Positions 1 to 64,000 of a stretch of DNA of 64,000 nt are shown one piece after another. Source of the stretch: Protonemura montana (lineage: Eukaryota; Arthropoda; Insecta; Plecoptera; Nemouridae); assembly GCA_947568835.1 (NCBI GenBank), contig OX387603.1, forward strand, positions 6,298,701 through 6,362,700, given 5' to 3'. The notes below the pieces were generated by a model. It did not search any database and was not told the DNA's origin. It saw only the letters and a list, made by a program, of their open reading frames with translations. The number at the start of each line of letters is the position of its first letter. Position 1 is the first letter of the stretch. The position numbers and the translations under genes were made by a program.

Positions 1-1475
1 TTGATCTCGGGACCTTAAGCATGTGAAGTGCGTTCGCTAACCACACGACCAACCGAACATGTACACGTCAATTGTTTATATATATATATATATAAGACTT
101 CCTCGGTTGCTACTGTCACCAGGTGTCTCATATATATATAATAACCATGTGACGTGCGCATCCTCGGTTGGTCGTGTGGTTAGCGATCGCACTTCACGTG
201 CTTAGGGTCCCGGGATCAAATCCAATCCAACTTCTTTGAAAAAGTTCTCACGGAGATGGATATTTCCAATTAAAATCCTTCTATGTCAATTGGGAATTCA
301 TGACCTGTTTGCTGAGTCGATTTTTGCACATTTTTTGGGCGTCTGATTAAGACACTAGCAAAATTGCCGTGCGCTCCTGGCGCTTTGCGCCAGTCGCGCC
401 CGCCAATTTTGCGGGCCGTTCCCACGACCCCAAACCCCACCTATACCCCGTGTGCAGCTCCTAAGTCTAGCATCAAGTATATAAGAACGGTAGGTACTTA
501 GTGTTAACTTCAATCAGCGCCACCTGTTGGCTGAATCAGGAACTACCGCCAGTCTATGACGTATCAAACTATTGAACAAAAATCAAAATTTTTAAAAGTC
601 TAGAAGGTAGTATCAGATTCTGCCAACAGGTGGCGCTGATTGAAGTTAACACTAAGTACCTACCGTTCTTATATGCTTGATGCTAGACTTAGGAGCTGCA
701 CACGGGGTATAGGTGGGGTTTGGGGTCGTGGGAACGGCCCGCAAAATTGGCGGGCGCGACTGGCGCGAAGCGCCAGGAGCGCACGGCAATTTTGCTAGTG
801 TCTTAATCAGACGCCCAAAAAAAGTGCAAAAATCGACTCAGCAAACAGGTCATGAATTCTCGATTGACATAGAAGGATTTTAATTGGAAATATCCATCTC
901 CGTGAGAACTTTTTCAAAGAAGTTGGATGGGATTTGATCCCGGGACCCTAAGCACGTGAAGTGCGATCGCTAACCACACGACCAACCGAGGATGTGCACG
1001 TCACATGGTTATTATATATATATGAGACACCTGGTGACAGTAGCAACCGAGGAAGTCTTATATATATATATATAATAAACAAGTGACGTGAATATCTTCG
1101 GTTGGTCGTGTGGTTAGCGAACGCACTCCACATGCTAGGCGTCCCGAGATCAAATCCCATCCAACTTCTTTTAAAAAGTTCTCACGGAATTGGATAAATT
1201 CAATTAAAATCCTTCTATGTCAATCGGGAATTCATGACCTGTTTGCGGAGTCGATTTTTGCACATTTTTTGGGCGTCAGATTAAGACACTGGCAAAATTG
1301 CCGTGCGCTCCTGGCGCTTCGCGCCAGTCGCGCCCGCCAATTTTGCGGGCCGTTCCCACGACCCCAAACCCCACCTATACCCCGTGTGCAGCTCCTACGT
1401 CTAGCACCAAGTATATAGGAACGGGACTTAGTGTTAAGTGCAAAACTGACGCGAGCGCCACCTGGAGGCAAAAAT
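1..1475. repeat. Array of alternating inverted units with tRNA-like heads
   Basis: Bases 1-537 and 614-1153 are near-perfect inverted copies with almost no length change: paired positions sum to about 1154 throughout. They flank a spacer of about 76 bp. A third body copy in the first orientation runs 1165-1475. Each unit has a tRNA-like head (box-A-like tggtcgtgtgg, box-B-like gggatcaaatcc) at about 1-58 (minus), 160-230 (plus), 925-990 (minus) and 1097-1165 (plus). Opposed heads are separated by a TA-rich spacer. The same-orientation period is about 934 bp (accacacgaccaaccga at 40 and again at 973). The left end is cut by the window edge. I infer a tRNA-derived SINE-like unit that became arranged as a palindromic satellite. 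Confidence 0.85.
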
Positions 1476-1581
1476 TGGAACTACACTCTGGACTTGTAAA
1501 TTTTTTGATATTCTTTCAATGTTTCTTTGATAGTTTTTAGCTTATCGTGACAAACATCCACGTATGTGATTACAAGTAGAT

Positions 1582-1672
1582 GAGGTCTTCGTGGCCGAGT
1601 GGTGAAGCTGTCGGTGCTGCGTGCCGGAGGGACCACGTTCAAGCCCAGGTTAGGGAGATTTTTTTCTTATCA
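1582..1672 (+). repeat. tRNA-like (Ser/Leu-type) repeat with T-run
   Basis: Contains a good box A (gtggccgagtggt) and a box-B-like gttcaagccc at tRNA spacing, followed by a run of seven T that could end Pol III transcription. The outer ends do not form a clean acceptor stem. I therefore call it a tRNA-derived repeat or pseudogene rather than a working tRNA gene. Confidence 0.45.
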
Positions 1673-2334
1673 TCGTTATACAAATAAAGCAAGTAAAAAT
1701 GCCAGGGATGCATACCACCATTATTCAAATATTTAAACCTTACGGAACAGTACACATTTTACTAACAGATGGCGTTATTAGAGACATCAAAGATACGAAC
1801 AGTGCCTTCTTCGATGACAGTTATCAAGCGAACAAAATAATACCCCACACAGAACTCAGTCCAAGGTTCGCTAAAGCACACACAACCTCCCCCATCAAAC
1901 ATCCCCCGGCACATACATGAACTCGCCCTACGAGCTAAGATTCGGCTATTCACACCAACAGAGGTGCTGATAGCACTCGGCCTACCAAATGGTTGTCAGG
2001 ATCTAACTCAAAGATCCGAACCCCTCGGGGATCGACCGACCAGGATGACAGGTCTCACTCCGGTACCTCGACATGCTGCATCCAGGGTCTTGTCATTAAC
2101 TAAGTATGGCCGAGCGGGACCTAGTGTGTACGGCATGTCGACAGCGAACTCTGTTGGGACATCGAACAGTTATTGAGCAATTAAGCAAATGTCGGTAAAT
2201 CAGTGATCAGTCGGTAACTACTGTGTACCTACTCGCTAATTATCCAAGCTGCCGAATCGAAAACAACCGCGCGTTTTAAACACGTTCACCGTTCATACTA
2301 TGACACAATTGTATCCGTCTGTTGGGTGGATACT
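1673..2334. other. No gene seen
   Basis: Only short chance reading frames without splice signals or recognisable protein similarity. The stretch lies in the presumed next intron of, or the DNA downstream of, the last visible GXYLT exon. I see no strong repeat in it. Confidence 0.5.
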
Positions 2335-2760
2335 TTGGCCTCAGGGGTAGTTTGCACCCCCGAACACGATGAGCTATTTGGATATTGCGTTAACATCATA
2401 CTTTAGCCGCTATATTGATTTGAAACATTAAAACTAGAATAACTCCCTTGATATTAATCTGAAACAACAACAGGAATGCATTCGGATCCCCTGAAAATTC
2501 TACCCCTGTTGTCACCACTCGAGGGTCAAAATCCGTCACTTGAATTTTTACTAAAAAAATGTTTGCAAAAATCAATGGACCCCCCTTACGTTTTTTCCTG
2601 ATTTTTTAAGATTCTCCCATACTGTGGTCTAAGGGGTAGTTTGCACCCCCGAAAATGATGGAATATTCAGATTTTGCGTGAATATTATAGTTTGTCCTCA
2701 TAGGAAGTTTTGAGTTTTTAAACTTTGATATTTCCCCCAGTTTTGATCTCAGATGAAAAC
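2335..2760. repeat. Diverged tandem duplication, period about 295 bp
   Basis: The string ggggtagtttgcacccccga occurs at about 2344 and again at about 2635. In both copies it is followed by similar sequence (gatgagctatttggatattgcgt versus a gatggaatattcagattttgcgt-like stretch), with weaker similarity beyond. This looks like an old tandem duplication or two copies of one repeat family. Confidence 0.6.
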
Positions 2761-3044
2761 AGTGGCGTGTATTCAACTCACCTTCACGTTCCGCCACATT
2801 TTTTTTTTCTTCGAATGTTGGCAACCAAAAGTACGCATATAAACTTTAGATGCATACAAAATGTACGTAAGATTATATTTACTTTAATTGAAAGCCTTGA
2901 AGGTAGGCAATTGGTGATGCACGGCGTAACGATGGGAAGTCTAACTGCCAGGCGCACTGTACTTTGTCAAGCTGGATTTCAAAGTTAGTTTGACGTATTC
3001 GTGCTTCCTGTTAAAACCTACCTTCACTTTCATCCCTTAACTAC

Positions 3045-3095
3045 TAAATGAAAGCCACCTGTTGGCAGAAATTGGTACTACACTCCGGACTTAGA
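3045..3095. repeat. Fragment of the 1-1475 repeat body end
   Basis: The stretch gccacctgttggcagaaatt, followed by a tactacactccggactt-like tail, matches the end of the array body at 1455-1495 (cacctggaggcaaaaattgg, then an aactacactctggactt-like tail). It is a solitary relic of the same family about 1.5 kb away. Confidence 0.6.
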
Positions 3096-3127
3096 ATCAT
3101 TTTTCAAATTTGGTTAAATCTACTTCG

Positions 3128-3225
3128 ATGGTAAGAAACCAAAAAGCAGCATCACCGGGAATCGAACGCTGAACCTCCGCGACACGAATCACAGCTCATA
3201 CCACAGCGCTACGCTCAACTAGTTC
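3128..3225 (-). repeat. tRNA-like repeat
   Basis: Read on the minus strand it has a degenerate box A near tagcgctgtgg and a near-consensus box B, cgttcgattcccgg, at tRNA spacing, ending in gctgcttttt. No convincing acceptor stem was found, so it is probably a tRNA-derived SINE head. Confidence 0.4.
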
Positions 3226-3314
3226 TAACAAGAGGGTTATTGGTTGGTAATTACCAATATGGTTCTCTTCGTCATAGTTAAGTAATTTATATTTACATAC
3301 AAACTTGAACAATT

Positions 3315-3405
3315 GTCGGGTGCTCTAGTGGTCGAGCGGTTACAGTGTTCAGTTGCAAAGCAGTAGAATGCGCGTTCGAATCCCGTCGGCCAAATGTTTT
3401 TTTTT
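3315..3405 (+). repeat. tRNA-like repeat or tRNA pseudogene
   Basis: Box A (tagtggtcgagcgg) and box B (gcgttcgaatcccg) are both strong and correctly spaced, and a run of nine T follows about 10 bases after the B-box arm. The anticodon-region loop would read around ttgcaaa. The acceptor arm pairs poorly, so a functional tRNA is less likely than a tRNA-derived repeat. Confidence 0.5.
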
Positions 3406-3574
3406 CTCGTAATATGTAATATGGTCAAATATCTGATCGCTATCAAGCGTTTAAAAATTGCAGTTATACTACCGAGAATTAATCATCCTTTTTAACGTCA
3501 AAATTATCGTTTGATAAACGCCATTTCTATAGCAGATATATGGCAGTCAGTTGGGTAAGAAACATTGGTTTGCG

Positions 3575-3620
3575 TCGAATACACTAATGATACACTCAAA
3601 TACACTCAAATACACTATAG
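3575..3620. repeat. Short tandem repeat (acactcaaat-type decamer)
   Basis: Units of atacactcaa recur at 10-base spacing with decay at both ends, directly upstream of the next tRNA-like repeat. Confidence 0.6.
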
Positions 3621-3650
3621 TACACTAAAATCGTTTACAAGTGTATAATT

Positions 3651-3745
3651 AACTTCATGGGCTAGAGCAACACCCGCGATATGTGGAGTTCGAGATTCGA
3701 GTCCCCGTTTGGGCATCAATTTTTGAGACGGTTATAGTGTTAATA
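3651..3745 (+). repeat. tRNA-like repeat with shared 3' flank
   Basis: Has a box-A-like gggctagagcaac and a box B gattcgagtccccg. The sequence after box B (gcatcaatttttgaga and onward) recurs at 52870-52905, which shows that a dispersed repeat rather than a single tRNA is involved. Confidence 0.45.
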
Positions 3746-4023
3746 GTGTTCATACAAATTCATAATCAGTAATTCGTAAATTAAGCCTCCCCACTGAAAA
3801 TTGGTTTTCCGTGCACGGTATACATTCTTTAAATCACATCAACAAGCAGTCAAGTAATTACGGGAGGTTTCAATTTTTTCGTGGCCACTATTTTCAGTCT
3901 GATTAACTACTTTAAAATATCCTCGAATGATTCGTGCCGATAATTTTGGTTTCTTCTCCTCGACCGAGCTTCAAAACAACGTACCGCTTAGCAGAGAAAG
4001 AAATAAAACCCCCAGAGCAGTAC

Positions 4024-4207
4024 CTCCTTGGCCGTAGTATGGATGCTTCACTGGGTACGTGGCTCCGTTTCCCACGTTTTCGGGCGCCATTGCGGCTAAC
4101 TGGGAGGCGTTCATACGACCAAAATGCGCCCACACTTGCTCGATCGGTGCCAAGAACAACGCGTCGGTGTCGATGTAGATGATGGCGTCCTCCTCGACTA
4201 GCAGCTC
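4024..4207 (-). CDS. GXYLT-like exon 4 (DxD catalytic exon)
   Basis: 184 bp, entering in phase 0 after ctggacag and leaving in phase 1 at GAG|GTACTG. It contains the Asp-Thr-Asp metal/UDP-sugar motif in YIDTDALFL, then NASQLAAMAPEN and HPYYGQG, in the order seen in GXYLT1/2. The next exon should begin with the family's VNSGVM block. I could not find it in 1-4023, so the gene probably continues beyond the window's left edge. Confidence 0.92.
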
Positions 4208-6738
4208 CTGTCCAGGACAAATATTTCATGTTAAATCGCGCGCTCTGCTGGAGTCTCTGGTCTCTGGTAGTGGTGGAATTTTCTAGACAGAGTGTCTAGA
4301 AAAATGTAAAAATTTTCTTGAACCGTTGTAAAACCGACGAATGCACTAACAAAGGAGGATGGAACCTCGTTCTTCAGTTTTGCTGCCAGCAAAGGGGGCG
4401 GAAATTCTGTGCCTGAGTTTCCTCCATTTCAAAATTTAAATTTTCAAAATTCCATTTTTTCATTTCAAAATTCCGTGTCTAGGCGTTTGCAGCGCCTACT
4501 GCAGTAATTTTGAAAACCGCCGCCTGGTGCTATTGACGACGCCGTGATGCGCCCGTGCAATGAAAACTCTAAAAAAAATCCTCTTGGAGGATGGCTGCTT
4601 GACGGAGAGCACACCCGAGCACTTGTTTCCGTCAGTCACAATCCCCCTGTACGGCTCTCTGAGCGGCATTGACCCTGAAGAAGAAATGGACAAAGGCCGC
4701 GAAACGCTCTCAAAAGGACCTTAAAAAGACCACAAGTAAATCTCAACAGAGCAAGTCCGATACTCACCACAACAAACCTCTACTTAGTTTACAAGAGAAG
4801 GGTAAACCCGATGTCTGCATATAGTACATAGACCCACCGGCATGAAGAGACGCTGGGTTGAGCATGGCTTGAACATCTTCCTCCACATGTCGGCGTTTCC
4901 TTCTGGGAAACTGGGCGGCAGCAGCTTATACTTGACGGGTACAGCGCCTGCGCGGATTAACGCGTCCAGGCCCACCTTGAGCTGCGCAGCCAGCTCGGGG
5001 TCGACGAAAGCCAGCACCTGCGCAGCCGTAGTGTCAAGTACTTTGTGTTAAGGTTTAAAACTGAGTGTAGAAGGAGCCACTTTTCTATTGCTAAATATCA
5101 GTGGTATAACTTGACCCAGTGAACCCGGTTGACCCCGGTCGCTTCTTGTAAGCTACGCAACGTCAAATAGTCACCCTGAGAGGTGAGTGCGTCATCAAGA
5201 TGGCCGATTTGAGCATGGTCAGCGCCTCTTGAAGTCGGTCGTTACAAACGACGCACGCTATAGTGATCGTGTCGCGCTGCCGCGGGTCGGCCAACTCATA
5301 TTCCAGGAGGCGCGCTTGAGAGGGTGTGGTGCTGTCATCTGGCGAGGAAGGTTGCAAGCTTCGCTGCCCATTTGCTGTAACTTAATTACAAGTGCTAACT
5401 GCAACAGCAATAACTTAAAAATTACATGAATTTTCGAGCATGACAGGCATGAGCCTGAGCATGAGCCCATATGATACATTTTTTGTTTTTGTTTAAGAAC
5501 TTGACAACTAAACTGAAAACTGATAAAAAAAAACACAGTTAAAACGTCATTTGATTGCTGACTCCATTCCTATTGTGCATGTGCAGTTGCCATCGAAAGC
5601 ATCGAAGCTGATTGTATTTATTTTTGCAATTTCAAGCCTCCAGCTCGGTATTGACACGTGAACGTGCAAACATAAATCACATTTGACGACTGTTTTATCT
5701 GCAATTATAATTGCTTGAAATTACCGCAAAGGGTTTGATTATGGGTGTGTACTTTATGAGTATGAGCGCCTTTATGTGTGATTATGCAAGTTAGTAAGAA
5801 GATCTCGCGGAACGAATGCAGATAGGAAAGGGATCGCCTGACATCATGTTGAATTTCGAAACCATCCAAGTTGGTTAGATGACAAATTTAAATCGGCTTA
5901 ATTACTTCATTCAATCATCGGTTTCTCTTAATTCTGCTCTTCTTATCAGTTTTAGGTTTTCGTGAAGTAACGAAGGTCGCGGTGAAATCGAATATTTTTG
6001 GGGTTGAAAACGTTTGAAAACAAGCTAGACCTCGAGAAGTTGACTTAGCAGCACTCACGGACAATTTCTATACTCGGTTAAACTCGGTTGACATCGAATT
6101 TAAGTCAAAATCTATTATCACTGGTATTCTGATATTTTCAAAAGATTTCAACAAAGAAAATTGTGCTCAAAAAAAGAATGAATATTTAAGTTCAAATGTG
6201 GTATTTCATCAAGTAGGCACTGTTCTGTCACATTAAAAAAAAATAATTATGTAGCTGTCAATATTTTCTCTTTGTGCTAATATTCGTTTGAAATTTGAAC
6301 CTAGAACAGTTAAAATGGAGGCTTTAATTCTAAACCACTCTTCGATTTCAAAGAAAATATTGACATATATTTAATCATAACGCATTTCTATACTACAAAA
6401 TATTCAACGTTGAATTACTCTCTGAGCTTGTTTTGCCTAAATTAACTTGCTTTACGTGTGCCTAATGTCATTGATTTAGAGAATATCAAATCTTGTGCAA
6501 AAACCGAGTTTAGCGTGATTTTGGTGAAATCGACCAGATAGTCAACCAGTGAAATATACACAATTGAGACTGACTATGCAGGACAACACCTTTTACCCTT
6601 ATCATACACTAGAAGTTTTTTATGGATAGTAATTAGGTACTTGCCTAAGTTTTCGTGAACAGAGAGGCATTCGCATTTGCCCCATATCACTGCCAAAACG
6701 ACGCCGACGCTGACTAGGAGGTATAAACCACAAGCCAT
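4024..6738 (-). CDS. Glucoside xylosyltransferase-like glycosyltransferase (GT8), partial
   Basis: Gene-level entry. Four coding exons (6738-6645, 5374-5175, 5017-4838, 4207-4024) join in matching phases to give the first 219 residues; the remainder is off the left edge. The protein starts with a short cytosolic tail and one hydrophobic anchor (residues 5-19), typical of a Golgi/ER type II enzyme. Next come the family's strand 1 (IACVVCNDR), the MLKSA helix, the FKPCSTQRLF block, and the DxD metal/nucleotide-sugar site in YIDTDALFL (about residues 169-177). HPYYGQG follows, as in GXYLT1/2. Known family members transfer xylose from UDP-xylose to O-linked glucose on EGF repeats of Notch-type proteins. 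The C-terminal acceptor-binding part cannot be checked here. A related GT8 enzyme with a different acceptor is possible. Confidence 0.88.
4279..4303. repeat. Perfect 11-bp inverted repeat, loop of 3
   Basis: ttttctagaca at 4279-4289 and tgtctagaaaa at 4293-4303 form a tight hairpin with loop gag inside GXYLT-like intron 3. Function unknown; it may be the centre of a small fold-back element. Confidence 0.7.
4838..5017 (-). CDS. GXYLT-like exon 3
   Basis: Exactly 60 codons, phase 0 at both ends. Acceptor ctgcgcag, donor CCG|GTGGGT. It encodes VLAFVDPELAAQ (family: FHIF.ED.L), then LPPSFPEGNADMWRKMF and KPCSTQRLFMP. The last block is the strongest GXYLT-type signature (usual form FKPCASQRLFLP). 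Confidence 0.92.
5175..5374 (-). CDS. GXYLT-like exon 2
   Basis: 200 bp: two bases completing the preceding codon (Ala), then 66 codons. It encodes a low-complexity Ser/Thr/Asp stem (residues about 33-65) and the start of the GT8 fold: ITIACVVCNDRLQEAL, then MLKSAIL. The Cys-Asn-Asp-Arg stretch matches the family's ACGDR nucleotide-binding strand. Acceptor ttacag; donor AGG|GTGACT, phase 0. Confidence 0.88.
5375..6644 (-). other. GXYLT-like intron 1 (GC-AG type)
   Basis: 1270-bp AT-rich intron with donor GCAAGT and acceptor ttacag. No repeats with clear boundaries and no internal gene were seen. Confidence 0.65.
6645..6738 (-). CDS. GXYLT-like exon 1 (signal anchor)
   Basis: ATG at 6738-6736 starts MACGLYLLVSVGVVLAVIWG, a short tail followed by a single membrane anchor, then a Cys-containing stem. 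The frame stays open upstream without another ATG as far as 6849, so an upstream coding exon cannot be fully excluded. The 3' splice boundary is AG|GCAAGT, a GC donor, leaving phase 1. It joins the acceptor at 5374 in frame. A GT at 6641-6642 would give phase 2 and does not fit the next exon. Confidence 0.75.
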
Positions 6739-7511
6739 GATCACGACCAAGCGACTTGTGAACCAGACGACCGTTGCAAAGCAGACAAACCAGCCAGGCT
6801 GGAATCCGACACCGGTGCAGGTCTGATAAGAGCAGGAATATATTCTCACCTTTCTGTCTCAAGTTAGCTGGGGTCTACTTCGACTTAGCAGGAATTCCAT
6901 TCACTGAACGACGATCCAGTGTGTCTTAGCTTGATAAGTCGATGCAGTGTCATATTACCCAAGGTGTATGTAAGTGTATGTCAGGAAGAATGGGTCTTAA
7001 AATACTGGTGGGTTAAGGATTTAATCTTGTGTACCAATCGCCTCTCTTGTAACAATCTTTAAGACGTTAAACAAACAAAGATTATTTTTGTATTATTTTG
7101 GGGACTATAGAAAACTTGCCGGATTATCTTATTGATGAGCATTGCTAGTGGAGCAAAATCTTGAATTTCATTTACCCCAGAAAAAAATCACTTGTCTGCT
7201 TTTTTTAGTTAATCTCTGTGAGTGTCTATTTATTTGTACGCGGTCTAGCGGCCAAATGTCTGTTCTGATTTGAACCAAATTTGCAGAGCACATTTTTTGT
7301 TTTTTACAATGTAAGGTGTAGGACCTCCTAGAACGCAAGAAAATACAAAATTCGCCTCATAAAATCGACTTTTAATGCAGCCTTGGTTTGCGAGAATGTA
7401 CAATGAAAGTGATTACTCATATATTCTTGTAAGCTAATTCAATCAATACAAATATAGGCGTATTATTTGAGATTTGACCTACAAAAATATTATGCCAAAC
7501 TTAGTTACACA
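6739..7511. other. Intergenic: GXYLT upstream region and transporter downstream region
   Basis: About 770 bp separate the GXYLT start codon from the transporter polyadenylation signal, with both genes on the minus strand. The stretch near 7225-7310 (tctagcggccaaatg and following) resembles a decayed dispersed repeat. I see no clear TATA box. The GXYLT promoter or a 5' non-coding exon should lie here or further upstream. Confidence 0.5.
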
Positions 7512-7517
7512 TTTATT
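7512..7517 (-). terminator. Polyadenylation signal of the transporter gene
   Basis: AATAAA on the minus strand, 216-221 bases beyond the stop codon at 7734. This implies a 3' UTR of roughly 240 bases. Cleavage would fall near 7490-7500. Confidence 0.65.
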
Positions 7518-7733
7518 TTACAACAACGCTAACATACTCGTGAAGGACAATCATTTACATCTTACAAATAACAGTTAGCAATAGCAAACACTTAGCAACA
7601 TTCAAAATAACATTCTCTCATCGTCAAACTTGCATAAATAGCATCACCGACTTCAATCATCACCGCGCTAAATTATTGTCTCTCTTATGGCACCATTTTC
7701 GAATTGGTCCGTTCACTCGTTGCGCGCGCACTC

Positions 7734-8120
7734 TCAGACTGACGCTTCGTCGATGACCGTTATAACTCGTTTCGGGCCTGACATGAGACGCCATTTGTTG
7801 TTCGGACCTGCGCGAAAAGCTGGCAACTCTCTGCGCAGGTCTGGGCTTCCTCCAGCCATCATGGCCGCCGCGTCAGGCAGTTGCCTAGCCAGCGACCAGC
7901 GGCGACCTTTCCGGTCCAACACCACTGGCATTTCAGCGATCAAGTTGTTCTCGAACTCGGAAAGCATCAGGTAGTTTTCAACCTTGTTACAAGAGGTGAT
8001 GCAGTCGCCGATGTAGTCTAGGTCGTCGAGGAGGTTGTCTGGGAGGTCCATGTCGGCGATGCCTTCCTCCGAGATGCAAGTCAGCTCTGGTTTGTCGCCG
8101 CCCGCGGTCACGATCAGCGC
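7734..8120 (-). CDS. Transporter exon 8: cytosolic C-terminal tail and stop
   Basis: 128 codons plus stop, phase 0, acceptor cgtaccag. It encodes a hydrophilic acidic tail with ELTCISEEGIADMDLPDN, DDLDYIGDCITSCNKVENY and LMLSEFENNLIAE, then an Arg-rich segment (GRRWSLARQL) and the end VITVIDEASV. From memory, close sequence is found in the tails of insect SLC16 proteins, so the tail is under constraint. The last four residues EASV could bind a PDZ domain (class I-like S-x-phi is not quite met); this is speculative. Confidence 0.93.
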   Translation of the reverse strand, partial: ALIVTAGGDKPELTCISEEGIADMDLPDNLLDDLDYIGDCITSCNKVENYLMLSEFENNLIAEMPVVLDRKGRRWSLARQLPDAAAMMAGGSPDLRRELPAFRAGPNNKWRLMSGPKRVITVIDEASV

Positions 8121-11100
8121 CTGGTACGAACACAAGGGAGTTGGTGTACAGGAATTCATCTGGATGTCAGTCAACATCGCCAGGCAGCTTGATTTCGACA
8201 ACGGATCGTGTGGCGCTGTTCTTAAATTATATTTGGTAGAGTGATCTTTATGAGGCGAGGACGAAATTCGGTCAGGAAAGTGAAAAAGTGGTCCAACAGC
8301 GGCCCAAAAAGTTGGTTATCAGGTGAAAAACAGCATTCCTTGACTTTTCTTGATTCTGCTTATGGTGGGTCTCGTTCAATTTAAAACCAAGGATGTTATC
8401 AGTTAAAGCGCTTCATGCTAGATTACAATCGTACCAGACCTCTAGCAACGTGCACCTACCTCAGGCGGGTCTGGGATGGCGACCAACGGCTCTGGCTCCA
8501 TATCAGCCTCCTGGCTGAAAGACAGTCGACGCCGTTGTGGACACGCTTCGCTGACACACAGCTGGCGCTCGCCGTCGGCACGCGTGTGCTTATGACGCGC
8601 CATTTGTCGGCGGTGCAGGTCTATCAGGAACAGTGTTAGCGAGCCGATGACCACGCAGAGAGCGCTGAAGTAGTAACCTGCCTTCCCACCGCAACCGATG
8701 TTCATGTAACCTGTCGGTGCGAACAAAGCCGTTAGAGGAATGACAATACTGATTTTACAAGGGGTTCAATATGATGTCAATGCGCAACAATTTTATAAAA
8801 TTTTTAGGAATTATAGGGATTCTAGGGAAACGCCCAGATGGCATAAGAATTGTGCTCTTCCATAGACAAAGATGAGTGCACAGCTGGACTGCAGATTTTG
8901 GGTTCATCTTAATTTTTAGCAATGCTGTTATCAGATAAATGGGCAATTCCAAGCGTACCCATCCAGCAATTGGAATAGCCACTAGAATAGGCACTGCCTA
9001 GATAGATTAGCCAATTCAGCTCGCCTCTGGTAAAAAGGCAGAAAACTTGCCTGATATTGGAACTCCGAGTGCAATGGGGATCGCCTGAGAGCACTGCACG
9101 AAGCCCCAGGTGCGCGCGAAGTTACGCGCGCGCACTCGCTCGTAGGTGTACATCTTGAGCGAGTAGTGGTAGCCACCGGCGAAGATGCCGTAGATCCAGG
9201 CGAAGAGCACGTAGCCGGGGTACGAACCGCGGACAGCCGTCAGCGCAAGGATACACAAGCCGCACATGAACACGGCAGCCTACGTGCACCGAAAAACGGA
9301 GTCAGTCCCGAGTTAAGCAACAATGAGTCTGGATTAGCGTTGATTGGGTGACCACAGTGGCTGAGTCGATCTGGGCTGAACTTAACGCCATTTTCATTTT
9401 AATTGAGTTATGGTTATTAGTTAAGTGCTGCGTTTTAAGAATTTTAGTTATTTTTGAAGATGCCCTAGTACAAAAATGTAGCAAGGTACCAACTGATTAC
9501 TAAGAAAATGCCCAAACACACGTTTATTGACAATATTTTAACCGTTTTGAAAGGATAACTCACCAACTCCGACATTTGACTTGCGCTCGTGCCACTGTCA
9601 GGGCACAAGCAAGCACCTCCGAGGCATGCACTTTCTGGGTACGCACCTGACAAAGGTATTGTCGCGCGATGCGACACTCGACCGAGTTGCGTACGACGAC
9701 GAGACCAAACGCACAACATCCGAGAGTCCAGGCGAGCCCCAGATGAGTCTGCAGCAGCGCCGCCATGTGGCCGAGCCCGTCAGCCTCAACCTGATGCGCC
9801 TGCATGAAACAACGACACATGCGTTACAATCAGTCATCCTCCACACGGTCGTCACTGCTCATGCTCACCCAACCATCTTTTTCAACCTCAATTAGTAATT
9901 AAACACCGTTTTAGCAGTTGTAGTTTTAGTCTCCTATAAATTCGCAAGGCGGTACGTAGTTTAGAGATTCCATCTCTGTCAAAAATGATTACTGTTTCTG
10001 AAAGTATGATCTAAAAATTACTTCTTTTCTATTACAAAAATGTCCAAACCTGATTTAGAACGGATGAGCAAAACCCCGGTACTGACATTAAAGGGGGCAC
10101 AAGAGCACCAAGGGAACGTCCCTTACGCAGAACGGTAGAAAGCAAACGTTGGAACTTGTCCACCCATCCACCTTACCGAGAGGTTGATGCAAGGCTAGTG
10201 ACGCTGGTGTTCAAAATTAATTTTACAGCCGCTAAAATCTCATCGTCTTTCGGAAGGTAATTACGACTCACCAAGAAGAAAATCGGCGTGTTGACACCGA
10301 ACGCACTGATGCCTGTCGAGACAAGCAGGATGCGAACCGTCTTACTGCGCAGCGTGCTGAAGTCAAAGAACGGCGGCGAGTCATCGAGCTTGTTCTTGTC
10401 CTTGATCTTGCGCTTTTGGTTCTTGAGGTGCAGGATGGCGCGTCGCTGTGGATGATAGAGCGACGCCGAACGATAGAAAGTGCCGAGGATGAAAGTGACG
10501 AAGACGACGCCGGTGACAGCTTGCAGGCCCAGTCGCCAACCGATGGCGCTGAGGGCGAGGCACAGAAAGAGTGTTAGATAGTTGTAACATTTTGCAAGAA
10601 ACATGGACCGGAAGGATTTTTTTACAAAACATGTTTTCATACAAATATATCTTCCGTTGTCATCGACAGAACATCTTAGATATGAATCTCAGAAAGAGTT
10701 ACACAGAAACCTTATCCCACGATCAAGTAAATTAGTATTACATCATTTTTTAATTTGTTTCAAAGGTTTGCTAATCAATACAAGCTTCTAACAGACTCCA
10801 AAACTGGGTACAATATGGCAGACAAACCGGGGCAAGAATTGTGAGATGCACATCTTCACTTTCTAAACCTCTATCCTCTAACTAACTCCTCAATAAAGTA
10901 TTTTAAATGAAATCAACTAAAGATTAATATTCGAACTAGTTGATGTTGTTCACGATAGGTGGCTGCAGCTCATGAAGCCAACAAGTCAAATAATATGACG
11001 TCTCCCAACTCAAATTTATGTGAAAAAAAAACTTGGCGATTTCACCTCTGCTGCCAGTCTTTCCTAGTGTTAATACATTGCAGAGGCTTTTAAATAGTTG

Positions 11101-14100
11101 CACCTGATAACGCTCTTGATGAACGTAGACATGACGGCGATGCCGAGCCCACTGCCCGACACGATGAAGATTTCAACAAACTCTCGACGTCGCTTGAAGT
11201 ACTGTGCTACCATCAACGTGCTGCAGTCACGCGTCATACCGACGCCGACGCCTAGGACGGCGCCGTACGAGAAGAACAGCTGGTGGAACTGCAAAAAAAA
11301 AGTTCGGATAATGGTGCCCTCACTGCTTCTAACGGCCGTCAGTGCCAATAGAATGGCGCATTCATTGCAATCCGAAGAGACAACATTGTTGAGGACATGC
11401 TTAAGCGGCTGGCACACTATATATTTTTTAATTTTGCTAAAAATGAAAGGAACGTGGGAATAAAAAAACGAAAATATTTTTTACAGCTGGTTTCCATCTC
11501 TTATATCGGTGCTAGCAAGCATATTTCAATTCCAGAAAGAAATCAATGGTTACCCCTGAACGCAGCCAGCAGAGCAATAAACCGGCACCTCCACCAACAA
11601 GACTTTTCAACACGGCACCTCGATTTTCAAGGTTACGTTGATGAAATCGCGACGATTTTGAACTTGCTAACAGACGATGGTATATTATATTTGATCATTG
11701 CAAATTTGCGTCAATCCTGGCTGACTTCAGCAGCAACTCCATCAGTGACTTAACCAATAAAATGAGCTACAGTCGAGTCGAGATGGATACAAAGTGGAAT
11801 TTAAATTGCAACCCCCAAAGTAATTTGTTTTATTTTGTAAGGCAGGGATGCGTGAACTGTGACATCTGTCAGAACTGGAACATGCAGCCCGTGAAAGTCA
11901 GCATGAGCACGTAATCTCTCAAACCAAATGCTTCAAGCAAAGGTTTGTTTTTGGCAACCAAAGTGAAAAACGCCACTCAACCACCAGACAATACAAGAAA
12001 CTATTCTAGATTTCGGTCATGATATCGGTAGTTTTTGTGAGCGCTCGATTCTTGTTGGTGATCTTGCAAGGGGTATTGTAATCACGAGCGTACCTGAGAG
12101 GCGAAGGAAGTGAAGAGACATCCAAGGGCTGTGACGAGCCCACCGATGACGGCAGTGACACGGGTGGACTTCCGGCGACAGAAGGCGATCGTCACTGGCG
12201 ACACAAACAGCGCGACGGCAGTGGAAAGGGCTCCCAGCCACCCTGCAAGGAGAGACAGGGTCGTCAGACAAAGTTGTAAAACATATACCAGGGAGTTAGG
12301 TAAAACTACGAATAGGGGCCAGGGAGACAGACACAGGAAGTCATGGGAGTCAGGAGTAATCACAGCCACACAGTTGGATAATATTGGTAATCCTTCCTCC
12401 AAGGTATCATCATAGATTAATTAGGTCGTTAATCTATGGCGTATCACCAATGTGTCAGTCTGGCTGTCTAAGAATTTAATTCCGTTTTCTTTTAGGTTGC
12501 TTTTTGTGCAACCGCGAGTATCTTATGCATGCAGTTCATGTTCAATTTTCTTCGTGTTAACGAATCACGTGCAGGTTGTAATTATTATGCACTGCATATA
12601 ACTGTTCGTACTTGCGTTGTAATCGTTAAAATGCGAAATCAATAGAAATATGTTTCGGATGCGAACTAAGCTTCAGAAATGGCAACCTTTCGTTGTTCCT
12701 GATTATGACAACGTGTCCCGTTCAATGCATCGATAGGTGACATGTTTCCAGCCCCCTACCCTAAAACCTCCACTCTATTTTTATGCCACCTGCTCCCCCG
12801 TGTCCCAAAATTCAAGGAAATGTCTCCATTCATCACTTACAACTAGTCTAAGCACCTCGTCTTCGATGCCTGTCTTCCATACTTTCAATAATCCAAGAAA
12901 AACGGCATAATACTGTCCTCACTGAAAATTCTCACCTTCCCTCCATCTTCTGACTCTCTATCATCCCAAAACACTAGCCGAGTTTTATTATGGGGACTGG
13001 GGAGTCATAAATTACAAATAATAACATAAAAGTTACAACATAAATCACTGTATCTGTTTTTAAGTAAGCATCTCGGTACACAAACTGGTCAAATTTGGTA
13101 AAAACTTAAGCTTTTTGAAAATTTGCCGCAAGTTGATACTTGCATAGCCAGCAAATAAGTTTCAACTTTCAAGCGAATCCTTTCAAAGTTTTGTAAAAAG
13201 TAGGTGATGCTTGCCAAGGGGGGCAATCCAGGTCAGAACGAAAAGTTCAATTGAAAGAAACTTAAAATTGCGCTGTACTCTAGGTACTACACGTTTAGAA
13301 AGGGCGAGCTCGAGAATAATTGATTGCGATCCTTTTGGAAAGATTTCAAAAGGAAAATAAAATATGTCGATCGCAATCGCACCACATATCACTGCTTCTA
13401 TCATGGAAATTACCCAATGATATTTAGCCACTTTAATAATGCTGTTGCTTGTATCAGAGCGTGTCGTATAGCTATTTCTTCACTGAGAATTTTATTGTGT
13501 ATTTATCTTAAATGGAGCTTGAGAGATTTGAGGGAAAACTTGACAATTTGGAGGCGAAATTGGGACTCCCAAAAATTCGTACTAAATACACTGCTTCTGA
13601 AAATGGACACCCGCAGCCACTATGTACCATCTCGTGTAAGCTTCTGCACGAGGGTAATTGCCACCGACATCCTCCACCCCCCTTACAATTAAATTCTTAC
13701 GGCGACAAATGCCCATCTTAAAACCAAAAACCATGTATCAGTGACCAGTGGTATCAGGGCACGAGTTTTCTTTAAAGATGGCCTTTAATTCATATTTTTG
13801 AAGCATCGTGTCTCTTTTAACCTATGCCTTTAAAAGACACATGCTTAGTTACCTAAGTACGAACTATTTCATCTAAACGATAAAATTCAGTTTGTTTGCT
13901 TGGAAAGCTTGATCCTCAAAACCATCCTTTCCTGTTTATCTCTCTTCGGTTTTACCCTCTTTAAAAAACATTTACAAAGCTTGCATTGCAGTGATTATCT
14001 CACCACAATGCAAACGCAATAGCAGCGTGGGATCGTAGCCCCCTCTATTTTATTACTATCTGGGTGCACGCCGTTAGTCGGCAGAGGAATTAATTGAAGT

Positions 14101-17100
14101 CTTTGGCCTCCGCGCATTGCAATTACCCAGTGTGGGTTTTGTTCGTTGGTCGCGACATGGGTGACATGTTTTGCAGCGTGCTGCTCTATGTGGACCCCGC
14201 CGACCGTTGTTGCAATTCCGCTAGTGATTTAACCCGCACATTTGCATGCGAAGCGGATTGTGTTCACTATTGTAGTTGAAACTTGGCCATCGGAGTGAAT
14301 ACATTCATCGCAAGAAAGAAATGCTTGGCAAAATAAATCTGTGGTTGAATTGTTAATTTGGTTGGTGAAGCCGCTATATCTAATATAGGGCGCGGACCGG
14401 TGTGTCGATAAGTTTGTTTTGTGTTTAGGCGGAGAGATATGTTAATTATGATAAATTACGATGAGTTTTGATAGAAAAGTCAAAAGTCTGAGCGGGTAGA
14501 AACATGATATTTAACGTGTAAAAATACAGTGCACACGCATGGTTTCTATTTCTGGGCTGCGATCTGAAAACAAAAGAAAGATTTTACGACAGAACTGAGG
14601 AAAGTGTTCCTGGCAGACCATGTCTCATCAAACAAAGAATGCCATTTCTTTTTAGCAAACAATTCGGAAATAAAATCCTGGTCATTTGACGGACGGTTTT
14701 ATTGGCCACTCAAAAAAAAACCCGTTTGATTTTTTGGCTGCTTTCGATTTCGTTGCAAAACAGAGAACGTCCTATAGCCAAGGATCTCGGGATGAATTGT
14801 GCGAAAAGTCTGTCCATGTATTTCCGGTGTTTATAATAGAACTTTGCAAGCAAGTCATGCTTGAAAAGTGAGGACCTAGGTACTTATTAGATGTAAAATG
14901 GGACATGAATTTGTTTATGTAACTATCGATCTGAATCTTAGCTGGAAACGATACATATTCAAATACGATGCAAACAAAAGTCGATGACAATAGTTCAATG
15001 ATACTATAAAACGCAGTAACACTCAAAAAAGGAGCAGGTACATTTATTTATTGTCTACACCTCCCCGATTTGCATTTATAAACATTTGTTCAGGACACAG
15101 CTTTAGGTGGTTATTTTATCAATTTTTCTATGACAGTAATCTCGGCCAAGGTATTTTAAAGATACAGCTACCTTTAGATATGACCCATGTGTTATTTCTT
15201 AAACGCCATAAGGTCACTTTTCAGCCCATTTATTATGCACAGTTTACTAAAAAAATGAAGAAGCCATCGGTGAAATAAAAAAAAAGATAGCTCCAGCAAA
15301 GATTTTTTTAAAGATAAAATAACTGTACATCAAAATTGAGCCTTTAATTTAGTACATAGCAAAGACACTTGCCAAGCATCAAAGTAACTTGAACGAACAC
15401 ACTGACATATGCTTGTGGAGTTCAATTGAGTGGACCTATGTACTGCAGTAAAGAGGAGTGCTCGACAAGGAGTAGCTTGCTAACTGTCACGCGACTAGGC
15501 AGGGGCCACATCGGGCTACCCGCTGAGAGACGGATTTTATAATCGACTTGGCCAATCCATTATCGGTATCTGAACACATATTACCAGGCGGCAGAATCAC
15601 GACTCCACGCCCATAAACAGATCAAGACTTTTAATTGGATGCTCCTCGAATGGGGATACACTGTTAGGTCGAGAGCGACATCATAATTTCACGGCGAATA
15701 TCATGCAGCGCTACTGACATAATGTAGATAATACTAAATTTCAAATAATAACCGTCGATCCAGACCAATAACTTGCAACGGTATTATCAAAATTCATGAG
15801 AGATGTTTTCTACCTCCGGTATCCTATATCCTCCAGTAGTACTTCTTAGACGTATGCCAAAGAAAACAAAACTTAAATACTTCGTGGATGACTGAAAATC
15901 CAATAATTTTACCGGGAAACGAATCGAATAATAATATATTTAAGAATCGCTGCATCTAAGATTAAATAATATGAAGCACGATGTTTGCTCGGTATACAAT
16001 TAATAACCTTGACTACCCGCTACTTTGCAGAAACCTTGCACCCGTTTTCAAGTATGGCTAACTCTCAAAATCACCTCCTTTTACTGGCAGTTCCATCTCC
16101 TGAATAAACTATATCATCTAGTTTTCAGCAGCGCTGTTTAGAACAACACAGAAACAATATGTGAGTGTTTGTGCATCAGTTTGCAGGGGAGGGACGCTAG
16201 CTGGCCGAGTTGTTTGAATGCCTGGGAACCGGAAGCTGCGAAGAATGCACACACAACAGCACCGACTCGAAGTCACGTTAGGAAACCGCGCGAGTTTGCG
16301 AACTTAGAAACGGAAGCCGAGCGGGGGGCAGGAAAGGAGGCCGAGTGCCGATCATCCTGTGTGAAGCTTCGTTCTTGTGGACTGGAGCAAATTATTTTAG
16401 CCGCTGAAAGAACAGGGGCGTTGTGGGTTCTCGATTCCAGCGACTGATACCGTACAGCCAATTGCTGCGAGTCGGGATCTAGTGATTCATTGACGGCGGG
16501 AGGCGAGCTCTTACCGGAAAGCTGCCAAGCTCCAAGGCGAGGGAATCAACTACTGCTCGAGTCAGAAAGAAAATCAAGACTGAAAGGAGAAGCGAAGAGC
16601 GTGCAATTTTCCATCAAGGTGCACTCCCAATCCAAAACTGCTAATTGAAGCCAGTTTCGATCGTTAGTAATCTGCCAGAGAAGTATATTGAAAATAAGAA
16701 AACAACATAGAGAAGGTTCTGATACACACAAGATGTAATATTGTTTCCTGTTGCAAAATTGTCCGAAGAGTACAAAGAAATTGTGTGGAGAGTGAAAATG
16801 ATAAAGCAAAACTTTAATTCAATTAAAGCGACAATTTCCTCTTGCAATTAAATGCTTCCGCTAGTTTATATTTTCTAGTTATAAATGCAGTGATTTCTTA
16901 AACATTTCTTAGGTTGCCCCAACCCCGAGCTAAATGATTGAAGTTGATGTTTGTTTCACTTGAGTGCTTAGCAAAACCAGAGCCCCTACGAATAACACAC
17001 ATAAATGTTCTCCTTGCATCTCGTTTATTGGACAGATTGAAAAAAAATCACTTTCAGTACAATATTCGTTGAGTTTCTAAATGTGATAATCAGAACTATC

Positions 17101-20100
17101 GTTCAGAAACGGTAGGTCTATGTCCGAAGCGACGCGTCAGGGGTTGGTTTGAGCATTGACGATGATATTTTCGCGTCGATGGAGGTGCCATGCCAAAGCG
17201 GCTCAATCTGAAATATTGTTTTAAAATTCCAGTGACTGCTAGGTACACGTTCGTAAGTGGGTTGAGACTTTTTTTGAGTATCCGAGTTCACAAAAAGAAA
17301 GGAAACAAGAGGGGAAACCCTTGTAATTGATATATTTGACTTTTTTTTCAATTTAATTAAAAGATATGAGAACAGCCGTGTCAGAAAATACTTGGCATAA
17401 GAATATGTTTGTCTTACCTGCCATTAGAGATCTACTAACATGACGTTACATTAAACACTTATAATTTTAAATTAAATTTAAAAAACATTGCGTTACAAAC
17501 TTAGTTTGACAGGTTGCCTCGAAAATGGCGGCATAGTCTCCATGCATCTATTTACGGCAGTGATCTTCTTGGCAAATATAATGAACGCTTCTCGTGCACC
17601 ATGCTGGTTGGGAAAAGATTGACTAATCAAGCTGTCAAAGGGTGCTGACATCTACCGGCCCCTCCTGCTGAACCACGAGGAGCTGTCAAAATCCAACGGA
17701 CATTCTAATAAGCAAAGAGTAAAGGAGGCAAAGCCTGATTTTGTTGGACGTCCTGAGCATCCAACGCATAATGGTTTCAGGACTCGCGAGGGTCATCAAC
17801 CCTTTCTTAATGAGAAAATATTTACAGGATGTGCTAATGAGGAAATAATTATATTCAAAAAGAAATTACTTTCTAATTAACGGCTATGCGTCACGTTACT
17901 TGATGGAAGTCCCGCAGGGTTTTGTTTTCTTCACGGTAAGTCTTCGTGCAGGTTACGCAATGAAAACCACACGTGGTCAAGTATAACTTGGCATGTACAT
18001 GGCAAAAAGTAGATCAAACCATGAAAGACACATAGGGAAATTATTGACACACAAGAAAAAAACACTGGAATTTCGTCAAAATATTTTTGATTACAGAAAA
18101 ATGCCTGGAAGAGCAGTGCCCCTTTCGCGATTGTACGATGGCGTCGAATAATATTATGGTGGTCATCATTCGGAACTGAGCCAATTTATCAAATGGAATT
18201 GTTGTTCTCGCAAGAACTGATTGGAAAACAAAACAAATGGGAAACATCCAATCAATTCGTCGCGCCGTATCGGCAAAATGCAATATCGGGCGGCTGGCAA
18301 TTATTTTCAAATCTTTCCAGCTGTCGAAAATACCGAGGACGTTGCTGGACAAAACCAAGAACGTTTCGGGAAACGATGAAATTCTGGAAGCGCTCTTTGA
18401 AAACATTCACTCGAAGGATTGCAGCTCTCTATGGAAAGTGTGGAATGTCGATACTAGTGTAGCAACAATGTCGGCAATCAAGTTGGGTTTGTATTGCACG
18501 GATGCGATCCGCGAATCTGCAGGCACATAGATTTTTTAATATTATTAAATCTAACTAGAAGATATGCGATGACATCCTTCCATTCTTAAAGGTCCAATCG
18601 CAGACGCAATACATCGCTTTGAAATCTATGATATTTAACAGAATGATCTTCGAAGTTCAAATTTTCTTACCCAAATAACCGTTGCCCGTGTTTTTTTGTG
18701 TACCTCATATCTGTATGTTTGTTTGCGCTTTACCATGACCAAACAAATGCTCCGACTTGGATGGATTTTCTAAATACCTTGCTAAAACCGATCAATTAAT
18801 CATTCAAAATACACTAAATTAGTTTTTTAGAATTAATAAAATCAACCTTTTTTTGAGCAAAGAGTTCTTGATATTGTCTTTTCAATTCAAAGCACATGTG
18901 TATTCCTAAAATAAAAGCAAGGCTGGAGATTTTAGCTCAACTGTACTGTTCACACTTGTGTGACAACTTTCAGCTAAATTATAATATACGTTACAATTAA
19001 AACAAAATTTCTAACAATTTTGAAATAGTCATTGTTTCAGACTGTTCTGCTCTTTACGGCGATTTGCCTCCACTCCTAATTTACCATTGATGAAATCCAC
19101 AACGAAACTTAAATACGTTCTTGAAGCCCTAGCAGTGATATTTCTCTTAATTGATTGTATTGTCAATCCGGGTATTGACAACCAGCGCAAAGAAGACTGA
19201 TTGACAACTCGACAGACCAATGTAACCACGAGTTTGCATTGAGTTGTGTGCGTGCCTGTGCGTACCACGACTAAAAGAATGCACTCAATACACAACGGTG
19301 TTTCAACGCTTGTATCTCAGAGCCAAGGAGCTGTGAAATTTGTCTGTCGAGGTTATTTATAACGCGATAGCAGGCCACGCGATCAATCCACTACCACGTT
19401 ATGCTACACTGTAATAAATTGTCTTTTTATACTCCGAACATGATTTTTATTTTAGCTTTTAAGAGTTACACTCTTTTTAATACTGTTGATTGATTCATTA
19501 TAAAGATACTGGAAGCTGGCCACCGCGCGATTTCGCAAATATTTCTAGTTCTGGCCGACATTTAAAAGTGGAGCAGAATATTTGTTGTCCAGAGTAACAA
19601 ATGGAGGAAATTGCTGCGGTTTACAGCAGAAAAATAGCCATGTTTTGCCCATGGACACAATCAGCATTCCAGCGCGTTTGGTGAAATAGGTGTTAGAAAT
19701 CTGCGCTCGGTGTCGCTAAGATCACAATCTCAAAATGAGGAATTCAGTTGAAAACCAAGAGAAAAATCAGTTAGCGCAGCGCGAATTGCTTGCCCTGATT
19801 TTGCCAACAATCTAACTTAGGTGCCAACGAGCTCATTTATGTAATTATTTTCGTAACTGGCATTTTTAAATATACCAAACCCATCGAACTGATCTATAGT
19901 GTTTACTGTTCGGATCTGCCATGCGTGACAGTTATATGCCTTGCAAGCATGAGAAACATTGGAAACTTTGAAACGCGAAAAGAGTAAAAATAAAACCCAT
20001 GCTGCAAGAAGGCCGCATGGTCTCACATAGGTTAGGAATGCACCCAGCCATTCCTTGTGGGTGACATGGAGAAAGATACGATCGGTGCATTACTGCACTC

Positions 20101-23100
20101 GCACGACATCGCAGGGCAGAGATCGACCTTAGACGTTACGTCACTGTTATAGGTTTGAGATACACTTGGTGATCTTTGGGTACACGGCTGTAAAACAATC
20201 AAAGACCAGTTATACTTTCATCTTTCAACGATACACCCATCGGGAAAAGCACTGAAACATGTCCCAGTACCGTACGAAACCACTGGATCAGCGAGGCATA
20301 GCCTTTGCACTTCACCTAGGGGAGTATTGCTTATGGAAGTAAAGCGTATACCCGGATCCCCAGCCCTGAATTACCCAGTCGATCACGGCATAGCCGGATA
20401 TTTGCAGATTTATGTTACCACCTTAGATGCGCGTATCTCACGAAGGCGTCAAGAGGCGAGCATCAGTTTACTTGCAGAAAATATTAAACGCTTATCGGGA
20501 CAGGATCTCGTAAGTAAATTACACTGCACCTGCAATTACTGTCTAGGTGCGTGAAATTAATGGCGTTAGTATGCCTTCGTTGCGTTATGAATTGATTATT
20601 AAATTATCTGCACATGATCATGTTCATTCTGACACAAATCATATCGACTTTCAAACGCGTTCCTACTGCCACCTGGATGCAACGGACGGAACAGCTGATT
20701 GCCGTAGGGAGGGTGATCGTTTGGCATCGTTCCGGAGTGCTCGTGTTTACAACAACGGTTGGACACGTCCGTCTGTCACCGGCAATAACTCAAGACGGTG
20801 CTGGCGGATTTACCGCGCGCTCGGAATCTGCATTACCGCCCTTTGGACGGTCGCCGTTGCACTCTGAGCTACATCAACAAGTTGCTGGGAGACTAATGGC
20901 AACGCGCGGAGACAAATAGAAATAAAAGTACAAGCAGGCTGCGTGGGAAGAATCGGCTAAAAGAGTTAATACATACGGCTACTTGAGGTTACTTAGAAGG
21001 CAGCATTTTCACTAATCTGGTGTATAGATTTGATGTAACATCCAGGTATCGGAGTTTGTGATGCAATTATCAGCTAAAGTCCATTGATTCCATGGAAAGT
21101 ATATACCGATTATGACAAGACTTTTTGATAATTGTAAAATGTTCATTTTAGTGAACAAAGTGTTAAGTACGCTACAATCTCTTTCTGCAAGATCTTCGTT
21201 GAACACAGATTAGCTGCTCTAAACATTTTGGGTGCATTCATGGACTTTGGTATCAATACCGATCTCTCATTGGGGGAAGCTGTTGGTCTGAGGAAACATA
21301 TTCCGAGTAACTCGCCTGGTGTCTTTCCAGGCTCATTTATAAAACTTTGAAAAATGAAGTAACACTGATTTGATTAAAATGCGATTTCGAATCAAAGTGC
21401 TATAAATGCCAGCCAGTCATACCGAATGTAAGACACTCAACGACATATCCTGACCAAGCCCAGCCAAAGAAAGCAAACGCCCCTCCGCCTACAATCGAGA
21501 CGAACGCCTCCATATCCATTACCAACGTCAATGAAGTCCTGGCGTGGAAATTGCGCCTGCATCTCGACGAGGGTGACGCCGACGGCGCCGTGTAGCCCAT
21601 GAGCGAGTATCTGCACCAACAAGGCGCAAATGACCACCACCCAACCCCAACCTCCTTCGGGATAGTAATGCTGGCGGATCGTGCCGATTGACGGCGTCAA
21701 CGGGGACGGCGTCGGTTCTGGTAGTGGCGTCCTTCGTTCGACGGCGTCCCCCGAATGTACGCTGCTCGCTACCCCCGAGTCGAGGAGCTCGCAACCTGCG
21801 TAGCTGTCACACATTGCTATCTGACTTTTTTAGACACGGTCAAGTGATTTTTTCCAATGCGGTTCCTGATGGGTGCTGTTGAAATCGTTGATATAAGACG
21901 TTTGTTTTCTTCGCATTTATGACTCTTGACGCTGTCACGAGGTTGTTACTCTGGCCGGAGGTCCTAGTCGTAGGTCATAGGTCATAGGCCTAATCTATCT
22001 GATTCCCGAAACCAGATTTTTGGAACGGTGTGAAGTTTTGATCGTTGATTAAGATATTGCCAGGTTGTAGAACATGCGTCCGCTAAGTCGAGGGCGTTTT
22101 TACATCATTGATCACATTTCTTTTAACCCATTTCTCCAGTTTCTGCACGAGTAATGTGTCACCGCACGAAATCTTTAAATACAAGCAACAGCTGAACACA
22201 GAGTTTTTTTTCCTACGGCACGCGCGTTTGTGCATCCGCTTTTTCAATTGCCAGGAAAACCGTTGCGATTAATTAGTTCAGCTCGAGTCGACGTCGTCCC
22301 GGCGCCGCGCGGCGCGTCGCGACGCTTGGATTGAGCGTCGTGCGATGCACTAAATGTCTTAGCGCCCTTTTTGGCGTGTGTCTCCATGTTGCACCCCAAG
22401 AGTCAGGTGTGATCGAGGAGGAGCCATACACAGCACAGCACGTTCATAGCCGGGGATTGTGAATTCAATTTGCTCATGGATTGGCCACTCCAACAAGAAT
22501 GTATTACCCGGTAAGGTGAGTTCCATTACATCTTGCCTCGCTTCTGATTCCGATGTTAACTCACTTAAACGTCGACAAAACCGTTATACACGTACGAGAC
22601 GTTACATTAGATTGGCTTTTCCATTCCCGTTATTTCCCGGTGGCATTTTCTCCAAGAAGATACGTCTTTCGATAAATCCTTTACGTCGCCAAAGCAAGGT
22701 GCTCGAGTTTGCTATTTGGATGAGACTTTCAACTCCAAACAGACCACAGAAATTGCACCTGAACGAAACTAGCTTGGAAGTGTCGCTAAAAAAACTCCGA
22801 CGTTTCTAAAGCATTTGGCTTGAGCCCGATGCCGCAGACGTTCAGTGGGGTACACAAGTCGGAACTCCCGGTGCTCACAAATAATTATCAAACACTGAAC
22901 GCGTACACAGGAATAGCTGCACCCCAGACGTTAATCAAAGATGCTAATGAGGTGGGATGCACTCGCCACGTTGCACTTGCACACGATGCACCCGCGCGCT
23001 GCACCAAGTAACGAATTACTCGCAGACGTACAGGAGAGCTCCGAATTTATCTCATTTAAACGCTAATTCGGGAAGCTAAATCACGCTAATTGCTGTACGT

Positions 23101-26100
23101 ACACAACTAGCACAACGAATTTAATGACGTTCCTTTGAAGATGGGTGACAATTTATCACGAAAATTTCCCACACGCGATACGTGCTAATATTATTTGTTA
23201 ACTTGCATATGAATAATAACTTGTACGAGTTGTAATTTGTCAAAGCGGAGAGAGCGATAGGCAAAAGAAAGGCAATAATTTAAGAATTGTGTGCTTTGAG
23301 TAAATTTTGAACGCGTCGTCGACGGCGTCGTCGTGTTTGTAGCCGTGCGCGTGGCTGGCAAACGTAATCCGTAACCGTCGGCGTCCGCGGCTTCGCGGGA
23401 ACTGAGCGTCGTTCGGTGGCGTCCAAGCGTATAGTGTCCCCGTCCCCCGACCAACCGGCCACCCGCCAGCCAATCGGCGGCTACCACGGGGGCCACGTGT
23501 GGAAAAGCCGAAGGGCGGGAAAACGGGGACGCTTTTCCGCTGCAGAGTCAGCCAAAGTCGCGACGTCTACGGATTTATGTCAGCGGGGAAAATGAAAACA
23601 GGGGGGTCTTATGACACTCAGCTGTGTATGTGTAAACTCACAAAAACTCTTTTATTGTGTTTTGGGAGTATTCTGCAACAATAACAATCCAGCATTAGAA
23701 TCACAAAACTTCTTCAATTCGATGAAATTGTTGTTAGCAAATCATGGCAAATACTGAATGGGGACAGTTCCGGATTGACTTGTAAGTACAATTCCTTCTT
23801 ATGTAGGATACGTTTTTGCAATTCTTACTTCCTTCGCCAGTGGGTCGGTACTTTCTCAAATCTTATTGCCTCATAAACAAATGTTAAAAGTATTCGTTTT
23901 TACAATCAGTTCACCCTTATAATCCCTCGTCGACGAAAGTGAGCAATAAAGTCAAAAATAAAAATATTTTTAGCCACAACATGCTATATCCACATTATCC
24001 AGTGAAATATTAATAGACCCACACATAACGTAGGAATCAAATCAAAACTATTTACCTATCAACCGCAAGCCAATTAATATGCCCACTTTGTTTAAGAAAT
24101 CATCTCGTCCACTTACTGAATCCATTTCGAAATCACCTGTGACTTGGACAGCAATAAAGGCAAGTTTATTTGGTTAGGCTGATACAACATTTAACGCGGC
24201 TGCGGCCGCTTACGCCGACGCCGACGCCAGTTGACGCGACGCCAGGCGCCGCAATCAATTAGGCATCGTGGCGTCGGCAAATCACGTCACGCGCCGTCGA
24301 TTTCAGGCGTTGCGCGTTTATTGCACGCATGCAAGTGACTGCGCGTGACTGCGCGTGGCTGCTCGTAGCTAGCAAGTGGCTGCGCGTGGCAGGAGCCACA
24401 TAATAAAAGTGTGGGTTACACAGCTTCAAACGGGAACGATTGCATCTGCTTCTCACGGCATTGGATCTTCGTTCAAATCACAAATGATTTCGAATCGATC
24501 TTGACTTCCCACACGAAGTCAGTGAGCTAAATAATTGACACAGAACGAACTCCTGTCATTAATACGCTGTCCGAGTACTTGGCACATGAGGAATGTTCTA
24601 ATACTAACATTTTCAAGCTATGGATAATATTTCAGACGTCAGAATTTGGAAATTTTTCAGTGTGGTAGAGATGTAACATCGTAACAACGGTTTGTACACA
24701 AAATAGCTGCTGTCTGATGGCATGTAGTTGTCGCGTTTATACTGTCGGGCTGTTATGGCGTTGTCTTACTGTCGGATGCTGCGTGGGGGGATGTTTTGTA
24801 TTGCAGTCGAACGCAGAACTCTCGGTCATTCCTTTAAGTGCACGCACTATTGCGAAGGGGTGCGTTAACTTTGACGATTCCACGATGGCATGATACAGTA
24901 GTTTCAGAATAAGAACCGCCACTCACCAGTTAAAGTGGCCGACCGCACAGCAGTCTGGCAACATTAACCCTTAAGTGTTTAAAGGTTAATGTTGCAAGAA
25001 GGTTGTGTGATCGGCCATTTTGAATTGGGGTTCTTATCCGGAAAATGCTGTACATATATATCCTATGTGTGTACTTACACGCAGCCATCGGAGCCCGGCG
25101 GACGTTGGTTTTGTCAGCTGATTTTTACGGCAGACAAGATTTAGAGGGCGCTTTTAATGGCGAATGAATTTCCCAAAAGTCGCGACGGCATAAAAGTGAA
25201 ATTGCCGGCGAGCGAGCGAGAGTCTGAATCGCTGTTTGTCAAAACCTCCTATCGAGTTTAGATATCTCTATAAGCATTCGGCGGGAGCGCGCGCGTCTTT
25301 TTTACGCGAAATTTATTATACTAGACACGTGAAAGTCAGATCTGCGAAAGCAACCCTCCCGAAAGAAAGCCTCCTAACACTAAACGTGACCTCCCTTTTT
25401 CCGGTGTTCACTCTTTCTTGTCTCTCTTTTCCTTCCACGTCCGCGCTTCATCCTTCATTCACCTTTCGGAGCAGGAAACAGCGAAGTCGTCCGAGCGCTT
25501 GAAGACTCCGTTTTGTGCTGTCCTAAGACTTACTTTTGTTGAGATAAATAAAATTACTCTCGTCCAGAACGAGGATGTTATCCCGAACGCTTGAGATTCG
25601 TGAATAATAATAAATCTTTTTGTTCGTTGCTCTGGTAAAGTACGTTAGTAGGGGGGACGAAATGGACCCTGGACCTGGGGATTGGGTCTTATATGCCGAA
25701 TGTGTACCTGGCAATATTCGTACTGTCTGGAAGTCATAATGGTGCTCGTGGTCAATGTGGATACCTGGCCTGATGAAAGTATCTTTATTCCACTTAGGTC
25801 GTGGGTCCATAGGCTTCTAGCCAAAGTGTGGCAAATCAGCTCTTCCCTGGGGATGGTCTACTCATGCCTTGGAGAGTTGAGAGCAAATCTACCTATATAT
25901 TGGCACCACAAGGTAAATGTTTGACTATTCCAGTGGCTTCGATAGAAGCTTGCAATTAAGCCGCTTCCTTCGCGCTGTCAATGTTGATGTCAAGATGGCG
26001 CTCGTTTGCGATTGACGTGGCATTTGAACAGCTGAAAGAGCTGACGTCTCCCCACATTATGACGTTCGAGCTGAGTGCGTTGGTTGAACCGCGAGCTCGA

Positions 26101-29100
26101 CAAAACGCTGTCATAATCCGGACAAATATCCGGCAGGCCCGCGCTTCTCAGGGGTGCAGAGATATTTTTCAGATTTTTTTCGGCTATAATTCGCATCTGG
26201 TATATAGAAAGTAGTTTCCTCTTTGGCCGCCTGGCGCGCTGCCAATTGTGGATGGAGATGTTAGCCTTCCCATTCTGGTAATTGATGGTTTAGTCAGGGC
26301 AGACAAACAAATTGTGACATCAGCATAGAAAATGTTATGATTTCCGTTTGAGGTGGCTATTTTTGGAGAACGAATTTAAGTTGCATTTTGCTGAAGAAAA
26401 CCTGCATTCATTTTGATTTGTCTCATATGTTTACATTGACCAAAGCTTTAAAGAGTGTTTTTATGACTAGTTCCATATGAGAATACCAACCACGACACGG
26501 GATGAATTAAATTAAATAGCTATTAAAAGTCTGGTGTTCCAGTATATTGCAACTTACCTTGCCTTACCAATGGCATGGTTTACCATATATTTACATCGTA
26601 TTTGTAGGTTAAACATGCACTCATATCTTTAACCTCTTTCATATAATTATTATTATTGTCGTAATTATGAGTCTCCTGTTACACGCAATTGCCACAAGTG
26701 GCTCCCCAAGCGATGACACTTGCGCAATGATTACGTCCCATTTCAAACGGCGTTGATTCCTAGAATTTTCAGACGGTTCAAAAGAAAAACCTGTGCCCAG
26801 TACGGGATTATCTGTTACAGCAAAATTCTCTTTGCCAGCTCGGCAAAAAGCAGCAGGATTTCCGCAATCTCCGACCGTTGCGTAGTACATCACCATGATT
26901 TCCACGCAAATCACTTTCAGCAAAAAGGCACAGCTGATTTACCACAACGACGCACAATCCGAAACGCGCCCGCAGACATGGCAAAAAGTGCGTCCGACTT
27001 TGGTGTGATTTAAAACCCGCGTGCGACAAGAACACCGAATTCCGGAATAATCACCGGCACCAGGCTTTCCCGAATTAAGTCTGGAACGTTTCTCACGCTT
27101 CCTGTGGCAAGTAAATACGGGGCGATGAAAATTAAGAATGTACACATCTCAAGTCCTAGGCCAAAGAGAGATAAATCTATGTCAACACTATTTCGGCGAT
27201 AATTAAAAACTATCAACAACTGCAGCATAGTAATTCAAATGGAAAATAAAATTGCATCAAACAAATTACAGGAGTACCTGCTATCTTAAATATTTTGCAC
27301 TTAGCATATTTTTTCAACAACTCTTAAGACATGTATAGCATTAAACTATTTTCTAACACTCTATCATGTTTTCTCGTGAGCACTGGACTTCGTTTCAAGG
27401 TCACATTGAACTTAGACTATTGCTATTTTCTTTTGCAGATACCGACTTTTTCTTATGATGCATTCGACAAACTTGATTTGGTCAATGTTCACGACACGTA
27501 CTCAGTGATAATAATTACTGAAGAGATGTCTTCATCATCTAACCCCGAAGGTGACATATTCGTTGCATACGTTTCAAATTGTAACACATAATGATGGTAG
27601 CATCAATGTCGGCAATAAAGTGATTACCTTCCACGCCGCACCGCGCGCTAGGATCGCGACTGGAATGAAAAGTAATGGCTGGCAATTGCGTATGGCATTT
27701 GGCGCCAACGTGATGGCGTTGCACACTTGCTTTGTGAGGCATGAAATCCTTGTTCCGTTGCGCCCCCGCGCGCCCCACACAGCGCTGCGATCGAGTCACC
27801 GGGCATTGCGAAAAATAAGAGCATATTTACGACTCGATTACAGCTGACTAGACGCGCTAGTCCCATGTACCGGCGAACGGGAAATGGCCGGGAAAACGGA
27901 TGGGAAAAACCTCGGCAGTAAACGGCCGAACCAATTACGGCACGACTCCTTTCAGAACATAACGCTATTGATAGATGTAACAAAATGTAGATATGAATTG
28001 AAGCCACAATAGCGAACGAGAGAGCTTGGTTTTCTCGACTTGGCTCATTTCATAGTGTAATTTTATGTTGACCCATCGAATGCTAATATCTCGGCACTAC
28101 AAAAGCTATAGGCACGCACCACCCGCGATCCCTTTTGTTTTTATCTGTGAATAAAGTCTTCCAGAGACTCGACGTTCAAGCGCTGAAGGAAGACGGCCGG
28201 GTGATTTATTGCTATGGCAACCGTTCAATCGGACTAGATTTATGTCTGGCTAGGCTCGGTCGCGATTTGTTCCAGACGGTCCTCTTTCGCCAAACAGTCG
28301 CCCAAGGCCATAAAAAGCATCGCCCAGAAGGCCGTGCTTTCACGAAACCTACAACAAGGCCGTGCTTTCACGAAACCTACAACAAGGCCGTGCTTTCACG
28401 AAACCTACAACAAGGCCGTGCTTTCACGAAACCTACAACAAGGCCGTGCTTTCACCAAGGTATGTACAAGCACTTGATATGATGTAGCGAATCTTGAAAA
28501 GAGATTTCACTGTTGGGAAAAGTCCTATGCTCGCTTTTCCGCGTGACAGCGTTGCAACCAGAGCACCGAGAATGCTCGCTGTACGCGTCATACCTTCAAT
28601 TGCGACAGCACTAGAAATGCACGCGTGACGGCATTGTCCTGTCGTAGTGTAGCGAGCTCCAAGCTGGCGATTAAAGCCGTGGTGAAAGAGGAGCACCCGA
28701 ATTTGTCAGGTCGAGGGCGCTCTCTGTCGCACTCTCTTTTCTTCTGCACGCTTCATTGTTTTTGGGGGCCGCGACGCAAGAACCGCGCGGTTCGCCTTCT
28801 AGAGCGATTAAATTGCAATTAGGTTTCCGGAACGCGGTAGAAAGAAGCGGCTCTGGTGCGGAGGGCGACAGCGTGGTCTGCGCAATTTCTTTCTCTTGCT
28901 GAAGATAGAGAAGAGCCAGGAGACTGTAGTTATAGGGTGGTGGAGGTGCCGTGCTGAGGGTCAATGACAGTGTTCAAGTTAAGAACGTGACAGTTAAACG
29001 GTGACTGGTCAATGTATACAGAAACGTGTACGGTGTGGATTTAAAACACTTTGTCTATGATAAGAATGTTACGAAGTCATGACTGACCGCATAACCCTCG

Positions 29101-32100
29101 CTAAACATTTTACTTGAGCGCAAGGGACAAACATTTGATTATAAAGGACACCGGGAAGTCATGACAAACATTTCTGAGAGGAGAGTATAGACTTGCTTTT
29201 TTTACCGTGAACCTTGTATCAGAAGTTGAAATGCGTGCTCCAATATGAAAAACATAAAAACACTAAATAAAGTCAATTGTCAGATATTTCTCCAGGGGAT
29301 CTATAACTCATACCGCCCTTTAGAGAATCGAAATAACGTACAATAAATTACAACAAAATATACGTGTATTATGCACATGGAAAACTTAGTTGAATTGGTT
29401 TATTTGACGATTTCAAATATATGTAAAATATTCTCGAGGCAAAAAAAAAGTGTATCTCTAAAAACTAGGGGATAAATAAAAGGGTGCGTGGAGCAATAAA
29501 AAGTGATTTATCCCGGCAGGAGAATGCGTGAGATGTTCGAACGGACGGGCGAAAGTAGCGTTCAAAGATTTGAATTAGATGTCGGCCGCCACGCGCTGAG
29601 CGCGCGTCTTTTTCGCTGGTTTTTACTCGACGAATGACGTGACACCGCCTTTGCTCAGAGCGGCGAGGTTGTGCGTCGGAGCGGGGGCCATGTGGCAAGA
29701 GCTTTTCCGGTAGTAACTTTTAAAAGAACTTCGATGCGAAACTGCTATAAATCGAGAGAAAACTGTTGAAAATAATTACTACCGCTGAAAACCGTATTTT
29801 TTTTTGTGATTCTCTTCTCAAGTGAAAAGATTGGTGGCTTTATATTATTAGAAAAATATCAAATTTTACAGAACAAAATTAACTTACCACTGACGTAAGA
29901 ATGATAATAGTTTAGTATGTTGTAGAAAACAAATTAAATTTATTGCCTCTATATGATTTAGTTAATTTAGTTATGATTTCTTGTAAGTTGTTCTGATATC
30001 GATTTAAAATTGTCCTTTTTCAGGTTTATTTTGTTATACACAAGGAGCAAAACATTCGAACGAATTGCTCAGTTCCTTTGAAACTTATGTCTACAACAAA
30101 CTGACCGAGATTTGTTGCAAGGATTTATTTTAAATAGCTTTGAATTCAAGAATATGTACATGTACACTGGCCACTAATAAGAAAAACATTGATTTTCATC
30201 AATTATCACCCGGAACCCTGTTTCTTTTGAGGATGCTGTAAAAATGTTTGCCTCTTATCAAGTTCTATCATTCGATTAGGTTTATTAAAATATGCAATCA
30301 AGTCCACACCACAAACAGAAAGGGATTCCTAATACCACTCTACACATTAGGATTGAAAGTCGAAACTAACGTTAATGGCACCGGATCTGATTCGAGCTAG
30401 AACAGTCCTAGACCCGGGGAAATTACCCTCGAACGCTATATACATAGTGCATATACTAGCTACGATATTAACATAAATCGAGGTAAACCGTCACTCGCTG
30501 CCGGACAATTTGCCTCTTATTCAAATGCAATGACCCGTGCGATGCACCAAAAGTGCATTTTACAACTGCAACTCGCCGGACGTCATCCATCGCGAGTGCA
30601 GTCTAGGGATGCAATTTAGCTCGTGCAGTTCGTGAGGCGCGGCGCAATAAAAATGTAATGAAACTTCGCTTCACATCCGAGAGATATGTTGCATTACATG
30701 GACGCGTTTTGGCAAACTTTACTAATTTTAAGCAACATGCTTATATTTCATGTGAACTTCCCGCGAAATAAAATCAAATACGTTGTGAATTAAGGGGAAA
30801 AGTTTGGAGGCCATGGATTCTAGTGACTTTCTCAATTCAGAGCGGCTTTTTGTATTTTTGTATTTTTGATCATAGATTGTAGGAACTATATGATATACAG
30901 GTAATCCAGCCCATTATTACTACCAACCCGAATTTAGCTCTGATGTTTCCAAATTCTGGGTTGATGCAACCCAAATTCAGCCCAAAACCAGCCTGAATGC
31001 TGCCCAGATGCAGCCTGCAGCTATAGTATCTAAAGTGGCTGATTTCAGAGTTTTCTACAAAAAGAAGCCTGGGATCCGCGAATTCCAAATTGCGCATGAC
31101 TGTATTTCTTCGTATAGGTAAAACGCTTCCTCTAAAAATTCGTCGATAGTCAAGTGATCCAATCCATGCTCATAGAAAAGTTGTAAAATAAAGATGCATA
31201 AAAGTGCATATTTGCATCAAAAATGCATTACCTAGGAGGACATGCATGCAGCAAGCGAAATTTTCCATCCCTATCGGACGAGATTTTTCTCTCTGCCGCA
31301 CGAAATAAAAAAGTTTCCTGGCAAAACATTTTTTATTTCTTTTCTCCCGCCGATATATCTTGTTTTAATAAGCCGTGTATTATTATTATAAAGCCATCTC
31401 TTGGTAAATTTATCGCTTGTTGTTTTTCTAGCTATAAATTACACGTGGAGTGGGGTTAAGGACTGCTAGGGGATGGGTGGGAGGATCCAAGCCAAGGGTA
31501 GGTATATACCGATTGGTTGATATCGAGATAACCAAAATATCAATTATCTAGATCTATATCAATAGCAAGGTATATAGCATATAGCAAGGTGCTATATCAA
31601 TAGCACCTTGCTATATATCAAGGTGCTAAAAATAATATCAATTTCGAGCTGATTAACAATAGTATGAGAAATTAGCTCCAACTTCATTGGTTGTCATAGA
31701 CAATGGAACTGGCTGAATTTTTTTCTTACTAATCAATTTTCTTTAAATACACGCCCATATAACATCTACGGAGTGCCTTCGGTAATAAATTTGCGGCGAT
31801 AAAATCCACCGCGAAATGCAGGAGTGTCAGTTTGGAAAACTGCCTAAAGATAGCATTTAAAACTGACTACCAGCGCTCTCTGTATCCTCTCCAGAATAAT
31901 GAAGTTAATTACGAATTGCCAGCAAGCTGAAAGGCTACGCGGCCAACACACTATCTCCAATATCATTAATCACCGGCGGCCGAGTATTGTAGTTCTTATC
32001 TCGGCCGCTGTGTATTATTGCTAGCCGTAGTCGCATTCGAAAGCTATCAACAAGCGCCGCTCGACGGCAAGATGATCAACTCGCTTAGCTTGCAATACCG

Positions 32101-35100
32101 ATTGGCCGCCATATGCAGATCAGTGCGTAATTCGCATAATATCAAGTCTATAATAGAATAATAATGTAATATAATAATAATATAATATAGAATAATAATA
32201 TAATATAAATATGATAATAGTTTCTTGCTCAGTTACATGATTTGGAATACTTGCATCGATGAGTTTGAACATAAACTAGATTTTAAAACTTATTTGGAGA
32301 CAGAATAAATTTAAAAAAACTATTTACCACCGAACGATTTGGCGTGTCGTAAACACCGGTTCTCGTGAGATCACCGAAGTTAAGCAACACTGCGCTGAGT
32401 CAGGTATTGGATAAGTTACCATCATACACATGACCAGTTCTGTTCGGTAGAGAGATTGGAGGGATGAAAGTTAGTACAGCAACTTCATTCGCCTCGCTTA
32501 TCAATCTCTCAACAGCATAGAATTGTGGAGGAATCCTGCTGTTCGGGTTGTACCGTTCTTCGGAAGAGACATGAAGCCGGTGGTCCCCTTGGTGCTCTTT
32601 GACAGGTGCCGGCACCAGGTTTCCCCTCCTCCCTTTTAGTTTAGATTAGGTTCATCGTCCTCATCATCATCCACTCATTCACCGACGCCATGAGACCAGT
32701 GCCACAGGGCCCGCTGTCAAAACAGTGCGTCGTTAAACACCATAAAGCAATCAATCAAACTACTTACCTGTCAGTTGTCACATAAATAATAAAAATTACC
32801 CTGGAGTCATTGAAAGATTGATAATTTGCTATACACTTGAGTTTTGCGGTCGCATACGCATTCGCAAAATCATACTTGCCTAGCCTAAGTGAGGCAATTG
32901 TCTACAGGCGGCGTGTACAGGCGGCGTGTACAGCTGTAACTGCAGACGAAATTTGCCGCATGTGTGTTTAGCATACATATTCTAGAAAATCGTGCAAAAA
33001 CGACGAGAAGAAAACGAATGGCAATGGCATGAAAGTCGTGGTAACGAATTATCGGCAATTCATGGGTGCTACGCAAACGATTTCTTCTAAATATGGACTT
33101 GCCACATAATTTCGAGCGTAATTTCACGTGACGTCCAATTTTCGTTCTCATCATATTATAATAAATAGTCGACTTAAGTAGGAGGTACGGTAGAAAATAG
33201 AGTCATCATTCTTGGTATAATCGTGCAGAGTACGAGTATGGGGCATCTAAAAATGCTTGTTTCACCACGCTGCACATCTCTTCGGCAAGCTCTCAGTTCG
33301 GTGAGTCTTAAACCCCAGCTAAAATCATTCGCGGTCCAATTTAGCAACATATTTATTTGACACTCGCTTCGTCCAATCTTAAGATGCAATCTTGGGCTCA
33401 ACATATGTGTTCAAATTTAGAAGAGAACGACCTCCATCCAATTTTTATTTTATAGATGGCTGGATGAGTCAGAAAGAAATTGAAAATTCTAGCCACGTAG
33501 AGTTTTTGGTAAACAACGGATATATATATTAAGTTTAAAACCCCATTTAAAAATCACTGGAAAAGCAGATGAATTTCATGGGTTTGCAACAAAATTTAAT
33601 TGCCTGAAACCCGAAACTTGCAAACTATAACACTGTTCGTTTTAATTTAAACTTTTCATTAAAATATATTTGTGTCGGTGTGCCTTACTGTGTGTCTCGA
33701 CTGTTAATTACGCGCCTACACGAAATTTAACCCGCCCAGCGTGAGGTCGTCGGTTTAGCAAAGGTGCAAGTTAGGCGAGGTGTCTGCTCTGGGACATGTG
33801 TCACCGCTGACAGGTCGCTAACAGGGTGTCCCGTCTCATGCCACCCAGCCGGCCACCCAACCCGGCCCTGACACAATGATTCACGACGTTCGCTCGTGAC
33901 GTCGCGTTTGATTAACCTTTGGACTCTGAGCAATGTGTCACGCAGCGCACTGCTGCGTGGCAGGGTGCGTAGCCGGGGACCAATCAGCGAGCTAGGACTA
34001 CAAATCTTCAACTGATCAACGGTCCTTCTGGCTTTTGTCTGGCTGTCAGTCGGGAAAATTTGTCCGCTTGGATCTCACACCTCACTCTAAAGCCACGTTC
34101 AGCTTTTATATATACTCCTAGCCTCATTTTATTGGAAATCGGCACTTGATATCGAGGAAATGAAGTCAACTTCACCCTGAAGCGTTATTGCTAAAACTGC
34201 AAGTAGCAAAATTGGCAATTCTTGCGATATTGAAATCTGATCTGATCTGAAATAAATTCACCAACTTGATTATTTTCTATGTAAAGTGTTCTGGTATACA
34301 GTGCATGGCTTTGAAAAAAGTATGTTTTTAATATTTTTAATGAAGAAATAAAGTTGATTTGCGTGAGGTGTGGGTCTGATAGCATGAATAGCATCAAAAG
34401 GATTTGGTAACTTAACTATTTTTAAGCTCTCCTCCCTCTCGGCGAGTGTCGACGTCGCAATCTTTCCGAGACGGACAGCGCCAATCGATTGAAGTCGCAA
34501 ACGAGGAGCATCGCCACCCTGAGCTGAAGGAAATGAAGGTGGCTTTCTGTGGGAACATTTCACTCGGCGTCGAGATGAGATGGAATCATTTACTTTTGTC
34601 AGCGGGAACAATTGAACAAAGAGTTTTCTTCACGTTGAACTTAGCGAAAAGTTAAGTAGCGCTGTTAGCAGACTTGACGGTGGTGCCAAGTGGCGAGGTG
34701 GAGGAGCCGGGTTCTATTGCATCTGGATGTGAATTTGTAGCCTGGTAGTAGATTAGAGGAACGTAGTAAATGAAAAGAAAACGTGTAGACTTAAAAATAA
34801 AAACGCCAAAATATGTAATTTGTTCGGTGAACATTCGTGCTCTGGTTTACCATGTCCAAACGGGTGGACTTGTTTGAAAGCAGTTTTCAAGATTCTTTTT
34901 AATTTCTTCACTTTATTCTGCTACTTATTTGGAAGAGATGAGCCCAAACACTTTTTTAAATGCCGGTTTTTACAACAACAACAAAACATTGAACTTAACA
35001 AACGTCTTATTACTTAACAGATGTTAGCCAAACTTGCGAAAAGGATTTATCTCCTTAAAATTTACAATGCCTTAAAATTCAAGTTCCGCCATTCTTTGCG

Positions 35101-38100
35101 TCTCCACGCTACATTTAATAGGGAATCGAGTTCTTTTTTGGTTCTCTAACATTTCTTCAAAACATTTTTATTTTCTTTAAGACAATGTATGTGTTGTACA
35201 TGCTTAGCTACATGTCTCTCAACACGCCTGTCCTAAAGCTAAGCTTGACAATATCGTGCACCTGTTTTTCAAAACAACGGCAAGTAAAGGGTCGCCAATG
35301 CGATTGCGAACAATATATTTTATCATCAATCCAACAAGCGCGTCACACCGTTATTGGATCCAAACGCCCGAAGTTAGCCGTCTGAGGGAGCTAGAGATAG
35401 ATTAAGAAGGATATGTCTTGAAAAACCAACTTAATCCCTCAACTTAGAGTTATTAATACTTTGCCTTTTCCCACAAGGGCACAACAATCCCCCAAGTCCC
35501 TCGACCCTCCATTGCGTTCAGCTGGTGACTGGAGGAAAATCGAGAAAAGTCGTCGATGTGTTTTCCCGGTCATCGTTTATCAGCGGGGAAATAACTTGTG
35601 CTGAAAAGTAGACTTTTATGTGTGTGAGCGCCGGATCTCCTCGCCTGCCTCATAGGCTAGGTTAGGTTCATCATCATTCTCGAAATCATTCTCGAAATCT
35701 GCTATTGGTAGGACTCTTCCAGCACAGTTTATTATCAGTGTTCCTAATGATAAAATAATTAGACCATTACAAGGATTTGTAATTTAAAAAACGGATTTCA
35801 AAACACAGATTATAATACTTAAGGACAAAGATATTTTGTGGTCATCCATAAAGTAATTTTTCAGAGTTAGAACAATGATCGATGTCACAACAGCTCAGCA
35901 ACAATAAAGTATCAGCCTCAATGCGTTAATGTTGCAAAAAGACTATGAGATCGGCCATTTTGATAGGTTGATCTACGAGTGAGGATACTATATACTGTCA
36001 GAAAAGTAGTCTGATGCAACGTATAAAAACAACTCTGTCGCTATTCTACTGGTATTTATTAATTTCATAACTTCTTCGCGAAACCGATAAATCACTGTGT
36101 TGATTTTCGCGAGCACGCCCCTGTGAGATTGTCCCGCCACTGCTTCGCGACTCGAGACGCGGAATGCTAAACGACGCCGGTAATTGCAGCGAACCGACAC
36201 AGCAGGTAATTAGCCATTACACCCGTGAAACGTAACAGACGCGCGGAGCCAATAATCGGCGAGTGAAACGGCAATTTTAATTGAACTCTCAGTTCATGGA
36301 GACCGCTTTCAATCCGTTCCTGCGGCACTCGATAAAAAGTAATGTGGATTTTTCTTGCGAAATCTTGAGACTAATTTCATCAGTAAAAAATGGTGAAAAA
36401 AAAAGTAACTGTATAGAATTTTATCTTTTGATCTTCATTGACTTTCCAATAAAAATAGAGAAATCTGTAGAACTATTGAGATAAAGGCGAGGTTAAGAGA
36501 CTGATCTTTTGAGGTTTGACACAATGTTGTGAACACATATCAGATTTCAAAGAATCAATCGTCAAAAATATTGTCTAAATAGTACTTAGGGGAAAGCTCG
36601 AGTACCGTAGAGGTGAATCACATTGAATGCTGTTTTACCAACCCTTTCAACAACATGGGTACGTGGAGGAATCCTGTTGTTCGAATTCCACATATTTCCT
36701 TGGTGCTCATCGCTATAGACAGGTGGCTTGTCAGCACCGAGTCTTCCCTCCTATACCTTTAGGCTAGGCTGGAATCATCATCATCCTCATCGTCACCCAC
36801 TCATTCCCGCCATGATCACCGGAGGCTACAATCCATCACTAAACACCACAAGGCCGATTAATATAGCACCAGCCCCACTAACCGGCATATTGATAACACC
36901 AAATACGATAAACAACATGCTAAAACAGCGAAAAAATTAAATTTTCTCGTGGAAATGTACAGAAAAATGTGAAGCTTGTGTTAGGGGTCATCTAGGGAAC
37001 ACCAAACTAAAGCGAAGTTAAGCAACACTGCGCCGGATCAGGTATTGGATGGGAGTTCATCACACGCATGACCAGTTCTGTTCGGGAGAAAGGTTGGAGG
37101 GATGAAAGTTAGTACCACAACTTCATTCGCTTTGCTCTCGACGGCATGGATTTGTGGAGGAATCCTGCTGTTCGCGTTGTTCCGTTGTTAGGTAGGGGTC
37201 GTTTTTTCGGTGGTCCCCTTAGTGCTCTTCGACAAGAGTAGGCTACGTGCCGGCACCAGCTTCCTTCTAGGCTACTCTCCTAGGTTCTTATCATCATCCA
37301 CTCATTCACCGACGCCATTCGACCAGTTCCGCATGAACCGTTTTCAAAACAGAGCGTCGTTAAGCCCCAATATTCAACCAACCAAACTAGAGCCTTCAGC
37401 ATCTTCACAAGAAGAACACCAGAAATATCTACATCATTGCAGGGATCACCACAAACCCCAGAGCTTTCAGCGTCTCTCCCGGAGACCGGAGGTCCGCCGA
37501 CCGGCCGACCGACCGACCGACCGGCCGGCCGACCGACCGACCGGCCGGGTTCGAGCTCGCGTGGCTATCATTTTATCGGCTTGCTGCCGCGTGTGTACCG
37601 GTGGCTACCGTTACAATGGTTCGGTGACGTCACAGTACTCGTGAGAGTCGCGGGATCGCATTCTGAGATGGGACGCAGTCGGCGACTCACTCGGCTAGCC
37701 GGCCGAACGAGGTGCTCCGGCACTGAACCCCTAGCCGGCCGAACGAGGTGCTCCGGCACTGAACCCGTGTGTAGCCTGGAACGCCGACCAGGGCTTCGGG
37801 GTGAAACCACCAAGGGGTTTGACTTCAGACCGGGTTTGGCTCGAGTGACATGTGTCCGAAAATGTGTGCTGTTTTGATATGCATACCCGTAGGAGAAACA
37901 CGTGGAGGAAATCACGTTTAGCTTTTACAGACGATCATGTAAAGAAGTACATCTGACATTTGTAATTATCTAAGGAAATTATCGTTTTCTAGGAGAATTG
38001 TTACCAATTGCTTCAACTCACTGAAACATCTTAATTTCTCTGTATGTTATTTGAAATTACCATGACGATTGTTCCAACTAACCGGGCCTAAATAAAGTGT

Positions 38101-41100
38101 GTAACGTCTCTCCATTTTTGTGTAATTCAATTCGTGGTACACTTTGGAACCCTCTACCAAAACGGCCTTTTCGGCTTGTAAAGCATTGCTGCGGCATTGT
38201 AATGGATGCGTTTACAGCGAGGTGATCGGCCGCAAGGTTGACAGGACAAGTGTGATTTTTACCCGGACTCGTCAGATCGACTCCGCGGCCAGTTGATTGT
38301 CCGGCTTCAAAGACGGACGACGCCAAAGTCCCGAGTCGGCGACGTCTTTTGATGACGGTGATCGACAATCGAAGCACTCTCCGTCAACACATCGTCATGC
38401 TCGCCGTCGACAAGTACAAAGGGACGGAGTTGCTCGAGGGACAACGCTCGCAAAGACTAAACTACATTTCATCTAAGGTGGAGATTGTATTTGTGTATTT
38501 AAAGTAGTACCAAGTAGTACGCATTGACTGGTATTTGAGTTGCAAATCTACTCGAAGAGTTTACAACATTGATTGCATGTTTAAAACTACATATAGCAGC
38601 AGAATGATGTACTATACATCCGCTATCCATCTTATGGTAAAATAGCGACCGCCCTGCTGTGGGGACCTCTATGACCCATGACACACGCGTCAGCATCCAT
38701 CGATGTCTTCTATGCCCGTGACGCCATGGAGTCAGAAGGTCGATTTCTTCGCAAGCACCGCGCGCTACGGGTTCAATTATTTTTCTCCCAGACAGGTATC
38801 AAACACGACCGACGCTGCCCGAAGAGTAAAGGGCATCGGAGGCAATGCATTTATAATGCAGTTTTATCGTGGCTTGCACTGAATGATGGCCTTGCAGAGG
38901 GTAATTAACGCATGGTCGCGATCGATCGGGTCCCGCTCCTATTGGTATATTAATCACGACGGTAGATTCCCGTTAAGCCGCTGGCTGGAGGCGTTGTTCG
39001 ATCACACGCGGTGCAGTCGCCTCGTGGAGACGATCGAGAGATGCCGGTACTCGTTGAACGGAATGTTGGACCGGCAGATCTTTACGGGGGTAATGGCATG
39101 CCGGTATACCCCACAGTAATAATATGCCAACATGTCTTTACGGGGGGTTATATATTGTGCACCAGTATAATTATGCAGACGTATATTGGTATATATTTAC
39201 GGGAAATATCGGTATCCCGGTAATTAGGTATAGACTTAGTTAAACGCCATCACATGTTTACGGAGGGGCGTTATTTATAAACATGTAAAATGCCACCATT
39301 TATGTTTCGGGAGTTATTTTGACGTTAAATATTCTCCACTTTCCCTAACCTCAAAGTAAAGGGTGATATATTTACTGATGTCAATCAAAACCCCACCAAA
39401 AACTTAGAATATTTATGGTTTAAGTATATGAATGGCGCATGTTGGGCCGTCAACTATGTGTAGTAATTGCCAGGTACAAGTCGAGTCCAAGTCCAAGCAA
39501 AGTCTAAGTCTTACGAAGGGACGCTTGGTGGTCGCTGAGTTATTGTGGCGCCGGGTGACACCGAGCCAATGGCGACGGCGAGAGGAGGGTCATTATGAAT
39601 GAAATTGGATTAAGTGGACAGTAATCATTCGATTGAATCACGGCTATCGATCAATGTGCATCGCCGGCCTCTTGAGTGTTGCTGGTCGAGCCAGCCCGGC
39701 TAGTTCTGTTGATGACTATAATCAAAGTGCTTCGATCTGCAACCGGCATGCGGTTTGGCAAAGGAAATTTACAGAGCCGAAATGTATGCAGTTTTTTTAA
39801 ATTGTGAATCATGCAAAATTGTGTTGTGTAGGTCTCGTAAGGTATTCGGGCAATTGAACAGTAAATTTGCAAGCACGTGGCTGTCGGTTGGTTAGTGTTT
39901 TTCAGCAAGGGCGTGGTGAGATGTGTGGCATGCCCATAACCTTAAAAAGGCGCGTGGTCAAATTGTGGTTACGATAGAATTACAATAGAGATTTGGACAC
40001 GATGCTAAAATTTACGGGAATTTCAAATGACGTTAAAGATAACAAACGAAAAAACCTCCAATTGATTCGCTCACGCTCCAGGCTTTATAAGAAATCATTT
40101 CAGCCGAGCTTTTTAATCGATTTACCAATACACGGTTACGCTGCATTAAAATCCAGTCAACAAAGATGAAGCATTATCATGGCATTCCCATTATCACAGG
40201 TAGGAACTTATAAGTACTTTAAAATAAAAAGATCACAAGCCAGTTATAATGGACATACCTTAAAACAATTACAACGGTTTTACCCACGTTTTTCAAGGTG
40301 GGGCCTATAAAACAGCACCAGCCCAACTACGTCGGAGTTTTCAAGATATTTCACCAGCAGCAGCAACAACAGCATAACATCGCTGGCCGTCTGACAGGAG
40401 TCTCGATCAGTCTGGTCGAAAGTTCACAGCAATCAGCTGCCGCAGGCCGCTCTCTGACGTCTCCCCTGATGAATATCTCAGCTAATTGCAGGCGTTACGC
40501 GGACCCCGGCTGCTACTCGCGGTGGGTAATCACCTGTTTGTGTACTCGTTGTAATAAGTTGCTAACTGTCTCGAGAAAAAAATACTATCAAAATATTGAC
40601 CGTTGTTTAAAGCGCCATTAGCAGGAATGTTTGTTTTATTTATGTTCTCGGTGCTTTAGTGAGCAAATAAGCCGTTAATATAAAAACTAAACCCAGCGGA
40701 AGCTTTAGGTGTCGGGCGTGAACGTCTTGTCTTCTGACTGCAGTGTCGTCCCAGAAGGTATCCGACAACTAGGACTAGCATCACGCAAAGCAAACAGTTC
40801 GAGCTCACTCATTTAGTTGATATCAAGATCGGGCCAGGCCTATCAGCTCTGTTTCATCAGAATGTTATATTATTTTGACAATTAACACACCGGTAAACGA
40901 ACACGTGTTTTGTTTTGCTACAGCGTAAATATTCAAATAAACCGGCTCATGCGCACATGATTAATCGGCTCACATGCGGAGACGAAGCTTCGAATCTGGT
41001 CGACCGATAAACTCGGAGCATGGCGTGGAGACATCCCGTCGCCGAAAAGAATGGCAGAAATCTGAATGGTTGGAATCTTTCTTGCGTTATGATTGAGAAA

Positions 41101-44100
41101 CGGTGAGACCGACTTTTGTTTTTACACGCTTTGAAGGTGCGCTCGAGTTCGATTGGTATACTAATTGATTCAACACACATTTCCGGCACTGGGGCAACTG
41201 GCTTGTTGGGGCAATCGGTAAAGCGATCGGCGCTCACTTGGGACAATCTGATCCCGATGCGGTAGCGAAGACAATTGACTCCATTTCCTCAATTAGAAGA
41301 CTGATAAAATACTAAACGTCTTAAGTCGCCGGGGATATAATCGCCATGTCACGACGCTGTAGATTCCGACGCATGCAGGAAGGCGCCAGGCGGTGTCCCC
41401 TGGGGGTGTTGGGTTCGGGGTCGGCCACCCATCGCAAGGTGTCGAGAGGCACAACAAGGTGCTGACGCCCCTGGTTTATTGCCTTGCGGCCAGATATCGA
41501 TGTTTGGCGGACATATGAGCGGCGTCTTGTTTCGATAGGACCATGTTTATGCAGATTTCACGAGCGAAAGAATGTGTTCGACGGTTTTCTTTTGTACCTA
41601 TAGTTGGGTGGTTAAACTTCGAGTATCCTATTTATGACCAGACCAGCATGTACAAATTTCTCGACTCGTGGTTGAAGTGTTTTCTTTTTTTCATACAAAT
41701 TCAAATGCAACTACCAATTACATGCAGATAAATTCAGTTGGTTTCTGTACGTATGTTAGGAGTTTTCTTGGATTTTAGCATTTTTGATCATACCGGGCCT
41801 TGAAGCTACATGTCTTTATGTATGAGTTAAAGGAGGACTGGACATATTTAGGATTCATATAAATAACCAACTGTATCGATAAACTTAACTTCCAAATGAA
41901 CCGTGGATTGAAAACGTTGTAAATTCGAACATACAATGTAATTCAATGTAAAACCATGCAAATTAACTGAAACTGAAACTGAAACATAAAAAATAAACTA
42001 GCTACGTCCAAGATAGTAAATTTTATCGAAAGGACAGGAGAGCTGGTAAAGAGCTATTTTTAATGTCAGAATTGCAGTAAATGCATGGTTTTATTGATCT
42101 CGTTTTATGGGGGATTTTCTGGTGCACTTATCAGAAGATCTTAAATTATGTTGAAACCCAGAAATTACCTAGTGAACGATAAAGTACAAGCATGCTGTTC
42201 TTAGCTAGTAGTAAACTGCAAGATGCTTTCAAATCGACAGAGCGCACAAACAGATTCAACGCTACTACTTGGCAAGTGCATCGTAAGACAGAAGTGCATT
42301 CGTCTGGATGCATTTTGATGAGTGCATCCTATCTGTCCGTCATAAACCCTGACAACACATGAAGCTATTTCGACGGAATGAAGAAATCGCTGCATTCGGA
42401 ATCGGGATCGAATAAAATGCAATGCCAAAAACAATCGGCAAAGTTCGCCTCGCTTCGCGATTGAGACGAAAGTTTTACTGTTTACTAAAAACATTTTTAG
42501 TTGTAAACTTCTGGAATTAAATTTGTGTTTTTAAACATGGAGGATGCTGGTCTCCACTTTTATAATGTTTGGTGTGGTCTGAGTTTTCCATGTCCCATGA
42601 GTGATAAACTTAGATACACTAAACACGCGCCCAATGCAACTCTCTGTTTATATCAATGTTGTCCAGGAAGACAGAAGTCGCAAACTTTATAAAATCTTGA
42701 ATTACGATACCGACGCTTGAGGTGAACATGATAAATGAGTGTGTTTTTGGCTCCCAAGGTTTGCCATTGGCCACTTCAGTGGGAAGAAAAATAAGTTTTT
42801 ATCATAAATTGACGGAGTAAATTGGCCGCATCCATAAAGTTATCAAAATTACAAGAAAAAAGCCTTGCACACTCCTGGTCGTAAAATGAAACGTTTATTG
42901 GCAAAAGAGGTTCTGCACATAACTTCTTGGCCCGCCGAAGATTTCCCCCCCAAGCAAGTGAATTAGTGAAGGTGGCTAGTTCGAGCGTCGCCGCAGGGAC
43001 GCCCGATGCGTGTTGGACGTCGTCAATGAAACTCGAGGGTGCCGACAAAGAGCTGGCGACGTTTGCTCAAGACTTCGAGTAAAGGCAAAGGCACGGCGTG
43101 CCGATCGTCGCTGCGGATGGGGAGTTGAGATAACGATTATTAACCCTAGCTTAGAAGGGAGGAGGGTGAAAACTTCGTGTCGCCACATATATTACGTTCA
43201 GCGAGAGTGTAAACATTTTCGGAAGGGGCGCTACCGGTCGCTTTGGGTTGACGTAGGGGTTAACTGTCAATTAAAAAACAACACAAATCATCTCCGCCGG
43301 TGTCCGTCATTTTCCTTTTGCTCTTTAGCGTGTTTATGTCAAGATCTTTTGTTTCTAAAGCTGTTATAAGATTTTTGCTACCAATTATAACAATCTTAAT
43401 AATTATTTTGCATATATAACAAGTATTTTGTAATCCTTCACTGAAATACAACTGCAATTTCATTCATGAGTTGGTAACAATGCTGGAGGCAAGTCCTTGG
43501 GCTGGTATTTTCTCTCGCTGGCTAGACTGTAACAGATGTACACATCTAGAAAGATATGCCACGATTTAAGTTATGCCTACTGTAGGTTTCGTCGTTTCAA
43601 TCACTTTCCTGGAAGATTGATAAACCATTTTCTACTAATTGCAGTCATTTTTCATGTTAATGTGGAAATACGGGAAACAATAATCGATTCATCCAGACGT
43701 TATCGAATCAAAACTGTGGCTGTTCTGAGCCCAGGGGTCTCTAGACTATGACTCTGCTATCAAAAAGGTTTCCGCTTCAATTTTGGATGTCTTTATGTTC
43801 TTTGGAGACAGGCGACTTCGTAATCTTAATAAAATATACGCTCTTATTTGTTGTATGATTGTGTATGAAACATAAACATGAATGTTGAAACTTTTGCTCG
43901 CGGTGACCCAGTTCTGCAGCCGGGAGCGAATGATATGGGATGGGCGATGTCAAGGGTTATATTTGCAGCGCGTCTGGCTCCAAGTTTAGCCCTATTGACA
44001 AAACTGCAACTCGAGGAAATCGAAGTCGGCGCCTCCACATCAGTCGGTCGTCGACACACGTAACTTGTTGCCTTAGCGGTGATCGCGTTGATCGTAGGTA

Positions 44101-46391
44101 AATTTGTTTTCCACCCCTGACGGCTGCTGAAATCAATCACCGGCCGGCGCGCTTTGCAAATAAGAGAGCGCTAGTACGAGGAAAAGTACGTGGTATCCGC
44201 GCAAATAAATGCTTTTTGCTCCCTCTCTTCCATGAAAATCAAACAGTCAAGACAGATAATAATATTTGACTTGCTGTCTGGCGACCAGCGACTCTATCAC
44301 ATTATTGAACGACGTTCCAACTTTCGGAATCGCCGAACTCGCGCGGTGGCAATTTCTAGATGTCATTATCCATGCGATTCAACGACGCTATTAATCTCCC
44401 TTTGAAGCTCAACCCCTCTCTACGGAGTGCGGAGATTATGCGAGATCGCCCTCCACCATTTCTACAATGATAACATCTCGGCTTAAACAGCCAAGCTTAA
44501 TTGGCAATTTCAAATGGGCAAAATTTAACCGGCGGCTTGGATCGGCTAATATTATATAGAGATTCCATATCGTAGCAGTTATTCTAATTAGAATGGTGAG
44601 CGCGAATAAACCATGTTCCCTTGCGCTCGGACATTCGATATTGCGCTCTAGACGCCAACGTGAACCATGGGATGGAAGCATGGTGAAGCACGCAATTGCT
44701 CGAACACGCAATTGCGATATCAATAAATAAAGCGTTCACCTTTCTTGCGATATGTAGAATCGGAATCAACAAGAACTTATTTTAATAACATGCACGTTCT
44801 TTTTTTTTAAATCTAGATGTGATTCGCGATACATGCACTATCATAGCTGTATTATTTCCTTTGGGTTGAACGCGATCACTCCTGTCTTAATTTATTCGCT
44901 TCAATTGAGTTCCGATAACTCCATCAGTAGTAAATGCATTAATCCCGAGTTTTTTTTTTACTGCGCTTGACATGCATCTTTAATGGTGCAAGGCAACGAC
45001 ATGATCATGCTCGATTTGTCAACTGCCTGCGTGGCTGACACATGGCATCGGATCGGTATTCCGCGGTTTATTATATCAATGCCAGAGACTCATTTTGCTA
45101 CTCGAGAAAGTCGCAGAGGAAACAGCAATCAGTCGAAAAGGTGTTTGTCCGCGGCGAGCTATTGCCCCTTATAAAATATACGATCGGACTGGAAATAAAA
45201 TCAAACAAAATAGACATCCTCGCTCTCGGCAAACAAGAACAAAGAGTCTCTGGCAGACATGGTAAGATTAATATTCTTATATACTTTATATATTATTCAA
45301 ACTTATAAAATATCACATGCACTCCGGTCGTCGCGAGTGCAGCGGCCACTCGAGTGGAAGATCAACATTGCAATCGATGATCTACGATCCTGAGCTCTTC
45401 GGGCGTTCAGTTGATGCACTGTTACATAACAATGGAACTTGTTGGGAAAAAATATGCGTTTCTCGAGTAACAACTGAGGAGGCATGAATGGCGAATGATT
45501 GGACGTTTCAGGTCCCCGGCAGTGAATTGCTAGCTTGACAATCAGTCCTGAATCAGCATTTGAGGGATGAGATTCAAGGCGTTCAGGAAGTGAAATTTAC
45601 TGTTTTAGAGGGGGCTATGAACGTCTCCATTTAGGTTTAGGTGAATGGAAACGAATACCTATTTCGAATTCCCAGAAGTAATTTCGTTTACGGTTTGCCG
45701 TTTATCTTCCAAATGACCTTGGAGAACGACCCTGGAACCGTTAAGGTCGAAGAAGCGAAAACACTTTTTTCGAATTGAAAAAGACGACATTTGAAACACG
45801 AAGTTTAGGAACATCACTTGTTTTCCGAAGCGCAAAGTGTATGACCGTAATGACAAAAGATGTGTAAATGAGCGCAACATCAGGCCAATTTTGTATTCAC
45901 CAAAAAGCCCCAACCTCCATCAACCAATCTCTAAGCAGATGGGCATACTGACCTGCCTGTGACTCATACTGGGCTCCGAACTTGGCGACGACCTCGACGA
46001 GGGTGATGCCGACGGCGCCGTGTAGCCCGTGAGCGAGCACCTGGACCAACACGGCACAGGTGACCACCACCCACCCCCAACCTCCTTCAGGGTAGTAATG
46101 CTGCTTCAATGTCAACAACTGTCTCAAATCAGCCACCAGCCGCGACTTGTTAGTGTTGTTGATTGTTCGTGCCTTGCTGGGTTCCCCATATCCAGGGTCG
46201 ACGATTGGAAGCTGGGGCATTGACAACGCCCTCCGAGGACCCCTCGCGGCCGCTGCGCTTGGTGACAACTCCGAGAGTTCGTCTTCGAATGCCGCCAACT
46301 GCTCCGAAGAGTCCAGATGCCGCGAGAGGGCGACCAGTAGGGCGGCACTGGCCGAGTCGCCCGAAGAAGGATCGGCGCCAATTGGCGACAT
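7734..46391 (-). CDS. Monocarboxylate transporter (SLC16/MFS), whole locus, two alternative first exons
   Basis: Gene-level entry. Seven shared coding exons (12242-12094, 11288-11104, 10548-10272, 9799-9647, 9279-9051, 8710-8460, 8120-7734) follow one of two first exons: proximal 21814-21523 (total 640 residues) or distal 46391-45953 (total 689). All phases agree. In the 640-residue form, the SLC16 signature EGGWGW opens membrane segment 1 (residues 53-58), and the second signature region YFKRRREF...SGSGLG lies near 177-196. A basic cytosolic loop (about 245-265) separates the two six-helix halves, and a long acidic tail follows the last helix. Family members move lactate, pyruvate or related small carboxylates, mostly with protons, across the plasma membrane. 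The substrate here cannot be told from sequence. Confidence 0.93.
8460..8710 (-). CDS. Transporter exon 7
   Basis: 251 bp: two bases completing Gly, then 83 codons. It holds the last membrane segments (GYYFSALCVVIGSLTLFLI) followed by a cytosolic stretch LHRRQMARHK and a Pro/Glu-rich region. Acceptor accgacag; donor GAG|GTAGGT, phase 0. Confidence 0.93.
9051..9279 (-). CDS. Transporter exon 6, ending at a GC donor
   Basis: 229 bp, 76 codons plus one base. Encodes AAVFMCGLCILALTAV, YVLFAWIYGIFAGGYHYSLK and WGFVQCSQAIPIALGVPIS, which are membrane segments 9-11. The donor is CAG|GCAAGT; no GT at this boundary keeps the frame. The next exon supplies the remaining two bases of Gly, so the GC-AG reading is supported by phase. 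Confidence 0.92.
9308..9362 (+). repeat. 5S rRNA-derived fragment
   Basis: Lies in the intron between transporter exons 6 and 5. It matches the internal promoter region of 5S rRNA: cgagttaagcaacaatgag (box A) followed by gattgggtgacc (box C). Neither 5S end is present, so it is a relic of a 5S gene or of a 5S-derived SINE, not a working 5S gene. Confidence 0.7.
9647..9799 (-). CDS. Transporter exon 5
   Basis: Exactly 51 codons, phase 0 at both ends. Acceptor ttcatgcag, donor CAG|GTGCGT. Encodes membrane segment 8 (LLQTHLGLAWTLGCCAFGLV) and the conserved VVRNSVECRIARQYLCQ loop. Confidence 0.93.
10272..10548 (-). CDS. Transporter exon 4: segments 6-7 and central loop
   Basis: One base completing Ser, then 92 codons. 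Encodes IGWRLGLQAVTGVVFVTFIL (segment 6), the conserved YRSASLYHPQRRAILHL start of the large cytosolic loop, a Lys-rich stretch (NQKRKIKDKNK), FFDFSTLRSK, and segment 7 (LLVSTGISAFGVNTPIFFL). Acceptor cgccctcag; donor TTG|GTGAGT. The cytosolic loop is shorter than in many vertebrate SLC16 members. Confidence 0.94.
11104..11288 (-). CDS. Transporter exon 3: segments 4-5
   Basis: 61 codons plus two bases. Begins after tttttgcag and ends at CAG|GTGCAA. Encodes FFSYGAVLGVGVGMTRDCST and the second SLC16 signature region YFKRRREFVEIF...SGSGLGIA. The usual LA-x-G after the basic cluster is replaced by FVEIFIV. This is a difference from vertebrate MCT1-4 and may go with another substrate. Confidence 0.93.
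12094..12242 (-). CDS. Transporter exon 2: first shared exon
   Basis: 149 bp: two bases, then 49 codons. The acceptor ctccttgcag accepts either first exon, since both end in phase 1 with G and so make Gly. Encodes WLGALSTAVALFVSPVTIAF (segment 2), the basic turn CRRKSTR, and segment 3 (VIGGLVTALGCLFTSF). Donor CAG|GTACGC, phase 0. Confidence 0.94.
12243..21522 (-). other. Transporter intron 1 (proximal isoform), 9.28 kb
   Basis: Mostly AT-rich unique-looking sequence without a credible open frame. A GC-richer island at 16170-16540 is unlike its surroundings and could be an enhancer or a non-coding exon. A pyrimidine-rich stretch lies at 12745-12970. Smaller islands occur at 14100-14240 and 20640-20900. 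Confidence 0.7.
21523..21814 (-). CDS. Transporter proximal first exon (1A)
   Basis: ATG at 21814-21812 with an in-frame TAA shortly upstream; 97 codons plus one base, donor GTTG|GTAATG. The N-terminal 49 residues are cytosolic, rich in Ser, Pro and Thr (TPLPEPTPSPLTP). HYYPEGGWGWVVVICALL and HGLHGAVGVTLVEM, membrane segment 1, follow. The segment-1 part closely matches exon 1B at 46 kb, while the N-terminal tails are unrelated. Confidence 0.93.
21972..21991 (+). promoter_or_regulatory. Triple nuclear-receptor half-site (DR1 spacing)
   Basis: AGGTCA at 21972-21977, AGGTCA at 21979-21984 and a degenerate AGGCCT at 21986-21991, each one base apart, about 160 bp upstream of the proximal ATG. 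DR1 sites are bound by HNF4 and RXR/USP-type receptors in animals. Use here is inference. Confidence 0.45.
22190..22450. promoter_or_regulatory. CpG-rich region upstream of first exon 1A
   Basis: A GC-rich block (for example ggcgccgcgcggcgcgtcgc near 22302) in otherwise AT-rich DNA, 400-600 bp upstream of the exon 1A start codon. It is a plausible promoter or 5' non-coding exon. No TATA box or start site can be named from sequence alone. Confidence 0.35.
22451..24906. other. No gene seen (upstream of exon 1A / long-isoform intron)
   Basis: Only short chance reading frames. It includes a GC-rich island at 23320-23500 and another at 24190-24260 with gccgacgccgacgcc repeats. A decamer repeat is listed separately. 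Confidence 0.5.
24335..24391. repeat. Decamer tandem repeat (gtgactgcgc), about 5.5 units
   Basis: Successive ten-base units gtgactgcgc, gtgactgcgc, gtggctgctc, gtagctagca and gtggctgcgc drift in sequence but keep their spacing. CpG-rich minisatellite. Confidence 0.75.
24907..25041. repeat. Fold-back (MITE-like) element
   Basis: Left arm 24907-24969 and right arm 24984-25041 are imperfect inverted copies over about 58 bases, around a 14-base loop. The arms share aagaacc, ggccga and gcaacattaacc. Relatives lie at 35923-35988 and 57053-57092. It is probably a non-autonomous DNA element or a dimer of a short repeat. No clear target-site duplication was seen. Confidence 0.75.
25042..28327. other. 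No gene seen; CpG-rich patches
   Basis: Contains a CpG-rich patch at 25080-25290 (cggcgagcgagcgagag), a patch at 25960-26140 and another at 27630-27800. The open frames here are short, unspliced and unlike known proteins. Conserved regulatory DNA of the long transporter intron is possible. Confidence 0.4.
28328..28457. repeat. 28-bp minisatellite, about 4.6 copies
   Basis: Unit aaggccgtgctttcacgaaa plus cctacaac, starting at 28328, 28356, 28384 and 28412, with a partial fifth from 28440. The complete copies appear identical, so the array is young. Because 28 is not a multiple of three, the open frame across it cycles through three repeat translations and is not a real protein repeat. Confidence 0.95.
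28458..31579. other. No gene seen
   Basis: AT-rich sequence with a GC-richer patch at 28600-28830 and short chance reading frames. Nothing recognisable was found. Confidence 0.5.
31580..31615. repeat. Perfect 15-bp inverted repeat
   Basis: tatagcaaggtgcta (31580-31594) and its exact reverse complement tagcaccttgctata (31601-31615) flank tatcaa. Further partial copies of agcaaggt and aaggtgcta lie on both sides (31563-31570, 31620-31628). This suggests slippage around a hairpin. Confidence 0.85.
32150..32216. repeat. AT microsatellite (ataata/taatat)
   Basis: Irregular run built almost only of ataat and taata units, just upstream of a 5S-derived SINE. Confidence 0.8.
32339..32760 (+). repeat. 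5S rRNA-derived SINE, copy A (near full length)
   Basis: The head matches the second half of 5S rRNA: gatcaccgaagttaagcaac (box A) then gtattggataagttacc (box C region). A family-specific body follows (tggaggaatcctgctgttcg, ggtggtccccttggtgctct), then a tail ending in caatcaatcaaac. This layout is that of SINE3-class elements transcribed by Pol III from the 5S internal promoter. The tail probably came from a partner LINE that I cannot name. Confidence 0.8.
32761..35639. other. No gene seen
   Basis: Long-isoform intron with short chance frames only. A GC-richer patch occurs at 33740-34000. There is no confident repeat boundary. Confidence 0.45.
35640..35695 (+). repeat. 5S-derived SINE, fragment D
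   Basis: Matches the late body of copy A (ctcctcccttttag and ttaggttcatc region). It ends in a short internal duplication of attctcgaaatc. Confidence 0.5.
35923..35988. repeat. Half copy of the 24.9-kb fold-back element
   Basis: gttaatgttgcaa, then atcggccattttga, line up with the right arm at 24985-25030. Only one arm is present. Confidence 0.65.
36648..36865 (+). repeat. 5S-derived SINE, copy C (no 5S head)
   Basis: Shares gtggaggaatcctg, ccttggtgctc and catcatcatcctcatcg with copy A but lacks the 5S-like start. It is probably 5'-truncated, as is usual for retroposed copies. Confidence 0.65.
36978..37387 (+). repeat. 5S-derived SINE, copy B (near full length)
   Basis: The 5S-like head agcgaagttaagcaacactg and ggtattggatgggag is better preserved in its box C part than copy A. 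The body and the tail (gcgtcgttaagccccaat, then caaccaaccaaac) follow. Copies A and B differ at many positions, so both are old. Confidence 0.8.
37494..37549. repeat. CCGA/CCGG tetranucleotide tract
   Basis: About 56 bp of ccgaccga units with interspersed ccgg. It starts about 105 bp after SINE copy B. Confidence 0.9.
37695..37766. repeat. Tandem duplication of a 36-bp unit
   Basis: The unit beginning ctagccggccgaacgaggtg is repeated exactly, at 37695-37730 and 37731-37766. GC-rich. Confidence 0.95.
37767..39060. other. No gene seen
   Basis: Moderately GC-rich, with open frames up to about 100 codons (for example minus 38377-38078). They lack splice sites, known motifs and repeat affiliation. 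Confidence 0.4.
39061..39330. repeat. Decayed tandem repeat, period about 58 bp
   Basis: The core tttacgg (last copy tttcgg) recurs at 39081, 39137, 39196, 39257 and 39305. Similar upstream words (atgccaacatgt, acgccatcacatg, atgccaccattta) and downstream words (ggggttat, ggcgttat, gagttat) recur with it. It is an old minisatellite with roughly five units. Confidence 0.65.
39331..45952. other. Long-isoform intron, no gene seen
   Basis: AT-rich with short chance frames. Minor items: a CAG/CAA run at 40348-40370, a triple gaaact run at 41965-41985, and CpG-rich patches at 42970-43120 and 44010-44060. None carries a splice-supported coding exon that I could defend. Confidence 0.5.
45953..46391 (-). 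CDS. Transporter distal first exon (1B)
   Basis: ATG at 46391-46389; 146 codons plus one base, donor CAG|GTCAGT with GCA-G phase 1, identical in phase to exon 1A. The cytosolic N-terminus (about 97 residues) is unlike that of 1A: Ser/Ala-rich with an acidic helix-like part (EQLAAFEDELSEL) and RRALSMPQLPIVDPGYGEP. It then encodes QHYYPEGGWGWVVVTCAVLV and HGLHGAVGITLVEV, a second version of membrane segment 1. The open frame extends upstream without another in-frame ATG. No other downstream transporter exons exist between here and 21.8 kb. Confidence 0.88.
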
Positions 46392-46423
46392 GGTGCAGGA
46401 ATCCGCTGAGCGGTCACCATGGT

Positions 46424-46429
46424 TCACAT
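46424..46429 (-). promoter_or_regulatory. Start-stop minimal upstream ORF (ATG-TGA)
   Basis: ATGTGA lies on the minus strand 33 bases upstream of the exon 1B start codon and out of frame with it. If it is in the transcript, ribosomes initiating there would stop at once. Such start-stop elements are known to lower downstream translation. Confidence 0.4.
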
Positions 46430-46479
46430 TGCCGATGCAGGCCGCGCCGGTACCACGTGCCGGTACCAGCACGCAATGA

Positions 46480-47290
46480 GGGCGGCACTAGGTTCGCACA
46501 CGCACTTCGTCGAAGCACTGAGTTTGTGTGTTTAGATCGAAGAGTTTTTTAATCCGTCTATTGTGTGTGGCGCGTCGTTTATTAGAGAGTTATAGAGTCC
46601 TTAAACCACGAATTCGCCCGCTCCGACATATTAAGTCCATTTTACGAGGCACCGCGCGACCGGAGATCAGAAATCATTCGCTAGCTTTCGCGCATTAAAC
46701 CACTTTGCATTCTGAAAGTATAGCACAAGACAAGGTATAAATGGTACTTGGTTAGGTAGGATATGGACGTTACTTTCAAGCGGTCACGCACTGATCCAGC
46801 CGTTGGCCTTTAATCGGCAAGCCAATCCAGGAATCTACTCAGGTGAGAATCGTATTGCTCTGCAGAACATGTCCGAAAGTGTAACTAATAGCCCCTCCTA
46901 TACCCATTCGAGGCCGCACTCGAAATGTTTGATAGCGTCAAAGGACAGCACTTAGTCATTAACCTATAATGTTGTCTCCACATTCCCCCATGCATCCAAA
47001 TTGTCCTATAATTCACTAAGCTCTCGCTCTAATGTTAATAGCTCCGATTAGTCCTCCTGGTCCGTCCACTAGTTTCAGAGGACATAGTTGTTCGGAAGCT
47101 GCTCGTGGCAGCCGCAATATTACGTGTAATATGCAAACTTTGTCTTTCATCGCTAGTGTCGCTCTTTGATGGCTTCTGATGCCATTGACGCTTATCGACG
47201 CAGGATGTCGGTGGCTTTTGTGGCAATTCAAGACATTAGGCCGAACTTGTCGGCAAGCATGATAGCTATATTCATGGCGTGAGGGACGAA

Positions 47291-47322
<32 letters not shown>

Positions 47323-48384
47323 GCAAGAAGACCGTTGTCCAGTGGAATTTTGTAAATGTGAATAAATCCATCTCTGCACAAGGGAAGGCATGCACAAATT
47401 ATTCAGCCTTTTTATGATATGTTTGTAAGTATGTGATGTATGTAGGTTGTCTGTTTGCTTATGGTATAAAGAGGTGGAACAATTTTTACCAAGCTGTCCA
47501 TTTGCAGAGATACATTTATATGTATAGGTCTAGATTTTTTGGCTACCTGCAGCATATTAACGTTAATATCAACTGCCCCAAAAGATCAAACGTAATTGAC
47601 CCATGAAATGAATCGAAATGGGTCAAAAATACTGCGACGACGCCCCCCGATGAAGTAATATGCTAGTGAGTTTATGTTATAGAACAAAACATCACCTTCC
47701 ATCTCTAAGATAGACCTAGACATAGCATTTTCTCATCCTAAAACGATTGTTCGGCTAGAGTGACTCGAGCACTCGTTCTGGGTTCTCTTTTCCGTGCACA
47801 ATTCGCGATTTGTTGACGTAAATGCATCTTCTTGGCAGCCGCCCTGGTTGCCCGCGGAGCAGAAGGCTCCAAAATAAATACTCGAGACTGTTCCTACTAA
47901 TGAAATAGCGAAGAAACTCATTTTTAAGTGGCGAAGCCTTTGCTTTTAATAGTCGGCCGACGCTCTGAGCAAATAAATTGTTTAAAAGAGCCAATGAAAT
48001 TAAAAATTTGTGTAGATATTTTAGAAACTTATAACCAAACTGCTTCAATATCAAGAAAGTGTATATAGTAGGATATTTATGTATCCTGATCCACCAAAAA
48101 TAAGCGAAAATAGTTTATAGACGGAGAAAAAGTACCACATATACCAAAAGTAATAGCAGAAATCATTACTTCATCTTCAGAATACATGTAGCCTTTTATC
48201 ACCGTCTCCGAAAATCCCTCGCTTCTAAATCGCATTCTCCTCGCTTTGATTCTCGAGTGGAATAGCCGCAATTTAGTTTCGAAAACGGCAATCGGGCTAC
48301 GGCCTGCCACTAACGAGCGCCCATCAAACGAGGGCCGTGAAAACACTGCGCCATGCCCGTTTTATATTGATGGAAGCCACCTAG
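46480..48384. other. Upstream of exon 1B; no gene seen
   Basis: Should contain the distal promoter and 5' UTR. A GC-richer patch (gcgcgaccggagatcag) sits at 46650-46668. Otherwise it holds short chance frames and the poly-G run. Confidence 0.45.
47291..47320 (+). repeat. 30-base poly-G tract
   Basis: Uninterrupted run of 30 G. Homopolymer G of this length is rare and hard to sequence, so the exact length is uncertain. Confidence 0.9.
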
Positions 48385-48594
48385 AGTCTGAACGCGGCGC
48401 TAAGAATTTCACACCAGCAACGACTGTCGAGCTACCAGCGAAGTCAGCTCAAGACAGGCCGACCCAGGGAGGTGGAAGGATTTGCTATAAACGCCCTGGA
48501 CAGCGAGTTGTCGGACCTGGACAGGGACATGAGACCAGGAAATTGGCAGGGCGGCTTGCCCTCGGCGTCGTGTTTCGATGATTCAAGAACTTGA
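48385..48594 (+). CDS. Possible terminal coding exon, unrecognised
   Basis: After an acceptor-like ccacctag, a frame of 69 codons runs to a TGA. It is hydrophilic, with REVEGFAINALDSELSDLDR, then DMRPGNWQGGLPS and an ending FDDSRT. The acidic, Ser/Asp-rich character resembles a cytosolic protein tail. A polyadenylation signal lies 141 bases after the stop. I found no upstream exon on the plus strand, so this may be a real 3' exon of an overlapping gene, a mobile-element remnant, or chance. Confidence 0.3.
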   Translation, partial: SLNAALRISHQQRLSSYQRSQLKTGRPREVEGFAINALDSELSDLDRDMRPGNWQGGLPSASCFDDSRT

Positions 48595-48734
48595 TGATGG
48601 CGAAATTGGCTCTGGTCTCGTCTCATGCAAGCTTGACACGTTGTTGGACAAGACACGCAAGGATGTGATTTTGTTCGTGTCGAGTGGCGGACGAACCAAG
48701 TGCTGGACCAGGGTTTATACTTTATATACACGTT

Positions 48735-48740
48735 AATAAA
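48735..48740 (+). terminator. Polyadenylation-like signal
   Basis: AATAAA, 141 bases downstream of the possible terminal exon's stop codon. It is meaningful only if that exon is real. Confidence 0.3.
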
Positions 48741-51700
48741 CCCACCACGCAACAGATTTAAATACTGGTTCACTCTAGAAACATCTAAATCTGAAGTGTG
48801 TTTTTTTAAATTTGACAGCTTCTTTCATGTAAGTCATGTTTTGGTGGAAATTTAAATTTAAAAATAGCCATGTGCATGATTGTTACTTTGTCGTGGTCGT
48901 TACAAAGACATTTCGAGATGCCGCGGTCTGCAAGGCTTTGCAAGATGTCAGCAAGTATTAAGCGGAACTGACTCCCTTCTCCCGACTGGCGTAATCCTAT
49001 TGTCCGAACGGCTTAAGAAATTGTCATATCGTCCAACGCCTTCGGTAGGACGCAGAACAATGCATATTTCTGCAAATGAGAACGGCACTCAGCATTATAT
49101 TCTTACATCCCATAAGTTTGCTGCCAGAGAGATATTTTTTTCTCATTCGAGTCTTTGAAGAATAATATAATCGTTTGCAACCGTTCCAAAAATGGACAAA
49201 TGCAAAGAAGCGATTAAAAAATAACTGTTTGCATCTGCGAAAATGTGCAAAACTGCTTCATCTATCCCTTGGTAAACGGGTTGTCTCAGCTTTTTCCCGA
49301 GTCTTCAGGGAACAAGTCTCACCTCGCCTGACAGGGCCTCCCAATTAGCTTCACGCGCAAAGACTCGGCGCGTACGAGGACCGGGTGCCGGCTCGAGAAC
49401 CTAATTAACCCGTCTCCTTTCGCGGGGCTAAACGCTGGCAGCTCGACTGTCACCTCCACCCAAGCCGTCGACACATCAACGGCGGCGTCCTAATCCGACC
49501 CGCGAGAAAAAAATCCGCGCGGCAAACATGTAAAAGCAATCGCCTGAGCGAAGCCACACACAACCAATCAAATCACTTATTCTTTACAAGCTAATTGGAA
49601 GTAAGTAGAAGCATGGTCGCTCATTAGCCTCTGAGACCGGCGCAACATAATTAAGAGAGTCGAGTGAATTAGCAACAGGTATTCGAAAAACTGCCGACAT
49701 CACAAACCTATTAATTATTCCCGCGTCGTAAAAATCACGCGTCCAGAAAAAGCAACGACACCGGACATCGGCGATGTAACGCGACTGTGAGCTCGTCTAC
49801 CGGCAGAACGACACGTGAAACTCAGCACACGCCATGCACCCCGTGGACCTTGCCCGTGGCGCGGGCGCACTTCCGGCTCAATAGTGACACCCGAACAGAG
49901 GTGGGGCAAGCGCGTTCAGAGGACGATGCGACCTGGACGAGAGCCGCGCGGTGACTGAGGCTCGGATGCTGCTAGTGGGTCCATGCCCGCCTGGCAGGCC
50001 AGGAGCCCTCGTCTGCCTGCCGACGAGACCAGGTACACTCCTTGTCAAGAGTGGTAGGTAAGAACACGTTGAGCCGGTGACGGAGGCTGCAAAGATGAAA
50101 CGAGCAAGCGTGTCGGACGTGGAGCAATATTTTGTGAGATGATTTGGGAAATTATTGACAAGTTTAGTGTAATGTTGGTAGTTGGTAGAATGTTGGTCCT
50201 ACGGCTACGCACTCTTGAGGAAAATGGCTCACTGGGCTGGAGGTTCAACCCGGAAAGGTCCCACCGGAAGCTTAAGTCTTTATATAGGCGCACGAAAGCT
50301 CGAGACCACTCAGAACCCGTAACATAGCATATCCAGAACTAGCTCCAGAGGAAGCATGGAACTGAAGGCTTTGAAGTGACAGTGTCTGCTCTTGCAGATT
50401 TAGGATTGTTGCTTCTCAATGACAGTTTTGCGTCGGCTGCAGTGACCGAGTCTGGCATCTTGGTCACAATTTAGAACCACCAGAAAAGTTGTCAGGTTTC
50501 TTATTAAGCGTCGTTGCAGAAAGATGAAGGCCGTGCATCTGCGGTCTTCCGCTTTCCATGGTGGTTTTCAGACTGAAAATACTTTGATCTGACTTCAAGA
50601 CCTTGCAGGTGCAAGAGTGCCTGGAGTTCCATCTCTGCTCGCACGAAGCAGAACTAAAAACTTTCAACATCTTCATCGTTCATCATACTCTGCCGTCAGA
50701 ATTGATAAAATCCTGCTTTTGACAGGCTTCAAAACGAAAAGCGGTTATAAAAAAACCCATTGAAATTTGAATTGTTTGAAGAATTTTCCAGCTTCGCCGG
50801 AAAACAACGCGGTTTTCTTTTTCGTTTTTGCGTTTCACCCGCGGCCAGCGTTCTCATCCTCATCATAGCATGTCGCGCCTTCTTCCCAACCCCCCTGCCC
50901 ACCCAAGTACTTAGCGGCCGACTAGCGTCGATTTCACGTCGGCTGTTGACTGAGGATATCGTTGACTCGCTTCGAAAGCACTCAATCACAGACCCCTGTT
51001 TACCATCGGTGCTATCGGGTGTCCACACGTCGGCGTCGATCCAGCGCCGCGACGCCAATCAGCGTCGTCGCCGCTTTACCGCAGAACTCTGAATTAGACT
51101 TTGTAATGCAGACGTGCTCGTGTTGTTTTGTCGTGGTCGGGGTGCGAGCGTGTTTTGCGAGAGTGGCTAGAGGGGTGGGGCATCGGTTTGTTCCTAGCTT
51201 GAAAGTTTGTCGCTTCGGAGGTGCAGCCTGGTGCAATATGATAACATCATTACCATCAGATGTGTATTAGTTACAAATTTCGACAAATTCCTATAGAGTT
51301 ATTGTGTCACACTTCCACTCACATCAAGAACCGAAATGTCGGAAGAAGTAAATGCACAAATTTAATTCACAAGCGTCGGTCTTTTCTTTAGCTGTCGTGA
51401 CGTGTCTATCACTTTCGTTGTCATACTTGGTTTCAGCAATTTGCACTAGCGAGCTGGGTAGGAGAGGAATGGTAAACAGGAATCACTTAAGGAATTCGAA
51501 GATGAATTTGTTCGAAATTGCAATTCGATTGTGGTCGATACGGATGAGCCGCGAAGATAAGTGGATTTTACCCGAAGCAAAGCAGCGTAGTTCGGTTTGA
51601 ATTTTCAAAACCTTATGCCGCAAAGCCAACGGACTGATGCCTTTCCATTTCTGAGACTGAGAGTGAATTGCTGGTGCCAAATAAGAACACCTGGAGCAAA

Positions 51701-52854
51701 GACTATAGATAGACCCGGAAAAACAATGCTTCAAGAGGCAGGAATAAAAGAAGAAGTAAATTGGAATTTTATACAATTTCATACATTGATTATCGTCATT
51801 TCACCGCAGAATGAAAATGTCGCACACTTTTTTGAAAAGCTCCGGAACTCGGTGATCAGTTTTACGGCTGCAGAATGTCGGTGATCGCAGGAAATGCTCT
51901 TCTGAAAACCACTCGCTGCAGGGAAAATAGAAAATTAACGACCGTATGCTTTTATAAGAAACACAAGAAACATACGAGCAACGCCGCTAGAAGTGCTATC
52001 TCCACACAAACTGGGCACCGAACACCGGAGAGCAGAATGATAATTGCCTTTTACGGACTTTAAATTGTAACACAACAACGTGTATTACCGCGAGTATATA
52101 GAGGGACGATTAAAAATAATTACTCTCGGTACATTCTTGGAATATTTTCCTGGCATTCCTCATTAATTGAACGTCGCCACCTGCACGGGACATTGCTGTG
52201 CGCCAACAATGGACCCTCTCATTGTTGGCTAGCTCAGACTTGGATCTTCGGATGGTTTCCGAGAAGTAGCACCGTACCACAAAGACATGATGGACAAGAC
52301 GACGGCGAGATATCAGCGGCAAATCGGAACATCTCAACACGACTCTGTTGTTGTCAGAGCGAAGAATTTCGATGCCTTGTCTCGGGTTTCGTGGAAACTG
52401 TGGCAGCTTTCGGTGATTGGTGGATCGAGATAAAAGTCGCTTGATAAAATCGTTCGGTGAAATGGCTTCTTGTGGCCCTTTAGGCCTATCGTAGGGCATA
52501 TGCTCTATTTCAATTTAAAAAGGAGAGGGATTTGCACGCACGCAACATAAGCCGCTTGCTTTTATCTGCCAGGCGAGTCCGACAGCAAATAAAAAATAAC
52601 GCTGTTTGGAGCCTAAATTGCCAAGCTGCATCGCCGACCTGCATTGCCAAGCTTTTGAATCTTCATGTAATAATGGGTTCACTTGGATCTTGCCATTAAC
52701 ATCTTCCTCTTGATGTAAAATGAGGTGTATCGACAAAACTTAGTGCGATAATTGAAATGGATTCAAGAACGATGCTTCCCTTTACAAACCACACCCTTGG
52801 CACATTTAGCTTTGGACGTATACATATATTATTCATTTATTTCGTGTTTATTTC
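48741..52854. other. No gene seen; CpG-rich patches
   Basis: CpG-rich patches at 49340-50040 and 50910-51110 hold open frames on both strands. I could not match them to splice sites on one strand consistently. Conserved non-coding DNA or an unrecognised 5' exon is possible. Confidence 0.4.
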
Positions 52855-52915
52855 ATTTGATTTCGTTTCCCCGTTTTGGACATCAATTTTTGAGAGGGTA
52901 GTGGTGAACTCCTAA
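52855..52915 (+). repeat. Relative of the 3.65-kb tRNA-like repeat
   Basis: ttccccgttttggacatcaa, then tttttgagagggtagtggtg, aligns with 3697-3740. Box A is not recognisable here. Confidence 0.5.
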
Positions 52916-55900
52916 TAATAAAATACTTCTTTGTTTCCAACATTCATATAAACGTGAAATACATTTTGAAAGTGTCCCTGTCTGTTTCCGTGCGAATACC
53001 CTCACCTTTCTTTTCATACAACTTTTTCTATAATGCCCTTTAGTCGTACATTTCTCTTCGTTCCGCATCCCATCATATCCTAATAAGGGAAATGTCAAAC
53101 CACTCAATGTTTACTATCCTCATAATCTCTGCACATGTCTGTATTTTATTCTTCATTTCATTATTTTATTACCTTGTTTATTTATTTATTATATTTTATT
53201 ATATATGTTACTCAAAAAAAAGCAACCGCCTCATTTTTATAAGTGGCCTTTAGCTTCTGTCGGTGTTGTAGGTAATACGTTACTATGAGAGGATTTTTTT
53301 GCCCGAGGAAAAACTTTTAGATTAATGAAGATGTAGCGGTCTTCTTTACAAGCGACGGGCATAACCTATAACTAGGAATTTATCGGGAAAGTAAATTGTT
53401 ATCCACAATCTCGATGATAGTTCTCCTTGTAGGACAAACTCGGGCTTGATTCTCTCGGCAGCGACGCCGTCTTCAGTCTTCAGAGCTTCTAAATCACGCC
53501 GCCGCGTAGCTAACTGCTCTGGAAAACATGTCTGCTCCTCACAGCGAGTTCTTGTACAGAGATTTCTGTCTCAACTTGCCGCCATTTTTAGATAGGTACA
53601 TGTTTCATGAAACGGCAGTAATGGATTCTGTCTTTTTCTGCAAATCCATGATAATACTGTGTTTTACATAGGTAGGGACATGGATTTAGTGGTGTAGCTC
53701 TAGTCAGTTATACTGGTTTATGAATTTTGGGCCCTTGCTGGGGGTGCATATATTTTTTTTTAATTATTTTTGGCCCAATTTTTTTCTTTGTTTTTACACC
53801 TTATATTTATTCTTGCGGACTCAAAAAGTTCGAAGATTTTGTTAATTAGGGCGGCAATCCAAAAAACTACAATACCGATATGTTCTCTCGATTCTTTTTC
53901 ATAGTTTTTATATTGTGTCTTTGAAACTTGATACGCTTGCTGAAATTGACGGTTTGCAGTTGGTGGTTTCTGTTCCCACACCCGGGGGCGATTTTGGGCA
54001 AAATTAAATAGAGCATTTTGATTTGTTTCTACAGTTTTTAAGATTTTCTTTTGAGACTTTCTGCGATGGTTTGGAATTGACGGCTTACAGTGAGTTAACA
54101 AGGCCTGGAAGACCTCGGGGCAATTTCGAGCACGTTTTTGGGGCACGTTATTAGTGCAAAACACGTTGCGTGCCAAACACTTTTCGTGCGCGACACTTCA
54201 CTTGGTGAGTGCCATGCGCCCCGACTCTTTTTCAACTCCAAAATGTGCAATACGCATGTTGGTACTCTCCCTTATAAATAAAAAGATAGCGTCGACAGCA
54301 CTAGTTGCCCTTTCTTGCACATTGAGTGCCAAACCGCACTTTTAAGCTACTCCCTTGAGGAGGACTGTTACCAGAAACCACGAATCTTAGCGTAGACGTT
54401 TGATATTTTCATAGAATTTTATCCAGGATGCAAAGACGCAAGTCAAAGCTTATCCAATCCCTTATATTGTGTATATTTTATTATTTTTGATACTTTATTT
54501 TATTTTTCTGCACGATAACGCACTCCCTCGAAGGGCGATTCGTCTTCAAAAATAAATGCAATCCATGTAGTTCTGTCTGTCTGGTACCCGCGAACGCACG
54601 ATATGCACTTGCCACGGACCGGTTCCTTCTGGTTCGTCACTTTACATGTTTTGTCCATCGACGATGTCCACCCCTTTCCTCATCGGGGAGCGCTGACACA
54701 CGCCTTGTAACAAACAGCCGTTATCATCGCGGCGTGATCAAGGGTAGCCGTCTAGCCACAACGGGGGCGGTTTCTCATGTAAGGCGGGGCACTTAACACG
54801 TGCGGGACGATTCGGCATCGGAAGCCAGTCGCGAGGGCTTTATTTACTTCGAGGAGGAAAGGGAACGAAAAGTTTTTACGTTGTTCGGACAATACAAGCA
54901 AGCGAAGCCAGCTAAAATATGATGTTTTGAAAACTGTCAGCGTCGATTCTTCTTTTATTGTTGCTCGAATGCAAACGGCCCCAAAGGGGCGAGGGCGGTC
55001 GCCGGAAAGTGAAAGTTATCGAGCGGATTTTCTCGAGCAGTTTTTTTTTTGTGGTCAAGATGTTATTGGTGTGTGTTTTTTTTTTATATCAGCCATTGAA
55101 GGTTTTGTCGGCAAAAATAATGTGCCCATTATCGCTTTTGTTTTTATCCATTTTCGCGCGATAAACCGCGGCGGCGCCAAATCGAGCGTTTTGAATATGT
55201 TGACGGGTGCTCGAAGCGGATGAACGCTGCGGCTTACATGCGTCGACGTCGCTTTTATTAGTAGCACTCCGAGACGAGACGACGCTTGATTTGTTATTGA
55301 TGGTAGCATGCGGGACTCGAGTCCATTGAAAGCAGCAGTTTTTGATAATAAGTAGACAATTAATATTCCCCATTTTTATTTTCTTAGCATATTGATAGAA
55401 CTGTTTCAGGCAGCCTTCGCTCATCCAAAAAATGTGACTGAATTATTTTGATTTTATCTGATCTGCATGTTGTTCTAAAGGTTCGGAAAAAAAACTTCAG
55501 ACATTGGAGTTTGTGCGCTGGCAACTGACCCATGGGCAGCCACCAATCCATCAATCAGGCAGCTCATCAATCAGTTAAGTTCATACCTTTTTGCAAAGCA
55601 ATGAAAAGGTCAGCGATTGTGACACAAACAAAAAAAACGTCCCAATAATAATGATGTTTAAATTCCACAATTATACGTCATGGAACACGAGGTGTTCGCA
55701 GGGGGGCATCTTCTTCATTACATAATGTCATATCTATCGCGCGGTGACTGATTTTACAACATAGGGCATCGGCTATGCAAAATTTCGTAAGCGATGTCGT
55801 GCTTTTCCTTTACGGCATCTGTCAACTTTAAGAGCACTTGACGATCATGCCCTAAAGCTGCACATTGACCCCTTTGGTCACCTAAACCCTCCGACCTAGA

Positions 55901-57052
55901 TGCCATCTCGAGGGCACTTCAGGGACGTCCCTTCACCCCCACATGCATAAAAGGGAGTGGATTGAATGAAACCGAGAAACATCGTTACAAAGTTTCTTCC
56001 TCCCTGCTAAATACAATCAAAGTGCACTGGACTGCAGGAAAACAAGCTAGCGACGCCTGATTGCAATCGTGTGATGAAGAAAAGTGCATCACGATCATGC
56101 CCTGCGCTGTTTACATGCACAAGCGGTGATCGGAGCGATCCGATAACTGCAGTTGAGATCCGATGCACATGCACTTAACTTGCTACGAGATTATCTCCTG
56201 GCTGCAACGCCGGAAACTGCAAGCGTGTTTAGCTGCTAGTCGGGATGCAATTGTCGATGCATCGAACTTGATTCGCCAATTGCATCGATCGAGAAAGTCA
56301 CGCGATTGCAAATTATAAATGATACAAGCACTTGGATGTGAATCTTGTTGCTGATTTCGACTTGGTTTATGAATTTCAACGGGTTTTGTAGCTGTCTTAG
56401 TGCTTTGAATGTGTGGGACTTGCTTAGATAAGGCACGATATTATTTTTTTCCAGCTACTGATTATTAATCTGCTGCATTCTGGAGATTGACGTTCAATTA
56501 CTGATTTAGTTCTTGCGTAGACTGCAAGAACGTTGTAGTAGCGATGTCACTTGTCACGCTGCAAAGATTCACGAGATCGACAATGATGTGACAAGACGAG
56601 GCGAGCCTTGATGCTAATTTACACTAGCAAAAAGTTACGCTACGCGCTCGACTCGAGGGGACAGAAGTTCTACAGGGTCCAGATGTACAACACCCTGCAT
56701 AACATGACGACGTCATGTTTTCAAGCGCCAGAGCTTCTGAACTTGTCAGCACCAATTGTTGTTGAAGGTGGAAATGCCAGACAATCAGGTGCCAGATTCG
56801 CAGTGCAGATGTTACACATAAACCCTAGAAATTTAAGGGGTAAAGTTTTTATCACCTGGAAAAACAGGCATCATTTTAAAGCGCTGAGGTTAAAATAAAA
56901 CTCTCCTTTGCGGATCTGGCCCCTTATTATTTTATTAAAAGTGTGTTTTAAAGTGAAAATACGCTATTTTCTGTGAAATGTGTTTCTTCCAGTCTTTCCT
57001 AATCATATATGGGAGAAAACAAGTAGATTTTCTTTACATTTCATGTATCGTG
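52916..57052. other. No gene seen
   Basis: AT-rich with long T/A tracts (53150-53220, 53748-53800) and CpG-richer patches at 54960-55020 and 55150-55270. Reading frames are short and unsupported. Confidence 0.5.
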
Positions 57053-57092
57053 ATCCAGTTAAAGTAACCGACCACAAGGCTGCCTTGCATAT
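57053..57092. repeat. Partial left arm of the fold-back family
   Basis: ccagttaaagtaaccgacca, followed by caaggctgccttgcat, lines up with 24926-24964 at roughly 70 percent by eye. Confidence 0.5.
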
Positions 57093-59288
57093 ACCACTGT
57101 TCATCCGTGTGGTAGAGGATACATCAAGCATTTGTGTAGAAGTATAGCGTGCATCTGCGGGTAATCTTAAAGGATTCTTGCCAGAAGCCAGGATTCTATC
57201 TCATTCAATTAAACTTAACTGTGCATGTTTATATTTTCGATGATAAGTAAAACAATTATCGATATCCCACACGAAAAAGCGCCTAAGGATGAGATGAAAT
57301 TGAAAGGTGGTGAGGTCTTACGTTTGGCACGCAAAAGATACCAAGCAAGAAAGCGTCCGCGTGCTTTGTAATTGAACGCCTCGTGCAAAGGCGGATTGAA
57401 AATCAAAACGATCCGTTGTCCCAATTGTATGGCGTACAAAGTACTTACGCCCATTAATTACGTTCGACTGCAGCGTAATTACGGATAATTAGCACAATTA
57501 CTGCCTCGTGGGGCGGGAGGGGCGAGGCACCCATAAGCACCTCAATGTGCAACTGAACCCTGCGCCGACCACGCAGAATAGGGCCGTTCCTTGAAAGCAG
57601 AGGAACAGGAACTCGGTTGGTGCGATGCCCTCTGGCGACTTTGGTTTGTTCTAATTATTGTTTGAACGTTTCGCTTTACGAAAAAACTGATATGCGCTAA
57701 TATAACTAATTATTGTACTGTATTTTGTTTAAATATCTTTTAATTATATAGTGATTAAAATTAAATAGCCTTTCGAAGTACAGCCGCATGGCTAACTGCA
57801 TTATCGCGACGCTGGTGAATGAAAATGGCATGTGAGGTTTCACTGGATTTTGTTATTGCATCGATAATATCTTGGTGTTTATAAAAAGGCTTGTGATCGT
57901 AGGTAGGTGTGCATTGCGTAAAGGGGGACGTCGCCACATAAAGTGATTTCATTCGAACACAGGATAACTTAACTGTAGGGTGAATGGTGTGTGATACCAT
58001 GATTAATCTCCCATAATTTATCTGAGTACAAAATTAACTTTCCTAAAATTTATCAATGTCTCATTTAGAGAAAAAAACACAGCATTCTTTTAGCTCACAA
58101 AGCCAATCTTTTGATCCGCCTTGCGCGGTCGAATAGACCTCCTGCCATTTCTCTGCCTTGACGGCGCTATCGCCGTCTCCAATCTTTCTCAACAATGCAG
58201 TCTCAAAAAGTAGGGAAGCAACCGCGCGTGATGAATGAGATTGTAAATATTTAGCATTTTCAGTGTTCCGTCTAACAAGACCTGCGATAAGAAACTCAAT
58301 TAAATATCTGCTTTATCGTTGACGCTCAAAAATAGACACTAATTATTCTTCGTTCCAGACGCAATTCGTGAAAGCACGGGGTAATAAACCATGGTTTAGA
58401 ATGCGGAGCGGGGATGTCGTCGATTCGACGGCGAACTTTGGCGAAAAGTAGCGTTCGGCGAAGCAGCTTTGCGTAACTCTTTCCCCATTTCTTCGACGCT
58501 TCGCGAGATACCGGGACAATCCTCGAGAAGCTAATTGGCCAGCGTCTTTGCAGTCTGATTTTGCGCCTTAACGCTGTCTACCAAACAATGTGAATTGTGT
58601 GTATGGGTGTGTAAGTTTGAGATCTTGTTTTGGTCCTTCTTTTAAATTGTCAACTTCGCGAGGGCAACTTATTGTAGTTTTGAACAAAAAGGCGAGAACA
58701 CGGCGATTTTTCGTGAAACATGTGTTTGAGGTGGGGGGTAAAACTAACAAGATTTCCAAAATTGTATAGCGATATTTAATTTACATTTCCAAATGTCTGA
58801 TTTTTATGCCTTTTTTCGCGAGGTTCTATAATCTTGTAAAGGGTTCTTCAACAGATCTTGTTGAATTGGTTAAGATCTGGTTCCCTTAGTTAGAAGTGGG
58901 GTTATGGCCAGAATATAAACGAATTGGACTGCGTACACCCGCATGCATTGACCACCCACGGATAGCTGGCAGTTGTGTCTGCAGACAACAACCCTTTCCC
59001 CGACAACTGTGTCATTTGTTAGTACGCAGTATGACCAAAGTATGACCCTCAAAAAGTGACACAATCTTGGCGCCCTCTCTTGCCAACTGAAGTCGAAAAG
59101 TTTTCCAAAAACAAAGAAACTCGATCGGAGTTTCCCTGGGCTACAAGCAATCACTAGTTTTGATGGATGCAACCAACTTCTGCCGGGACCCAGATATTTA
59201 GCTTCAATTACTTCTGCCCTGATTCAAGATGCACGTCTGCCGACAAACACACTCGTAAAGATGCTCGATTGCCTCTAGTCTATGATTA
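57093..59288. other. No gene seen
   Basis: Ordinary AT-rich sequence with short chance reading frames. Slightly GC-rich around 58390-58520. Confidence 0.5.
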
Positions 59289-59316
59289 GGGAGGGTGGGT
59301 GGGAGGGGGGGGGGGG
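59289..59316 (+). other. G-quadruplex motif (plus strand)
   Basis: GGG-A-GGG-T-GGG-T-GGG-A followed by twelve G. One-base loops make this among the most stable quadruplex patterns known. Confidence 0.8.
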
Positions 59317-59418
59317 CGTTTGATTGGGCTCGTGGCCAAAACAGCAGTCAGCATTCGGTGCTCGACCTGTCATGAACCTAAAGATGATTGACAGTTCGCT
59401 CCTGCAACGTGGTTCCTT

Positions 59419-59445
59419 CCCCCCCACCCCCGCCCCCCTCCCCCG
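59419..59445 (-). other. G-quadruplex motif (minus strand)
   Basis: C runs of 7, 5, 6 and 5, separated by single bases, give four G runs with one-base loops on the minus strand. It lies about 100 bp from the plus-strand motif. Confidence 0.8.
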
Positions 59446-62400
59446 CCGCGACGTCCGACGCCGTCCTGGCTGATTAGCGCTGAGCGACATGCGCCGTCAG
59501 GATCTGCAGTCAGACGAGTCTAAGAAAGTGATATTCTTGTATCCAACTGTACGCATTGCCGGCGCCGTCCTCTAATTGAGATGGTGTTAATTAAATCCAG
59601 AGCGCACGGGAGAAACGTTAAGGCAAAATTATGATTAATTTGTCAGGATGTTTGTATATATTTTTGGATTGCTTTATTTTCTTGGAACTTTAGCACTTTG
59701 CATATGATATAGCAGAAGAGAACATTGAAGCGTTCTGATTTTTTTATCGTTTCTTATAAAAAAAAGATGAGAATTTGGAATTTCACGAAATGAAATGCAA
59801 GTAACTAAGATGTATTATAAATTAATATTTCCATGCTAGATAGACAGGGTGAGAAGGGGCATGGGGGCAATCTTTCCGGGACACCCTAGCTCCTTGGTCA
59901 GTAAAGACAATGTGACCGACTTATTCCTCCGAAGAAATCCTTTTTGGACTCGGGAGGGAAGAGTTGGCGCTACCTTTCATCGACGACGCCGAGCACAGCG
60001 ACGCCTGTAGTTTTGACGCCTGCCGAGCGATGGCGCTGGTAACGCTATGGGACGCGACGGCAGCGTTCCGATCGACGAGCACGTATGCCGCAGGGTTAAT
60101 GCGTTTTATAGCGTCATTCGGCGAAGTAGTTCTATTTTATGATGTAAAAGCAATATGTTATTTGACTGGAAACGGCATAAAAGAAACAGCTGGCGCATGG
60201 TTAGTGGATGAACGTAGCGAGTGAAGCGAATACTTTAGTTTTACAGCTGAAGAAAGAATTTGGAAATTTCTTTGGAGTTGGTTTGTGTTTTGTTGGTTGC
60301 TTTCTCTACCACAGCTACCCTGCGATTGTTTGGGAAATTATAGAACAATGCGGCTAGTTTTGTAATTTCTAGGTAAATACCTGAAATTGTGTTAAATTTA
60401 TTAAATTACCATCAGATAACTGTCAAAAAAAAAACCCGGTAAGTAGTTAAATTTCTTTATGTTATGTATGACTTTCTCGCTAGTTATCGAATGAAATCAA
60501 GACCGCCTTGGATAAATTACTACCATTCTCTTTGCACTTGACGCAACCTAATCTGCAATTGTTTAAAATACTCGGGAAGAATCCATGGCTTGCTTGCAAA
60601 CAAAACCCTCTTGATAATCAGTCAAATTGCAAATTATTTTTCGAAATATTCGGTTACAAACTTAGCAGTTTTAAGCAGCTTTTCAATAGATTCGAGACGA
60701 TCCTTAACGGCGTTGTACCCAGATGCAATCTTTAAGAGGAAAAAATACCCTCTTATAATTTACTAATTTCCTCTCTGTCTACCAATGTAACACATGTGCA
60801 TTGGTTGAGGATTGTTTTGGTTTAAAGTATCCTCCTCGAGCTAGTGGGTTTCCCAAAGATCTTATCGCCGACCAAAAATAAAATTTCGATATTTTTCATG
60901 AAGCTAATCGATTAGTCTCGTTACACAGATAAACCTCGATATTCGTTTAAGACTGAGACATGAAAAATGGACCGTACCTACAGAGACGATCGAAGTTCGG
61001 CAAGGTTGTCAACAAACCGATCAGCCGGCTGCGCTTATCTCGTTATCACCACAGACCGGGATTTTTAGACGGTGGTCGATTTCCAGCCAGTATTGCTGGT
61101 GGATTTAGGATTTATTATTCATCGATTGGTTTTACAGAAAAAATATAATTACTGTCGATGCTTCCAACCCACTGTCACCGGGTAATTGAAATTGGAACCT
61201 CACACTAATCCCAACATTGCACATGTTTTAATGTATTAAATTATTTTCTATGGTTTCCATGAAACAAACAATGCAGAGGGTGACGGAAATAATACCTAGG
61301 AACAGTCCTTCGTTCAGAATGACTTCCTTTCTACATAACAACCCTGAGGAAGGTGTTGAGTTTGTTGTGTTTACACTTGGTTTCTCTATCTATAGTCTTG
61401 ACTGTTATCAAAATGAACAGTCCGTACTTCGAAAAACTATTAAAAAAACCTTTGATAAACTGCGTTAATTTTAGTGAGATTTTGCTTAAAATTATTTTTG
61501 GACAATTACTATTCTGAAAATGCTGTTAACTTTCAGATTTTACTTTAAAAAAAAAACTTGACATACATTTTTGTGTATACATTCTTAAACATAGCGTTTG
61601 TCTACAATGCCCATAAGAACTAATCGCACAGTGACAGCAGACTACATTATTAATTGCCAGTTCAATGATTAAAAAAATGCAAAATGGCAACCCTTTTGTT
61701 CGCAACCAGATAACTCGCTAACGAGCCATTGCAGCCAACTCACCGACAAAACAGCAGCTAGCAGATCAAGTGGCAGTACTGAGGCGACAGCTGACAAATG
61801 GTGTAAGAAAGAAAAGAACTGCCGAATTCAAATTCTACACCCTTATCGGCAATTTCCGACGTGTCATCAGAAATAAAAAAGCCTCGGTCTCTTTCAATTT
61901 TTGGACAGCTCCGACGGAGAGATTGATCGAGTTTGTCGCCAATGTTTCACACCGTGCACTGCTTGTTTCGGAGAAGGAAGACTTTCTTTGCATTTTCTTT
62001 GCGGTGTCGGGGTCTGAGTTACCCTGAGAAGGAGCGTGGATTTGCAACATCAAGTGCTGGTTTGGGCTGCCATGCACCAGAGTGTGCACTGCAGTGAGAG
62101 GAGATAAAACATGGCAGACTGTGTAGTGTTGAAGGATCAGCGTATCGAGAGCGGTATTCTGACCCTTTTTAAAGAGTGCGACAGAATAAATTACAAGCAG
62201 CTTTAAAACTTGCTTATTAAATGTGGTAGAAATCGATCCACAGACGATTAGCGTATTTGTTAAGTTTTATAAAGTCATACTGGGATTAATGAAGTTTTTA
62301 AGTTTTGCAAAAAGTTTTAAAAAATGCTTGGGTGTTGAATTAAAAAAAAAAGTAGCAGATATAAGTACGTACCGTAGAGATTTAGTAAGTGTAATATATT

Positions 62401-63806
62401 AATTCTGTTTAAATCGGTTCATCCGAGTGCCAACCCAAATAGACATGAAAAGATACCCTGAGACCAGACATAAGTCTAAAAGATTCCAAAACTGTCCTAA
62501 AAGCAAAGTGTACTGCTTTGCAAAGACATATGTGCAGTACTTTTGAATAACCTTTTCAGTCATGCAAAATCAGAAGTGGATCCTCTTCTAAGGTGCAAAA
62601 ACCACTCCCATTCGCAACGTGAAACGTTGTACAGTTCTCTCCCACACCATGTCGTAAAGCAAAGCATGCCAAGACGCAGCAGGTACGACGATGCTGGCCG
62701 AACGATGCCCAGAATTTACATATTTCTGTCATCTCAAGAAGCTACATTATCACTGCAGATCGATCTCAGCGTCAACGTGCTCGCGACGTGGCGAGAACCA
62801 AATACTTTTGTTGCATCTCAAGCCACTGAACAAAGTGCCGGAAATCCACCCGATTTTTAAACAGAAATAAAAGCAATTGAATGTCCACGGGTTTTCTCAG
62901 CTATTTCCAATCGCTAGCATAAACAATAGGAGATGATCAATTAGTTAAAACAATAGGTTAAAACCGCGGCTGGTCGATAATGGTTTATTTCTGGAGAGAG
63001 AATGCTGGCAACTAAAGTGACAACGGAATACCGTTATTGGAACCGAGTGCATCTCGTTCAAACAAACTTTAAAGCTCACACCGTCTCCTAAGAATACTGC
63101 AGAATTTTTTTTAAGTGCATCGGAAGGTCCATAGACCGAATGTTACAGTTTTACTGCTAATAATTAAAAGTAATAGCTAGAAACTGGAATGAAAATGTGG
63201 TATTCGCCCCAAGAAATTGTACTCAAGGTGATGTTTTTACCGCTTAAAATTAAACCATCTATTTATGTGTCAATTGTTAAGAATTTAGATGCACCTATTA
63301 AACATTTTTAGCCTCTAGCCTTGACGTTTTTCATCGTATAGCGTATTTGAAAACCCACAGCTTAGAGCCCACAGGTCTTATGGACACCTAGCTCAATGCC
63401 GTGAACTGCTTGATATAAAATGATAATATTAATCATTTGTATGGTAGTCATTGATCAAACAAGAATCCTACATACAAAATTGAGTAGAATATTTTTGTTC
63501 TGAAACTAAAGCACGTAAATCAAACAAGTATCAAGTTGTGAGAAAATACCTATGTAATTTTTTCGTTGGTGGAGGTGCCGTGCGCTCCGGCTGAAAACTC
63601 AAATATTTACTATGAAAAAAATGGCGACTGTTGGACAAAAGTTGAAATATGCTTTGAACAACAAACAATTTTTTAATTTGCGTTTGAAAATAGCCACTGC
63701 GAAAATATTGGTCAGATTTTTCCACCAGTGCATAAAAGCAGGGGCCCTCCCCACAGCATGTTTCCATCGTGCGGAACTCAGCAATGTGCGTCGCAATTGT
63801 TGCTAC
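59446..63806. other. No gene seen
   Basis: AT-rich sequence. A frame of 86 codons at 59964-60224 (plus) and several others have no splice or motif support. Confidence 0.5.
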
Positions 63807-63904
63807 CGGAACATCCCGTCGTTCAAGTCGATGGCGGTCCCGTCTGGGAAGTTGGCTTCCGGGATCATAGACTGGAATCGAGACGAGGACTCGGGGTCCC
63901 GAAA
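63807..63904 (-). CDS. Possible internal coding exon, unrecognised
   Basis: Between acceptor-like cacatgtag and donor-like CCG|GTAGCA, one frame gives 32 codons plus two bases, including FQSMIPEANFPDG and TAIDLNDGMFR. It is bounded by in-frame stops just outside both splice sites and is GC-richer than its surroundings, as the confirmed exons are. I do not recognise the protein. A loose likeness to the FPEGNADMW...MFK block of the GXYLT exon is noted, but it is too weak to name the family. Confidence 0.4.
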
Positions 63905-64000
63905 CTACATGTGTATAATAACTCGCATTTGGTCATGATTCATGCATGGTCACATTTTTGCACTCAGTTTCTTGCAAAAAGTTCCCAGACTCGTGCGGTT

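What the first reader, a model, noticed from the sequence alone, without database searches (positions are those of the whole stretch)
21523..46391. Duplicated first coding exon gives a transporter two versions of membrane segment 1
Two exons 24 kb apart each start with their own ATG and each encode HYYPEGGWGWVVV plus the HGLHGAV helix. Both end in phase 1 and have only one set of downstream exons to join, at 12242 and below. The segment-1 parts are near-identical, whereas the N-terminal tails are unrelated. The simplest reading is an exon duplication that produced two promoters with swappable N-termini, letting one gene make isoforms with different targeting or regulation. Segment 1 carries the SLC16 signature, so small changes there (ICALLVQI versus TCAVLVQV, EMQAQF versus EVVAKF) may affect transport.
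Basis: partly seen in the sequence, partly recalled or inferred. Interest (0 to 1): 0.75.

Follow-up and report, generated by a model that had tools for sequence, protein, structure and literature searches.

The report
Transporter gene with two starter exons
A gene for a membrane transporter in an animal-like genome carries two alternative starting exons, each with its own tail and its own copy of the first membrane segment, so it can probably make two versions of the protein; the general arrangement is known from other genes, and RNA evidence is still missing.

Summary
On the minus strand, two first coding exons (D 46391-45953, P 21814-21523) each run from their own ATG through an SLC16 signature and membrane segment 1 to a phase-1 donor. 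Both join in frame to the only body found in the window (12242-7735, seven exons), giving 689- and 640-aa proteins. The body matches solved MCT2, MCT10, MCT8 and MCT1 chains.

The shared DNA is one 111-bp block (99/111 identical) with unrelated flanks. Inside it dS is about 0.34 and dN 0.06. The 40 nt after it have equal length in both copies but differ at 25 sites. This suggests an older pair with a homogenised core, a partial duplication, or a fast-changing loop.

Best reading: alternative promoters with variable first exons. Only the P tail has a PEST-like stretch and a DSGVAS motif, so I guess that isoform P is short-lived. Residues matching MCT2 Tyr34, Lys38, Asp293 and Arg297 are His, Gly, Trp and Cys, so this is probably not a proton-lactate carrier. 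No RNA and no relatives could be examined. A new member of a known kind, of moderate interest.

The parts
45953..46391 (-). distal first coding exon D: 96-aa tail MSPIGADP...LLTLK, then Q, HYYPEGGWGW signature, segment 1 and loop 1; phase-1 donor CAG|gtcagt
   Evidence: tail GC3 0.67
21523..21814 (-). proximal first coding exon P: 47-aa tail MCDSYAG...GTIR, then Q, HYYPEGGWGW signature, segment 1 and loop 1; phase-1 donor TTG|gtaatg, weak
   Evidence: tail GC3 0.72; donor scores
45993..46103 (-). 111-bp block shared with exon P (99/111 identical), copy in D
21563..21673 (-). 111-bp block shared with exon D, copy in P
45953..45992 (-). 40-nt post-core part of D (loop 1), 25 of 40 sites different from P
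21523..21562 (-). 40-nt post-core part of P (loop 1), same length as in D
12094..12242 (-). common exon 2 (GWLGAL..., segment 2)
11104..11288 (-). common exon 3
10272..10548 (-). common exon 4
9647..9799 (-). common exon 5
9051..9279 (-). common exon 6, followed by a GC-AG intron (CAG|gcaagt)
8460..8710 (-). common exon 7
7734..8120 (-). common last coding exon, ending at TGA
7512..7517 (-). AATAAA, candidate poly(A) signal
46127..46420 (-). upstream ORF of 98 codons (stop not included), out of frame with and overlapping the D start; possible brake on isoform D if the transcript starts above it
   Evidence: start, context AACCATGG and codon number; low end computed from them
21677..21730 (-). 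P-tail stretch TPLPEPTPSPLTPSIGTI, PEST-like (score 8.14); a DSGVAS motif lies upstream of it in the same tail (residues 12-17); candidate turnover signals
   Evidence: scoring constants, threshold and motif meaning recalled; nucleotide bounds computed from residue numbers

Best explanation
This is one animal SLC16-type (MCT-like) transporter gene with two alternative first coding exons, each presumably driven by its own promoter and spliced to the same seven downstream exons. Each isoform has membrane segment 1 with the family signature, but a different cytosolic N-terminal tail and a different loop 1. Shown: the anatomy, the frame and phase match, and the absence of a second body in the window. 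Inferred: that both promoters are used, that isoform P (640 aa) is the regulated, shorter-lived form because of its PEST-like/DSGVAS tail, and that isoform D (689 aa) is the longer-tailed form, perhaps under a uORF brake. Evolution (inferred): an older duplication of the exon's 3' part whose 111-bp core was later homogenised by gene conversion, with the tails acquired separately.
For: Two full-length open isoforms with the same phase-1 junction. No other SLC16 exons in 64 kb, and everything downstream of D on its strand down to coordinate 1 lies in the window. An in-frame stop codon before each ATG with no intervening in-frame ATG. No polypyrimidine tract at CAG|CAT in either copy (pyrimidine 0.44 and 0.50, against 0.63-0.81 for 7 of 7 predicted acceptors of the gene and a mean of 0.50 before 3400 AGs), so these do not look like internal exons. 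Tail GC3 0.67 and 0.72, body 0.73, window GC 0.43; codon scores matched or exceeded in 6 of 205 (D) and 8 of 1783 (P) overlapping stop-free non-exon windows. Core dN/dS about 0.17, NG86; LWL85 gives dN 0.050 and dS 0.42. The only phase-1 GT within 150 nt after the core in D is at +40, and the best-scoring of P's five phase-1 GTs is also at +40. Post-core divergence is too high for the core's dS: P = 3e-6 at dS 0.34, 8e-5 at 0.42, 0.025 at the upper bound 0.71. Precedents: the long N-terminus of human MCT8 was linked to proteasomal degradation in overexpression (PMC8440930, passages); clustered protocadherins and chelicerate sDscam use a promoter per variable first exon or cassette (PMC4835542, abstract and section 9).
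Against: No RNA. No convincing core promoter: in 800 bp upstream neither exon has a TATA or full Inr match; there are only TCAGT at 46521 and 46794 and a loose DPE match at 46874 for D, and loose DPE matches at 22359 and 21924 and one pause-button-like match at 22083 for P. The D-tail codon score in the reading frame (0.032) is barely above one of its other frames (0.001), whereas P's is clearer (0.197 against 0.031 and 0.047). A phase-1 GT at exactly +40 could be luck (about 1 in 16, my estimate), and post-core identity of 15/40 is only marginally above 25% (P = 0.054), so homology of that part is not firm. PEST and DSG motifs are post hoc.
Confidence: 0.72

Rival explanations
1. Only one exon is the working first exon; the other (most likely P, with the weaker donor) is a recent, little-used or decaying copy.
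For: P's donor is weak and its upstream region shows no clear core promoter. dS of 0.34 (bootstrap 0.12-0.71) allows a fairly recent origin.
Against: P is fully open from ATG to donor. Its core differs from D's with dN/dS of about 0.17, and its tail has coding-like GC3 and codon score. One intact copy under constraint could by itself give a ratio below 1, so this is not proof.
Confidence: 0.17
2. The duplicated exons are internal, mutually exclusive exons that begin at CAG|CATTACTA, sharing an N-terminal exon further upstream; the apparent tails are intron.
For: The similarity starts exactly at CAG in both copies, as a duplicated acceptor boundary would. The D-tail codon score is weak.
Against: Pyrimidine content before CAG is at or below background, unlike the gene's 7 predicted acceptors. 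Both tails stay open to an ATG that follows an in-frame stop and have the GC3 of coding sequence.
Confidence: 0.06
3. Partial duplication (a rival about history only, so it can be true together with the two-isoform reading): only about 111 bp were copied into a new place, where a fresh tail, a fresh loop and a pre-existing donor were recruited.
For: Similarity falls to near background on both sides of the 111 bp. Post-core identity is 15/40, P = 0.054 against 25%.
Against: The donor sits at the same +40 and the same phase in both copies.
Confidence: 0.25
4. Assembly artefact (two haplotypes or a misjoin).
For: None found.
Against: In 8 kb and 9 kb around the two exons nothing beyond the 111 bp is alike at better than E 0.21.
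Confidence: 0.02

Closest known systems
SLC16 / monocarboxylate transporter family (MCT2, MCT10, MCT8, MCT1)
   Same: Whole-length sequence match to solved MCT chains, E 3.6e-33 to 1.2e-22; EGGWGW signature before segment 1; YFKRRREFVEIFIVSGSG aligned with MCT2's second signature
   Different: At the aligned positions of MCT2 Tyr34, Lys38, Asp293 and Arg297 this protein has His, Gly, Trp and Cys; the first two lie in the swapped exon and are the same in both isoforms (read from the alignment; residue numbers and roles from PMC7228944 passages)
Insect CG8468 / dyspepsia SLC16 subgroup
   Same: Recalled resemblance only; could not be compared here. CG8468 is tubule-enriched and the likely fly ortholog of Aedes dysp (PMC8055033 and PMC522876 passages); its activation gave rapamycin resistance in Drosophila cells (PMC10118385 passages and section 8)
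   Different: The words isoform and exon do not occur in the dysp paper's main text; orthology with this gene is untested
Variable-first-exon genes (clustered protocadherins, chelicerate sDscam; UGT1 recalled)
   Same: Several first exons or cassettes, each with its own promoter, joined to constant exons (PMC4835542 abstract and section 9)
   Different: Here only two, 24 kb apart, in a transporter, and promoters are not shown
Human MCT8 long/short N-terminus
   Same: An SLC16 whose N-terminal variants were proposed to control turnover (PMC8440930 passages)
   Different: In MCT8 the long form only adds N-terminal residues (613 against 539 aa) and is unproven in tissue; here segment 1 and loop 1 are swapped too
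Human SLC16A7/MCT2 alternative promoters
   Same: An SLC16 gene with two promoters (PMC4673295 passages)
   Different: The MCT2 isoforms share the whole coding sequence and differ only in 5' UTR

Membership tests
SLC16 (MCT) family | Major facilitator fold by profile | tested here: met
   Pfam MFS_1 E 3.7e-22, 79.1 bits against a cut-off of 33.4, for isoform D
SLC16 (MCT) family | Closest solved relatives are MCTs | tested here: met
   12 of 16 PDB sequences listed at E<=0.001 are MCT1/2/8/10 and they are the best 12
SLC16 (MCT) family | Signature DGGWGW-type motif leading into segment 1 | tested here: met
   PEGGWGW in both exons; motif definition from PMC7228944
Proton-coupled lactate/pyruvate MCTs (MCT1-4 type) | Lys38 with the Asp/Arg pair of segment 8 | tested here: not met
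   Gly, Trp and Cys at the positions aligned by phmmer; residue roles from PMC7228944 passages
Variable-first-exon (alternative promoter) gene | Two or more first coding exons that can join the same body in frame | tested here: met
Variable-first-exon (alternative promoter) gene | A working promoter before each first exon | not testable with these tools
   motif scan uninformative; no RNA or reporter data
Mutually exclusive internal exons | Acceptor site before each copy | tested here: not met
   an AG is present but no pyrimidine tract at CAG|CAT
CG8468/dysp subgroup | Grouping in a family tree | not tested
   no insect sequences available here; name recalled

The most novel reading that the evidence does not exclude
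The locus is a two-state module. Choosing the first exon swaps at once the tail that sets protein lifetime (P with PEST/DSG-type degron, D without) and the part of segment 1 and loop 1 that faces the transport path and the partner subunit. The four core replacements fall on one helix face close to the Lys38-equivalent position (clustering P about 0.009; with orientation about 0.0009; post hoc, ideal helix). The core is kept alike by gene conversion while loop 1 diversifies, so that one gene offers two transporters of different kinetics and stability.
Probability: 0.12. Interest if true: 0.6.

Novelty: new member of a known kind. Interest (0 to 1): 0.36.

Why it matters
If both isoforms are made, a natural pair of proteins differs only in the tail, a few residues of membrane segment 1 and loop 1, on an identical body. 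In MCT2 the start of segment 1 reaches into a pocket of the partner subunit and segment 1 helps to form the cavity (PMC7228944 passages), so such a pair would let one test what that segment contributes to coupling, selectivity and turnover. It also offers a case, dateable once relatives are compared, of an exon pair with a like core beside a diverged loop.

Tried and rejected
Assembly duplication: rejected, flanks unrelated. A third set of transporter exons in the window: none found. Internal mutually exclusive exons: disfavoured by acceptor quality. Relatives: 0 confirmed in viral contigs (2 pattern matches) and 0 in genome contigs (98 pattern matches); by description these hold viruses, bacteria and archaea, so this says nothing about age. 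Own genome not held. Pfam on each exon alone gave nothing at E<=10; a PDB search with exon D alone gave nothing at E<=0.001, and P alone was not tried there. Core-promoter motifs gave no decisive sites. tRNA scan: 0. Other genes: 309 further stop-to-stop ORFs of 60 aa or more were found, the longest 60 were printed, and only 10 of the 309 were scanned with Pfam; none reached a curated cut-off. The 14-3-3-like RxxSxP match in the D tail was dropped as evidence, since 9% of shuffles have it. The DSGphixS motif occurs in 0.1% of shuffles of the P tail, but it was picked after looking. My first splice model was one base short at the end of exon 2 and gave a broken frame; corrected.

Literature: ten searches. 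Those aimed at this question found 0, 173 with 20 listed, 4, 2, 45 with 20 listed and 0 papers; among those listed I recognised none, by title and start of abstract, that describes alternative first exons encoding segment 1 of an SLC16 transporter. These are keyword searches of an open-access subset with capped lists, and automatic genome annotations were not searchable. The Chaski paper (PMC5775259, one passage) had nothing on isoforms.

Full report
WHAT IS THERE. A six-frame motif scan finds the SLC16-type signature at only two places, both on the minus strand. Exon D runs from the ATG at 46391 to 45953 and exon P from the ATG at 21814 to 21523. Both end one base into a Gly codon that exon 2 completes (G|GGTGG). 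Joined to 12242-12094, 11288-11104, 10548-10272, 9799-9647, 9279-9051, 8710-8460 and 8120-7735 they give open proteins of 689 and 640 aa; the stop is TGA ending at 7734. The seven predicted acceptors are AG with 63-81% pyrimidine ahead; one intron, after 9051, is of the GC-AG type. An AATAAA lies at 7517. No genome is held for the window; that it comes from an animal, perhaps an insect, is my inference from the introns and the transporter.

IS THE BODY UNIQUE. tblastn of both isoforms against the window returned the nine exons and nothing else with E below 0.95. Because the gene is on the minus strand, any partner for D inside the window lies below 45953, and only the one body is there. Exons beyond coordinate 1 cannot be excluded.

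WHAT KIND OF PROTEIN. Isoform D hits Pfam MFS_1 (E 3.7e-22). The best 12 of the 16 PDB sequences listed are MCT2, MCT10, MCT8 and MCT1, the best at 3.6e-33. In the ungapped segment-1 alignment to MCT2, the positions of Tyr34 and Lys38 are His and Gly in both isoforms; the positions of Asp293 and Arg297 are Trp and Cys (read). In MCT2, changing Tyr34, Lys38 or Arg297 cut transport, and D293N cut proton-driven symport but not counterflow (PMC7228944, passages). So this is an SLC16 relative but probably not a proton-lactate carrier. The resemblance to Drosophila CG8468 and Aedes dyspepsia is from memory and was not tested; papers on those genes were read as passages and one section (section 8 of PMC10118385).

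THE DUPLICATED PART. blastn and local alignment find one 111-bp block, 46103-45993 against 21673-21563, 99 of 111 identical; nothing else in the 8 kb and 9 kb around the exons is better than E 0.21. Ten-base bins match at 1 to 4 of 10 in the 60 bp before it and 1 to 5 of 10 in the seven bins from its last base onward. Within it NG86 gives dN 0.056 and dS 0.336 (bootstrap 95% 0.12-0.71 for dS, 300 replicates), LWL85 dN 0.050 and dS 0.42, and 17 of 20 shared four-fold sites are identical where codon usage alone predicts 6.9. The four amino-acid changes are T/I, V/L, V/I and I/V.

A SHARP CHANGE AT THE LOOP. After the block each exon has exactly 40 nt before its donor, and the two differ at 25 of 40 (Fisher against the core 7e-10). 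Even neutral change at the core's dS predicts 27% difference, so 25 or more of 40 has probability 3e-6 (0.025 at the upper dS bound). Three histories fit: an older whole-3'-end duplication whose core was homogenised by gene conversion; partial duplication with a recruited donor; or selected diversification of loop 1. The equal length and phase favour the first, but weakly, because a GT at a given place is not rare. Relatives would decide. In the duplicated exons of Dscam arrays 4 and 6 no gene conversion was detected (PMC3236188, passages), so conversion should not be assumed.

FIRST EXONS OR INTERNAL EXONS. The similarity begins at CAG in both copies, which could be an old acceptor. But the 16 nt ahead are 44% and 50% pyrimidine, like the background before 3400 AGs (mean 50%), while the 7 predicted acceptors of the body have 63-81%. 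Both tails are open back to an ATG that follows an in-frame stop with no earlier in-frame ATG, and their GC3 (0.67, 0.72) matches the body (0.73). The codon score supports the P tail (0.197 in frame against 0.031 and 0.047) but hardly the D tail (0.032 against -0.092 and 0.001). I read both as first coding exons with separate promoters. Motif scans of 800 bp could not show the promoters themselves: no TATA or full Inr, and only loose single-motif matches.

WHAT THE SWAP MIGHT DO. The P tail has one PEST-like stretch (score 8.14; the three D stretches score below 0) and a DSGVAS motif (pattern in 0.1% of shuffles); both are post hoc and rest on recalled definitions. The long N-terminus of MCT8 is a precedent for turnover control, though its existence in tissue is unproven (PMC8440930, passages). 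D has a 98-codon uORF that overlaps its start out of frame. The four core replacements lie on one helix face near the Lys38-equivalent (P about 0.009 for clustering, 0.0009 with orientation, 200,000 draws), but the test was made after seeing them, and MCT2's segment 1 is a discontinuous helix. In MCT2 the signature and the start of segment 1 contact the partner subunit, so effects on coupling are plausible and untested.

VERDICT. The architecture is known from protocadherins and sDscam (PMC4835542, abstract and section 9), and an alternative promoter is known in human SLC16A7 without a protein change (PMC4673295, passages). What is less usual, as far as my limited searches show, is that the swapped exon carries a transporter's first membrane segment.

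Noticed in passing
window 1-1524: Large inverted repeat: 1-1153 matches its own reverse complement at 94% and 566-1524 at 85%, with 1-513 also matching 934-1443 directly at 87%; a palindromic foldback-like element or an artefact at the window edge.
   Followed up: no
window 32329-32449, 32375-32762 and 37013-37389: A 5S rRNA match (50.4 bits, gathering 38), well matched in its first half, overlaps a 75.7% direct repeat about 390 bp long with a second copy 4.6 kb away; looks like a 5S-headed SINE (SINE3, recalled) inside the large intron. No 5S match was found at the second copy.
   Followed up: partly
window 24894-25052: Imperfect 159-bp palindrome, 71% identical to its own reverse complement.
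   Followed up: no
window 2330-2404 and 2619-2693: 75-bp direct repeat, 80% identical.
   Followed up: no
window 28328-28455: Perfect tandem array, 28-bp unit, 4.6 copies.
   Followed up: no
window 47291-47320: Run of 30 G on the + strand about 900 bp upstream of exon D.
   Followed up: no
window 9049-9051: GC-AG intron in a gene whose other predicted introns are GT-AG.
   Followed up: partly
window 37284-37874: Longest open frame outside the gene among those listed (197 aa), rich in Pro, Thr and Arg around a CCGA-type tandem repeat, overlapping the end of the second SINE-like copy; no Pfam match above cut-off; a mir-341 match on the other strand (37481-37574) is far below its gathering score.
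   Followed up: partly
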